Shown one piece after another: positions 1 to 64,000 of a stretch of 64,000 bases of DNA (positions within the stretch are counted from its first letter, which is position 1; each line of letters begins with the position of its first letter). The stretch covers positions 1 to 64,000 of the forward strand of contig JAFCMP010000170.1 in NCBI GenBank assembly GCA_017506865.1, in the 5' to 3' direction. The position numbers and the translations under genes were made by a program. The stretch comes from Tribonema minus (Eukaryota; Sar; Xanthophyceae; Tribonematales; Tribonemataceae). The notes under the pieces were generated by a model, which saw only the letters and a list, made by a program, of their open reading frames with translations, did no database searches and had not been told where the DNA came from.

Positions 1-526
1 TGCGCGTAACTGCTGTCGATACCTTAGCCAGGCCGCGCAGCAGCTCGTGCACCTGCAGGTTAGAATAAGGGGGTAGATTTGGGGTTAGGATTTGCCGCCT
101 GGTTGGTAGGTGCCACCTGCGGGTTAAGGTTTAGGGTGAGTAGTTGCGCGTCACCGCCGTCGATACCTTGGCCAGGCCGCGCAGCAGCTCGTGCACCTGC
201 GGGTCAGGGTTAGGGGTAGAGTTGAGGTTAGGGTTAGTAATTGCCACCTGTTAGGGTAAGGGGTAAAGTAAAGGTTAGGGATAAGGGGTAGTGTAAGGGG
301 TAGATATAGGGCAAGTAGTTGCAGGTCACGGTCGGGGTAGATTATAGATTAGGGTTAGGGTGAGTACTTGCGCGTCACTGCCGTCGAGACCTTGGCCAGG
401 CCGCGCAGCAGCTCGTGCACCTGCAGGTTAGGGTTAGGGGTAGAGTTACGGTTGAAGTTAGGGTTCAAGTTAGGGATTGCGCGTCACCGCCATGGAGACT
501 GATGCCAGGAGCAGCAGCTCGTGTAC
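1..526 (-). repeat. Three and a half copies of the TPS terminal exon
   Basis: Copies at 355-420, 131-196 and up to 52 (cut by the window edge) each encode VHELLRGLAKVSTAVTR after a CAG acceptor; the first two end KYSP-stop and NYSP-stop. A damaged copy ends at 526. Spacers hold TTAGGG-like tracts. Any of the three could serve as last exon. Confidence 0.8.
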
Positions 527-3500
527 CTGCACGCGACAACATGGTGAACGCGTGACAGTGAGTTGAAGTCAGGGTTAGGGACAAGGGCAAGCATCCTGCT
601 GCGTACATGCAAGGCATGCCTTCGGGGAGCTTCGACAGCACTATTTAACATCAATTGATGGGGTGCAGCCATTGTGTCAGCGCATGCACATGCGGAGCCC
701 TACACAGTACATCTTAGGCAGAAACGCATTGTGTTGGCATATGAGGACGAAACGTCACACATTGAAGGGCTTCGACTCTCTGCACAGTGGCTATCTGCAC
801 AGTGGCTACCAAGTGCACATGACCGAGGTTGTGTGCTGCCACTTGACTCCTAGTCGATGGCATGCAGAGTGGGGAGGCGGGAACAGGGCTGTGTTGAAGT
901 TTACAAGTGAGAAGTGGACGCATCTCTATTGGTCGCACATGCAGATGCGCCTCACAATGCATGCTTTCAACATCAAGACGATGACTGGTTTGGCTACCAC
1001 GCACACATGGCGCGGTTACCTGACAACGTACTTCAAATATGAGTTCCAACTTCAGCATCTGCGCTTTCTTTAGGCCACGACGCACGCACGACTGCAGAAC
1101 AGTGAGCGCTTGTCGCCTGCCTCTTCATGGGCTGACTTCAACTTCGACATCAGTGCCTTCATTGGTACCTCGCACACGCACGACTGCAGAATAGTGAGCG
1201 CTTGTCGCTTGCCTCTTCAATGTCGTTAACGTACGTCGCTGCATGACTGAAGTTGGGCGCTCTTACCTGACAACGTACGTCAAGTTTGACTCCCAACTTT
1301 AACATCAGTGCTTTGGGCAACGACACACACACGCCTGCAGGACAGTGAGCGCTGTCGCCTGCCTCCTCATAGGCTGACTTCACCTTCAACATCAGTGCTT
1401 TCTTTGGCTAACAAGCATGCACGACTGCAGATCTGTTCGCGCTTGTCGCTTGCCTCTTCGATGTCGTTGACGTAGGACGTCGCCTCCGTGGGCTTCTTGC
1501 CGACGGTGCACGTGTAGCAGTGCAGCGAGGACGTGGTCGGCTCCATCTGCGCCTGCGGTTCACAGAGTTCCATGTTGAAGTGAGAGCATGTTCGAGAGGT
1601 GCGAGGAAGGCCATGGCAGGCAGCCCGCAGGCACCACTGCAGCGCAGCAGGTGGCGGTTGGTAACAAAACAGGAAAAAGACACTGCATTCAGGGGCCCTG
1701 ATGATGCCAGACACTCGTTGAACAGCCGGGCACAAGGGGGGGGGGGGGGGCAGGAGGAGGGGAGCCTGGGCTGGTCCAGGTTGGTAGGCCCCTGAAGAGA
1801 GCTGCGGGCGATTCCATCGTGGTTTGATGCTGTAGCCAGCGGCGTGCACCAATGTCTGTTGCACTGCAAACGCGAGCTCGGACGTTCATCTTCACAAATC
1901 TGCCATTGTGCGAAAAGGGCTGGTTGGATCGAAGTGTGGACAAACAGTGCACGGAGTGTGATGGCCATATGGAAGCCAGCAGCAGCAGTCCTCACAAACA
2001 ACATGCGCGTTGGACTGCTCCATGCTCATGAACATGCCCCCATGTTAGGGCTATCGGCAGCGTCCGCGGTGGTGGCAGCACGCTGAGCACGCAGATTTCA
2101 CTGCTCCATGCTGATGAACAGGCCCTCATCTCAGGGTTAGGAGCACGCAGCAGTGGCGGTGTCAGCGGCCGGCGCTGCTGCAGGCTCGTGAATCTACCTA
2201 ATACCAGGGTAGGGTCAAGTGACAGCATCAGCAGCGGTAGTGGCGGCACGCTGATCACGCACCCTAAAGTGCTTTTTGTGCTTGTGAACCTGACCTCACA
2301 TTCAAAGTCAGCATTAGGTAAAGTGGCAGTGGCAGCATCCGCGACAGCAGTGGCCTCCCATCAGGACAAACACACCTTGCACTGCTCGATGCTGGTGAAC
2401 TTGACCTCATATTATGGAGTGTTGGCATCAGGGTCAAGTGGCAGCGTCTGCAACTGCCGCTGCAGCAGCTAGGGTCAGGGCCGAGTGGTCCCCCAACAGG
2501 ACAAGCACACCTTGCTGCTGGATGCTGGTGAACATGACCCCATCTTGAGGGTTAGCATCAGGGCCAACGCACCTTGAACTGCTCGTTTCGGTATTATCGT
2601 TAAGGTCCAGTGACGACAGCAGCAACACGGCAGCAGTCAGGGTAACGCAACTTGAATTGCTCGGCACTGGTGAACAAAACCTCACCTTAGCGTTAAGGTT
2701 AGGGTAAAGAAGCAGCGTCTGCATCTGCCGCTGCAGCAGCTAGGGTCAAGCGGTAGCAACAGCATCCACGGCCGCAGTCAGGACAAACGCACTCTGAATT
2801 GCTCGATGCTGGTGAACGTGAACTCATTCTTAAAAGAGTTGGCATTAGCGCCAAGTGTTCCCCATCAGGAAATGCACCTACATAGAACTGCTCGCTTAAG
2901 AGCTAGCATTAAGAGCATCAAGGTCAAGTGACAGCAGCAGCAATATGCATGGCAGCAGTCAGGACGAACGCACCTTGAACTGGCTCGATGCTCACGAACA
3001 TGTCCTCATCTTAGTGTCAGCGTGAGAGTCAGTGTTAGCATGAGGGTCAAGTGGCAGCAGCAGCGGCATTTGCGGTAACGGTCACAAAAGCGCACCTTGA
3101 ATTGCTCGATGCTGGTGAACATGACCTCATCCGAGGCCTCGTCGCCGAGCGCGAGGACAAAGTCGGGCGCCGTGCCCTGCGCGATCATGCGCTCGATCAT
3201 CGCGTCCACAAACGCGCCCTGCCGTTGAGGGGACGCAGTTAAGGGGGGGGGGGGGGGGGGGGGGTATGTATAGGTTGAAGAGGGGGTTAGAAACGCGGCA
3301 CTCGTGCTCGTGGACTCATCAGAAGATCGACGTGGGATGGGCGTCAGTTTTGCAGGCACCCAGGGAGGTTGCATGTCTGGCTTGTCCCTGTAGTCAAAGC
3401 ATACGAGATCCTGCACGTGAGCGCGGCTCGGTGGAAGCGGCCTTTGCATTATATTTCAAACACGGCCAGGTGCACTGTGAGTAGAGGCAACATTCGGGCA

Positions 3501-6500
3501 CTCGCTGTTTCTTCGTCGTGATGCGCGCGATCAGCGCATGCGCATAGCATGAGCAGCGGCCGCGCGTGCAGCTGCTTGCTGGTGCTTGCTGCGGTGTGGC
3601 AGCAGCGGCACATCCATGCGCTGTACAAGCATGCCCTTTTGACTGGCACAAACACGCACAGGGCAAGATGGTGCGTGATTGACACTTGCTGCACACAACG
3701 TGCTCCGTTGCCATGCAGCGGCAGTAGTGCCGACGGCACCACAAGCGCGGCCCCGCGCACAAGCCGCCAGCGACATCCAGAGCTGCCTCAGACTCCGTAC
3801 AAGGGCTTATGGCTAATGCGCAGTTGCTTGCGGCATGAGGGTGCGCGCGGCGCCGCGGCACTGTAAGCAGGCGCGAGCAGTTGCGGGGTCCTCGCTGCTT
3901 GCGCAGCAGCCTTTGTGCACACACCGCGCACGCGCGCTAGCCGGCCACGCTGCGCACGCGGCGGCACTGGTGATGACCCTAACGCGTCATGATGCAGTGG
4001 TGAAATTTTTGGGAGTGCAATGGGTAGGTAGGTATCGGGCCACGCTCCGCACGCGGCGGCACCTGCGATGACCCTACCGCATCATGACGCGTTGGTGAAT
4101 GCCATGGGTAGGTATTGGGTACTGCAAGAGTGCATACATACCTTGTTGACGCCCTGCGGTCGCACTTCGAGGTACCCGCCGCCGCTGCCGCCGCCGCCGC
4201 GCAGCACCTCGAGCGCGAAGGGCGTGAGGACGCTGATGAGGTGGTCCTCCAGCTCCTGCAGAATAAATGTGCAGGAAATAAGCTTCAACACGTGTTAGCA
4301 GATGGGGGGTAACAAAATGAATGTGCGTCAAGAAACAATGTTTGCAGACAGAGGTTGTCAGTGCTTCTGCCGCCGCCGCGCAGCACCTTGAGCGCAAAGG
4401 GCGCGACGACGCTGACGAGGTGGTCCTCCAGCTCCTGCAGAAAAGAATTGTGTGCAGGAACGCAAGTTCGACACATTTTTGCAGGTAGAGGTTCAATATC
4501 AACAAATGTGGAGAAACAGGACTTTTAATATGCCGGCAAGGAGCCTGTCGTCATCTGACGTCTAAGTACTGCAATAGCAAGATGTTACTTTGGAGCAGTC
4601 CATCCAGGGTACATGTGCAGTACAGAGCCGCTGAACTCACAAACCTTATTGGTGCGGTTTCACAAGGATATACGTGCTGTACCATCCTGCTGGGCTTGGA
4701 CAATGCTCACCAAGCTCGTGCTGCTAAAACAGGCACTCAGCCCGTTAAGTACAAAGCAGTTTTACGAGTACACACACACGTATGCAGGCGAGAACAAACG
4801 CAAATACGAGGCATGTGTGTGCACGCCTGTTCCCCATGTGGGTGCGCGCATGCGCGTGCGTATGCGAATACACATGTACTGCATGTCGGCCTGTATGCAA
4901 GAATGCACCATGTGTCTGTGCGTACGTGCACATCTGAATACTTCCGATGCGCGTGTATGCACGCATGTATCCAGTTTTAAGTGCATTCACATGCGCATGG
5001 ACTGAAACAACTTCAACAAGTACATGCTTCGCACTTGTACATGTATGTACGTATGCACGCATGCAGGCGTGCATGTAAGTTTCTGTGTGCATGCGCACCT
5101 TGCTCTGCAGGAAGCCGAACTCCGGGTCTGCGTCCCTGAACTGCCACAGCACAGCGCTGCCCTTCTCCTCAATGTACGTCCCGTGCGTGCGCTGTACGTA
5201 GATGTCCATGATGGTCTTGGTCAGCTCCTTCCAACTCTGGGCGTGACGTGTGCGTAGGTGTGTGGGTGGGTGGGTGGGGGGGGGGGGGCAGAGAGGAGAC
5301 AACGGACAGCCGTAAGAAATTGAATCGTAAACAGTGACTAGAGCTCGCCGCGTCTGAACGTCAATTACATCAGTTACTCATGTGCGTGGCGGCGCTTGAC
5401 TGATATGTTGACTTCGGCTCTGAGCGCGTATGTGCGCTTAAACTCAGTCGCATTGCGTCGAATCTGGCGAGGTGTGCACGCCAAGTAAGGGTACAGGTTA
5501 CGCATAGACGTTGAACGTGAGGGGTAAGCACCTGGTGTGCATCACGTAGCGCCGTCAGGCATGCACAACGCACAGACCAACCTTTCCTGTGCCCATTGCA
5601 TGTCTCCAACAGGATGTGGACAGTTAGTAGCTGGTCTTAATCGCGCACACACTGGCATCTCCGATGCCCATTGCAATTTCTCCCACAAGATGTGGACAGT
5701 TAGCAGGTGGTCTTGATCACGTGGCCCTGCCCCGCACGCACAATGCACAAACTGACACTGCCTGTATTCGTCAAGACATCTTCAACAAGACGTGGATACT
5801 TAAGACATGGATACTTCAACAGGACGTCAATACCTACGAACCTGGTCGTGCACTGCCACCAGCGTCTCCCAGTAGCCGCCCTGGGTGTGCTCGTGATTGT
5901 GGTCAAACCCCGAGGCGCCGTCCAGCAGCATGCAACGGTCCGGCTATGCCAGGAAAGGAGACGGCGCAGTGAGGCATGAGGAGTTTGTTCATTCATGAAC
6001 GGATAATGAGTGAACTGCTTGTACTTGATCGAACCCCGAGGCTCCGTCCAATAGCATGCAACGGTCCGGCTGTGCCAGGTCAGGATGAAATGCAGCGGGA
6101 TGTGAGGGGTTTGCTCATTCATGAGTGGGTGAATGAGTGAACTATTTGTGCTGGGTGAACCCCGAGGCACCGTCCAACAGCATGCAGCGGTAAACCTATG
6201 CCAGGACAGGAGCAATGCAGTGGGACATTGAGTGATTCATTCATGCATGGATAGATAAATGGATGAACGGTTTGAGCTCTGCCCAAAGGCAGCAGCGCCT
6301 TCCAACTGCATGCAACGGTCCGGCTGCGCAAAACCGCCCAAAAAATGCGGGTTGGGAAGGATTATATTCATCAATGAGCGATTGCGGCCAAACCCCGTGG
6401 CACTGTTCGGCGACTTGCAGTGATCCGGCTGCGCCAGGACCACGGTCGTAGATGAAAAGCGTTCGTTCGTGAATGAACTGACCGCTTTGGGCTGGTCCCA

Positions 6501-8604
6501 ATGTCATGAGCAGTAGAGGTCACTTCATGTACTGGGGTGCTGAGGCGCAGAAGCCAATCACCTGAGACGTGCGGCAAATTACTGCTGCAACTTTGACAAC
6601 TGCGTGAGGCGTATACGCAAGTTTCAAGTCAATTCAAAGTGATGTAGGGGGGGGGGGCTGGCGAACGTTGTCGCTGCTGCCACCGCTTTTATTTGGGGGG
6701 GCGACAAGCGACAAGCGCCCCTGCCCCCCCCCCCCCCCCCCCCCCCCTTACACAGTTGCACATGTTTGCATGAGCTGAGACAGGTGGTGGTGGTGGTGGG
6801 GGCAGACGCGGCGTGGCCCCATGTTCGCAGTCAACAAGGTGTTCATGCCCCGTTCAAGCGGCTCTGTTGCGCATCACGGTGGCAGGGCGAGAACCGCGCC
6901 CCTAGTGCTTCAAGCCAAGCCTGCAGTCCTGAACCCTAACCCTACACAAAGGGGGCATTTGAGCCCGATGCTTCGCGCCCAAATTCGATGCCACGAAAGG
7001 CGGCCTAAGTACAAGGATAAAAACTTGCCCTCTTGCCTAAAATTCTCTTCGAGTATGGCTACTTCCAGGCGAAGCGTGCAGCTCTAACCCTACAGCTAGG
7101 TCCTGCCGAGCGCTGACCTTAGGCCAGTGGAAGTACAGCCCGTGCTCCGCGGCGATGCCGAGGCCCTTGATGTCGCCCAGACCGGCGAGCACTGCCTCGC
7201 GCTCGCGGCCGCTGATTACAAACACCTGTCGCAACAGAACGGGGGAACGCGGCGCATTGAACAAACATCGAGGAGCCAAAGAGAGTGTGCAGTGCGAGCA
7301 CGCCGCTGATCACAAACACCTGTCGCAGCCGAAGGGAAAACCGGGCACATTGATTGATTGATTGAACATGGAGTGAAGAGCTGGACAGGAGCGCAAAGTG
7401 GGAGCAAACTCAGCGAGCGCAGAAGTGATCAGAAATACCAGTTGCTGCGAGAGCAGTGTGGCACGTTATCAATACAAAGAGTGAAGAGCTGGACTACTTG
7501 GAGTGCGTAGCGGGAGCAAACTCAGCGAGCGCAGAGGGCGCTACGCGACACCGTCGTGCGTGGGCCCTGGCAGCGTCCCGTGAGGAGCGCAAGCCGCTCC
7601 TTGATGTATTGTTTGGCTTGAAGTTGTTCAGAGGGAGTCCAACAACACACCCAGCAGCAACAAATGACGGCCCAGGAATTGCGAACGCGCGCGCACCGTG
7701 TTGCGCGGGTCTTGGCAGAGCCGCGTCAGCAGCGCCTTGAGCGCGGGCTGCAGCTGCGATCGGCAGCAGTACGCGCACATCATAGCCAACTCCAACTATA
7801 AATTGAAGTACTCCCGCATCACTCAAGCACCTCTGCATTACCCGACAGCACCACATTCAAGGGCTTCTGCATCACTCGACAGCACCACCTATGAAGGTGT
7901 TGATTTATCATTTTGTTATAATGGTCCACATGCAAGATGTGTACCGTGTTGCGCGGGTCCTGGCAGAGCCGCGTCAGCAGCGCCTTTAGCGCAGGCTGCG
8001 GCTGTGGCACCTCGACCAGCTTGGCGGCGACGGCGTAGTGCATGATGTCCTTCTGCTTCTCCTCCGGCAGGATCTGCGCAGCGCGGCAGCGAGCAGTGGT
8101 TTCGGGGTCAGGGCGTTGAGCAATCGCGGAATGAGTTCACGCACGGTCCAGAAGCCATACTTCGTACTTCTCTTTATGAATAGTAAGAAAGCGCCGCGCG
8201 CTGCATTCAGAAACAGAAGCAACCATCGCTCGTGCATGGAAGCGCACCGGCTGTGCCTTATGCTTGCCCTCTAGCACAACATGCGCAGCGGTGCCGCGAG
8301 CTGGGTGAGATCAAGGCCGAGTGCATCGTGTCCGGCAGGATCGGCGCCGCAGCGGCGGTCGGGGGGCACAGCACCGGGGGCGCAGCACCGAGCGACATGG
8401 TCAACGTGAGGGGCATGGTTCTGACGCGCGCATGTACAGTAGTGAGCGCACACTCGGACTCAGCCAGGCTCTTGAGAGAGAACCGCTGCAGCCTTAGAGG
8501 CAAACAGTTGCCAGTCATATAAAATGCGTCATCTCAGACTAACAGTTGCCAGCCTACAGTGTGCTTTGACTTCTCCTCCAGCTAGCTCTGCGCTCTGCGC
8601 CGAC

Positions 8605-8677
<73 letters not shown>

Positions 8678-11600
8678 GGAACAGAGCGCGGCATCACCCA
8701 TAAGGGCTTGCGTTTTGGAAGTTGCATGCTGCACCGCATACTTGTGGCTAATGGAATTGATGCGCTGCCCCGAAGGACTCATGAGAAACACTCGTGAGTC
8801 AGCGCCGCGCTGCATGGTCAGCAAGAAGCGGCAAAACCACATCGGGCGCGAGTGACATCTGCACAGCGGTGCCGGGAGGCGGCAGTGCCTGGAGAACGGT
8901 GAGCACTGGCGAGCGCTGGCAGCAGCGCTCCACCTTGTGTCTGAGACCGGACTTCACATGGCGGCTGCACAAGGGTGGCAGCACGTGGCTGAAATTGCGC
9001 ATGTGCACATGTAGTTGAAGTACTTCAAAGCTGTCGAGGCAGTTGGTACGCGGTCCTGCATCCTTCACGTTGTGCATCGGGGCCACAATGATGCATTGGA
9101 ATACAGTGTGCCGTACACCAGTGCTCGCACGCGAGGCACGCCGTAAGTACAGGGGATACTTTAGCACTTCACTTCAAAGTACAAGAGACACGATGACTCG
9201 CTGGAATGTGCGTTGTGACGTGTCGCACGCAATGCACGCCATCAGGGTCAGAGTGAGGGCGTAGGTAGGCAAAACTCTTTTATACGCGCGCGCACCGTGC
9301 CCCGTAGCGTGCTTCATTTAGGGTTAGGGGTAGGGTTAGGGATTGGGGGGTAGGTATGCATAGGCTCACCGTGCCGCCGTAGTCGAGGAAGATGATGCGG
9401 TGCTTCGCCGGCCGGTAGGTGCGCATGACCGCACTGTTGTCCAGCGGGCTGAGAGGGGGGGGAAAGGGGGGGGGGGGGGGGGGGCGCACAGAAGACAAGC
9501 GGTGAGCACGTGCAGGGCGGGGAAAGGGGGGGGGGGGGGGGAGCACGAAAGACAAGCAGTGAGCACGAGCGGGGGCAGGGGAGGAGGGGGGCGGGGAGGA
9601 GCACACAAGAGGTGAGCAGGTGCTGGTTCCTAGAGATATGGCTGAGTGATAACCTCAACCTCAAATTGAGGCGTGACTGTGCATTGTTGGCGCTCTGCAG
9701 CCACCGAGAAGCGCGCGGGAAGAAATATGAAGGGGTCAGGCTGAGGCACACCACCGGGAGCGACAGATAGAGCGAGAGACGAAAGCACTCGGCTCTGCTG
9801 TCAAGCCTTCTTCCAACGTGCATACGTGTCGACCGCCGTGAAGGTTACGACACGGCGATAACCTCAAGTTTGAAGGAAGGCCTGACCATGGATCGGCGTT
9901 CCGCAGCCGCTGAGAAGCGCGCGGTGAGAAATATCGTGGGGTTAGGCTAAGCCGCTGGGGCTTGCCGCATGCAGCGAGTGATGGATAGAGCACACCTGTG
10001 AATTAGGGTGAGGTTTAGGGTTAGGGTGGAGAGAGAGAGAGAGACAGAGAGCTCAGCCCTCAGCACTATCAAGTTTATCAAAACCTGAACTGCCGATGAC
10101 TTTGAAGTTCAGGCCGGCACCGACGAGCACTGGATCGCAGTCAGCAGTCTTGCCTGTGCAAACCCCGTTGTTACCTCCAGAAGGTGCTATGAATGTGATG
10201 CGCGTTTGTAAACTCGCCAAGGCGTGAAGGCACGGACCAGGAACCTGTGCCCATGTTGGTTCCCCTAAATGTCAGGCCGTGATCCACCAACACACGATCC
10301 CACCCGGCAGTCTTCCCTCCTCGAACTCTGAGGAATGTAACACTTTGAGAGATGTAACATTATCTGGACAAGATGCATGCCATGTCTGCGAGGCCTCAAG
10401 AACCACCTGAAGCCTGCGTCCATGCCAATGACCCTGAAGTTCAGGCCGAGATGACTAAACACACAATCCCACTCTGCCGTCTTCCCTCCACAAACCCTAA
10501 GAGCAGCTTGGAAAACCATATTGGTCATTACTAGAACGGGATGTTTGCCATATTGCGAGGCCTGAAATAGCGCACCTGAAGCCTGCGTCCATGCCAATGA
10601 CCCTGAAATTCAGGCCCAGTCCAACGGGACTCATGATGGACCTGTCGGCGCTCTTCTGTATGCTCTTGAGATCCTTGAGGACCTGCGGCAGGGCGGCAGT
10701 GACAAGCAGTGCTCAGCAATGGCGATAATATGCGCTCCGAAGACGACGCCTGTTCGCAAAGCTATTTCAGTATGTATATCGGTGGATCGGCGGGGGCGAG
10801 GGGGAGAATGGGGGGTGTATCGCCTACCGTGCATAGTCAAGCATTGCAATGCAGATCTGTCATACATGAACACTATGTTTGTTCACCACAGCATGCTTTA
10901 AGCAGTTGCCAGCAGTGTTATGCTACAGCCGGTTGCCGATTGGCCGATTTAATGTACTATCCACTGTGGGGGTGCAGCACAGCCGCCGGGACGGCGCACG
11001 TTCCTCTGAAAGGGGAACAGGCCTTCAAGAGTGTAAAGTTTTTGCGAAGAGTCTGGGATGGGCAGCAGCATGTGCATCGCTCCTTTCTTGGCGCCAACCA
11101 GCAAGACTACAGTAGGCACACAGCTGTAGCAGCGTACTAGCTGGTAGGCTATGTAGCAGAGAAAGCAAGGAAATGCCACGTCAGCTACCCAATGCGCAAC
11201 GCCTCGCGGCGCCGGAGCAGCAAATAGCGGAGCAACAGCAAGCCATCCAGACGCTGCAAGCCGCTAACGAGACCTTGCAGGCAAACAACGCCAAGGCTGC
11301 GACGAGGGAGAAGGTGGCGACTGTCGAGTGGCAATTGGCCGGCTATGTACGGTCGGCTCTTATCCGGGGTGGCGGGCCGCACAGATTTAGGTTCGCCGTA
11401 ACCAAGGAGAGCGAACGCGCGATGGTCATAGGCGACATCATGCAGGCAGCCAGGATAGACTTCGGCCTCACAAGTACACTGGTAGAGGCCATGTGGGTGA
11501 AAGGCGTCCTTACACCCGACATGTTCCTCACCAGCAGTATGGCTGAGAAATAGGGGGGGTAAGGCGAAACTGGCGTCACCACGTTCGCGAGGCTGCACGC

Positions 11601-14600
11601 GGGGGGCGGGCTCATGACGCAGGCTGTGCCAGCCTTCTTTGGACATTCGCCGACGACCAAGCGCACGAGCTGGCCGAGTTCTGTTCAGTTGTGACCACAT
11701 CATGGAGTTCATGGGTTGGCAAATGTCCGACAGGAAGTTGACACAGCCTGCGCCACGACGAGCCTGGCCCCCGTGTGAGGCCTCGCGAACGTGGCGACGC
11801 CAGCATCGTCTCTCCGCTTTTCCGCAGCCACGCCGCGGGTGATGAACATGTCTGGTGTAATAACGCCTTTCACCCACATGGCCTCGACTACCTGGCTCGT
11901 AAGGCTGAGATCTACCCCGGCTGCTCGCATGATGTCGCCAGTAATTGACGCGCATTCGCTCTGCTTCGTCACGGCGAATCTGAACACATGCGGTCTGCCC
12001 CCACGGATGACAACCGACCGTACATAGCCGGCCGACTGCCACGCGGTGGTCGCCACCTTCTCCCTCGTCGCAGCCTTGGCATTATTCGCCTGCTGGGTCT
12101 TGTTAGCGGCTTGCGGCACAGCGGCGGGGACGGCGCACGTTCCTCTGAAGCAAGTGCCACGCAGATCTGCGCAGACGCACGTTCTTGAAGTACTGCTTTC
12201 ACTTCTTGTTTCATTTAGATGCGCTCGTCAAAGTCATGGCACCATAAATATGTCTCCTGACAATGTGGTCCGTGATCTGGAATTTCTCACAAGTGTATTG
12301 CATCATCTGCACAAGCTCGACCCGCGCGGCACGCACAAGCCATGGAGCATCGCCGAGCTGCAGCTTTACGTAAGGCTAGTCCCAAAAATACACTCGAAGT
12401 AGCTGCGGTGTCTGTGTCAACGGAGGCACGCGCTCGGCGGAGGAAAGCTGCAGGGTGCAGCCTGGCGCACTTGCTCAGACTGAGGCAACGGTGCTTTGGA
12501 CAAAAGGTGAAACCGAGTCAATTGAGGCCGGAGGAGTGAACCGGTTCTACCCTAACCCTAACTGTAACCGTAACACAAAGTGTAGCGGCATGCTGTTCAC
12601 ACTGCGAACAAGACCAATTAGGCGTGTTGCAGCAAAGCGCGGTTCGTGGCAACTCAATACGGACGGATCCGTTGCTGGGAGCAGTGCACGACGCCACGTC
12701 ACAAGAGGTCAGCGCATCGTCATGAACCGCATGTAGTACACGCGGAGTACTCTGTACTGCGCTGTACTGCAGTGACCTGTGCGCGTACCTGATACGCCCA
12801 GAAGGAGGTGGTGTGGTTGACGACAAAGTCCTCGTCCTTGGCGTGCCGCGCCAACCGCGTCTCCAAGCTCATGTCCTGCGCGCATGCGATGCATTCGGGG
12901 AGCAGGCAGATGGAATAGAATGTGAAGGTCCTGCAGAGAGTCTTAGGGAAGCAGCAGTGTAGTGCCATCACTTGTTGTGAACAACGAACAACACGAGGCA
13001 CGCAGTATACACGTTTAGAGCGTCAGCAGGCAGCGTCGGCCCACGCGGGTGTGCACTCGCAATCGCGCGGATGCTCACGGACGTTCATGTAGTCTTGCTG
13101 AAGACCGTGTGCTCCCACGTCTCTCACAGAAGCTGAAATGAAGGGGGGGAAAGTGCTCAGCACTACAGCACTCAGAGCCACCAGCCGTAGCCCTTCATGA
13201 CCCTAATCCCAAGACTACATCGCAAAGTGCGACGATGGGCTTAAGTTGGTCATTTGTTGATGGCGAAAGGGCATGCTAAGATGACATCATCAAGCATCGC
13301 AATGTCGGCTGCAGATGATGGAACGGTTCTAGTGATACGAACTTCAATCGACAGCTGAGCAGCGCTGCAGGTTAGGGTTAGGGTCAGGTCACAAGGGGCG
13401 CCTTTCCACAGACATCAGCCCCATGGCGCGGCGGTGAGGCTGTGACAGCACTAACCCTAACCCTAATCCCAACCTCAACCTTAACCCTACCTTACCCACG
13501 AGCACACGTCTCTTTGTTGCTTGTCGGTTGATAACGTGGACGTCGGTACCAGTACGTTTGTTGCTTGTCAGTGGACAGCTTCGACGTCTGTACCACCAGC
13601 ACGAGGCGACGATTAAGTGTAGAACACGGCGGCTGATGCTACCCTTGTCATGGGTACTGGCGAGAAAACTTATCTGTCTTGCCTATCAGCTGCAGCCCTG
13701 CTGCACCTGCAGGCTGAATATTATTGACCTGTGCCAATCAAATCGTGATGTGATTCTGCTGCTGGACCCCAGTCTCTCTGCAATAAACATGACACTATCG
13801 CCGCGCCTTGCACGTTCCTCCTTACAAGCTGAACACTGCATTAGTCAGCCCACGGTGAGACTGTCCGCAGCAACACCTCTGACTCAAGCGCATGCATGCC
13901 ATGCGTGTTTCTACTTGTGTGGCTCCACTCGGTACACAAGTCAAATTCAGCCAACCACGAGACTATCCGCGGCAACACTTCTAACTCAAGCGCATGCATG
14001 CCATGCATGTCTCTGCTTGTGGCTCCACTCAGTACACAAACTAAAATGCAGGGGGTGCAGCATGACAACCGCGGCGCGGCATGGCGTGCGTTGAGCACTG
14101 CTGCTCACCAGCGTCGCAGCCATATATCAACCCCATGGCGCGGCGGTGAGGCTGTGAAAGCACTGACCCTAACCCTAAACTTGACCATAACCCTACACCG
14201 CTACAATACACAGCTGCAGTAGCGTGGAATGACAAACTTGTTTGCGTTGAGCGCTGCTGCTCACCAGCGTCGCGGCCATGGACGCCGCCACCTCGTCCAC
14301 CTTCCACGGGTTGATGCGCACCGCGCCGCGCAGCACGCGCATGCAGCTGGTGAACTCGCTGAGCATCACCACGCCCGGGCACTGCGGTCTGCGCGCAAGG
14401 GTAGGGGTAGGTATGGTCAGAATGAGGTTCATATTTACGTTGAATGATGAACTCGTTGAGCATCACCACGCCCGGGCACTGCGGTCTGCACGCAGGGGTA
14501 GGGGTAGGTATGGTCAGAATTGCGTTAAATGGTGAACTCGCTGAGCATCACCACGCCCGGGCACTGCGGTCTGCGCGCAGGGGTAGGGGTAGGTGTGGCT

Positions 14601-17600
14601 CAAGTACTGGTGCGGACACAAGAGGTCTGCACTCAGGGTTAGAATGAGGTTTATTATAGCAATAGACGATGACCTTGTTGAGCATCACCATGCCCGGGAC
14701 TGCGGTCCGTGCTTTGAGTATGCAAGCATGTCAGGTCTAGGATCGACTTGGGGTGGCACATGCTATGCTGCAGGTGGCGCACTGGGTACAGAGGCCTGCA
14801 CAACGCAAGCGCAGTTGATCGAGCACTGAGCATGCGACAACGAGCATGCTCTAGTACACTGCTAGCAAAGAGTCGTCAGAGCTCGCGTGCACGCCACAGT
14901 GTGTAGCAAACATCACTTGAGCACAGCAACCCATTCCATGACGACGCATCTTACTCTTTCCCACCTGTGCACCGTGTGCACAATGGCGAATCCAAGGGGC
15001 AGGCGGTTCAGGCCAGTGCGCAGACATGATCATTTACTACGGCTGTGCCGCCCCATCAGTGCTCTGTTGCCAGCGCCTGCCCGGCACCCATGGCAGATGT
15101 GACTCGAGTTCAACAGCGCACTGCGATGAGGGAGGTGTCCTGGCTGCCCCACCTGCACATTGTGTGCGCAATGGCAAACTCGACGGGCAGGCGGTTCAGG
15201 CCGTTGTGCAGGCAGGATCATGCACAACAACCTTGCCGCCGCCGCATTCCGTTGCAAGCACTACCCAGCACTGGTCGTGGGACGTCACTTGAGCACAGCG
15301 ATGCAAGACTCTATGCCTTTCTCCTACCCACCGTATGCGCAAAGGCAAACTCGAGGGGCAGGCGGTTACGACCGTTGTGCAGGCAAAATTGTCCAACGAC
15401 TGTGCCGGCGGAGCAGCACAACAACACACTGCTAGATACGTTCATGTATATCATATTGTTTTTTCAATTGAGAGGTTGTTTTGGCTGCCCCACCTGTGCA
15501 CGGTATGCGCAATGGCAAACTCGAGGGGCAGGCGGTTCAGGCCGTCGCGCACGGCCGTGTTGACCAGGCAGTCCGCCAGGCACAGGTACGGCAGGCGCTG
15601 CTGCAGCGTGAACGACGCTTCGTCCTGCGGCGCGCGGGGACAATGGCAGCACACATCGCAGCAGCGCGTCAGAACATGAGGGCGAGTGAGGTATGGCTTA
15701 TGCATGATTCGAAGGTCAGTCTTTGACAGCATCGCGAGCCCTGAGCGCTGCTGCGGACGCGGACCGGGCAGTGCGTCAGTTACAGGTACGGCAGGCGCTG
15801 CTGCAGCGTGAATGGCGCTTCGTCCTGCGGCGCACACAGACAACGGCAGCACACTATTATTACTAGAGTTTGCCTCGTATTGATTGTGGGCCGCTGCCGG
15901 AGCAGGCGGCATCATCACGCAGGTGCCGTTAAAACTTGCGTTGACTGTCAATCAGCTGCGTAATGCATGTCTTGTGCTCAGATTCAACCCATGTGCATTA
16001 CAACATCACGGTGTGAGCAGCCGTACACGCGCTGTCGCTTACCGACCGGGTTGTGGCCATGATGAATCACGTCAGTCAGTGCACATTGATTTTCCTGTCA
16101 ACCCATGCTATGAGTACTGGTGCGAAGCGTGTCCCGAATCAGTCTGCGCAGCCCTGAGTGTTTCGCAATGCTATTGGTACGCACAGGGGGTGACGTTAAG
16201 TTCAACTTCAAGTTCAAATTCAACTCACCTTGTCCGTGTAGACGACCACCGGCCGTCCGCCGCGGCTGTACTTGTTGTTGATGGTGGTGGCCAGCGAAAT
16301 GAGTTCCTGAAAACGGGTGCGTGCGTGCGAAACGAGCAGCGTCAGATGCGGCAGTGCTCATACACTAAGAATCATTCGGTGCGACCGCACCTGCTTGTTG
16401 TGGCTTTCAAACGGCATGCTGAAGCTGTGAATGAGAGCAGCTTCAATGGACCTGAGTTGCTATACTCAATGTCAATGCCAACCAGGGCTGCCAGTCAATG
16501 TAACATGCACTACTACAACTTCAACCAACAACTTCAGGTTGACGCCAACCCTGGCACAGTGGCCTCGCACTGCGCGGCTGTCCACTGCTCCGAACTGCCT
16601 GCGGAAGCTGTGAATTGAGAAACCTCAACCGATGAGTTGAGGTTGACATTAAGGACGGCGCATTCGCCTCATACTGAGCTGTCATCGACTGCGTGCATTC
16701 CATAGAGATGTGTCTCCTGTTGCGGCGGCAGGGCCGCGGTGCAAGTACACACGAAACCTGTTTGCGCGCACGCAGTTGCCGCCGAAGAGAGCAAAGACGC
16801 AACCCCGCTGCTGGGAGGCGGATGATCCGTGCGATTGATGAAGTGCGAGCACTGCATGACGAGACCCCTCAGTACACTTCCAGTACATTGTACTACTCGC
16901 TTCACAGTATGCTGTACTGACCTTGGTGCTCTGCTCGAAGTCGTCTTCTCGCTCGTGCACGCTCAGCCCCACCTGCATCAACAAGCAGCAGCAGCAGCAG
17001 CAGCAGCAGGGAGCAACGGCGCAACTACGCGTCGGTACGCATGTACGTTTTTACGTACGCATGTATGTAAGGCAGCACGCGCAGGCAGTGCTCAACAGTC
17101 ATCGCTGCCTCTCCTGAGGCCGTGGTGATTGCACGAGCGGCCGTTGAGAGTGAAAGCAGTCCCGAAAGCAGCGGCACCGTGTCGGCACGCGCGGGCCGTC
17201 CTGACCCTAACCCTAACCCTGACAGTAAGCCGAGGCCAAGCGCAATGACACGCTCGACCTCACATTCACGCTTCATGAAACAGATCGCCTTCATGAAAAA
17301 AATGCCTTCATGACACGCCGCACCGCGTTGCGCAGGAGGACGGCAAACATGCGGGACGCTTGCATTATCCCAAACCCTAATCCATACCTAACCTCAAACC
17401 CTGACCCCCCTCGCAGATCGAGTAGGGCCCATACTAGTGCAAGGGGTTGATGAGGGTTGAAGCAGGGGTATGATACGGTAAGGGCCCTGCTGATGCGTGC
17501 TCTGCCGCACCTGCACCAGGCACACGCGCTCCGCCAGCTCGGGGTCGCCCTCACGTCTACGCAGGTTAGTGCAAGGCGTTAACGAGAGTTGAAGCAGCGT

Positions 17601-20600
17601 TGACATTAGGCAAGGCCCTGCTGACACATGCTCTGGCCCCACCTGCAGCAGGCTGCATGACAAAAAGGGATCAATGAGAGTTGCAGCAATTGTGAGATGA
17701 AGGCAAGGCCCTGCAGACGCGTGCTCTGCCTCACCTGCAGCAGGCACACGCGCTCCGCCAGCTCGGGGTCGCCCTCGAGCATACGCTCGAACGCCATGAG
17801 CTTCAGGGGCAGGCCCTTCAGACGCTCCACCTGTGCACAGCAGCGAAGGGGGCACAGACACAGCGTGAGCAAAGTGGGAGGTCACGCGCAGCGCTTGCGC
17901 ATTTTTTATTTCATACTTCAACAACTACATGAGACGCTCCGCCTGTGCGCGGCAAAGGGGGCACAGACGTGGCGTGAGCTAGACGGGCTGGGGTCTCATT
18001 CCGGCGCTTGTACTTCAAGAAGTGCAGGAGACGCTCCAACTGTACACAGCAGCGAAGGGGGCACAGACGCGGCGTGAGCGAGCTGGAGCCTATTCTGACG
18101 CTTGTACTTCAAGAAGTGCACAAGACGCTCTACCTGTGCGCGGCGAAGGGGGCACAAACGTGGCATGAGCGAGCTGGGACATCACACGCAGTGGTCAGGC
18201 ATTATGGCGATTATACTTCAAGCAGTGCGTGAGACGCTCCACCGATTCGCAAGGTAAACACGAGCGGATGTGGGATTGCACTCGCAACGCTCAGACATTA
18301 TAGTGCTTGTACATACACGCTGCAGAGGTGACATGCTATAATGCTGGTAGGAGACTGGTGAAAATTGCAAGCGTCGAATGAGTGTCCTGGGCTTTCAGCA
18401 CTGTGGCAACTGCAGCGGGCCCCAGGGATGTACGCCGTCCCCCAAACCTGGAAACCCCTCCCTGACTTTTCAGGTACTCTAGCAAAGTGTAGGCACATTG
18501 CAGGCGTCATTTGCAAACAAAAGTGAGTCGACACTGAGGGAGCGGGTGGGGTGGGGGGGCGGGGGGGGGGCAGATAAAGATAAGGATGTGATTTTCATAT
18601 GGCTGATCTCACGAGCATCAGCACAGGAAAAGCGGCCATTCCTTCAACGTCATGCCATTGATGTCGTGTGTTCACGCAGTTCTGCGGTCAGACAACACAA
18701 ACGCACAGGGGGTTATGTGCGCAAGGCCAGGGCCATCGCCATCGGCGCCAAGCACTGACCTTGTCAATGCCCACAAACACAAACCGCCCCTTGTACTGCT
18801 GCTTCAGCTCGTGGATGGTAGGGTCGAGTTGGCCGCTCTGCAAGGCGATTTCTATCACCCTACGCAGCCACATCAGCAGCAGGGGCAGGATCGGAACACC
18901 ATGTTAGCGACAGACAACTGGCAGAGCTGATATGTGGATTTGCCTGATGGAGCAAGCCCGCCCATGGGCTTCTGATGCATGTTTGCCGATGTTAAAGCAC
19001 TTTGAGTATGATTTGATTTGCAGCACAAGTTATGTCACCACACAGAGCCTGCGAGGGGGGAGTACAAACACAGCTGCGCGCTTTGCAGGGCAACTTCTAT
19101 CATGCTGCGCAGCAACAGCAGCAGCGGGGGCAGAACACGTCAGTACTGTCCGTTGTTCTGGACTGGCGTGGCACCTGCGTTGGTCTACCTTTGGCTCTCT
19201 CTGCACTGCGTGCGCGTACTTCCAACGGTTATGAGCAACGGTGGCAGCAAGACAACGACAACGTCAGTGTTCGCCACACACACAGGATTGGCGGCTGTAG
19301 CAGCACTGAGAATCAGTTGGCAACAGGCAAGTGGACATGTCAGAGCACGTCTCATGGAGCAAGCCCGCCCATGCGCTGCTGATACAAGTCGATGCAGCAG
19401 CATTGTGATTCTGCTTGCTATGCAGTCTATCATCCTGTCTGGCAGCGGCGCCCGCAGGGGCGGAGGAGGAATACGGCACAAGGATAGACGACCGGCAAAA
19501 GACATAGACTAGGCCAATACACGTCATGCTGCAAGTTAGCAGATGCAAAAGCGCTGCAATTCTGCAGCGCAACCTCTGTCGCCCTGTGCACCAAGGGCAG
19601 CAGCAGGGGCACGAGAGCAACGACGCGTTCATAATACTTGACAGTGTGCGACTGGCATCTCAGAATTCACGTGTCAACACGCTGCACGACGCAAGTTTGC
19701 GCGAGTCCAAGTGCGACTTACTTGGGGCACGAAGCCGGCGTGCACGACTCACTCAGCCTCAGACGCTCAGATTTTCATGCCAAGCGAGTATGACTCATCT
19801 GCACTCGGGCTCAACGAGCACAAGCATCACTCACTCACACTTATACTCAGACCAATGCGTAATAGTCACTCAGACTCAGAGACTCACTTTGGCTCGATGC
19901 CGGCGTGTATGCTCTCTATGGTGACGGTGCGGCCGTTGTAGAAGAGGGTAGTGTGGGGCGCCGCTGTGCCGCGCGCTCGTCCCGCCTGCGCGCAGCAGCG
20001 ATCAGCAAGGACACGCAATTAGCGGGGAAGCAGCCCTAAAGAGTGTGAAGCTTTTGCGAAGAGTCTGGGAGACGCAGCAGCATGTGCAGCACTCCTAGCT
20101 TGCGCTCGTCCCGCCTGCGCGCAGCAACAATCCGCAGGGATGCGCCACAAGCCGGGAAAAGGCCCTAAAGAGTGTGCCGCAACAGCGCCGACCAAGTCAG
20201 TTGGTGGAAGGCACTCAACGCAACGGCTACTCACCCACACCTTGTCACCTAGAGCGCTGCGATCTTTTGGTTTCTTTCTGTGAAGCTTTTGCAAAGAGTC
20301 TGGGAGAGGCAGCGGCATGTTCAGCACTCCTTGCTTGGCACCGATCAGCGGGACTAGGCACGCAGCCGCGGCAGAGTACTAGCTGGTCGGCTAGCATATA
20401 AAGCTCGTCCCGCCTGGGCGCAGCAGCGACCAGCAATCATGTTGTGATTTCAATCTCTTCTCGAGATGGTGAGCTCCATGGCCCGAACGAATCTATACCG
20501 TTGCGCCTTGAGCCTTCGCTGCCTGCGCCACTCTCGATCGATAAGCAACACGCGTAGTACAAGCGCTGTAACACAGTGCCAAAAATTTGGACACCGAACC

Positions 20601-23600
20601 GGCACTGCATACGAGATGCGTCAAAACAGTCGCTCCGACGCCATTCTCAGCAGCCAGGCCAAACCCTAACCCTCGTTGTGCGCATTGCGCGCTCACCTCC
20701 GCCCCCTCGTTGAGCCCGAGGATTCTGCGGCAGCACGTGAGGAAGTGCCGCGAGTACTCAAACAGGTGGAAGCCGATCTGGTCCGCGTTGAGCATGCCGC
20801 GCAGCAGGTCCTCGCGGAATGGGAGCGTCCTGCAGGAAGTTGCAAAGTTCAAGTTTACAGGGTCAATCAGCTGCAAGGCGAAGTTCAGTTCACAGGTCAT
20901 GGAGGGTGTGAGCCAGAGACGACAGAGTAAGGAAGCTGTGACGGAAATGCCCTTTGGACCCTGCGTACATGTCAGCTTTTGGCGATGCGCAGGAGCACTG
21001 AAGGTTTTTGAAGGGTTTGAAGTTCTGCTCGGTGATGTGCACAAGACGGTCGCGCGGCAGCATATGTTGCAGCCAACGACATGCTACATAGGCACGTGGC
21101 GAGGTATGCATGCTGCGGATGGTGCGATAATTGCGACCTCGGCCCAAGATGAAGACACAAAAGAAACGCCAAGAACATGGTGGAACACGGTGAGACATGC
21201 AAGAAAACATGCTGTACACAACTGCTACCACATGCCATCACGATGAACCCTTACCACCCAGTCATACACAGCACTTCGTCAGAGAAAATACTTCTAACAA
21301 ATGCAATGGCTACTTGGCACCAGATGGCCCTCCCAGCACTACATTGATGCACACGCCGCCCATGCTGCGATGCTGGCCAGAAAGGCCGCGAACGCGCACC
21401 TGAAGATCTCGCTGGACGGGAAGGGCGTGTGCAGGAAGAGGCCGATGCGCGCAACGCGCAGCACGCGCGTCAGGAAGCTGGGCAGCAGCAGCAGGTGGAA
21501 CCCGTGCACCTGCAGACACGTAGCACCAACGCCGCCGACGACAATTGCGCGTTTAGCGTACGGCAGCGGAGCGGCAGCGTTGCGGTGGCGCGCGCGTGGC
21601 TCGTGGCGGTGCGCAGCGGCAGCGGCAGCAGCAGCAGCAGCACGAGGCGGATCGTGGCGCGACTGCACGACAACATCGTGCCACAGGTGCGTTAACTTCA
21701 AGTCTGCGTGCTGGCAATGCAGAAGGCGGCGAGACTGCACGACAACATCGCGCTACTGGTGCGACAACTTCAAGTCTGCGTGCTGGCAATGTGACCATGG
21801 CGCCGCCACGAGCGCCGCGCGGCGCTGCAGCACGCCTGCGTCAGCACGCAGGGCGCAGTCGCAGCAACGTCGCAGCAACGCGAAGCACTCTTGCACCTGA
21901 AAACGGCAGAGCACGCTCACGCTGTGTGGAACCGCGTGCCGCGCCGCAGCGCACGTGCACAGGCGATGCTTGGCGATGCGGGGCAGCCCTCGCGTGCGCC
22001 GTAGGGGTAGAGTTAGGGCTAAATGTTCAGCGTTGCGCTGCCGCTCGCACGCCCCAATCAATCTCCGCCGCGCGTGAGGCTCGCGAGGATCGGCGCTGAG
22101 CGGTGTGGCGGCTGTGCAAGTACTATACATACCATCCTCTCAAGGCCTGTGTGGCAGTGCTCGGGCGTGCAGCGCTGCCCCAGGTCCCCCAGCCATTGCA
22201 TGAACAGCTTCGCCTCATGCACTGCCGCAGTGGATTCCTGTGATGTGCCCACTTCAAGTGCAACTGCACCTGCACGCATCCACAGCGTCCCCACCTAAAG
22301 CAGTGCGTGCGGCACTGCCGTTGGGTCGTACGGACGCAACAGCGACCTGTCTACTCATGTACGCAAATGACTCACGCAGTCGCCACCCTGTGCATGCAGC
22401 ACTGCCGCCGCGTCGGCCACGACAGAACCGCGACTCGTCTACTCGGTGACTCACTCACCCAGATCAAGTCGCCTTCATTGTACACCTCCACGATCTTGTC
22501 CCTGAAGCGGCGGTTCACGGTCGCGTAGCACTGAACACGGCACATCAACGACTCGTCTACTCGGTGACTCACTCACCCAGATCAAGTCGCCCTCATTTGT
22601 GACTCACTCACCCAGATCAAGTCGCCCTCGTTGTACACCTCCACAATCTTGTCCCTGAAGCGGCGGTTCACAGTTGTGTAGCACTGCCACAGGTCCTTGA
22701 GCTGCGTGAAGAACTTCATGACGAGGTCCCCGTAGACGTCCACCACGTGGTGGAACACAGGCCACAGGATGCCCTGGGGGGGAAACAAGAATGCGCGCGG
22801 AGTGAGCGTTGTGCTTGCACATAGCATACTTTGTGCATGCACAGACATGGCATGTGGTGGTCAAAAGCAGCCTTTGGCTGATCTTCAAATAGAAACTGTA
22901 CCGGGGGATGAATATGCCCACCACGAGGTATAACACGTGCCATGGAATTCCGCGGCGGTGTCAGAGTCAAGGAGACATGGAGTGCAGGATGTTGATGCGC
23001 TGTGCGCATGCAGGGTGATGCAGTGTGCACACGCGGTACGAGCGCTGCACACGGGTACAGCACGCGGCAGTACAACGTGACCAACGCCTGAGTCAAGACG
23101 CAATGTTCCGTGGCTCAATGCCCACTGTAAGGTATGGCGGAACACGGGCCACGGGATCCTCTAGCGGTGGAAAAGAGGGGATTATGCGGCGTGCGATAAG
23201 CGGTGCGCGCGCACATGGCGCGTGGCGCACTCGGGAAGGTCAGTTTCAAGAAGGCACAGTTGCTGTGGACAATGGCGACGCCTGCTCTGGAGAGCGGTGG
23301 AACATAGGCCACGGGACGCCCGGGCGGCGCAGACGGAGACAGGCGCGCAAGCGGCATGCGCGGCGCCGTGAGTTTCCGACTTCTAGCCGCTCCAGTCTGC
23401 GGGGCTACGTATGGGCGGCCCGCAGCGGCACCCGCCCTGAGCGTCGCTCACCCTGCAAAAGTTGCGGTAAAATTTGCACGACGAGCCGCGCTCGAGGAAC
23501 ACGGGCATGCAGTCAAACGGCACCAGCGCCTTGACGAGCGTCTCCTCGTCGTCGCCAGCGAGCGCCTTATACACGCATACCCTGATCAAGAGCTCTGCAG

Positions 23601-26600
23601 CAGCGCTCGACGCGACTCACCTTGCAGAAGTCGCGGTAGAACTTGCGTGAGAGGCTGCGCTCGAGGAAGACGGGCACGCAGTCGAACGGCACTAGAGCCT
23701 TGGCGAGCGTCTCCTCGTCGTCGCCGGCGAGCGCGCCGACGCCGCGCACGATGCCCACGCGCGTCACGCGCAGCGGCATGGTGCTGCTGTGCAGCGACAA
23801 GAGGTTCTCATAGTCCTGCGGTGCATTGCAAACGGAAGGCCATGTGTGAGTATGCTTTTTTGCTTGTAGAAGGTACTTCAATGTTGAATTTATGGCCGAT
23901 GCTGCGCACGATGCCGACGCGCGTCACGCGCAGCGGCATGGTGCTGCTGTGCAGTGACAAGAGGTTCTCGCAATCCTGCAGTGGTCCATTGCGAACCGAC
24001 GGCCGGTTTGGTCAGAACTTGGGTTTGCATTTGAGCAAGCTTCAAAGTTGAAGTCATGGCTGTTGCCGCACACAATGCCAAAGCGCGTCACGCGCAGCGG
24101 CATGGTGCTGCTGTGCAGAGACAAGAGGTTATCGTAATCCTGCAGTGGTGCATTGCGAACCGAAGGTTGTGTTGGTCAGAACTTGAGTTTGCATTGAGCA
24201 AGCTTCAATGTTGAAGTCATGGCCGTTGCCGTACACAATGCCGAAGCGCGTCACGCGCAGCAGCATGGCACTGCTGTGCAGCGATAGGGGTTTCTCAAAG
24301 TTCTGTGGTAGTGTGTTGCAAACGGGTGGCCGCACGTGACACACCAAGTTTGTGTCAAGTACTTCGGAAAACTTGATCAGCTAAAGAAGCAGAGCTCAGC
24401 ACACGTCGAGGGTAGACCACGGCAAGTGTCAACTCCAACTCTCGTAAGTTGCACCTGCTTGATCGCATGATCATTCACCAAGGGCGCGGTGGTGGTGCTA
24501 TGTGTTACCGTCTCAAGCTCAGCTAGTACCTGTGGGTATGAATGAATGGATTACATACTTCAGAAGTAGTGGCAGGAGTAGACACAAGTGTACATCCCGC
24601 AGAGTATACATGACCAACTCAACATGTTTATTCGGAGGTGTACATAGTACAGAGGCTCTAAATATACGTCATTCGTTATTGTAATGTGTATATTATCTTT
24701 AACTTGACGCGCGAGCACTCACCCACTCCACGCTCCACCCGCCCTGCTCCAGGCGCTTGACGATGACGGGCAGGAAGAACGAGACCACCACCACGCCGTC
24801 GTAGCTGCTGATCGATGACTCCTGCAGTGAGGGGCGGCAGCACGTCATAGGCGCATGCGGGTTCATCGATTCAATTCAACTGAATTGTTTGGGATTGAAA
24901 ATTGCCATGAACATTAGAAAATTGCCACTGCGAGTATGGGAACGAGACCACCACCACGCCGTCGTAGCTGCTGATCGGTGACTCCTGCAGTGAGAGGCAG
25001 CAGCATATCAGAAGTGCATATCAGAGGTGCATGTGAGTTCATCAATTGGTGATTCTGAATTGTTTGTCGTCAAATACTGCCATTGAGAGCAGATGAAGGA
25101 GATCAGCCGCACCGCCGTCGCTGCTGATCGACGACTCCCGGACTGAGCGGGGCAGCACGCAAAACGCAACTACATAAGTCACGCAGTTGATGCTTCAGTT
25201 GATGTTTCGGTTTGTACGGGATCAAGGTTTGCTGCCGAGAAAAGAAGAACGAGACTGCTACCATGCCGCCGCGGCTGCTCATAGATGACTTCTGAATGAG
25301 GCGGAGATCACGTGACGCCACAGGTCAGCAGACGTTGTTATGAGTACACAACAGGGGACGTGAACATCAGCAGTGCGCCAACTCGTCACATTGCCAGCTT
25401 TGACGCCCCAGCCCCCCCCACCCGCCCCCCCACCCCCGCCACACGTGGTGAACGCCCCCGCCCCCCCCCCCCCCCCCCCCCACCACAGTACCGATGACCC
25501 CGTTTTTTTATGACAGAACGAAGACTGGCCAGAGACTCACCACGGTGGGCGCGGGCATGCTGGAGCGCCTCCGCGCACACACACAAACCCTCGTGGCCAA
25601 CGGCCCCTTGGCCAAGTGGCTTCACTGCACTCAGAAAGCCTACGCCCCTCCCCCCGCCCCGCATGTTTGGTACCCAGGGTTAGGGTTAGGGTTAGGGTTT
25701 CACATGCCTTGTACACAGGAGCGTGGCCAATGGCGACTGGCCAGCACTCACCACGGTGGGCGCGGGTACGCTGGAGCGCCGCCGCGCGAGCGACGGCGCT
25801 GGCGAGCGGCGCGCCAGCGTCGACGGCAAACGGCACGGCGATACTGAATTCTTCTTGATCCTACTTATTCACAAATACAGTATCAACCTCAGAGCAAAAG
25901 CACGTTCTGCGGCAGCGCTGACTCGTCGGGGACTCACCACTGTAGGCGCCGGCATGCTGGAGCGCCGGCGCGCGAGAGACGGCGCCGCGAGCGGCGCGCC
26001 CGCGTCGACGGCAAACGGCACGGCGATGCTGGCGCGGCGGCTGCCGCCGCCCGCAGCACGCAGCGCCTCGGAGCCGCGCAGCGGAGCCAAGCCGTCCAGC
26101 TCGCGCTCTGCGTCCTGCACGGCGCATAAAAGACATACAAGTAGGTTGTCGAGTAGAAACAAGAGGAAGAAAGTGGTTTCGCTTGAGGTAACGGCAGGAG
26201 CATGTCTACTGTAGTTCAGGATAGCGCAGCGGAGCCAAGCCGTCCAGCTCGCGCTCTGCGTCCTGTACAGTACACAGGAGTCAGGCGGTCCGGTTTGTCA
26301 AGTCATCAAAACGATGGAGACACACTGTTGCATTTCGGTCTGAGAACGCAGGCATGGAACAACATACACTGTAGTACAAGCGAGCAGCGGCGCCGGACCG
26401 TCCAGCTTGCGTCCTACGCAGTGCATAGAAGACATTCAGGTGGGTTGTCAAGATAAAGGACATGAGATGATGTTTTCACTTTTGATAACTGCAGGAGTAT
26501 GCCTAATGCTGACCCTTATCCTAACCCTAACCCTAAGTTCAGCTGGCGGTCTGCACCTCTCAGGTCACATGCGAGCGCAGTAATCCTGTCAAGTGTCGAC

Positions 26601-29600
26601 GAGGCTGATTACTGCAAGCTTGTGTATACTGCGGCGCGAGGAGCGCAGCAGCATCGGGCCATGCAGCTCGCACTGCGTGTCCTTAAGGACAAGACAAGTT
26701 GGTCAACCTGTCATCTTGTCATGTCAACACATTGTCGGGTATCTCAATGCAGCGACTTCAGCAGGCCATGGTGACTAATGATGTTACAGATGCGCAGAGG
26801 CAACGTTTCTCTCCAGTTTGTTGACTCCCGAGAGTGTGAGCGGACTTTCGTACCAGCAGTGCCCAGTGCACAAACGAGGTACTTCAACTTGTACTATGTG
26901 CAGTATTTGCCACGCTTCAGAGAAAATATACAGACGATGAAAGCAGCACGAATCTGCGTCAATTCGGATTCGATGATTGCAGGCACGCGACTCAAAGACA
27001 GTGCAAAACTTCAATTGTTGAAGTGTGACGCACACCAAAATTCTTCATTGAAAAATCCAGGCAAAAAAATTCTTAATCCAAATGTTGCCATCACTATCTT
27101 CTTTTGATTTATACGGTCTTTGCGTCGAGTCTTGCTTTACTTCATTGAATTCACATCCCCATATGCGCCACACTCTCGACTCCCGCAGCTGCACAGCCCG
27201 GCCATACACGGAATCTGTGTCAGCTCACTGGATGCAGGCGCGCGGCTGAAAAGGTGATGCCATACTTCACTGTTGAAGTATGACGCACATTCCGATACGC
27301 GCCGCACTCTCGTACCTGCAGTGCCCGGTCCAACGTGGAGGGCAGCTCTGCGCCTTCTGGCTCCACGTCCAGCATGTCGCCGGTTGTGACTGCCAAGACA
27401 AGCATAAACAAAGTCACTCAGACTCACTCGGACTCTCAAGAATCAGAGCCAATGGGAGTTGAAGAAAGCTCGGGGCGCAGCGTGAGTCTGCCAGCGGTGC
27501 ACGTCGAGTCAACAGCGGCGCGCTGCGGCCTCCTAATTGAGTGATGCCGCCTATACAGCTCCGCACCCTTTGGTTTTACGTCCAGCATGTCGCCGGTTGT
27601 AACTGCCACGATAAGCACACACGAAGGCATTCAGACTCACGAGTTAGGGTCGCTGAGAGTTGAAGGAGGCGCGTGGCGCAGTGTGAGTCTGCCGGCTGTG
27701 CAAAGCAAGTCGTCAGCGGCGCGCTGCGGCAACATGATTGAGCGATCCCTGGTGAACGGCGCGGCCGGCGGCAAGTGTGATTGTGCTCAAGTACGAGGCC
27801 GTGATTAGTGTTTAGGGTTAGGATGAGGGTTCAACTAGGGTTAGCTTGGATTTGAAAAGTGCACATGAGGTCATGATGAGGGTTTAGGGTCAGGATAAGG
27901 GTTCAACTAGGGTTAGGTTGAGATAGCAAGTCCCACAAGCACGCCAGCGCATGCTGCGGCTGTAAGGCCTGAGACGTTGCCAGTGGCCCCTGCAGTTGGC
28001 AAGCAGTGGTCATGATCAGGTGGTGCTCGTCAGGTTGCGATTACTGCAACAATCCAGGCTGCACGCACTACGCGAGCGTAACTCACTACTGCAGGGTATT
28101 AGGTATTGTTGCTCACTCAAGGAAGCCGCCGTTGCGGCCATGACGACATTGGGGTTACTTCAAGTACCCGGGGCTGCACGCACTACCTGAGGAGTGAAAC
28201 ACGCATTATGATCATGGGCGTGTAACTGCATCATTACATCGATTATTATAACGTATATATACCTACAGTGCATGTGATACGCAGGCGGCAACCCTGATTA
28301 TTGCTCACTCAGGGGGACCGCCGTTGCGGTGGTGACGATGTCCAGCAAACGATCTTCAACAACCGCCTCCCAGTGCTTGAACTCGCCGCCGCTCAACACG
28401 CCGTACTTGTGTGCTACAACGATGATTATGCCGCATATATACCTATGACATACGTCACACGCAGGCGGCAACCGTAATAAATGCTCACTCAAGGGCACTG
28501 CCGTGGCGGTGGTGACCACGTCCAGCACGCGATCTTCAATAACTTCCTCCCAGCGCTTGAACTCCCCGCCGCTGAACACGCCGTACTTGTACAGGACGAT
28601 CTGGTGCAGCGGCAGCGCCAGCGGCGGCGAGCGCCAGATGGGGTAGGTATCCGGCGTCGTGGTGAGGAGCACTGCTGACTTGTAGTCCATGTTGCCAAGG
28701 CTGCGCACGCGGCGGTGGATGACAGGCGGACAGCGTTTGATGCTCGTGAGTACAAGATCGACCATGAGTTACTTCTATGTTGTCAGTGCCTTGTATGATC
28801 TGATCTGATGCTGCAAGGATGTAATTACAAGCAGCCAGCATGCTGGTGAGGAGCACTGCTGACTTGTAGTCCATGTTGCCAAGGCTGTGCGGGGCGGTAA
28901 ACGATAGGCAAACAGCGTCTGATGCCGGCATCATAGACATCAAGACTCTCTGCAGTTGTCTCAGTTGACAGCAGCCGTGCAGAGTATGCCAAACAGCGAC
29001 GCAAGGTACACCGACTGCAGTCCACCATTCACACAAAACGGTTAAATGCGCGTTGAACGCATCGTGAGCTGACAGGGTGACACGCGTTCATCATGGGACC
29101 AAATTCAGCGGGCAGGCGCGTGCTGCAAACTGCGCCATCTCCCGCTGCAACCCCCGCATGGGTAGGTATGCTTTATTTGAAGTTCACATTTGACCTACGC
29201 AGCACTTGCGGCGACATGCACCTCAGCACCGTCGTCGTGATCGCTGAGATGGTATCATCGACATGCATCCGATGTGCCTGCCAGGGAGCATGTGAGAACT
29301 CTGCCGGCTATCGCAGATGTGACGTACTGGCGGGTGTTCAATGTGCCTTGGGAGGGCCTGTGACCGTAGCGCAGCTCTGTGACCGCAGGAAAAATTCCTC
29401 AAGAAGAGTAAGTGCAAAGTAGAAGTTCTCTGCAGACCTGATGCGCTTCTGATGGGCGACGACGTATCAAGGGCAGGTGCCTCTTGTGGCGCAGCTCTGC
29501 GACCACAGGGAAGTTTCCTCCCAGATGTTAAAATTCTCAAGAAGAACAAGTAAAGAGTTGTGGCCCTCTCAAAGAACTGAGTGATTTTCAGTGAGCGACG

Positions 29601-29698
29601 TACCTGGGGCAGGTGCCCGCAACGAACGGCACCTCGCCATGGCCCAGCTCCGCTGTCACCTCAAACTCCACCTCGTAAAAGGGCATGGACGACGGCAT
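355..29698 (-). CDS. TPS: CBM20 - trehalose-6-phosphate synthase/phosphatase fusion (27 exons, 1028 aa)
   Basis: The protein is a class II-like trehalose-6-phosphate synthase (GT20: UDP-glucose plus glucose-6-phosphate) followed by a HAD trehalose-6-phosphate phosphatase, with an N-terminal starch-binding CBM20; it is presumably cytosolic. I joined 27 exons by splice signals and reading phase, 5' to 3': 29698-29604, 28700-28489, 27389-27316, 26114-25938, 24821-24723, 23815-23621, 22773-22612, 21509-21400, 20829-20697, 19985-19888, 18859-18760, 17830-17735, 16972-16922, 16306-16229, 15624-15494, 14388-14265, 12875-12789, 10682-10576, 9448-9370, 8073-7945, 7225-7118, 5943-5842, 5236-5099, 4255-4142, 3218-3096, 1552-1454, 420-355. 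All phases agree and the exons sum to 3087 nt including TAA. Every intron is GT-AG except the last, which starts GC (GAG|GCAAGC). The start is the first ATG of the CBM20 exon. The length is somewhat above plant class II TPS because of the CBM20. Introns are unusually large and full of partial exon copies. Family assignment is firm; activity of either catalytic domain is doubtful (see findings). The choice of terminal exon among three near-identical copies is not certain. Confidence 0.92.
1080..1460 (-). repeat. Donor-side echoes of TPS exon 1454-1552
   Basis: Tandem units of about 80-130 bp repeat the exon end (TCTTCxATGTCGTTxACGTA on the plus strand) and the following intron, including the GC-type junction, near 1120, 1210 and 1370. 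Confidence 0.6.
2020..3130 (-). repeat. Array of donor-side echoes of TPS exon 3096-3218
   Basis: The plus-strand phrase TGCTCGATGCTGGTGAACxT, the 3' end of the exon with its donor, recurs in variant form near 2020, 2100, 2385, 2515, 2575, 2655, 2795 and 2975 before the real exon at 3096. Units are roughly 70-280 bp apart. Confidence 0.75.
4378..4440 (-). repeat. Acceptor-side echo of TPS exon 4142-4255
   Basis: This copy still encodes ELEDHLVSVVAPFALKVLRG after TTTTCTGCAG, while the exon used encodes ELEDHLISVLTPFALEVLRG. The copy lacks the second half and a donor. Confidence 0.8.
5904..6435 (-). repeat. Acceptor-side echoes of TPS exon 5842-5943
   Basis: The exon's first half (plus strand CCCCGAGGCxCCGTCCAxxA, then GCATGCAxCGGT) recurs near 6030, 6155, 6290 and 6390, each followed by a variant of the acceptor region and an ATTCATGA-rich spacer. 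Period is about 125 bp. Confidence 0.75.
7270..7460 (-). repeat. Acceptor-side echoes of TPS exon 7118-7225
   Basis: GCTGATCACAAACACCTGTC at about 7310 copies the exon start and its acceptor (GCTGATTACAAACACCTGTC at 7211). A weaker copy lies near 7427. Confidence 0.65.
7535..7770 (-). repeat. Donor-side echoes of TPS exon 7945-8073
   Basis: About 70 bp at 7698-7765 copy the exon end (GTGTTGCGCGGGTCTTGGCA, then GAGCCGCGTCAGCAGCGCC). A shorter match is near 7545. Confidence 0.7.
8606..8674 (+). repeat. (CAG)23 microsatellite in a TPS intron
   Basis: Twenty-three uninterrupted CAG units; on the gene's sense strand this is a CTG run. It is intronic between exons 7945-8073 and 9370-9448, so the long Cys or Leu runs in open frames here are not protein. 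Confidence 0.95.
9313..9345 (+). repeat. Interstitial TTAGGG tract
   Basis: Short TTAGGG-type repeats next to exon 9370-9448; similar tracts lie near 225, 10010, 13370, 13450 (as CCCTAA), 17210, 25680, 26520, 27810, 38500-38980 and 48670. They are short and intronic or intergenic, so this is not a chromosome end. Confidence 0.8.
10075..10460 (-). repeat. Donor-side echoes of TPS exon 10576-10682
   Basis: Copies near 10395-10450 and 10080-10130, with a fragment near 10270, repeat the GLNFRVIGMDAGF coding segment; they still read GLNFRVIGMDAGFRWFL and GLNFKVIGSSGFDKL. The exon at 10576 alone has the acceptor half and keeps phase. Confidence 0.75.
11019..11150 (+). repeat. Dispersed repeat, copy 1 of 3
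   Basis: About 120 bp shared with 20275-20395 and, in part, 20035-20105: TTTTGCGAAGAGTCTGGGA, then GCAGCAGCATGTGCA, then TAGCTGGTAGGCT at the end of copies 1 and 3. Unlike the echoes it is not derived from a neighbouring exon, and a copy abuts the palindromic insertion, so it may be part of a mobile element. Confidence 0.6.
11173..11553 (+). CDS. ORF of an unrecognised element, copy 1 (127 aa)
   Basis: A single-exon frame inside a TPS intron on the opposite strand. Residues 1-45 are a Gln/Ala coiled coil; residues 55-120 are a compact, protein-like stretch with FRFAVTKESERAMVIGDIM and VEAMWVKGVLTPDMF. A diverged copy lies in inverted orientation at 11709-12119 and keeps the frame and most of the sequence while many third positions differ, which argues that it was once under selection as protein. 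I do not recognise the family. It is probably a mobile-element or captured gene rather than part of the host gene. Confidence 0.5.
   Translation: MPRQLPNAQRLAAPEQQIAEQQQAIQTLQAANETLQANNAKAATREKVATVEWQLAGYVRSALIRGGGPHRFRFAVTKESERAMVIGDIMQAARIDFGLTSTLVEAMWVKGVLTPDMFLTSSMAEK
11709..12119 (-). CDS. ORF of an unrecognised element, copy 2 (136 aa, inverted)
   Basis: Homologous to the ORF at 11173-11553, reading towards it. Shared stretches include NNAKAATREKVAT, FRFAVTK, VEAMWVKGV and TPDMF. The coiled-coil head is shorter and the tail is longer, continuing GVATFARPHTGARLVVAQA; the equivalent DNA exists after the stop of copy 1, so copy 1 seems truncated by its TAG. Frame conservation between copies suggests a real protein; function unknown. 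Confidence 0.5.
   Translation of the reverse strand: MPQAANKTQQANNAKAATREKVATTAWQSAGYVRSVVIRGGRPHVFRFAVTKQSECASITGDIMRAAGVDLSLTSQVVEAMWVKGVITPDMFITRGVAAEKRRDDAGVATFARPHTGARLVVAQAVSTSCRTFANP
14090..14720 (-). repeat. Echoes on both sides of TPS exon 14265-14388
   Basis: Acceptor-side copies at about 14440-14520, 14525-14605 and 14660-14720 repeat TGAACTCGCTGAGCATCACC, the CCCGGGCACTGCGGT junction and a GGGGTAGGGGTAGG tract. A donor-side copy is at 14095-14130. The acceptor-side unit is about 80 bp. Confidence 0.85.
14955..15850 (-). repeat. Echoes on both sides of TPS exon 15494-15624
   Basis: Donor-side copies of the DGLNRLPLEF segment lie near 14955-15030, 15140-15225 and 15310-15395 (period about 170-185 bp), and an acceptor-side copy at 15775-15845. 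Each donor copy keeps the CAC|CTGTGCAC-type junction. Confidence 0.85.
16986..17009 (+). repeat. (CAG)8 directly upstream of a TPS acceptor
   Basis: On the sense strand this is a CTG run ending 13 bases before the acceptor of exon 16922-16972 and probably serves as its polypyrimidine tract. Confidence 0.85.
17490..18245 (-). repeat. Echoes on both sides of TPS exon 17735-17830
   Basis: Donor-side copies at about 17490-17565 and 17615-17650; acceptor-side copies at about 17932, 18030, 18122 and 18230, each pairing GAGACGCTCxxCCTGTGC with an AAGGGGGCACAGAC tail and a TACTTCAA motif. Period is about 95-110 bp. Confidence 0.85.
18838..19615 (-). repeat. Acceptor-side echoes of TPS exon 18760-18859
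   Basis: Copies at 19079-19136 and 19558-19615 repeat GCAAGGCGATTTCTATCACC plus the CAGCAGCAGGGGCAG intron segment. A larger unit including GGAGCAAGCCCGCCCATG recurs at 18950 and 19355. Confidence 0.75.
19978..20441 (-). repeat. Acceptor-side echoes of TPS exon 19888-19985 mixed with the dispersed repeat
   Basis: GCTCGTCCCGCCTGCGCGCA occurs at the real acceptor (about 19976) and again at 20105 and 20403. Between them lie copies 2 (20035-20105) and 3 (20275-20395) of the dispersed repeat also seen at 11019. Confidence 0.75.
21659..21792 (+). repeat. Two-copy tandem repeat of about 66 bp
   Basis: GACTGCACGACAACATCG ... CTTCAAGTCTGCGTGCTGGC occurs twice in tandem in the intron between exons 21400-21509 and 22612-22773. 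It carries the CTTCAAG motif. Confidence 0.85.
22452..23330 (-). repeat. Echoes on both sides of TPS exon 22612-22773
   Basis: Donor-side copies at 22452-22530 and 22566-22595 (ACTCACCCAGATCAAGTCGC). Acceptor-side copies near 23130-23160 and 23290-23325 (GTGGAACAxxGGCCACxGGA). Confidence 0.85.
23454..24310 (-). repeat. Echoes on both sides of TPS exon 23621-23815
   Basis: A donor-side copy of about 120 bp at 23454-23575 still encodes LVKALVPFDCMPVFLERG. Acceptor-side copies at about 23900, 24070 and 24240 repeat GCGTCACGCGCAGCGGCATG and the GTTCTCxxA(x)TCCTG junction with a period near 165 bp. Confidence 0.88.
24787..25310 (-). repeat. Acceptor-side echoes of TPS exon 24723-24821
   Basis: CCGTCGTAGCTGCTGATCG plus GACTCCTGCAGTGAG recur at about 24958, 25112 and 25270, period about 155 bp. 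Each copy contains the exon start and its acceptor. Confidence 0.85.
25536..26690 (-). repeat. Echoes on both sides of TPS exon 25938-26114
   Basis: Donor-side copies at 25536-25580 and 25743-25850 (GGCGCGCCAGCGTCGACGGC region). Acceptor-side copies at 26222-26268, 26386-26421 and 26631-26690 (CCGTCCAGCTCGCGCTCTGC and weaker). Confidence 0.85.
27558..27612 (-). repeat. Acceptor-side echo of TPS exon 27316-27389
   Basis: ACGTCCAGCATGTCGCCGGT and flanks copy the exon start; the copy reads GDMLDVKPKGAELYR where the exon reads GDMLDVEPEGAELPS. Confidence 0.8.
28100..28900 (-). repeat. Echoes around the CBM20 exon 28489-28700
   Basis: Donor-side copies at about 28316-28404 (still encoding GGEFKHWEAVVEDRLLDIV) and 28110-28150. 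An acceptor-side copy at 28848-28892 encodes LGNMDYKSAVLLT. Confidence 0.85.
28489..29698 (-). other. CBM20 starch-binding domain (exons 1-2 of the TPS gene)
   Basis: Exon 1 (29698-29604) encodes a first beta strand region ending VPFVAGTCP and exon 2 (28700-28489) continues SLGNMDYKSAVLL, then DTYPIW, IVLYKYGV, GGEFKRWE and DRVLDV. This is the usual CBM20 order: G-x-x-P-x-LGNW-D-KAV-L, a T-x-P-x-W strand, an I-Y-KYV strand, then WE...NR. In the first binding-site motif LGNW is LGNM, so a tryptophan common in CBM20 is replaced by methionine; the W of the YPIW strand and that of KRWE are present. From family knowledge CBM20 binds alpha-glucans such as starch, which suggests the enzyme docks on starch or a related storage glucan. 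I recall CBM20-TPS fusions in some algae and oomycetes but could not check this here. Confidence 0.85.
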
Positions 29699-31369
29699 TG
29701 CTATATCCGCTGCTATTTCACGCTGTGTCAGCGGTCCGCCGCGCTAGCTGCTCCGCTCAGTAGCCGCGGGCTGGATCCGCAAATTCCGTAGCGTGTGCTG
29801 CGAAGCCTGCAGGTGCGCCGCCTGTGCCGCAGTAACGTGCGACAGCGGCGGTGACTCTCAATCATGGGCAACATTACATACACACAATCGACCAGACAAG
29901 CGTGGCACAGGCAGATGGTGTGCGCACGGGGGCGAAGCGGGTGGATGCATGTGTGCGCGCGTGTGACTAGGCAGAGTCCGCTAAGTGCGCGTCGCGACCG
30001 TGATGTTCATGGCAAGACTGCACACGCGGCAGATTCACCAGATGATGATGTTGAACTGTTGCTGTTGATGAAATATGAGTTATCTGGCTTCAGTCTTGAT
30101 GTGTTGTGCAGCCACCGCCAACACTGCGTGGTGATTTGCCACGCAGTGATTATGGTGAGCCACGGATGGCTAGAGGTCACAGCAGATCTAAGGTGTGCAG
30201 CCGATGCTCTCAAGCAAGCACAAGCCATGGTGACTGATTGTGACAGCGTGTGAACGTGCAGCGTAATGAGAAGGATAAGGATCTGTATGGGCTCTCTCAA
30301 TGCATGGGAACCAGCACAGTTTGCGCGTCAAAGTGTGGCCATAATGGCAGAATTTGTGATGTTGTCTCACATGACTGTAATCCAGTATCTGATATTGTCC
30401 ACAAGTAATGGGACGAAGTATGAGTGGTGTGATTCTCGACACATGCTTTCAAGATCACGACTGAGCTTGCCCTTGGGTCGGTAGCTGCCAGTACCCAATT
30501 CAAGCTCAAACTGCAACGCTTGCAGCCAAAACAAATATTTCAAGATAATAGGAATTCATGAATACGATTCGCAGCGACGTGGTTCAAATTCGTCCATGCA
30601 TGACTTGCTGACTTCGCTTACTAAAACGCGAAGCTGATGCAATGCCGAGAAGCATTAAGTTGCTTACTGCACCACATTGCGCCTGCTCTTGTTGGCACAG
30701 TTACTACTTGAACATACTGCTAGCCTCAGCAAATTACGTTTACGAAAGTTTAAGCACAGTCAAACTGTTGCCTGCAACAGCCGAAACGCCGAGAATTAGA
30801 GCATCAGAGGCTTCATAGTTGCCGTAACTGCCACGGCGCATGTTGCAGCAAAGTAGTAACCATCATGATGAGCCTACTGAAGCAGTTGGCCGCTGTGAAA
30901 AGCTCTGTGGACTCTGTTGCTTTCCTGCAGTCAGGCACTTGGGTGTGGCGGCACCCGCGTGCATGCAAGGACACGTGCTGCAGAATTGGTCAGCCGGAAG
31001 TTTAGATCGTCTAACAGCTTCGAAAAGCTGTTGCAGTGGGTTAGCAGTAGCCTCCGCTCGAGCAACGCCTGCATGTGTCGCGAGCCCAAAAACGGCACGC
31101 ATGAATTGAAGTAGCCACTGACGACACACCTCCCGAAAAAGCTTGCACTTCAGCACAAGGGAGCAACAATCCGGACTTACCTTGGAGTTTTGCTCTTCCG
31201 CCCTCCTGCAGCACTCTCCAGCCAGCCTAAGCTCCAGGTTGCTCCCAGGTCGATATAAACGTCTCGTCGGCTGAAGGGCACTATTAGTGCATTCCACTGT
31301 TCGCAGTAGTTGTAATGCAAGCAGGTTATGAGGGAGAGTGCGCACACAGCAGGGTGCAGCGGCTGCGTC
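29699..31369. other. Divergent intergenic region between the TPS and polymerase genes
   Basis: About 1.7 kb separate the two outward-facing start codons, so this stretch should hold both promoters. I see no conserved coding exon in it; open frames here show no family resemblance. A TATAAA box faces the polymerase gene at 31254. For the trehalose gene I see no clear TATA box. Exon echoes are absent here, in contrast with the flanking introns. Confidence 0.5.
31254..31259 (+). promoter_or_regulatory. TATA box candidate for the polymerase lambda gene
   Basis: TATAAA lies 69-74 bp before the ATG at 31328 and about 110 bp before the in-frame ATG at 31370. With initiation about 30 bp downstream the leader would be short. 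It is the only good TATAAA on this strand in the divergent region. Confidence 0.45.
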
Positions 31370-31945
31370 ATGATTGCGCCACGTGCGGCTGCATTAGGAC
31401 AGCCGCCATTCGCCGACAGGGCCATCCTGGCCAAACAGCTGAGATTCAGGGCCGTGGCACGCAAGTATGCAGAGCTTCTGGAGGCAGCGCTTCAGGACAT
31501 CGAGGCCGCTGAGAGGGAGGAGCAAGAGGCAGATCGGGACAGGCGCAGAAGACTGAAGTGCCCGCAGCATGCCGCTCATGAAATCACCAGCCAGGAAGTG
31601 CAGCAACAGCAGCAGCAAAGCGGAGTGGCTGATCACCAGCAGCAGACCTCCCAGCCGCCTCCTCCGGATCCTGCGCTAGCGGGCGCAGCAGCAGCAGCAG
31701 CACCATTGCAGCCATCCGCCGACATCGGCGCCTCCGTCATTGATGGCGGCGCTGGTGCTGGCGAAGCCGTGGAGGGACAGGCTGCAGCAGCGAAGTCGGC
31801 AACACGGTCGCAGAGGCCCGCAGCGCCTCCGCCGACAGCGGTGTCTCTGCTTGCAAGCATGGCCGAAGCAGCGGGGGGAGGGAGGCAAGCCGGTTCTGGG
31901 AAGCGAGGGGACGTCCATCGGGCAGCTGTGGCGGGAACCCCTCAG
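31370..31945 (+). other. Tentative N-terminal exon of the polymerase gene, or a separate small gene
   Basis: An open frame of 192 codons from ATG 31370 (an upstream in-frame ATG is at 31328) reads through to CAG|GTTATG, a usable phase-0 donor that matches the phase-0 acceptor at 33361. The first third looks like an ordinary amphipathic or coiled-coil helix (ILAKQLRFRAVARKYAEL, then an Asp/Glu/Arg-rich stretch); the rest is Gln-, Pro- and Ala-rich low complexity. The TATA box upstream and the orientation favour it being the start of the polymerase gene. Pol lambda N-termini are variable, so the sequence cannot confirm it. If it is a separate gene the frame continues to a stop at 32111-32113. 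Confidence 0.45.
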
Positions 31946-34900
31946 GTTATGGGCCAGCACTGCATGTTGAAGTTGACCTGCTCCATGATGCTTAGTGGGT
32001 GTGCGGCTTCAGCAGCTGGTCACTGGCGCATCTGGTCACCGCGGCATGCCAACGCGCGTGTGGTCATCCTTATTGCAGCTCAATGGCATGGTGCGCGTCA
32101 CCCGCTACAGTGACACTGGCATACGGCCATGCCCTCCTCACCAGACGTGCCCTCTACTGAACCTGTTGTGCACCGCGCGATTGCCAAAGTTTGATTTGCT
32201 GCAGGCTCTTGTATTCTCACATGTGCAAATAGCAGCAGCTGCATATTGCAGCTGTCTTTGTGATTCGCTCAATGTAGAGCTCCGTGGCAAGTATTCCTGG
32301 CAGTGATGTGTGCCCCTGGAGGGGCTATTGTCATCGAGCAACAACTGCTGGTGGGATCATGACCGCCGTGCTGAAGTCTCATACGCCTCTTCCTGCTTGC
32401 TGTCGTGTCGCGGCGCGTGACAGCGTAATTATAGTTTGAAGTAGTACGCTGTTGGCTGCTAACATCAAAATTGTAGGCGAGGGATCCTGGAGAGGGGCCA
32501 GCGACCAGAGGTCGGCGCTCCCGAGCCTCATAGATCGTGATGCGCGCGTAATTACGTAGAATTTTTTTTATTAAAAAGGGGGGTCTAATTCTCGAGCCAT
32601 CGGGTCGATGGTGTGCGTCTGAAGCCTTGAACTTGCGAAACGCTGATCGCTCAGAAAAGTAAGCACGTGCCCGCTGCACACGGCACCTCAGAGCGCGCTG
32701 TGGCCGGAGCCGCACTGCCGCTGCTGTCGCCGACTGCCCCCACCGTACCGCCGTCATCTCATGTGGAGGCTAGCGAGAACGAAGCCTCAATCACATTGAT
32801 GCGGGCTGACACGCTGAGCGGTGTGTCACTTGAAGTAGGCTGTATAGCGTAGCGCAGTAGTAATTACAGCCTTTCGCACACATGCGTCGCTGGTTCAAAT
32901 CCGATGATCTGATGCTGCTGTTCTTTTTCTAGCAACCCCGCCCAGGGGGGGGGAGAGGTTTGCAAGTAAATTACCCTGCGCAGCGGATGCGCAGCCTACT
33001 ACATTAAATGCCAGTGTGGAGTGCTGTATGCACATACCGCTTTGAGCGCAGCTTATCTTTGGACTGACAATGATGAACTAAAACATGAACGCAACTGCAA
33101 GATCATGGCATTGGCAGCTTGCATATAATCAAAAGCAATTGCAAAAATTTTAATGGACAGGTGGACACGCCGATGATCCCGAGCCCACCCCCTCTGGGGG
33201 GTCCTGCTGGTATATTTCATGTATATAGGAGATGAGGCTACCTACCTGTGCAGCCCTTTCTGGATGCTTGGAGACGGCATCTACGGCATCACCGGTTCCT
33301 CGTCCTCCGCGGAAGCATGAGTGGCTTGACGGCTGATGCGTGTGCACTGCTCAGCTGCAGGCAAGCGCAGAGGCGCCGGCGCAGCGCAACGGCAAGCGCG
33401 CGCGCGTGGCGAAGGGAAAGAAGGCAGGCGGCGGCAAGGAAGGCGGGTACTTGTCGGGGCTGTGCATCTACGTGGTGCGGCTGGGGAGCGTCACCCGCCG
33501 CATCAGGGACGTGAGTGCCAAACCTCAACCGCAACTCCATCATCTCGAGAGATGTGCTTCACGACACTTCCTGTGTATACGTACCAGACTACTGTGACCG
33601 TTATCGTGCACGTCCGTGGTCGCAGCAGCGGTGCATTTTCAGTGCTGTGCGTCATGCGGCGTGCGTTTCTCAGAGTGTGTGTAGCCGCGCCAGAAGCAAG
33701 CTGTGCACCACACAAGGTGCTCCATGCAGCGCTGACAGCAGCGGACCTCACAGCAAAGCCAACGCCAGGTGATGAGCACCGCTGATGGCGTGCTTCGTAA
33801 CGTACGCCGCCTAACGCAATCAGTACTACCCAGTCGATGCGTTTGTTACGCATACACTGACCTGGGCATGTGCCATCAGTACCTAATCCACTCTGGGCTA
33901 CCATGCTCGGCTCACCGACAGATGCTGCTGAAGCGTGTGGCGGAGGTGGAAGCAAAACGTCACATGCCGCTGCTCTGTAGCACCATGCCTGACTTGTCGA
34001 CATGTGCTGCTGAACCGTGCGGCTGCAGCGGGCGTATATCGAAACTCCACATGCTACTGGCACCACACTCCTGACTCCACTCTGCGCCACCATGCTTGGC
34101 TCATTGACAGATGCTGCGGAAGCGTGTGGCGGATGTGAGCAGCACCGTAATCAAAGTCTGCATGCAGCTGGCACCATATCCCGATTCTACTCTGTGCTAC
34201 CATGCCCAGCTCATTGACTGCTGGCACCATATTCCCAACTCCACTCTGCGCTACATGCATGGCTCATTGACAGATGCTGCTGAACCGTGTGGTGGATGCG
34301 GGAGGCGCTGTACCCAAAACTTTCCATAACGCTGGCACCACTCTCTGGCCTGACTCCACTTTGGGCCTCTACCACGCTCCGCTCATTGACCGCTGGCACC
34401 ATATCTAAGTACTTAGAAGTATGGCATTCCTAGCTTCACTCTGTGCTACCCTTTTTGGCTCATTCACAGATGCTGCTGAACCGTGTGCTGGATGCGGGAG
34501 GCGCTGTAACAGATACGTACGACGCGGCGGCGACAACGCACGTGGTGGCAGACGCCAGCGTGCCGCGCGACGCGATACTGGCGCACGCCGGGTGGGGCGC
34601 GCACGCGGAGCGCGACAGCGTCGTCGTCGCCAGCCTCGCGTGGCTCCAGGGGTGAGCATACATCAGGAGTGGTGCAGCTTATAGTGTTTTACATGCCTGT
34701 ACTTTTAAAACTGCATGTACTATCCTGGCGCACGCCGGGTGGGGCGCGCACGCGGAGCGCAATAGCGTCGTGGTCGCCAGCGTGGCTGCAGGGGTGAGCA
34801 TACATGAGGATTCGTACAGTATATACCGGGTGTTGTATGTAGGTACTTAAAGCCGTCGTTGTCGCCAGTCTCGTGGGGCTGCAGGGGTGAGCATACGTGA

Positions 34901-37900
34901 GGAGTTTTGCAGTGTACTTCTGTTCTGTTGTACACTCATACCTGTACTTCTGTACTCTTTGTCAATTGGGCGCGAACAAACGCAGAAAGTGAAGACAAGC
35001 TTGCTACCTGCACTTGCATAGATCATTGGGAGGAAGTGTCTCAATGCGCATTGGCAATCACTTTGAATTGATGTCGCCAAATGGTATCCCCCCCGGATGC
35101 ATCTTCACGTAGCTGTCCACCCCCTTCGGACTCCGTCATTTGTGTCATGTACCTCAGAAGTATGCTCTGGAAGTGTACATGTTGTCGGCACCTGTTCAGA
35201 GGACATGTATTGGGGCTCTTGCACCACTTGAGCAGGCGCACGAAACAGACGCCGATTACATGATTCGTCACATCTGTCGGTTTCTCAGTGGGAATACATG
35301 CATGTTGCTAGTGCACCAAGCGGGCTTTTCACGTTGTACACCGAGCCATCAGTTCTTTGAATGAATGTACGGGTCTGGCACCCACAGTCACTGAAGATGT
35401 GCAGTGGCTTCAAGCCGCTACCTGGTGGCGGCTCGCATTACTGCTCTTGACGAAGAGCCGCTGTACTATAACATTGACGCACAAACCTACATGCTGCAGG
35501 GGGCAATTATTACGGCAAAAAGGTCAGGGGTTCTAGTTTGAGTGCCCCGCGTCTGTTTGCATTTATGAACACACCGAGAATCGCGCAGCACCACTTTTTC
35601 GCTGCTGCAGCGTCAAAGTCTGTACCCCCAGCCCGCGCTGCGCTCGCTCCGCAGGTGCCTCGCAGAGCGCGCGCTGCTGCCGCTGCGCACGGACATCATA
35701 TGCGGCCCCGGCGCCTACGTCCTCCCGAGCCAGTTGAGGCTAACTGCAGTGCCTGTATCCACACACGAGCACCACGCAATAGCACCCCGAACGCGCCGCA
35801 ACGACGGCAAAACCCTGCGCTGCGCTCGCTCTGCAGGTGCCTTGCGGAGCGCGCGTTGCTGCCGCTGCTCACGGAGAACATCATATGCAGTCCCGGCGCC
35901 TACGTCCCCCCCGAGCCGGAGCCCGCGCCCGCGGCCGCGGCGGAGGCGGTGGCGCGGGCCATGGCTGCGGTGGATGCTCAGCACGGGGGCATTCCCCCCC
36001 GGCCCGACGCCGCCCCGCCGGAAAACGATGGCGGCGCGGGCTACGGCAAGACCAAGCTTGCCTGCCAGAGGAAGGCGAGTGACGCGCGTGACGTCTGGGT
36101 GCATTGTTGTACTTGTGCGCATCTTATGTGTGCGCATGTGTCAAAGTACCCAGCGGAAGGCGAGTAACGCGCGTGACGTCGCAGTGTGATATCGTTTATG
36201 TGTGCGTGGTGCGATGTGTTGAAGTACGGCATCACACAGGATGCTGGGAAGTGTGAGGTGATGCGGCTGATTTGTTGTGAGCGACATAACCTGAGCGTTG
36301 CTGCTTGCGCGCGTTGCACATGCCATCAGCTGTATACCAGCCTCTTGAAGCCACCGGGGAGGTGATGCGGCTGATTTACTTGTGAGCAACATAAGCTGAG
36401 CGTTGCTGCGTTCGCGCGTTGCTGATCCCCGTGCTGCAGGGGAAGGGCGCGGAGAAGCCCAACAAGTTCATTGCGGACGTGCTCAGCGAGGTGAGAGGCA
36501 AATCGCAATGTTCAGGACTACCTAGTGTCATGTGTGTAGGAAAATCGGTCTGGGGTTAGGGTTGGGGTGACTGGTGCACATACTTTGAAGTATCGATTTC
36601 TGCCGGTTGTTGGGGCCCGCGGTGATGTAGCGCGGCGCCACGGCAATTTCTCACAATCTTGCATTCAAGCACCTTACTCACACCTTAAACTCAGTCAAGT
36701 CCCATGATTTGAGCAGCTCAGGACTGTGCAGTACGTGACGCGGGGCACACAAGCGCTTCCTCAAGATAAGGCTGCTAGGGTCAGTGCGGTTAGGGTTTGC
36801 GTTACGCGCCTAGCCGCCCCAAACTCGTCAGTCGCTCTGTGTCTACGTACTCTCCCCCTTCATGCGTATGGAGGCTTTGTAATTAGGCGTACCGCATCCG
36901 CACCCAATGCAAGGGCAACAGAACACACAGCGTTTATTGCACCGTCATTCTGAAGCTGATGGCAAGTGGTCTGACGTATCGCATCCGCACCTAGTTGCAA
37001 GGGCCACATCAACACTGTGTGAGTCTCGCCCTCATGTGGAGCTGACGGCAAAGACCAGCTCATACTTACGTGCAAGGTTGCATCGCGTAGACGCGGTAGA
37101 TTCCGCACTGGTGATGCGAGCAGCGATGCTCGTTTCCTAGACAGATTCCTGATTTGAGGAGTGTCACGCATGCTTTCCTGCCTATGGCTCGTGTTTTGTG
37201 AACAATCTGCACTGACACACACGAGCCGCGCCATTTGCACTTGCGGAACTCCTATCTTTGCATTTTACTGCGGCATGAGCACTGCAGCAGCAGCAGCAGC
37301 AGCAGCAAACTTAGTGACTTCAACAAGTGCTGGTATTGTGAGTCTTCAAGTGATGGTGCGTTGCCCGAGGCTTGTGCTTTTAGAAGTGTCCTTGCCCAAT
37401 TTGCAGTCGTTTCTGACATGAGTTGCTGTATGACATGAATCGCTGCTGTATCAGGTGGCAGAGCTGTACAAGAGCAACGGTGCCGAAATGTTCAGGTGAG
37501 CTTCTTGTAGCCGGATACAGATACAAAGTTGGAGAGAGAAACGCTGTTGTTGCTGTTGCGGGAGCTTACTGCTGTGCCTGGTCCGCGCGGCAGCGCCGCC
37601 GCTGCCTTGAGCAATGTCTATCATCATCCCGTCAACAGGCGCGGACAAGGCTCCAGATCCTGGTGGTGTCACCGACACTGGGTATTTCAGCGCTGGTATC
37701 ACGGGCATGCACTCGCTTACCACAGCCGTCTGCAGGAGCCGCTGCAGCTATGCGTCGCCGCTTCAGATTGGGGTGGGCTTCAGATTCGCGAACTGGGTTG
37801 GCATCAAGGTCGGGGGTTGGTAGGGCGGCGGCGGCATTGGCATCGGGGTAGGGAGTGAGCTGGGATTGGACTAGGTCGTTGCATAGTTACAGAGCGCCAA

Positions 37901-40618
37901 CCATGTTGACTTGTTACCATACTCCAGCTTTCAACGGTCGAACTTTGCGGCGCGTTCTTGGCGCACACACAGGCAAACCTGGCTGTATCAGCTACTTGTT
38001 GCGTTGGGCGTATTGACGGTTTGCCCAGTGAGTTTTAGTCGACCCTGCCGTCAATCACAACCCTACTTGCCTCACCCTCAAGCTAGTGCCATAACCCCAT
38101 CGCACCGAGCCTCTTGCCCGTAATCGGTCACCTACCCCACCGCTCGATGCGGTTCCTTGTGGACGGTGGCAGCCGATGCTCGTATGGAACTGTAAATGCC
38201 CGTGAAAACGCCTTTTCCACACGTGCAAATCTGCAACTGTGCGCAGCATGTCCATGGACTGCAGCAAAGTGAAGCGGCTGTTAGGCAAGCATTCAAGCTC
38301 ACCCTTAACCCCATCTTTAACCTCCACACCTTCCCGGTCGTGACACATGGCGCTCCAATATGGCCACGACGAGTGTCGTGTTGGCCCTGTGTCGGTACTA
38401 TGCTCACACTGGGCAATCGGGACAGGTGGTGCACCTCTTCAGCCGCGGCGACCGACGTGTTGGGCGTTGCAGCGCCCCTACCGGCTTTGCCGCGGCCCCA
38501 CAAACCCTAACATTCACCCTTACCCTTCCGCGTACTTCGGTCGTGACAGGTGGCGCTCCTATTCGGCCGCGGCGACCGTCGTGTCGGGCGGTGCGGCGGC
38601 CCTACCGGCTTTAAGACGGCCTTACTAAGCCTGACCTTAACCCTCACCCTGCTGTAATTCCGGTTGGGACAGGTGACATTCCTATCGACCGTCGTATCGG
38701 GCGTTGTGGCGGCCCTACCAGCTTTGTGGCGGCCGTATTAATCCCCTAACCCTCACCCTTGCTGTAACTCTGGTCGGGACAGGTGGCACTCCTATCGACC
38801 GTCGTGTCGGGCGTTTTGGCGGCCCTACCGGCTTTGCAGCGTCTCCACAAACCCTAACCCTAACCCTTACACTTACCCTCTTGGTACTTCGGTCGTGACA
38901 GGTGGCGCTCCTATCAACCGCTGTGTCGGGCGTTGTGGCGGCCCTACTAACCCTCACCCTAACCCTTACCCTTCGTCTTACTCCGGTCGTGACAGGTGGC
39001 GCTCCTATTCAGCCGCGGCGACCGTCGTGTCGGGCTTCAAGCGGCCGCTCAAGACGGCCGAGGACCTGCGCGGCGTGCGCGGCCTCGGAGCTAAGATGGT
39101 GCAGGTCAGGCCGAGAAGTATGGACTTCAAGTACATCTTGAAGTAGGTGTATGTTAATTGCACTGCGGCAAGTGTTGGCACGCCGCGGGCTCAGAGCTAA
39201 GATGGTGCAGGTCAGGCCCGGAAGTTTGTACTTCAAGTACTTCTTGAAGTAGTGTACTTCTGAAGTATGTTCATTGTAGCACTGCGGCGAGTGCCGGCAT
39301 GCTGCGGCCTTGGAGCCAAGATGGTGCAGGTCAGGCCCAGAAAACATCTACTTCAAGTACTTCTTGAAGTATTGTTGCTTCAGCAAAGCTGCGAGCGTCG
39401 TAGGCGCTGTCACATGCGTCGCAGCAGCGCTTTGCCACTGTGGTTTACTGCAAATTTCGCTGCGGCATGTGATGACCACAGTGTGAGCCAAGGCACTTTC
39501 TTTCAAATTGGAAATCACTACCTGTCACAGACTGCCTTGCCTCTTGCCATCCCCCACAAATGTTGTGCTCAGCTCGCGCCGGTTCCTGACAGCAGTGAGG
39601 AGCTCGAGTTCGCACACTGTAATGCAAGTGACCTGCTGCCACTCAGACTCTGACTCCTGTACGACTCGCTGCAGAACATCGCCGAGATCATCGAGACGGG
39701 AGACCTCGAGCTGAAGCACGCCCTCCTGGCGCAGGTACGCTAGCCCCACTGTCTGCAACGCTGAGACACCCCGCTGTAACGATGCCACGCCGTTCTTCAT
39801 GCATCTCAACAGCATTGCATAGAAAGCTTTGTCGTGGATGAGTACGAGTCATTCAAAACGACTCACTTGAACCACAGCAAACAGAGTCCAAAGCAAGTGG
39901 ATGCATTCTCGAAAGAACGCATTCTTAGTGCTTGCGCGAGAGCAGGCCCTGCCTATACTCCCACTACAGGGCGCAGTTTATGCTGATTCGGGGGCGGTGC
40001 GCCCAGCTCACAGTGGTGGATGATTTTGGAGACGCATCATTCGCGCTATCAGACGCTCTGAGCACTGCAGCAGCCAGTTTATTCATTTTTTTTACGAGAC
40101 ATTGTGCCAGGGGAGCCCTGGTCCAGCGCGGCGGCAACAACAGGAGCGGATGAAGAGAACCGTGTCGATTTTACGCGTATCGGGCGCTGCGTACATTGAA
40201 GCAATCAGGGGGCCTCTGCGATGCGGGTGCCCTGCATGCGTCGCCCCCGCCGACACCGGCGATGATTTCCGACACGGCCCATGAATGCGCGCTGGATGAA
40301 AGGAACTTCGCTACACGCTCATTCTCTGAGCCATGCCATGCGGCACCGATTAGAATGGCTGACGGCATGCAGAGAGCTGTCAATGCCTATCATGCTGGCT
40401 CCACATATGTCACAATGGCACAGCGTGAGCGTACGCGTCTGCCGCGCCACCAACGCGTCAACCCCCCCCCCCCCCCCGCGCGCAGCTGAAGCCGATGAAA
40501 GACCTTGGATGAACAAGAATATTCTTCATGTTCATTTCTGATCGTGCTCATTTCTGAGCATGCTCATTTCTGTTGGCATGGCGAGCGCACGCTGCACCAC
40601 CAATGCCTCAAATGAACG

Positions 40619-40653
<35 letters not shown>

Positions 40654-43600
40654 GCAGCTGAAGCCAACCAAGGACCTGTGCGGCGTGTGGGGCCTCTGAG
40701 CCATGCCATGCGGCACGCACCTACTGCACCACCACCGTCTCATTCGAATGCCCCCCCCCCCAACCAACGAATCTCCCCCCCCCCCTCCCACGCCCCCGCA
40801 GCTGAAGCCGATGAAGGACCTGTGCGGCGTGTGGGGCCTTGGGCCGATGACGGCCAAGAAGCTCATTGAGATGGGCATCACGTCGATACCGGAGCTGCGC
40901 CGCCGCGCTGCGGAGGACCGCGCCAAGAGCCTGCTCACGCACCAGCAGGCCATAGGTGAGCGCATGATGCTTTCTCTCGCGCACAGTTTACATGTTGTTT
41001 GTGATTCCATTTGTGCGTGGCAAAACGGCCGAGGTGCTGGTACCTCTGAGCTGGGCATTGCAGGAGGGCGCGCCAAGTGCCCGCTTACGCACCAGCAAGC
41101 CATAGGTGAGCGCACGAGCGCCGCTGCCTCCTTTCACGCACAGATTACGTGTTTATTTGTGAGTCCGTAGGCGCGTGACATCGCACCGAAATGGCCGAGG
41201 TAGTGGTACCTTTAGATGGGCTTGACAGCCAACCGCGCCGAAATCCTGCTCACGCACCAGCACGCCATAGGTGAGGGCACGAGCGCCGCCGGCGTCTCTT
41301 TTCGCGCACACCTTTGTGCTTTTGTGAGTCCGTGAGTGCATGGCGGAAGCAGTGCCTGAACGCTGCGCACATCACTTGGACTTTGTTTGCCAGTACTGGC
41401 GGGCATCGCAACATGACAATTGACCTGGGGCTGTGCACGGCGCCCGCAGGGCTGCTCAAAACAGCGCACATAGGTGGACACACAGCGTGCGTCTGCCGTA
41501 CTCGACATGTGCACTCGTTCAAATACCCTCAGAGTGGCTCAATCACACTTACCAATTCCAGACTCTGCAACACAGTGCTCTCAAGCCGATTTTCCTTGAC
41601 GCCTATTGTGGTGATGTTTGCGGCAGTTCTCTGCGTTGGTGGGCACTGTGACAACACACAGAGTGCCTGCCGTGCGCGAGACGTGCATTCTTTGTGCTGA
41701 TCCTGGAAGAAGCACGGTGACGTGTTGTGGAATATGACAGTTCCCTCGCAGCACGCGGGCCGCTTGCTTTTTACGTTGCGACAACGCGTAGCCGCACGCC
41801 GCCCTCCCCATGCAACCTCTGCATCGCTTCGTCGGCCGTGCGCTGCGAAAACGGTGATGTGTGCGCATGACATCCGTATGGCGTCACAAGGAGTAGCCAC
41901 CGGCGTATCTGACGGCGGAAATGCAGCCTCTCTTGCACACACAGGACGCGCGCCTGTACGCACTGCGATCACACGTGGCTGCACGCCGCCCTCGCAGTCT
42001 CTGCGTCAATTCTCTCCATCTGCCGCTCGCTGTAAGCCAGGGCTGCGCTACTACGAGGAGCTGCAGCAGCGCATGCAGAGGGACGAGGCGACGGCCATTG
42101 TCGGCGTCGTCAGCGCCGCCGTCCAAAAGCTCTGCCCAGGTAAAGTGTCACTGTCAGGTTGACTGCCTGCTGTCTGGTGTTCTATGGCACGTGCGTCAGC
42201 GCGCGCAAGTACCTTCTACTCTGAAGTATCACTTACAGTCTTCATAATTTCCATCGTCGAGCAACAGCCATCGTCAGCGTCGTGAGTGCCACCGCCCGGA
42301 AGCTGTGCCCAGGTGCAGCTTCAAACAGCTGTAACTGTCAGATTCCCCGCCAGAAGTCTGGTTTACCACGGCGACGTGCGTCAGCGCGCCACAAATATCT
42401 TCTTATTCGAAGTAGCAGTATCACTCACGGTCTTCATCACTTTTATGAGTGTTGTTGTGGCCGTTTTGTCACAGCGGCGTGAGCGCCACCGTCCAGAAGC
42501 TGTGCCCAGGCAGTTTTAAACGCTTGTAACTCTCAGATTCCCTGCCGGAAGTCTGGTTTATTACGACGCCGTGCATCAGCTCGCCGCAAATATCTTCTAC
42601 TTCGAAGTAGAAAAATCACTTGCGGTCTTCATCATTTTTCTAAATGTTTTGGCTGTTTCTGTCAAGCAATAGCCATTGGCGGCGTCGTGAGCGCCGCCGT
42701 TCAGAAGCTGTACCCAGGTGCAGTTTCAAACAGCTGTAACGTTTTTGTCAGATTGCCTGCCGGCTGTCTGGTTTGCTACGTCAGCGCATGTCAGCGCACC
42801 GCATTTCGTCTGGGTCGTATCTCTACGGCCGACGCTACCGCACACTGCAGTTCAGCTGAGTCGGACCTTTTCATCAACCGCAGCCGTCTCCATCACTTTT
42901 TTTCCATGTTGTGGCCATTGTCACCAAACGACGGGCGCCATCGGCGTCGTGAGCGCCGCCACCCTTGCGCCGTGTTCTGATGCGTTTTGACTTAGGGTTA
43001 GGGTCAGGGCAGCATGCCCATGTATTCTCTTTACGATCATATTCTGCAAAAAAAACCTACAGTTTTGATACATGGTGAAAACGTCATAGATGTACCTGGA
43101 CGGGTGTAGCATTTATTTCGTGGAGTTCGTGCTTTTACTGGTTTATTCACTGTTGCCTCCTGGCTGTGGGGTCCCACGTGGCATTTCACCTGGGTCGTAC
43201 TTCTCATCAGTGCAGCCATTTTTGCATTTTTGGCACATCATCAAGAGCCCGAGTCATGATAAGGTTGTGACGGCACATATGCCGTTTTCACCTGCCCTTG
43301 TTATGCTTACATACCCTTTGCCACCCTCGCCCGCAGGCGCGGGGTGCATCGCCATGGGGTCCTACCGCCGAGGCAAAGAGACGTGCGGTGAGTAAAACCA
43401 CCGTAAATGATGAAAGCAGTGAACATACTGCAGCATTGGAAGCCGATAAATGCCATTGCATATTTTCTAAACGGCTTGCGCCACTCTTCATTTTTCAAAA
43501 GCATGCTTTGTGGCTTGAGCAGCCACGATGACGACTGCAAGAAGTCATGGACAGTCTGGTGTCAACTCTTGAGCACATAGATGAGTAGACTAATATGCTC

Positions 43601-46600
43601 AAGTGCCTGTGAGCTTTGCTCGTCACAATGGTGCAAGCGACTTTGCCATTGTGGTGCTGCCTGCATGCCTCCAAGTACAACATAAATATCTTGAAGTATG
43701 GCTTCCCTTGTTATATTGTTGATGCATATAAAGTGGCACAAATCATCCTTCCCGAAGTAGGAGAATAATATATTCACCATCACGTGCATACGGGACGTGC
43801 TTGTCATTCCGCTGCAGGCGACGCGGACATTTGGTGGTGCTGCTGTCCGGCCAGGAGGCGTGCAAGTGGGTCATGCTCTCAAGGCATAATGAAAACAATG
43901 CTTCTCTCAACAGATAGCACAAAAAAATAGCTGTCCACCTGTGATGTACTCGTTGTGCTGCTGCAGGCGACGTTGACATCCTGGTGGTGCCGCCGTCGGG
44001 CCAGGAGGCATGCGAATAGGTCATGCAGCCACAAACAATCCTTCCTTCAACAAGTGGTACAACAACGTGATTAACGTCAACTTGCGATGTATTCGTTGTG
44101 CTGCCACAGGTGACGTGGACGTCCTGGTGGTGCCGCCGTCGGGCCAGGAGGTGTGCGAGTGGATCATGCAGCCGCTCCTCGCGCTGCTCCACGACCAGAA
44201 CTTCCTCACCGATGACCTGGCCGGCGGGTGAGCGCTGCTGCCACTGAGCAGCGCTGACGCTGAGTTGGTTGCATGCGGAAGTTGACGTTGAGTGAATTGC
44301 ATGCGGAAGTTGACGTTGAGTAGTTTGCTTGCCAAAATTGAAGGTGAGTGGTTTGCATGCGGGAGTACGTGTTGAGTGAACCGCAGGTCTGACTCAGTAC
44401 CTGTAGTGCCGAAAGCCCTGAAGTCGAAGTTGTAAGGAGCTTGCTGCGTCAAGATTTTTCAACAGTGATGCTACATAGTCACTTGAAGTTATCTTATGAG
44501 GCGTAGTCAGAACCCTTCTTGATGCAGGCTGCCTCCTATATATTTTCTTGATGATTGTTTCGCATCCCAGATGATCTAGAAAACTATTGATTTTCTCAAC
44601 AACAAAAGAATGGGGTTAAAACATCAGGCGGATTATCGAGAGCAAAATTTGCACATCTGTTTTTTCAACAATGCATCAAAAGTCATTTCGAGCAGGATTG
44701 CCGCTGCAGCGCCTCTCCGCGTTCTCATTGTTTCCTTCATGACAGAGCAGAGCAGCACCACCATACCCCAGCGGTAACATGCCTACCTACCCTAGGCTGA
44801 TGCCATCGGTACAGCAGCACTCACACTTAGAGCATCACGCGCCCTGCTCTAGCGTCTCGTGCTCTGCTTCAAATTGGCCTGTTTGCTCCACCTCTGACAC
44901 AATGTTGAGCGGCGCTCAACCGTCACATTTGCGCATCCGCGTATGAGCTTCCCTCTCACTTCACATTTTGCGCACCCGCCGCAGGCCGACGGAGGCGACG
45001 CAGAACTTTGGCCACTTCAAGCACCGATCGCGTGGCACCGCCCCCGAGGAGAGCGTCAACCCCCTCTCGAAGCACGTCATGAGCTACATGGGCGTGTGCC
45101 AGCTGTCACCAACGCACAGCCACCGGCGCATCGACATCAAGGTATGGTTTTAATAACAGGGTGTATGCCGTTTATTCTGTTGCACACAATTGGCACATGC
45201 CATATATTATGTTGGAGAACGAGGGGTACATGCTAGGCATGGCAGATTCGTGACACACAACTGTGTTGCAGCTGCCACAGCTCTGTTTTTACATGAGGAG
45301 AAGGAATAGATGTCTTTTCGTTGAAATCTAAACTTGATGCTCAGCGCGGCACCAAAAAAATAAGCAGAGCACGTCATGAGCTACATGTGCGTGTGCCAGG
45401 CGACGCGGCTGCGACCACCGGCGCATCAGCATCAAGGTGTTGCATCATCAACTTGCTTGCATTTATGACCAAAGTGTGCTGATTCATGCATGCTCGTCAA
45501 CTCACACGGTCGATTCTGTTGAGTCAAACTTGAAAGCCCCTTAATACCACAAACAGGCCTGTGATCTCCTGCTCGTGGATCAAGTGCGTATTCACAGACA
45601 TATTTTGCTGGTCAAAGAAGTAGTGCTGTCGTGCTTTTCAGCTTTGCATGGGCACCAGCGGCCCCTCTCGGACCCCTCACCTCCCAAGACCGCGTTTGTT
45701 GGATTCAGCATTCACACCTTAGTGGCTGCGAGCTTACCACTGCTCAGTCATAGCTGTGATCGCTGGATGACTTTGCAAAGCCTGATACAGGCAGCAGCTA
45801 TGACTTCGCAGCCTGAGAGAGGCAGCAGCTGCTTCAACGGCAGCAGGGGGTCTCTGTGCAAGCAGGGGTTGGATCATTTGCCTGCCTCTAAAGGTCCACG
45901 GAAGCTAGAGACCCTCGATATCAGCATATTCTCGTGTACAGATATATTGCTGGCTCCAGTCGTCGAGAAATTGAGGTCGCCATGACATGATCGACTCGAA
46001 TACATACTTGGACTAGGAAACTCAATGACTTTTACGAATACTGGAACAGTAACCTTGAAAACTTGAAAACTTCAACAGCAAACGATGCAAGCCAGGAAGT
46101 AAGGCAGTCCGAGCTGTCATCAACCATGTTGAACTTGAGTTCACGCAGAGCTCAAAAACGTCAACCAACCATTTGCCTCAAGTTGAAGTTCCACCCGCCG
46201 GCCATCGCAGGTGTACCCGCGCTCCCTCAGCGCCTTCGCGATGCTCTACTTCACCGGCAGCGACTACTTCAACCGCAGCATGCGCTTCCACGCCATAAAG
46301 ATGGGCCGCTGCCTCAGCGACAAGGGCCTGTACCCGGTGACGCGCGGCAGCAAGGGGGAGATTCTTTGGCGCGGCAAGTGAGTGCGCCATGCTTTTGAGC
46401 ACGCAGTGTCCCGCCGCCAAGGTGCTTCGGGGCTGCTTGCGTTCACCGCGCGGTTTGCTTTGCAGCGTGCACACTTTCTGACTCGCTCGACGGCAGTTTG
46501 TGCAAGGGCCTGTACCCGGTCACGAGCGGCAGCAAGGGGGAGATTCTCTGGCGCGGCAAGTGAGTGCGCCGCGGTGTCGTGCACGCAGCGTCCCGCTGAC

Positions 46601-47417
46601 CAGGTGCTGCAAGGTCATGCTTGCAGCGTGCGCAACTTCTGACTTGCTGGACGCCACGCTGCGTTTTGGTGACAGTTTTCCGCGCAGTCATTATGTCAAC
46701 AACTCGTCCCGCTCTTACGACGAGTGACTCTGTTGTTGACTCGCTGCGTCTAGGCTTTTTCGTGCGTGGAGCAGGGTGAGGCTTGTCCTTCTGTCATGAC
46801 TTGTGCTGTTATGCCTGTCTACCGTGCCTGTGGAATTGGGTACCAGCGCCGCAAAATTCCCAGCTTGCGTGCACCTGGAGAGTCAACTCACCGCACTTCG
46901 TTTTAGGCGCACTCGTTTTGATCGCTCAGTCCGTGGCCTGCCGTGCGGGATCATCTCGAGCATGGACGCGAGAGGCGTGCGCAACGCTTTCAGACTGTGG
47001 TGCAGCGAGCCTGACAAGCGCAGCGTAGGCAACAGCGCAACACCGCCAACCAACACCGCTGCTTACATCAAGATGTGCTAAAGCGCTCTGTCATTGACTC
47101 AGTGGCTGCTGTCATTGCTTGCGCAGGATCACCTTGCGCTGGAGCCACGGGACTCCAGCGTATTATGCTGTAATGCTGCACGCGCCAGAGTTTTGAGCCG
47201 CTCAGTGACCCATGCCAGCTCGCTCTGTTGATGAGTCTTTCTCTGTTCGACTCAACCGCGCAGGAGCATCGCGTGCATGGAGGAGAAGGACGTCTTCGAC
47301 GCGCTCGGCCTCGAGTACAGGGCGCCACACGAGCGCAGCATCGACGAGTCCACCGCGAGCGCCATGCTGGAAGCCGCGGAGGATGAGGAGGGTCCCGGCG
47401 ACGGCCCCGCCAATTGA
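31370..47417 (+). CDS. POLL: DNA polymerase lambda-like family X polymerase (BRCT + Pol X core)
   Basis: A repair polymerase of the Pol lambda type, acting in the nucleus in base excision repair and end joining. Exons joined in phase: 33361-33510, 34470-34651, 35837-36074, 36440-36490, 37455-37495, 38996-39104, 39675-39734, 40802-40955, 42041-42139, 43337-43387, 44110-44227, 44985-45141, 46211-46377, 47264-47417 (576 codons plus TGA). An upstream exon 31370-31945 fits in phase and would add 192 residues, but is tentative. Domains in order: basic NLS-like KRARVAKGKK, BRCT (GLCIYVVRLGS..RRIRD through AWLQGCL), Pro/Ala linker, 8-kDa domain with helix-hairpin-helix, second HhH (GVWGLGPMTAKKL), GSYRRGKETCGDVDVLVV, HRRIDIKV, YFTGSDYFNRSMR and EKDVFDALGLEYRAPHER near the end. 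All three metal-binding aspartates are visible. The intron after 36074 is GC-AG (AAG|GCGAGT). The length matches animal and plant Pol lambda. The dRP-lyase lysine position is Asn. Introns carry many exon echoes and poly-C tracts before acceptors. Confidence 0.92.
32843..32925 (+). other. tRNA-like pol III promoter pair (pseudo-tRNA or SINE head)
   Basis: An A-box match TAGCGCAGTAG at 32850-32860 and a B-box match GGTTCAAATCC at 32892-32902 have tRNA spacing (42 bp start to start), and a T-run follows at about 32923. The acceptor stem and D stem do not pair, so this is not an intact tRNA. It may be a decayed tRNA or the head of a tRNA-derived SINE. It lies between the tentative first exon and the BRCT exon of the polymerase gene. 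Confidence 0.45.
33361..36074 (+). other. BRCT domain exons of the polymerase
   Basis: Exons 33361-33510, 34470-34651 and 35837-36074. They encode YLSGLCIYVVRLGS, then MLLNRVLDAGGAV, TTHVVADASVPRDA, VVVASLAWLQG and CLAERALLPLL, the beta-alpha order of a BRCT with the conserved late Trp. BRCT domains of Pol lambda recruit the enzyme to Ku/XRCC4-ligase IV complexes in animals. A Pro/Ala-rich linker follows and ends in KTKLACQRK at the GC donor. Confidence 0.85.
33880..34900 (+). repeat. Echoes on both sides of polymerase exon 34470-34651
   Basis: Acceptor-side copies of GACAGATGCTGCTGAACCGT are near 33917, 33995, 34108 and 34270 (two are close to perfect). Donor-side copies of GGGTGGGGCGCGCACGCGGA and the CAGGGGTGAGCATAC junction are at 34722-34800 and 34858-34895. 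Confidence 0.88.
35636..36180 (+). repeat. Echoes on both sides of polymerase exon 35837-36074
   Basis: An acceptor-side copy of about 100 bp at 35636-35734 (CGCAGGTGCCTCGCAGAGCG). A donor-side copy at 36145-36180 repeats GGAAGGCGAGTAACGCGCGT, preserving the GC donor. Confidence 0.85.
36245..36428 (+). repeat. Tandem duplication before polymerase exon 36440-36490
   Basis: GAGGTGATGCGGCTGATTT ... CTGAGCGTTGCTGC occurs twice, about 113 bp apart, in the intron just upstream of the acceptor. Confidence 0.85.
36440..40955 (+). other. 8-kDa (dRP lyase) and helix-hairpin-helix exons of the polymerase
   Basis: Exons 36440-36490, 37455-37495, 38996-39104, 39675-39734 and 40802-40955. They encode NKFIADVLSEVAELYKSNG, FRWRSYSAAATVVSGF, LRGVRGLGAKMVQ, NIAEIIETGDLEL, then DLCGVWGLGPMTAKKLIEMG and LLTHQQAIG. 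The spacing from the first HhH to the second equals that of human Pol lambda by eye. The 5'-phosphate-binding lysine position (AKM) is kept; the next lysine that forms the Schiff base is Asn. Confidence 0.87.
38338..39340 (+). repeat. Six-fold acceptor-side array and donor-side copies of polymerase exon 38996-39104
   Basis: CGGTCGTGACAGGTGGCGCT and GTCGTGTCGGGCG(T/G) units begin near 38338, 38415, 38530, 38655, 38770 and 38890 before the true acceptor at 38995, separated by CCCTAACCCT-like tracts. Donor-side copies of GAGCTAAGATGGTGCAGGTC lie at 39191 and 39310, each followed by an ACTTCAAGTACTTCTTGAAGT palindrome-like block. Confidence 0.9.
40462..41284 (+). repeat. Echoes of polymerase exon 40802-40955 with poly-C tracts
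   Basis: Acceptor-side copies at 40482-40510 and 40653-40700, each preceded by a C-run (40462-40477, 40619-40651) as is the real acceptor (40751-40761, 40775-40785). Donor-side copies at 41069-41125 and 41228-41284 repeat ACGCACCAGCAxGCCATAGG. Confidence 0.88.
41740..42970 (+). repeat. Echoes around polymerase exon 42041-42139
   Basis: Donor-side copies at about 42259-42312, 42470-42512, 42670-42720 and 42940-42965 repeat the GTCGTGAGxGCCxCC and AGAAGCTGTxCCCAGG ends; period about 200 bp. Acceptor-side fragments lie in 41740-42000. Confidence 0.8.
43815..44030 (+). repeat. Acceptor-side echoes of the catalytic exon 44110-44227
   Basis: Two copies after CTGCAG encode GDADIWWCCCPARRRA in shifted form (43819) and GDVDILVVPPSGQEACE then a stop (43969). 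Only 44110 continues to a donor. Confidence 0.88.
45366..45438 (+). repeat. Donor-side echo of polymerase exon 44985-45141
   Basis: CACGTCATGAGCTACATGTG ... CACCGGCGCATCAGCATCAAGGT copies the exon end; the metal-binding aspartate codon is Ser in the copy (RISI), so it is non-functional. Confidence 0.88.
46490..46566 (+). repeat. Donor-side echo of polymerase exon 46211-46377
   Basis: GCAAGGGCCTGTACCCGGTC through GGCGCGGCAAGTGAGTGCG is an almost exact copy of the exon end and donor. Confidence 0.9.
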
Positions 47418-49507
47418 ACTCACCGGGGCCCCGGGGCGTGCAGAGAACTTCGAAGTATCTAATATTCCTGTCAGTGAGTGATGTCCCCCCCCACCCCACG
47501 TTGGTGCCGGAAAGGGCTGCCGCAGTCTATTGAACTTTAAGGTACTGGGGGGGGGGTGCAGGGCCCTGTATCGAATTTCAAGATTCCTGTCAGTGAGTGA
47601 TGCCCACGTTGGCGTTGGAAGCTGATGCTGCTGCGGCGGTGTGCTGCTGCTGCCGCTGCGGAGCGTGTGGCGCGCGCCGGCTGACGGCGTCACTGCCGCA
47701 GCAGCCACGAGCGGTGCCGCAACGGCGCCCAGCATGCGGCACATTGGGACGGTGCTGCTGCTGCATGGCTCCACGCCAGCAGTCTTTCTAACTGTGCTGC
47801 TGCCACAGCAGGGTGACCCACCAGCGCTGCAGCAGCGCCCGCTATGGTAATTGTGGCACGCTGGTGCAGCCCCACATGTCCTGCCCGCCAGATGATGGAG
47901 GCGCCTGACGCCGCTGACACCGTAGTAACTGCTACCGCCGTGGCTTCCGACGAAGTCGTTGTCGAGCATCGCCATGGTGCCTGCCTGCCTGCAGCGTGCA
48001 GCCGCTCCTGCTGTAGTGTTTGCTGCGTGGCCGCAGCTCTCAAGCGCGTACACAAGCAGCTGTCGCCGCTCCACCGCTGCAATCTGCCGCTTCGCGCAAG
48101 CGTCTCAGCAGTGCTACCAGTGGTGATCCGGGCAACACCCCGGCTGCGGCAGCAGCGACCTGCGGCACCAGCACTTGACAGCATATGGCATGACTGCGCG
48201 CTGAGTGTAACTTGAGAGCTGTCGAATGCCAGCAGGCTAGCTTGCCTCATAACGTCTGCAGCCCTAGGTTGATCAACGCACGACGACGCTGCTTTGGCTG
48301 CAGCGCCCCTTGGGCAAACGTGTGCGGATTGCATCTAGCGCTGTGTCCTCGGCCGTGGAAGCAGACTGGGTCGTTTGAGTGTTTCCCCTGTGCTCGTCAT
48401 GTATTTCAGCCCCAGCGAGGGCCGTCGCGCAGCATGTCGTGCAGCATGCCTCTACACACAACGCCTGTGCCACAATGGGGGGGGCGGGGGGGGGGGAGGC
48501 AAGGGGGCGTGCACCAGCCGGTGGCACAGCTCGCCAGCTCTTGGAGCGCCTTTCCGTCACTACATGGTCCCAGAGCAAATTGGCCAACGAGAATCTCCTT
48601 CGCAGCTGCCGTCCTCGTGAAGAGCGCTCCGGAGTTGCGATGCACCCATTTTGTCTCAAACAAAAGAACACAAACTAACCCTAACCCATGGGCTTGATGG
48701 GACCGCAACAATGCGTATGTCGCATGCTTCATCGCGTATATTCTGTGCTGATTTGACACACGCATGGCGTGCGCCGCACAATTGGGCGACGGCACCCGGC
48801 ACGAACAGTATCAACCTGATGTTGTTCTCTTCAAAGCTGGTACCTGCGTCATGAGCATGTGCGGATGTGCAACTTGAGTGGTGCCGCACTAAGTCTCGTC
48901 TGGTGCCAGTTCCAAAAGTGCTGTGTTGACGTCGTTCACAGGTGGCCCAAGTGCGCCTCCTTGCGCTGCAGCAATAGCGGGTAGTTCAGCACCGCTGTTG
49001 TTCCTGTGAGGGCTGCGGCTGCTGATACGCCGTTTCCTCTTGCTTGAGCGCTTCAATGCCGCAGCCGTGGGTGTGCGCAGACTGCTCGCCACCGCTGATG
49101 ACATGATGTACATCGCGGGCGCAGAAGACTGCAGCAGACCCCGAGCGTTGCTGCCGCGACCAAGAGGCCGCCAAAACTACCCACTATTCTGGTCATATGA
49201 TCAGAATTGCTACAAACTTGCCACTTTGGCAATAGGGTCATTTGGCAGCATCGGGGAGCAGGGGCGGAAGGAAGCTGCTGGAGGCTGTGATGACGGAGTA
49301 TGCCAGCAGGATGTCAGTGCCCGGAGGAGCGCGCCCTAAAGCTCTTGAGGGCATTGCCCTGGCGCGCTTACGCTCAGCTCTGTCGGCAGCGCCACATGGC
49401 GTACTCTGGCCGTGTCATGACACACTTGGCAGAATCCAGGGGGGGGGGGCCCATGGAAGAGGATGTAGACGGGAGGATCCCGAGATGCCATTTGGCGGCG
49501 GCGGCAT

Positions 49508-49760
49508 TTGAGTGGTCGTCATCAAGACACTTTCAGATTGTCACGCCATGTAGATTCCATGCAGCAAGCTCATATACCATTCATCTGGTCTTTTTCGTGC
49601 CCTGAGCGAGAATTAACAAGTACCTACATGGTTTGAGTGGTTGTCGTTGAGACACTTTCAGAAGTCACGCGACATGCAGATTCCGTACAGCAGCATCAAG
49701 TTAGACCATCATCTGGGTTTTTTCGCGCCCTGAGCGAGAATTAATAAAAAGTACCTACAT
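49508..49760 (+). repeat. Two-copy tandem repeat of about 125 bp with a dispersed tail
   Basis: TTGAGTGGTxGTC(A/G)T ... GAGACACTTTCAGA ... CCTGAGCGAGAATTAA occurs twice. The tail GCGAGAATTAAxAAGTAC recurs at about 50099 and, weaker, 51090. Confidence 0.75.
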
Positions 49761-50519
49761 GGCCTAGGCCCTCGGCTGCGGCCTCGCGTTTTCTGAGGGC
49801 TATTTGGTGCAGCTGAAGCTCTGCGCGCGCTGGCGCTGCGCCCTCTGACTCGGAAGAGGCATGCGTATAAGTGTGTACACGGCATGGGGGCGGAGTACGG
49901 TGCAGTAGAAGGGGATGACGTGGACTGGCCAGGAGATGGATGTTGAGCAGTGTTTATACTTTGAAGTATTACATAGCACACAGCAATTGATCATGACTGC
50001 AGTGCTATTACACTAGGGCATGCGTGCGCCCTATGCAGAATCAATAAGTATGCATACATATATATATACTGTGTGTATATGTACATTCATCTGGGCTTAG
50101 CGAGAATTAACAAGTACTGCTGCCTGCTGCGCCAAGATCATCAACGCGAACACCAACACCTGCAACCACACCGTCGAAGACCGGAGCCTATCCGCCGCCG
50201 TCCCTGCCGCCGGCGATGGCGCACGCCTTCAACCCACAACCGACACAAGGACACTATCTTGGGGCCTCGCGGCACCCTTGATTGTTAGTCATACAACTCT
50301 GCGGAGTGTTGTCCAAGGCATGTGGTTAGAGAGCGGCGCCTGTGCGCGGCGACGGGGCAGGCGGCGGCAGCTGCTTGTTGGGAGCGGCGTGGAGGAGCAG
50401 GAGCAGGAGCAGCAGGAGGAAGGAGTTCGCAGCAGGGGTTCCAGTGTGCGGCCGGGGACACCGGGGGGGGTAACACTAGGAAATAGAAGGGCGGGTTTTA
50501 GTAGATATGCTTGCTGGAG

Positions 50520-50925
50520 TGACAGCATCAGCCTTTGCAGCACCAGTGCCTGGCACTTAGTGATCCATGACCATTGTCCTCAGTTCTGGGCGCTGCTACC
50601 AGTAGCCCAGGCCTGCACAAAGCTGTTCACGGTTAGGACCATTTTGGCAGAGACACGGGAGGCCTCAAAGTGGGTCTGGTCGTGTAGAGGCAGTAGCTTA
50701 GGCACTTTGGTGCAGCATGATAGTGGGGACCGATCGGGGTTTGGGTGGGGTTTGTTGGGGTTGGGTTGGACTCTTCGTAGCAACAGCATTGATACCCTTA
50801 GCACCAGTGCCTGGTGCCCAGTGATCATTTTGCCTAGAGGCGTGATTCAGACGTGTCAGCATGGTCCTCAGTTCTGGGCGCTGTCAAAGGCGACCCAGGC
50901 CTGCATAAATCTTTTTCAAGACGGG
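50520..50925 (+). repeat. Direct repeat inside the 50278-51018 frame
   Basis: The pair CACCAGTGCCTGGxxCxxAGTGATC and TCCTCAGTTCTGGGCGCTG occurs at 50537/50578 and at 50800/50865, so about 100 bp is duplicated with a spacing near 275 bp. The frame containing it is therefore repeat-derived. Confidence 0.75.
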
Positions 50926-51184
50926 ACAAGTGTGCCTCACGGCTGGGCAACCCTAAGTAGGGTTTGGTTGTGGGGTGTTGGTGGTAGTGTGAAGAGGGGG
51001 AAGCCTGTTTGCGGTTGAGTCTCTCTTCGGAGAAGGAATGTTGCATTGAGTGCACATCCAAAGCGAGGGCTTTTCGCGCCCCTTGCGAAGCGAAATTAAT
51101 AAAAGTACATGTATTGTTGGAATTGTGCTGAAATATATAGCTCATCATGGGGCAACAGCATACGACGGCTGCCTCAACAGATAT

Positions 51185-51213
51185 CGTCATGTGCCAAATA
51201 AGGCCGGCCAGTC
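51185..51213 (+). repeat. Solitary fragment resembling the 60-kb element's terminal repeat
   Basis: CGTCATGTGCC followed by AAATAAGGCCGGCC resembles the end of the 514-bp element (CGTCATGTGCCTATTTAGGCC). I found no partner copy nearby, so it is a fragment, a related family, or coincidence beyond the first 11 identical bases. Confidence 0.35.
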
Positions 51214-51890
51214 AAAAAGCAGGAGCGTACAGAGCACCGATCCTAAGTTGGCCTGGGTGTTCATCATGCTTTTAAGAGAAAGAAATTTCCTTTTGGCCTG
51301 GTGGCACTGTTTTATTGTGGTTACCCTACAATGGCATGCACATCATGTGTTGCTGGTGAGGAACACGAAGCACAGCGTGCAAGCAGATGACAAGTGCCAC
51401 TGCACTGATGCACAGCTTCATTGCAACCCTGGTCTGGTTTGGATCTCTGCTGCAGCCGGGCCTCATCGGCCTTTATTCTTCAAAAAAAGCAACTTCAAGT
51501 CTGAATTTTGTTCGGTTCAATTGTTGCAACACCGCGGCAGACATTGCAATTGTCTGATGGTCATATACAGTAGTGCCATTTGAAGGTGTCTTGAGGCCCT
51601 GTTCTAATTGCGCCTGGTGCTTCTTTTGGCGTGTTGTTCAGGGCCGTGCTGAACTTTGTCCGACAGGCCTTAAACTGGCACGTAACGTTAGCCAACGCAG
51701 CAGCAGCGGCTCGCGTGCAGCCTCAGGCTTCTGTTGCTGCTGTGAGGAGCAAAGCAGCAAAAGTTCCACGTATGGTGGTCGCTACGTACCGCACTGATTG
51801 ATCACACTGTGCTTCAAGTTGATCCAGTTTATGCGGATACACATTTGGTCAGTGGATTTTCTCGAGGTCACACATCTTCACGCAGCGTCA

Positions 51891-54800
51891 ATGCCTGGAA
51901 GCTCCATGCGATCCTCGAACTGTACGACTCTGCTGCTGCTACTGGTGCTGTCGGGCACCACTTCCACTCCTCTAAGGGCGCTTTGAGTTGACGATCCTAC
52001 CGTACCTCAGAGTCTGCTGGATCAATCCTTGGCAGCTGCTGCCACCTATGGAGACGAGTATGCCGGTGTGATGGGTGTCCTGTCTGCAGATGCCATTGTT
52101 GCCAACGCACCACCTCTACTCTTTACTTACGGCGAGTTCAATCTAGCGCTGGGCGTTCCCTTCACTGCCGACAATCTCTTCCCCATCGGCTCCAATACGA
52201 AGTTGCACATTGCTGTTGCCATCTACCAAATGCAAGAGATGGGCTTGCTGCATGTGGAGGACGCAGTCAACGACTACATGCCACCGGATATGGCCGAGTT
52301 TGGCACGCCAGGACCTTGGCGCCCTCAAGTGCCAGGTGTGTGTGGGGATTGTCTTTTCAAGCATTACATGTGTTGTATCTTTCTCCATGTGCGCAGTGTT
52401 ATGGATTGTCACAGCCAGGCAGCTCCCCAATAATATCACTGTTTGCATTTGCTTTGCGCAGGGGACCCGACCTGCCAGCGACCGACCCTGGTAAATCTGA
52501 TGGAAATGAGCTCGGGACTGAAGGAGCCTTTCATCTGTGATGACAGTGGCAAAATCATTGTAAGTATCCTGCTCGACGCTGTGGACCTCATGCTGACACA
52601 GTTGTCATTTACTGTGTCGCGGTCACTGATGCAAGCTTGAGTCCTTCAGCTCTTCAAATTGCATCTATTAGTATGGCAACTGATTAAGCGTATGTCATGT
52701 AGGAGCACTCGGCGCCTCGATACACTGGCAGTATACTATAGCACCCCTTATGACGTGGGGAGGCATTGTGGATCAGTATAGCAACGAAAGGTCTGAGTAA
52801 ATGGCTGCCACATGATGCATGACACAGGCGCATAGCTGATGGGTTGCTATTTCTCTCATGCAGTATACTTCACAGTACTTGGTAGCTTGAATTTAGTTGC
52901 AACATGGCTGCTTCACTTTGCTTCACCATCCAGATTGGCCTTGCCAGGTCGTGTGGTGCATGCGCTTCTTAGCTCTAGCGTTTTTCACGCTGATTACTTC
53001 ATGCTGGGATGTGCATGTCAAACAAGCACCATGTCGTCGTGTTGCAGTCAACTTCAACATGCTCCTTTGAGCGCTTTGCAGCTCAATGCTCGAGCAGCTC
53101 ATCTCAGGCGCATTTATATAATACATGACACGCTGATAGTTGAAGCAGCCGTCACAGCCGTCGTAAGTCTAGCAACACGAAGGGCTAGCAAGTGTTTCTG
53201 ACTGCATGTCAATGCAGCAGCCGTGGCAAATGCAAACACCTGTCAAGCCTTTTCTCATGGTGCAGCATACAGGTGAATCTGCATCCCTACAGCGTCAGCG
53301 CTCCGCAAAATTCATGGAAACATGCATTCATACCGCTTTTAGGTCAGCATCGAACTCAATCACTCAGATCCATCGAAAAACTACTGGTACACAGATACTT
53401 TAAGCTTCGCTCCTTTAGACACCCGACAAACAGTGGCATGGGCCATTCACCACGAAGGAACTGCATGCCTCAAGCAGCTGCGCCTTACCAGTCACCAAAA
53501 AACCCCTGCTCTCCCATTTCGCCATGCAATGCTCGATGAACGTTTTCAAAGTTGGTTGTTAGATGTACCACTGCTGAAACTTCAAGGAATTCAATGTACT
53601 CAGTTGGCATGAATTTGTTCAATGCGTACATTCAATGCATGTAGGATCGCAAGTAAATTGTATTTCTGGAATATTGTCAAAAATCAAGTTCAACATTCAA
53701 TGCATGTAGGACCGCAAGTAAATTGTATTTGTGGAATGTTGTCATAAATCAAGTCCATCATGTATTGCACACAATCATTGCAGGCCCATGGCATCCTTGA
53801 CAATGGCGGCCCCTGAGCATTTTACCAAGGCATAGCAAAAAGGTGGCTCAGATGTATATTCCTTCCTAATCATCATGATGAACTTGAATTGATGAACTGT
53901 CTGTACGAACCTTCGTTTCACACGGTATGGGATTGCATCACCATGCCTGCTGCTGAACCATGGGCCATGACTGATACAGAAAGCCGTGTCACACGTCTTG
54001 CGACGCTTTCTGTGCTTCTGCTTGCATCTTTGCCAGTATACGTCCACCTGCTTCTGGAATGCCAGCGGCATCAACGTATACGAGTACTCAGGTCACATCT
54101 CGGACTACCTGGGGCTCTGGATTAATGCACCCATGAACTTTGTGCCAGGTACGGCGTAGTACATGTAGTTTAATTGTTAATTGCATGCTCCAGCTTGAGG
54201 AGCACAATTCCTGTGAACTTTATGCTCTCACGCTTGTACTGTGCGTACGTGGACACTGCGGTAGAAATGCATCAGCTAGCTGATTTTATGCTTCACCTTA
54301 CACATCATTTACAAACCTCTACCCTGTACCTCTTCACGCCATTACTGTTTAACATGAACATGCCACTGTGCAGTGAGCCCGTCTATGATTGCCGATTTCC
54401 TTGCTGTGGAGAGGGTTGCCAATCCCTGCAGCACAAAGCTCACGAAGTTGCACACATAGTCATCCATTTGTCATGTGTAAATTATTGCTGCTCTCCTGTA
54501 TCAGCCACTGAAGGGCTTGAAGGTACACTTGCAGCTTCATCTCTTGAGTTCCAGCGCAGTCGTGAGCTGTCACTAGTTATTATCAGGTCCGCTTGCTTCT
54601 TGTCAAGTGACACGGCTTAATCTTCAACACAGACAATAAAAGTCTATTCACACAAATTCATCATAGACAACGACCTTATCAGCACCGGGCCACGGCCATG
54701 TGCATCCCAGAGAGATTGGCATGCATGCCTCCATTCTGCAAGTTCAACAACAACAGCCCGCAGGCACCGCACTCACCAAAACGACTGTTTCTGCTGAGAG

Positions 54801-55813
54801 GCTCATGCCCTTGTCTAATCACAGAGAAGGGCACTGCTCTTTTGCTTGCATGCTTCAGCAAGCCATGGGCTGCTATCCAGGCGCTTGCCATCAAGTCAGA
54901 ACTGCCAAGGCCCAGCTGCACGTATACATCATGATACATAGGTTACATAACTTAGTTGGCTTGTACAACTCAGCGGGTGCGTGTTCAAGTCGGCAAGGTC
55001 ACAGTGCGACACCCTCCTTGTATGGTGTTGTGCTAATCCACGCCACCACTCACCTGCTTTTCAGGCACTGAGTACCACTACGAGACTGGCAACTGGATCC
55101 TACTCGCGTACATCATTGAAAGAATCAGCGGCCAGTCCCTTTCCGCCTACCTGCAGGAGAACATCTACCAGTACGCGACGCCCGACGTGGACAACGACAT
55201 CATCTACGATCCTTATGGTGGCGCACACGCGCTCCTCCCGAGGCGCATGGACTCGTACCGTAAGTTCATTGACAGCGACAGCGGCGCCGAGATTGCCACA
55301 GGTTCTTGCACCCCCTACATCCAACCCGGGGTAGTCAGCGGCGCCGGCGGCAGCTTCGCGACCATCGCTGCCGAAATGGATCTCTATCGCATTCTCTTCC
55401 ACAGCACGCCCCTCGGAGGACCAATAATCAGTGAAGATTCTGTCAGGGAGATTATGAAGCCGCGAAAGGAGATGGCGCCTGGCACGGCCGCTCCGTGGTT
55501 TGCGCAGGGCTTGACGGTGTTGCCCAGCCCAGAGGGTGGTGATGTGCCAAAGGCGGTGCTGTACTGCGGTGGCATAGAGTGTACCAACACTTGCATTCTG
55601 AGTCTGACGGGGGGAGGCATAGTGGCTGCGTGGAGCAACGTAGAGATGGCCAATGTCACGATGGCAGAGTATGAGTCATTTTCCACCATGTCAATGTCAG
55701 ATGCCATCAACGGAGCCATCGAAGGCGTCACCTATCCCTATCACAGGGCCAGCGAGCTGCTGATGCAGTTGATGGCCATCTGGTTTGGTGCACCAGCGCC
55801 CCCATGGCCATGA
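51891..55813 (+). CDS. Secreted beta-lactamase / DD-peptidase-like serine hydrolase, 4 exons, in-frame TGA near the N-terminus
   Basis: A PF00144-type serine hydrolase (class C beta-lactamase, DD-peptidase and esterase superfamily). Exons: first exon ending 52335, 52462-52559, 54037-54148, 55065-55813, all GT-AG and in phase; from 51987 they give 435 residues. The nucleophile motif is SNTK in LFPIGSNTKLHIAVAIYQM. TLVNLMEMSSGL is the usual following stretch, HYETGNWILLAYIIERISG covers the YxN region, and YCGG...LTGGGIVAAWSN the HTG/KTG region. The frame upstream from ATG 51891 reads a typical signal peptide with a Leu-rich core (CTTLLLLLVLSG) in the same frame, but TGA at 51984-51986 separates it from VDDPTVPQSLLDQ. 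Several cysteines fit a secreted protein. The substrate cannot be told. With the stop the product would need another start (the next ATG is 52071) or readthrough; it may also be a decaying gene or a base error. Confidence 0.8.
53632..53753 (+). repeat. 61-bp tandem duplication in the hydrolase intron
   Basis: CAATGCATGTAGGAxCGCAA ... ATTGTATTTxTGGAATxTTG is repeated twice head to tail. It is AT-rich, lacks exon sequence and so differs from the exon echoes. Confidence 0.85.
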
Positions 55814-58800
55814 GCTCCAAGGTGTCAAATGCCCTTCAGCTGCAGCAGTAATTGGCCATCCATGCTGTAGCGGCCATCCATGCTGTAGCTTGTACCTAGT
55901 AGCGCAGAGCCAGCGAGTTGCTGGGCAAGTCAAGCCCACCATCTACCATGATTTTACCTGCCAATGCCGGCGCCTGGAGCCTGCTAGTGATCCCATCAGG
56001 GCAACTATATTGGTTGATTAGTGGCGGTAATAGCCGCAGCGCGTGATACATTAGATGCACCTGGATGTCATCCATCAGATTCTGCTCTGTAGATGATTGC
56101 ATCTTCAACATCCTTTACCAACGTCTCAAATGTCAACTTGGCAACTGGACCCAAGAGGCATTTGCCTTTGCGCAAATCGACTGAGTGTACCATTCTCTTG
56201 TTGCTACCACATGAAAAATTTCTCTTATTTGCACATGTGCGCAATTGCCAAGAACTGGCTGCTGCGAAAGTTGTGAGGCGACCCTAGAGTTAGAGGGGCC
56301 TATTTAGCCATATTCTGCCACACAGGCTTTATGCTATGTTCTGCCACAGCACTGCAGATGCTATCATGCTAATCGTTCGTCACCAATTCCCTGCTATAAG
56401 CCTTAGCGCCTCGCTGCTGCTTGCATTAGCCAACCATGAAGGTCCATGTGGGCTGCGTTAGGAGTTACTAAGGCCGCCATCCCCTTTCTCATGGCACTAC
56501 AGTAGTTGGCTGGGTCAAGGTAGGAGCTTGGTGAGGTGTCACCAACAACAGCTGGTAGCTACACACATACACACATCTGGAGACTGGCACACCCCCGTTC
56601 CCACATTGGCAACCAAGACAGGACAGGTACCTATATGCGTTGTATCGAGACCACCTGGGCGCACACAAAGCACGTTGAACAGGTGCATGAGATTCTGGTC
56701 TGTGTGTATGAGGGGCAGAGGGGTTTGTCTCATGATGCATCTACAGCTAATTACTAACAAAAGAACAGCACTTCAAGTCAAGTATGTACAACAGTTCAAA
56801 ACCTGGCGCGGCGGAGTGGTCAAAAAGCCGCAGCTGCTAGTGCCTGCCCTAATACTAAAATACTCATGGCTTCTTCCATGGACAACGGGCTGACAAAATC
56901 CGGTCCGATACTACAGTATGTTTCCAGATGGTCTCAGTCACCATGGGTACCCGGGTAACTCATTGCACATCCATTGCAGAAAAGTCAACGGCTGATGGGT
57001 TGAACTTCCTGTGACCACAAATATATTCTTGTTTTGAGCGTACTTCATATGATTGCATCACGCAATGCCATGATGCCTGCCACATTCAATTGTATGCTGC
57101 ACACAAACCGACCGTACTGCAGCAGTACTTGTCTGGTGCAGTTACTGCTGGTCTTACTCTGCCTGACTTGAAGAATGATGATTCAAACCCTGAGACTCAC
57201 TATCAAGCTGCCATATTCATGAGGCGGTCTGCACAAGTGCGCCTGCCCCTTCTTTCCCTAAAGCTGCCAGCTGGCAGCGGACACCCCCCCAATGGAAGCA
57301 GCAGAGGTCACCCCCCCCCTCACAGAATGTGATTTTGCTGTACCCCCCGCTGCCACCTTGTGCCCGCCCCTGGTGGAAGCAGCGCTCTACGCGTGCATCA
57401 TTCAAAATGCTGAAACCCCCTTAATTCATGCTCCCCGGCAAACGTCGTCGGGTGCCCCATTTGGCATGGTGATGTCCCTGCACCCTGCTCCCCTGATCCG
57501 CCAAGTGCACCATGCCCCTTCTCGTCCATCATGGGTTGTTGCTTGCAAGCCATGGCGCTATAATTAGCATCCAACATAAAAAATGGTGCCAAGCAACAAC
57601 AACTGATGCATGATAACACGCTGCAAGAAGAGGTCAAGAAAGCATTGAGGTAGTGCTTCTCGGCAACCCTGATCTGCACTCTCCACACGGAAAGCACACG
57701 GCACTCTCGCGGCTATCCGGTGGTCTCGATCAGGCAGGAGCTACTGCAAAAGCTAGCAGGAGAAGATCGCAGTGCATCGCACTCAAATGTGCTCATTGCT
57801 TCCAGGATCTGCAGTGGCTAGTCCGTGATCGGTCATTGTTGTCTGAGACACCTGAGAAAGGAACAATAGTTGGCAGATCTAGCACAGCACAGGCGAATGG
57901 GAGCTGTGATTGCAGCACCTGCATCAGGAGAATGTAAGCGCCGCAAGAAACTCCTGGACAGACGCTATCTGACAGCGACAGCTCAAGGGGTGAAGTTGGC
58001 AGTATGTCGGGTGTGTCCACCTCCGCGCTGGATCCGTAGAGCCTTGAGCGTTGTGCGCATTGCCGATGCAAGTTAAAAAACAAACCGGCCTCCACTGGCA
58101 GGTCGTCCGGTACATGCTAAGCCACACGGACAAGCCAGACTGAAGCAAGGGGCTGCAGCGCCTCAGCTGTGTGCCACAGGCAGTGCTGGGTGTGCTGCAG
58201 CGGCATGAGGACCTATGCCAGGACTAAAAATCTAACATGGCCGATGACACAGCAACGTTCAAGAAGCTGACGACATTTTCCTTGTGCCAAGGTGACAGCT
58301 GCATGCACGTGAGCAGAGTCTTCAAATTGAATGCACAGTTGGGTCTGGCATGTGGCAGGTAGGCCCACGCTATGGCGTGTACTGCAGGCTAGAGAAGACG
58401 TACCTACATACTTGATGCGCATGTGTTTGAGGCGGCGAGTGGGTCACACTCTTTAACATTTTCAGAGTTGTCTCTGTCGATTCTGCTTGCTGCCTGTCCT
58501 TGGGCATCGAATGACATATTGAGGATGCGTGACGCATTCGAGGCGGGGGGGCAAGGGGGACCAGGTTGACACAATAGCTTCATTTGCCACATGCAAGACC
58601 CAACTGCGCATTTAAGGCTCGGCTCGCGTGCAGCTCACCTGGGCACCAGGAAATGTTTTGAGCTTCTCGGATCTGGCTGTGTCATCGGCCATTTTAAATA
58701 CACCCCTTCTTGCAGAATCAGTGGTGTAGTCTAGGTCCCCATGCAGCTGCAGCACATCAGCACTGTGGCACACAGCTGAGGAGGTGCCGCAGCCACTTCG

Positions 58801-58948
58801 CCCCAGTCTGGCTTATCTTGTGGTTTCGAATGTAGCGGAGGCCCTGGAGGCAGAAGCGCGTTGCGCAAGACGCTCAAGGCTCTGCGGATCAAGGGAGGAA
58901 AACCCTAAACTGCGCGAGACTTCAAGCATTGAAGTTTGGTTTTGGATC
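55814..58948. other. Gene-poor region between the hydrolase and SART3-like genes
   Basis: No recognisable gene. A short duplication GGCCATCCATGCTGTAGC is at 55853 and 55871. C-runs lie at 57284 and 57313. A frame at 57653-57937 has four cysteines near its end (CDCSTC) but no family I can name. Promoter elements of the SART3-like gene must lie near the end; I see no clear TATA box. Confidence 0.45.
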
Positions 58949-61900
58949 ATGAAAAATCCGACCTCGAGAGTAGTCATGACTGATGATAGCATGGCCGTAG
59001 AAGTCGAGATAGGGGTGGCGATGCCACCTCCAGACCTTGTCAGCGTCGCCACGGGCGACAACTCGGCAGCCGCAGCAGCTGCAGCTTCAATGCAAGATTC
59101 CGCTATTGAGCTGGAAGCATTGCATAAGGCCGTCAAGGCCAATCCTCGCAGCTACGATGCGCACCTGACCCTGGTACAGACTCTCAGAACAGCTGGCGTA
59201 GAGCACAGGGAAGCCCTCAGGCAGGCAAGGGAGACATTCGCCAAGGCTTTCCCACTGAGTCCGGAACTCTGGGCGGATTGGATCGCAGACGAGAAGGCCG
59301 GGGGCGGCAATGCTGCGGATGTGAAGGCGTTGTACGAAAGGGCCTTCAAAGACTATCAGTGCGCCGCGCTGTGGCCTGGATACCTGGAGCTGCTGGACGA
59401 GATGAGCGACAACGAGGTAAGGGATGGTTGAAGTTCACGTTAATTGTGGTGGAGTGAGTTCGCCCTGATGTAGCAGTGTAAATTTGTCTTATCAGTACTG
59501 AGCCATGCTGGTCAGCAACGCTCTAGCACTATAGGTTCATCTTCGTCCGATCACAAAGGTGATGTTGTTGTGCCCATGCTGAAGCCCTGCAGGTCAGATC
59601 GGCGTGCCTGCTTAATTGCATCAATCAGCTCAAGAAAGTAGCACTGGCATTGCAACAATCCGGAGCCAAAAAGGCTGTGATGCTTCTTGCTCAATGAACC
59701 AGCTCGCTGACAACACTAGTTGGACAAGAATTTGTCGACAATCAGACTGCCGTCAGTGCTGAGTTTCATGAGGAAGAGGCTGTGTGTATGAGACATGGCA
59801 CAGTGCGCCTGCCACAAAGGAAGTAAGTTGTCTAGGTGACCGTGCTGGTCGTCTGAATATATGTGGCCACGACTACCTAAGCCTGCTGTATTGAAAGCTG
59901 CTACAGCCTGCGTTGCTTGTGCCTCGGAACTCATAGTAATCTTGGCGTCATAACCGCAACATGTCTACATACTGCTGAGAGGGGTACGGGGCAGATTGGT
60001 ATGCAGTACCGTCATGTGCCTATTTAGGCCGACCGGGCCAACATTAGGCATCGTGAAATAAAGCACTCGGACACTGAATTAGGATCACGCGAAAAAAGCA
60101 CCAGGCCTAATTACGACAGAGCCTCAGGAACACCCCACATGAGCACACATGACACATGTCCATGAGCGCGTCCTTCTGAAACAGTTTCGGCAAAAATTCA
60201 ACTTCCAGGTTGTTTTTGCGAACTCGAGAAACGGTAGTGAACGGGGGGAAAGCCATCATTGTGCGGCTGCAAACAGACTGCACATCAATATCACGACACT
60301 TTTGAGCATGGAACTCGCCATCTGCTTGTCTGCTATGGCGTTCCGGTTCATTTATTTGACCGTGCGAGCACACAAATAGGGCCACGCAACCATTAGGTCA
60401 ACACGGTGGATGTGCCACCAGGCCTAATTGAGAATGCCAGAAAAAACACCTGGGCATAATTAGGATTGGTGCCCGGTACACGCCAATTGTTGGCCCGGTC
60501 AGCCTAAATAGGCACATGACGGTAAATGCTTACAAGGGTGTTCAGCAATCATCGAGTATAAGAACTGCTGTACTGTAGCGTTTCGTTGGTATTGTGACGG
60601 CAGGCTGTTGGTGCACATCACAGGAAGGCAGGGGGGCTGTTAATTCTGCGGTCACCAGCACTGGTTCTCGTCAGCGCCCGAATGTGAGCGCAGAGGGCAT
60701 AGCTTATGCCGGCACATGGTGCGGCGCGAGGGCATACATTCAGTGTTTAGCTTGTCAAGTACTTGAACGGTGAAGTAGAACGACTGGGGCGGCAACACAT
60801 ATGTGTGCTTGGGACAATCTTTGCGTGCAGTGTGGCCGACAGGATGCACGCGCTGCAGTGCAACCCACACGGAGTTGAAGTGCGCTGTGTCTCAAGCGCA
60901 CTTGAAGTGGAGCCTTCAGCGGGAGGCGAGCGCGGATAAGCTGCTCACCGTTGAACCTAAATGATAACTTTAACTCTGATTCATTCTAACTGCATTAGCC
61001 CAGGTGCACTTGCTTGCTCATGTTCTGTGCAAGTTGCCCAATTTGGAGGCAGGCGCACATGGCAGTGCTTACGGGGGGGTTGCACGCACCCGCTATCCAT
61101 GTGTTCGGTTGCCACATCATGTCTCTTTTCAAAAGCAGCCCAACATGCAGAAGTATGACTACATTTGACATCAAGGTATCGATATCCCATCCTCCCGCAT
61201 GGCAGGGGCTGTGCACAGCGAAGGTGCAATGCCCATCAGGGGTGAGAGGGGGGGGTTAGGGCGTCACCTGCCTGCTTCAAAACCGGTGTGATGGCAGTTC
61301 AAAATCCCAAACTGTAGTGATGCACTGACCACTTCTGCGTTCGTGACGTTCAATTTTTAGAAGCGTATTACTTGTCACGTCAAACGCAGGATCTACTCTT
61401 TGTGACGTCTGTTATCGATAATGTCAACTGATCGTGCGAGACGCAGGATCTGGCTGCGATGGAGCAGGGACAGGCCCCCGAGGTGACGCTCACCGCTGTT
61501 GAACGATGGCAACTCGACGCCTCCAAGTGTAGCGATGCACTGACCATTACTTTTGTCGTGTTGCACTGACCGCTACTGCGGTCGTGATGTTTCTCACGCT
61601 TACAATGCAGGAACTGTCTGAGACGGAGTTGAGACAAGCCCACGAGGCGGCGCTCACCGCGGTCGGCGTGCACCCCACAGTCGGGCCGCAGGTGTGGGCC
61701 GCATACCGCACGTTCGAGCAGGACGAGCTGCAGGATCTGGAGGTGGGTGGTGACGTGCCTGTGTGCATGAACTTCAAGAGTCAACTGCCGGAACTGGTGC
61801 GATCGGGCAGAGATTGCAGACACCAGCAGGCGTTGATCGGCGCGCGTGTGGCGGCGTACGGGGAGCCGATTGCTGCACTAGCCCTTCAATTAATTTGCGT

Positions 61901-63228
61901 CCACTTCAGATTGTTCCTCTGCTTGGGGCCAAGCAGACTGTTGCACCCAAAAAGAGCCATCAGCAGCTGGTGCATGCGTCAGCAGCACTGCTGTCGCGGC
62001 AGCTGTTGGTTCCTCTCTCACGGCAGGTAACTGCGCTTTCACCAGTGCTCTTTGCCCCAAAATGGATCAGGCGCTGTAGTGGATCCTCACGGTTCACCGC
62101 GTAAACTGCGACACGTTTCTCTTACAAAGAAGTATCAATCAAAAGGTGATCGGTGGAAGGCATCCAATTTGGTGGCTAACTACACCTTGTCACGTAGAGC
62201 TCTACTTCGAAGTACGATCTTTTTATTTGTTTCCATCAATGTTGATTCTCAGCCTCTGAAGCTGCCCTTTGCCTGCGGTGCAGGAAACCGGTGCATCGGA
62301 AGAGGAGCTAGCGGCTGCGCCTAGCGGCTGCGCGTGTGCGCATCATGGCGCTGCTCTCGCAGTCGCAGTTGTGCATCCTCGCGGTTTGCCGCATAAACTG
62401 CAACACTTTTCTTTTACATAAATCAAAAATGTGTCTCAGCCTCTGCAACTGCCCTTTGTCCGCGGAGCAGGAAACCGGTGCATCGGAAGATGAGCTAGCG
62501 GCCGTGCGCACGCGCATCATGGCGCTGCTCTCACGGCAGCTGACGGTGCCCCTTCCCGGGAACGAGACCGTTCTTCAGCTGGCGGTGGCGCTGTCGCAGG
62601 ACCTGGCGGCCGACGCTGCATCGGCGGAGAAAGAGGCCAAGCGTCTGCGCGAGGCGCATAGGAGGACGGAGGTGAGGGGCTGTGTACGCAGTGGTACTTG
62701 GTTGGCAGTACCTGGTAATGTGAGAACCACTTGCAGCAGCTGTGGATTGCAGTTTCAGTGTCGGATGTGCTGCTGGAGCAGCAGTGTACGCTCTTATAGC
62801 CAGGTGCGTCCACGGCATGTGTGTGCAGGCTGATGCGTGGGCCACTTGCTTCATGCACGAATTTGCTTGTGCGCATTGTGCAGAACGTCTATGCCTGCTG
62901 GCCAGCGCATGCTTCCACGCTCTTCCACATACGACTCGCACACGAGTCAAATGTCGTCATACCCTGCTGCTCAATTTTTGGGGCAGCGCTTTGCATTCGC
63001 CACGCCATGTGAGTCAAATGTCGAAATACCCTGTTGCTTGATTTTTGGCGCAGCGCTTTGCATTCGCTACGCCATGTGTATTGTGTCTACAACTACATCG
63101 GGTGCAGCGTTGTTTGCTGAACCCCCCTGCCCTCTCTGCCTCCCCCCCCCCCACACACACACCATCATTCACAGGCACAGCTCCAGCCGCGGCTTGTTAT
63201 GGAAGGCAAGGTGGCCGAAGCCGTCAAG
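58949..63228 (+). CDS. SART3: SART3/Prp24-like HAT-repeat splicing factor, N-terminal part, continues past the window
   Basis: Exons in phase: 58949-59416 (from the first in-frame ATG; another is at 58976), 61611-61742, 62471-62671 and 63175-63228, donor GTGCGG, with the rest outside the window. The protein shows half-a-TPR repeats: FPLSPELWADWIADE, ALYERAFKDYQCAALWPGYL, then ALTAVGVHPTVGPQVWAAYR with FEQDE, and LLSRQLTVPLPGNETVLQL. This order and the phrases match SART3, where FPLTEEIWLEW-, LFEKAVKDY-, ALSSVGLHMTKG- and LFRRQLAIPLY-type segments follow each other. SART3 recycles U6 and U4/U6 snRNPs; the RRM domains expected at the C-terminus are not in the window. Residues 1-60 are acidic/Ala-rich and not conserved. 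Partial copies of exons 2 and 3 sit in the introns. The family call is good; the start codon and last exon are less certain. Confidence 0.8.
60009..60522. mobile_element. 514-bp MITE-like element with 34-bp terminal inverted repeats
   Basis: Positions 60009-60042 and 60489-60522 are inverted repeats differing at one base, starting CCGTCATGTGCCTATTTAGG. Both ends are flanked by TA (60007-60008 and 60523-60524), consistent with a TA target duplication. Internally, CACCAGGCCTAATT occurs on both sides (near 60100 and 60416). No transposase is visible in the interior. It lies in intron 1 of the SART3-like gene and is probably a non-autonomous DNA transposon. Confidence 0.7.
61430..62360 (+). repeat. 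Echoes of SART3-like exons 2 and 3
   Basis: 61437-61530 repeats the CGAGGxGxCGCTCACCGC region of exon 61611-61742 with shifted frame. 62280-62350 repeats CAGGAAACCGGTGCATCGGA and GCGCATCATGGCGCTGCTCTC of exon 62471-62671. Confidence 0.8.
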
Positions 63229-63544
63229 GTGCGGACCCATAGAAGTATCAACAATTGATTACTTTCAAATGCAATCCAATGCCTTGGATACACTGCCGTG
63301 TACAGGCTATTAGGGCACGAATGTTATTCATTACGGTTATTGGTGGAAGGCACTTGCGGCTAACCACTCCTTGTCACCTAGAGCTTCACGATCTTTTGAA
63401 TCTTTTTCATTCATTAAAGTGAATCTGAACATGCGTGGACACAATGCAGCATCGCAAGCACAACGCAGCACGGCAGTGCGCAGTCTTCGTGTGCTCATGC
63501 ACGTCGTGCGAAGAGCCGGCAGTGACGCAGTCCAATGACTGGTG

Positions 63545-64000
63545 CGGTGACTTGTACCCAAGGCGCTCATGCATACCGCATGACGCAGCATGTGCTCTTG
63601 CATACCAACCGTATGTTGCAGGCCGACGCATGTTTGACGCTCGTGCGCGCACACTACCCATGATGCTTATGCGCACGGTATGGCACATACCCGTGACATT
63701 CATGCATACCGTATGATGCTCATGCATACAGCATGACGCACCAAGTACCCATGCAAACCGCATGGCGCATGCTGCATCGCGCTCACACATACGGTATGCA
63801 TACCCGTGCATACTGTATGGCGCAGGCCGGCGTCGTGCCCCTGGCGCTCGCGCCCCGGCTTGCACTCATGCCACTCTCATGCAATGGCATGACGTTCATG
63901 CATGCCGCATGACGCACTAAGTATCCATGCGCACCGTATGGCGCATACCGCAGGATGCTCATGCATGCCGTATATCGCGCCGCACTCATGCATACACAAC
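63545..64000 (+). repeat. Degenerate CATGCATACCGTATG satellite
   Basis: Variants of CATGCATACCGTATGACGC and GCGCACGGTATGGC repeat every 20-40 bp to the window end. Many units are near-palindromic (GCATGCCGCATG, CATACGGTATG). No exon is visible in it; it sits in an intron of the SART3-like gene or beyond. Confidence 0.75.

Follow-up and report, generated by a model that had tools for sequence, protein, structure and literature searches.

In a stretch of 64,000 nucleotides of Tribonema minus DNA (Xanthophyceae; assembly GCA_017506865.1, contig JAFCMP010000170.1, positions 1 to 64,000 of the forward strand; hereafter the window), the introns of a trehalose synthase-phosphatase gene (TPS) and of a DNA polymerase lambda-like gene (POL) carry degenerate copies of the edges of their own exons, here termed echoes. 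This observation was confirmed. The echoes were probably generated by local direct duplication that occurs often, typically in units of 100-260 bp, is blind to exon borders and is filtered by selection. The copies are local and direct in orientation, show no excess on the intron side of the borders and decay neutrally. The copying appears to enlarge existing introns and to litter them with false splice sites, and does not appear to create introns.

Gene models

The two main genes of the window and their modelled exons are as follows.

381 to 24821, minus strand: TPS-TPP gene, 22 exons modelled
TPS exons E1-E6, minus strand: 24723-24821, 23621-23815, 22612-22773, 21400-21509, 20697-20829, 19888-19985
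TPS exons E7-E12, minus strand: 18760-18859, 17735-17830, 16229-16306, 15494-15624, 14265-14388, 12789-12875
TPS exons E13-E18, minus strand: 10576-10682, 9370-9448, 7945-8073, 7118-7225, 5842-5880, 5099-5236
TPS exons E19-E22, minus strand: 4142-4255, 3096-3218, 1454-1546, ~381-420
33400 to 47417, plus strand: POL gene, 11 exons modelled, with a BRCT-like part, fingers, palm and thumb
POL exons 1-6, plus strand: ?-33510, 34470-34651, 39013-39104, 39675-39734, 40802-40955, 42041-42139
POL exons 7-11, plus strand: 43337-43387, 44110-44227, ?-45141, 46211-46377, 47264-47417

The TPS model was based on homology, spliced alignment, junction contexts and a check of borders and frame, and exon 15 was revised. 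Its product matched the Pfam families PF00982 (E=1.5e-64) and PF02358 (E=2.4e-38). One small exon between E8 and E9 may have been missed, and the placement of the first exon or exons is uncertain. The POL product was assigned to DNA polymerase lambda by phmmer against the PDB (best 9ewd, E=3.6e-41), and an extra POL exon outside the model is likely near 35814-36050. One POL exon is presumably BRCT-like, a label given from resemblance; a Pfam search with it returned no match. No relative of a TPS exon was found in bacterial and viral contig collections, where two viral loci matched over 19 residues and the one that was read was phage-like DNA; a plasmid search returned no match. In keeping with an algal source, 92 light-harvesting matches and a fragment of 18S were obtained, and the light-harvesting matches in the PDB were mixed. 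Telomere-like repeats in gene sense were considered as a source of branch points in TPS, where 4 of 30 motifs lay at most 60 nt upstream of an acceptor.

Copies of exon edges inside introns

At least one copy of its own exon edge (echo score of at least 36) was present in 24 of the 31 TPS and POL introns, as expected from the sequence-only reading, which had described degenerate copies of the nearest exon end and its junction in most introns of these genes. Donor junctions were echoed in their own downstream intron in 15 of 31 cases (TPS 9/21, POL 6/10) and acceptor junctions in their own upstream intron in 17 of 31 (TPS 13/21, POL 4/10), with the 99.5th percentile of non-adjacent introns as null. 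Comparison of each junction with the wrong neighbouring intron yielded 0/29 donor and 2/29 acceptor echoes in TPS and POL. The arrangement of donor copies downstream and acceptor copies upstream held; the same control in four TPS paralogues gave 4/36 and 3/36, with the paralogue C534 accounting for six of these seven. An echo that scored at least 40 and took in exon sequence was present for 20 of 33 modelled exons (TPS 13/22, POL 7/11), so that the earlier figure of at least 20 exons was only just true. Across six genes, the match extended at least 6 nt to either side of the junction for 22 of 29 donors and for 23 of 30 acceptors. The echoes of the TPS gene were located as follows (offsets in bp).

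23735 to 24332, minus strand: acceptor-side echo array of exon 2 (offsets 160, 324, 487; score 122)
23447 to 23565, minus strand: donor-side echo of exon 2 (offset 169; GT kept)
22446 to 22533, minus strand: donor-side echo of exon 3 (93% over 88 nt, offset 153; GTGAGT kept)
17435 to 17653, minus strand: two donor-side echoes of exon 8 (offsets 92-224)
17932 to 18243, minus strand: acceptor-side echoes of exon 8
14960 to 15410, minus strand: donor-side echoes of exon 10, in three places
15762 to 15854, minus strand: acceptor-side echo of exon 10 (87%, offset 200)
14445 to 14707, minus strand: three acceptor-side echoes of exon 11 (one at 97% identity)
10263 to 10450, minus strand: donor-side echo of exon 13 (offset 169)
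7695 to 7756, minus strand: donor-side echo of exon 15 (62 nt, 93.5%, offset 248; spacer between the copies unduplicated)
4363 to 4484, minus strand: acceptor-side echo of exon 19
2349 to 3010, minus strand: donor-side echoes of exon 20, a multi-copy array
1009 to 1369, minus strand: donor-side echoes of exon 21 (GC donor still GC in the best copy)

Those of the POL gene were the following.

33887 to 34390, plus strand: acceptor-side echoes of the BRCT-like exon
34722 to 34916, plus strand: two donor-side echoes of the BRCT-like exon (GTGAGC kept)
35632 to 35731, plus strand: acceptor-side echo of the unmodelled exon near 35814
38417 to 38983, plus strand: acceptor-side echo array of the exon at 39013
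39184 to 39375, plus strand: donor-side echoes of the exon ending at 39104
40592 to 40695, plus strand: acceptor-side echo of the fingers exon
41069 to 41333, plus strand: donor-side echoes of the fingers exon
42261 to 42803, plus strand: donor-side echoes of the palm exon
43811 to 44030, plus strand: acceptor-side echo of the palm exon at 44110
46503 to 46608, plus strand: donor-side echo of the thumb exon (88%, offset 182; spacer duplicated too, a true tandem unit)

Repeat copies in the window were 34 to about 500 bp long. Detectable copies made up 29% (TPS) and 27% (POL) of the non-exon DNA; extra copies are thus only part of the intron length, and the description of introns as built from echoes was overstated. 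The region from 25.1 to 33.3 kb, outside the gene models, contained nine repeat pairs. That the copies are an artefact of assembly is next to impossible, since differences between copies amount to about 2-36% and units of this kind turn up in several genes on different contigs.

Local direct duplication

Self-BLASTN of the whole window revealed 103 local direct pairs (less than 5 kb apart), five distant direct pairs and three inverted pairs, whereas six 10-kb first-order Markov sequences gave none. The repeats are thus direct and closely spaced, as expected of local tandem duplication, and the claim that duplication had occurred repeatedly was borne out. The offset lay between 100 and 260 bp in 114 of 199 pairs, and in none of 80 pairs were both copies inside exons. 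For 24 of 25 donor echoes and 19 of 21 acceptor echoes, the edge on the exon side lay within the exon (two rows, C534 14 and C2 6, were excluded as query-edge artefacts). The copying of a whole exon with its frame kept, as in tandem exon duplication or mutually exclusive exons, was not found among these echoes.

We propose that stretches of typically 100-260 bp in the non-coding DNA of this genome are often duplicated locally and in direct orientation, possibly by slippage, by unequal exchange, or by the filling-in and joining of staggered breaks. Selection would presumably remove those that harm an exon. A duplication that crosses a border would be tolerated because one copy stays attached to the remainder of the exon with its splice site intact, and the spare copy would become intron and then decay neutrally. 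Because copies of exon edges have one conserved partner, they would stay recognisable longer, and the introns would look as if made of echoes. The outcome would be longer introns and many false splice sites. Intron enlargement, also claimed in the sequence-only reading, was supported less directly, by a median length of 968 nt for introns with an echo versus 688 nt for those without.

Among 40 young rows (at least 84% identity), five copies were adjacent to their partner, 20 were spaced with a matching spacer (z>4) and 15 were spaced without one. These 15 of the 35 spaced young rows are not predicted by simple tandem duplication unless deletion followed; later deletions may have left some copies without the spacer. 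The six pairs with an identity of 95% or more, one of them within a tandem array, all had matches 96-164 nt shorter than their offset, and none was a complete tandem.

Duplication and exon borders

The process had been supposed to act at exon borders. Repeat clusters touched exons about twice as often as under random placement (TPS 19/28 versus 10.4, p=0.0017; POL 9/11 versus 3.8, p=0.0003), borders lay within copies in 29 of 64 cases versus about 19 expected (TPS p=0.02, POL p=0.10), and junctions were echoed more often (15/31 and 17/31) than the intron interior (143/594 and 144/623). Exon GC (0.64-0.68) is also higher than intron GC (0.55-0.56) in TPS and POL. These observations would agree with a targeting of duplication to borders by transcription or splicing, through R-loops, spliceosome-bound nascent RNA or breaks at the exon-intron GC steps, a reading that we consider rather unlikely. 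Among intron-only windows of 60 nt in four genes, local copies were found for 35 of 98 border-adjoining and 212 of 638 interior windows (p=0.65; cross-gene null 0.8%). Since border-adjoining intron was copied as often as the interior, local duplication appears to disregard exon borders, and aiming at borders was unsupported.

Windows at exon ends had local copies more often than interior windows (40/91 versus 212/638, p=0.046; at threshold 44, p=0.0013), an excess of about the magnitude that exon conservation would give. Exon-linked pairs are expected from substitution rates to diverge by about 1.35d versus 2d for intron-only pairs, giving about 1.5-fold visibility; the observed ratios were 1.3, 1.4 and 1.75 at thresholds 30, 36 and 44. 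The excess at borders fits a longer visibility of copies of conserved exons, to which we attribute it, although weak targeting may contribute. By an informal hand count, about 8 of 25 donor echoes started at or near CAG, seemingly more than would be expected.

It is unlikely, if somewhat conceivable, that R-loops, breaks at the edges of spliced exons or the like steer duplication to borders, and that introns lengthen by accreting shed copies of their own junctions. If so, the spliceosome would have to choose the outermost junction among near-copies, and splice-site choice would depend on position or exon definition, not on site strength.

Splice sites in the echoes

As the sequence-only reading had anticipated, decoy splice sites are present: among the 19 strongest decoy donors within introns, about 12 are echo copies. 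Of 26 donor echoes, 25 retained the splice dinucleotide and one had GC in place of GT; of 22 acceptor echoes, 19 retained it. Some copies are 93-97% alike although their spacers do not match. Both observations would suit functional alternative or regulatory exons under selection, which we regard as improbable. Retention of the dinucleotides is close to the neutral expectation at such divergence. A kept GT was not accepted as proof of selection, because the test requires alignment across the junction and is biased. In 22 exon-echo alignments, codon positions 1, 2 and 3 differed at 0.080, 0.048 and 0.131, so that positions 1 and 2 changed about half as fast as position 3, the pattern that constraint on the exon alone would produce; all ten indels were not multiples of 3 and thus frame-shifting. 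Echo donors were moreover weaker than real donors (mean 7.97 versus 9.13; 11 weaker, 3 stronger, 11 equal; p=0.014).

Origin of the introns

The sequence-only reading had proposed that introns were both created and enlarged by tandem duplication of exonic AG|GT segments (Rogers model). Local direct duplication is frequent within genes here, and a potato intron has been published as gained via duplication across an intron-exon border (PMC4974935). The signature of such a birth, an intron 3' end like the upstream exon end together with an intron 5' start like the downstream exon start, was present in none of the 31 TPS and POL introns. It was seen in 4 of 40 introns of the paralogues, and three of the four belong to C534, parts of whose model are doubtful. 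Over all 71 introns of the six genes, 2 and 3 were above the 99th percentile (0.7 expected), all in paralogues and mostly in C534. Many junction-spanning copies include intron sequence beyond the junction, which indicates that those introns already existed. Four intron positions seem common to TPS and a paralogue, and two of them (E5/E6 and E8/E9, seemingly shared with the paralogue C2) bear echoes. For TPS and POL, creation of introns by the same process is therefore unsupported and largely refuted, and we consider this model very improbable.

Introner-like transposons or other dispersed elements could also build introns, and introners are commoner in aquatic eukaryotes according to PMC9860276. 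A 2.5-kb query (22400-24900) searched against the 158-Mb genome recovered only itself and its local copy, and a 10.6-kb query (33800-44400) recovered at least two places with dispersed short matches (34966-35148 and 40347-40430), neither overlapping a listed echo. Near-identical introns dispersed in unrelated genes were thus not found for these two stretches, and such elements are a highly improbable source.

Differences between genes

Echoes recur on other contigs, in some TPS paralogues and two kinesin genes. Paralogue exons below 50 nt were excluded, and the phosphatase half of C534 is unreliable. At three paralogue loci, 96 local pairs were direct and none inverted (C534 52, C2 33, C149 11). 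The strong differences between genes that had been noted were upheld: echoes were present in 11 of 13 introns of C534, in 0 of 12 of the paralogue C46 and not at all in the hydrolase gene of the window. The median intron of C46 was the shortest (435 nt), the other five genes having medians of 852-1028 nt. The statement that the hydrolase gene lacks echoes held for exon edges, but the gene does contain one duplication, its sole local pair.

53628 to 53769, plus strand: 65-bp tandem duplication in non-coding sequence of the hydrolase gene

Five local pairs were found in the region of a HAT (PRP39-like) gene, one of them at the exon starting near 62434. The sharp contrast in density between genes is not accounted for by border-blind duplication and counts against it.

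Significance and comparison with known systems

The echoes form a graded natural series of copies of real junctions, including GC donors, next to functional sites, and allow a direct test of how the spliceosome chooses among near-identical sites. They also point to local duplication as a way for introns to lengthen without transposons. Exons may be wrongly placed in echoes by gene prediction and spliced alignment, as in the initial placement of TPS exon 15. No report of exon-edge echoes as a genome feature was found in searches of open-access literature.

In the potato RdRp gene, a tandem duplication across an intron-exon boundary once gave a new spliced intron, as outlined in PMC4974935. As in that case, a local duplicated segment crosses the boundary and takes splice signals into the copy, here in the 22 donor and 23 acceptor matches that span a junction; unlike it, dozens of decaying copies are found within introns that already existed, and several genes of one genome are affected. 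With the Rogers/Hellsten AGGT model, as presented in the same source, the echoes have in common the tandem duplication of coding-region DNA, but its intron-birth signature is absent from TPS and POL. Introner elements, in the account of PMC9860276, likewise affect algal introns in several genes, whereas the echoes had no dispersed copies in the two stretches searched. Short direct repeats of 4-30 bp near both borders of one intron, described in PMC11782384, are also direct and near splice sites; the repeats here are 34 to about 500 bp long, and each echo is a copy of one border placed within the intron. The duplications attributed in PMC8355091 to fill-in of staggered breaks by CST-Pol alpha-primase are direct and local like those of the window, and adjacent as some copies here are; they are described there as small, whereas the units here are typically 100-260 bp and other copies are spaced.

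Gene models in the window

The window (C170:1-64000, 64 kb) belongs to an algal nuclear genome of 158.2 Mb in 554 contigs, with 92 matches to light-harvesting proteins. It contains these genes:

381-24821, minus strand, bifunctional trehalose-6-phosphate synthase-phosphatase gene (TPS; PF00982 and PF02358)
33400-47417, plus strand, DNA polymerase lambda-like gene (POL)
beta-lactamase-fold hydrolase gene
PRP39/Suf-type HAT-repeat protein gene

The TPS gene was modelled with a purpose-written spliced protein-to-DNA aligner, with a plant TPS protein sequence as scaffold, and exon borders were verified by eye and by reading frame. A single open frame runs across exons 2-14, and across exons 2-22 with exon 15 at 7945-8073. 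Placement of exon 15 in an echo (a decaying local copy of an exon edge and its splice site inside the neighbouring intron) was rejected, 7945-8073 being the true exon that provides residues otherwise missing. The 21 modelled donors comprised 20 GT and one GC (GCAAGC, exon 21, 1454-1546), and the best echo of the latter, in 1009-1369, retains GC. The stop codon of the last exon (340-420) apparently derives from a CCCTAACCC telomere-like repeat, and this region is copied at 1-92 and 145-235. Telomere-like interstitial 12-mers, (CCCTAA)2 or the complement, occur 14 times in the window, overlapping ones counted (e.g., 12549, 13454, 38851, 348, 10014, 42991), and 23 more were found in 200 kb of other loci. 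The window also holds a pure GCA run of 23.7 copies (8605-8675) and a run of 33 C (40619-40651). On the minus strand at 25500-29100, additional exon-like frames, likewise accompanied by echoes (e.g., 25932-26120 and 28235-28590), would belong either to the 5' part of TPS or to another gene. The POL model comprised 11 exons, the starts of the first and ninth being uncertain; a further, likely exon near 35814 is absent from it.

Most introns of TPS and POL contain copies of their own borders

Repeat pairs in the window were mostly direct and less than 5 kb apart (103, besides 5 distant and 3 inverted pairs), and Markov sequences used as control gave none. Each junction (60 exon plus 40 intron bases) was searched in its own intron. 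Donor junctions were matched in 9/21 (TPS) and 6/10 (POL) cases and acceptor junctions in 13/21 and 4/10, whereas in the wrong neighbouring intron donor queries gave 0/20 and 0/9, and acceptor queries 1/20 and 1/9. Own-intron matches thus lay far above the controls (donor 15/31 vs. 0/29, acceptor 17/31 vs. 2/29), and the exon echoes described in the sequence-only reading were confirmed. At least one echo (score ≥36) was present in 15 of 21 TPS and 9 of 10 POL introns. The hydrolase gene, said to show no copies, indeed had no echo but carried one non-coding tandem duplication.

In 22 exon-echo alignments, 32/401, 19/398 and 52/397 sites differed at codon positions 1, 2 and 3. All 10 indels had lengths not divisible by three, and 2 of 385 codons were turned into stops. 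Such a pattern would be expected for a free copy opposite a constrained exon. Splice dinucleotides were retained in 25/26 donor echoes (the remaining one GC) and 19/22 acceptor echoes. Neutral decay to this divergence would give similar retention, and these counts are inflated by the requirement that alignments extend to the splice site. Donors in echoes averaged a lower strength than their parents (7.97 vs. 9.13, p = 0.014, 25 pairs).

Nature of the duplications

Among 199 repeat pairs, offsets were 100-260 bp in 114 and 100-200 bp in 82, the larger ones including unit multiples. The wide range of identities, from <65% to 98%, indicated a long-running process. Template-switching repair yields both orientations; the exclusively direct pairs in the TPS paralogues C534, C2 and C149 (96 direct, 0 inverted) therefore argue against it. 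The echo edge lay inside the exon in 24/25 donor and 19/21 acceptor cases. Young copies (identity ≥84%, n = 40) were adjacent in 5 cases, had a matching spacer in 20 (e.g., 46321-46608) and a non-duplicated spacer in 15, and in all six pairs at ≥95% identity the match was shorter than its own offset. The preferred explanation is that later deletions left some copies without their spacer; alternatively, the copied stretch may have been inserted at a short distance.

No trace of transposons was found in a genome search with 22400-24900, which gave no second locus. A search with 33800-44400 gave short dispersed matches at no fewer than two places in the query. These stretches, 34966-35148 and 40347-40430, do not overlap the listed echoes; they have degenerate matches (70-97%) at at least 24 other genome places and are probably dispersed elements.

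Exon borders and the origin of the introns

At first sight, the copies seemed directed at exon borders. Junction queries were matched more often (15/31 donor, 17/31 acceptor) than intron-interior queries (143/594 and 144/623), and repeat clusters touched exons in 19/28 (TPS) and 9/11 (POL) cases, with 10.4 and 3.8 expected. However, an exon-bearing query stays recognisable longer because one partner is conserved, so that a fair test requires intron sequence only. In 60-nt intron windows of TPS, POL, C534 and C2 that avoided splice signals, no excess of local copies was found beside borders (35/98 border vs. 212/638 interior windows, p = 0.65), and stricter thresholds also gave similar values (29/98 vs. 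178/638; 19/98 vs. 136/638). Exon-terminal windows had a local copy in 40/91 cases. The codon-position differences put the exon change rate at about one third of neutral, which predicts about 1.5-fold more visible exon-linked copies; the observed ratio varied with the threshold, between 1.3 and 1.75. Targeting is therefore not needed to account for the excess at borders, although weak targeting may contribute.

The proposal that tandem duplication of AGGT segments created these introns was not supported. This model predicts that the intron end resembles the upstream exon end and the intron start the downstream exon start, a signature found in 0/31 TPS and POL introns. When all six genes (71 introns) were considered, the 99% threshold was exceeded by 2 and 3 introns (chance expectation 0.7), all in paralogues and mostly in C534. 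Moreover, 22/29 donor and 23/30 acceptor echo matches in the six genes extended 6 nt or more past the junction in each direction; since these echoes carry intron bases well past the splice site, the intron predates them. Four window introns seemingly share positions with a paralogue (residues 155 in C534, 200 and 298 in C2, 438 in C149); two bear echoes (E5/E6, E8/E9) and two do not.

Echoes in other genes

Four TPS paralogues from other contigs were modelled, and echo-bearing introns numbered 11/13 in C534, 5/9 in C2, 2/6 in C149 and 0/12 in C46. Wrong-side controls gave 4/36 (donor) and 3/36 (acceptor), six of these seven in C534. Unlike the others, the C46 gene (C46:776501-784500) had zero local repeats, short introns, lower GC and mostly GTA donors. 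Most intron positions differ among the five TPS genes, which suggests high intron turnover or old divergence. Two kinesin genes, picked for exon spacing of about 1 kb, had echoes at 5/6 and 3/5 exons (lowest score counted 34; null maximum 30 in 600 comparisons using exon ends of the first gene). In 13 arbitrary genome stretches, local repeats covered 0 to 42% of the twelve 10-kb ones and 93% of a 3-kb contig end. Echoes are thus not restricted to the window and recur in other genes, with strong differences between genes.

Decoy splice sites and relation to known processes

Only 19 intronic GT sites in TPS and POL matched the median real donor strength, and about 12 were echoes of the intron's own donor (similarity to the preceding exon end, score ≥25), in agreement with the many decoy sites anticipated from the sequence. 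In our models, the first donor copy and the last acceptor copy are the functional ones, because no other copy is continuous with the remainder of the exon. The spliceosome would have to ignore the others. In the open-access literature we found no report of a genome with graded echoes of their own borders in most introns of several genes. The ingredients, tandem duplication included, are individually known: duplication crossing a boundary is described in PMC4974935, and duplication by break fill-in in PMC8355091.
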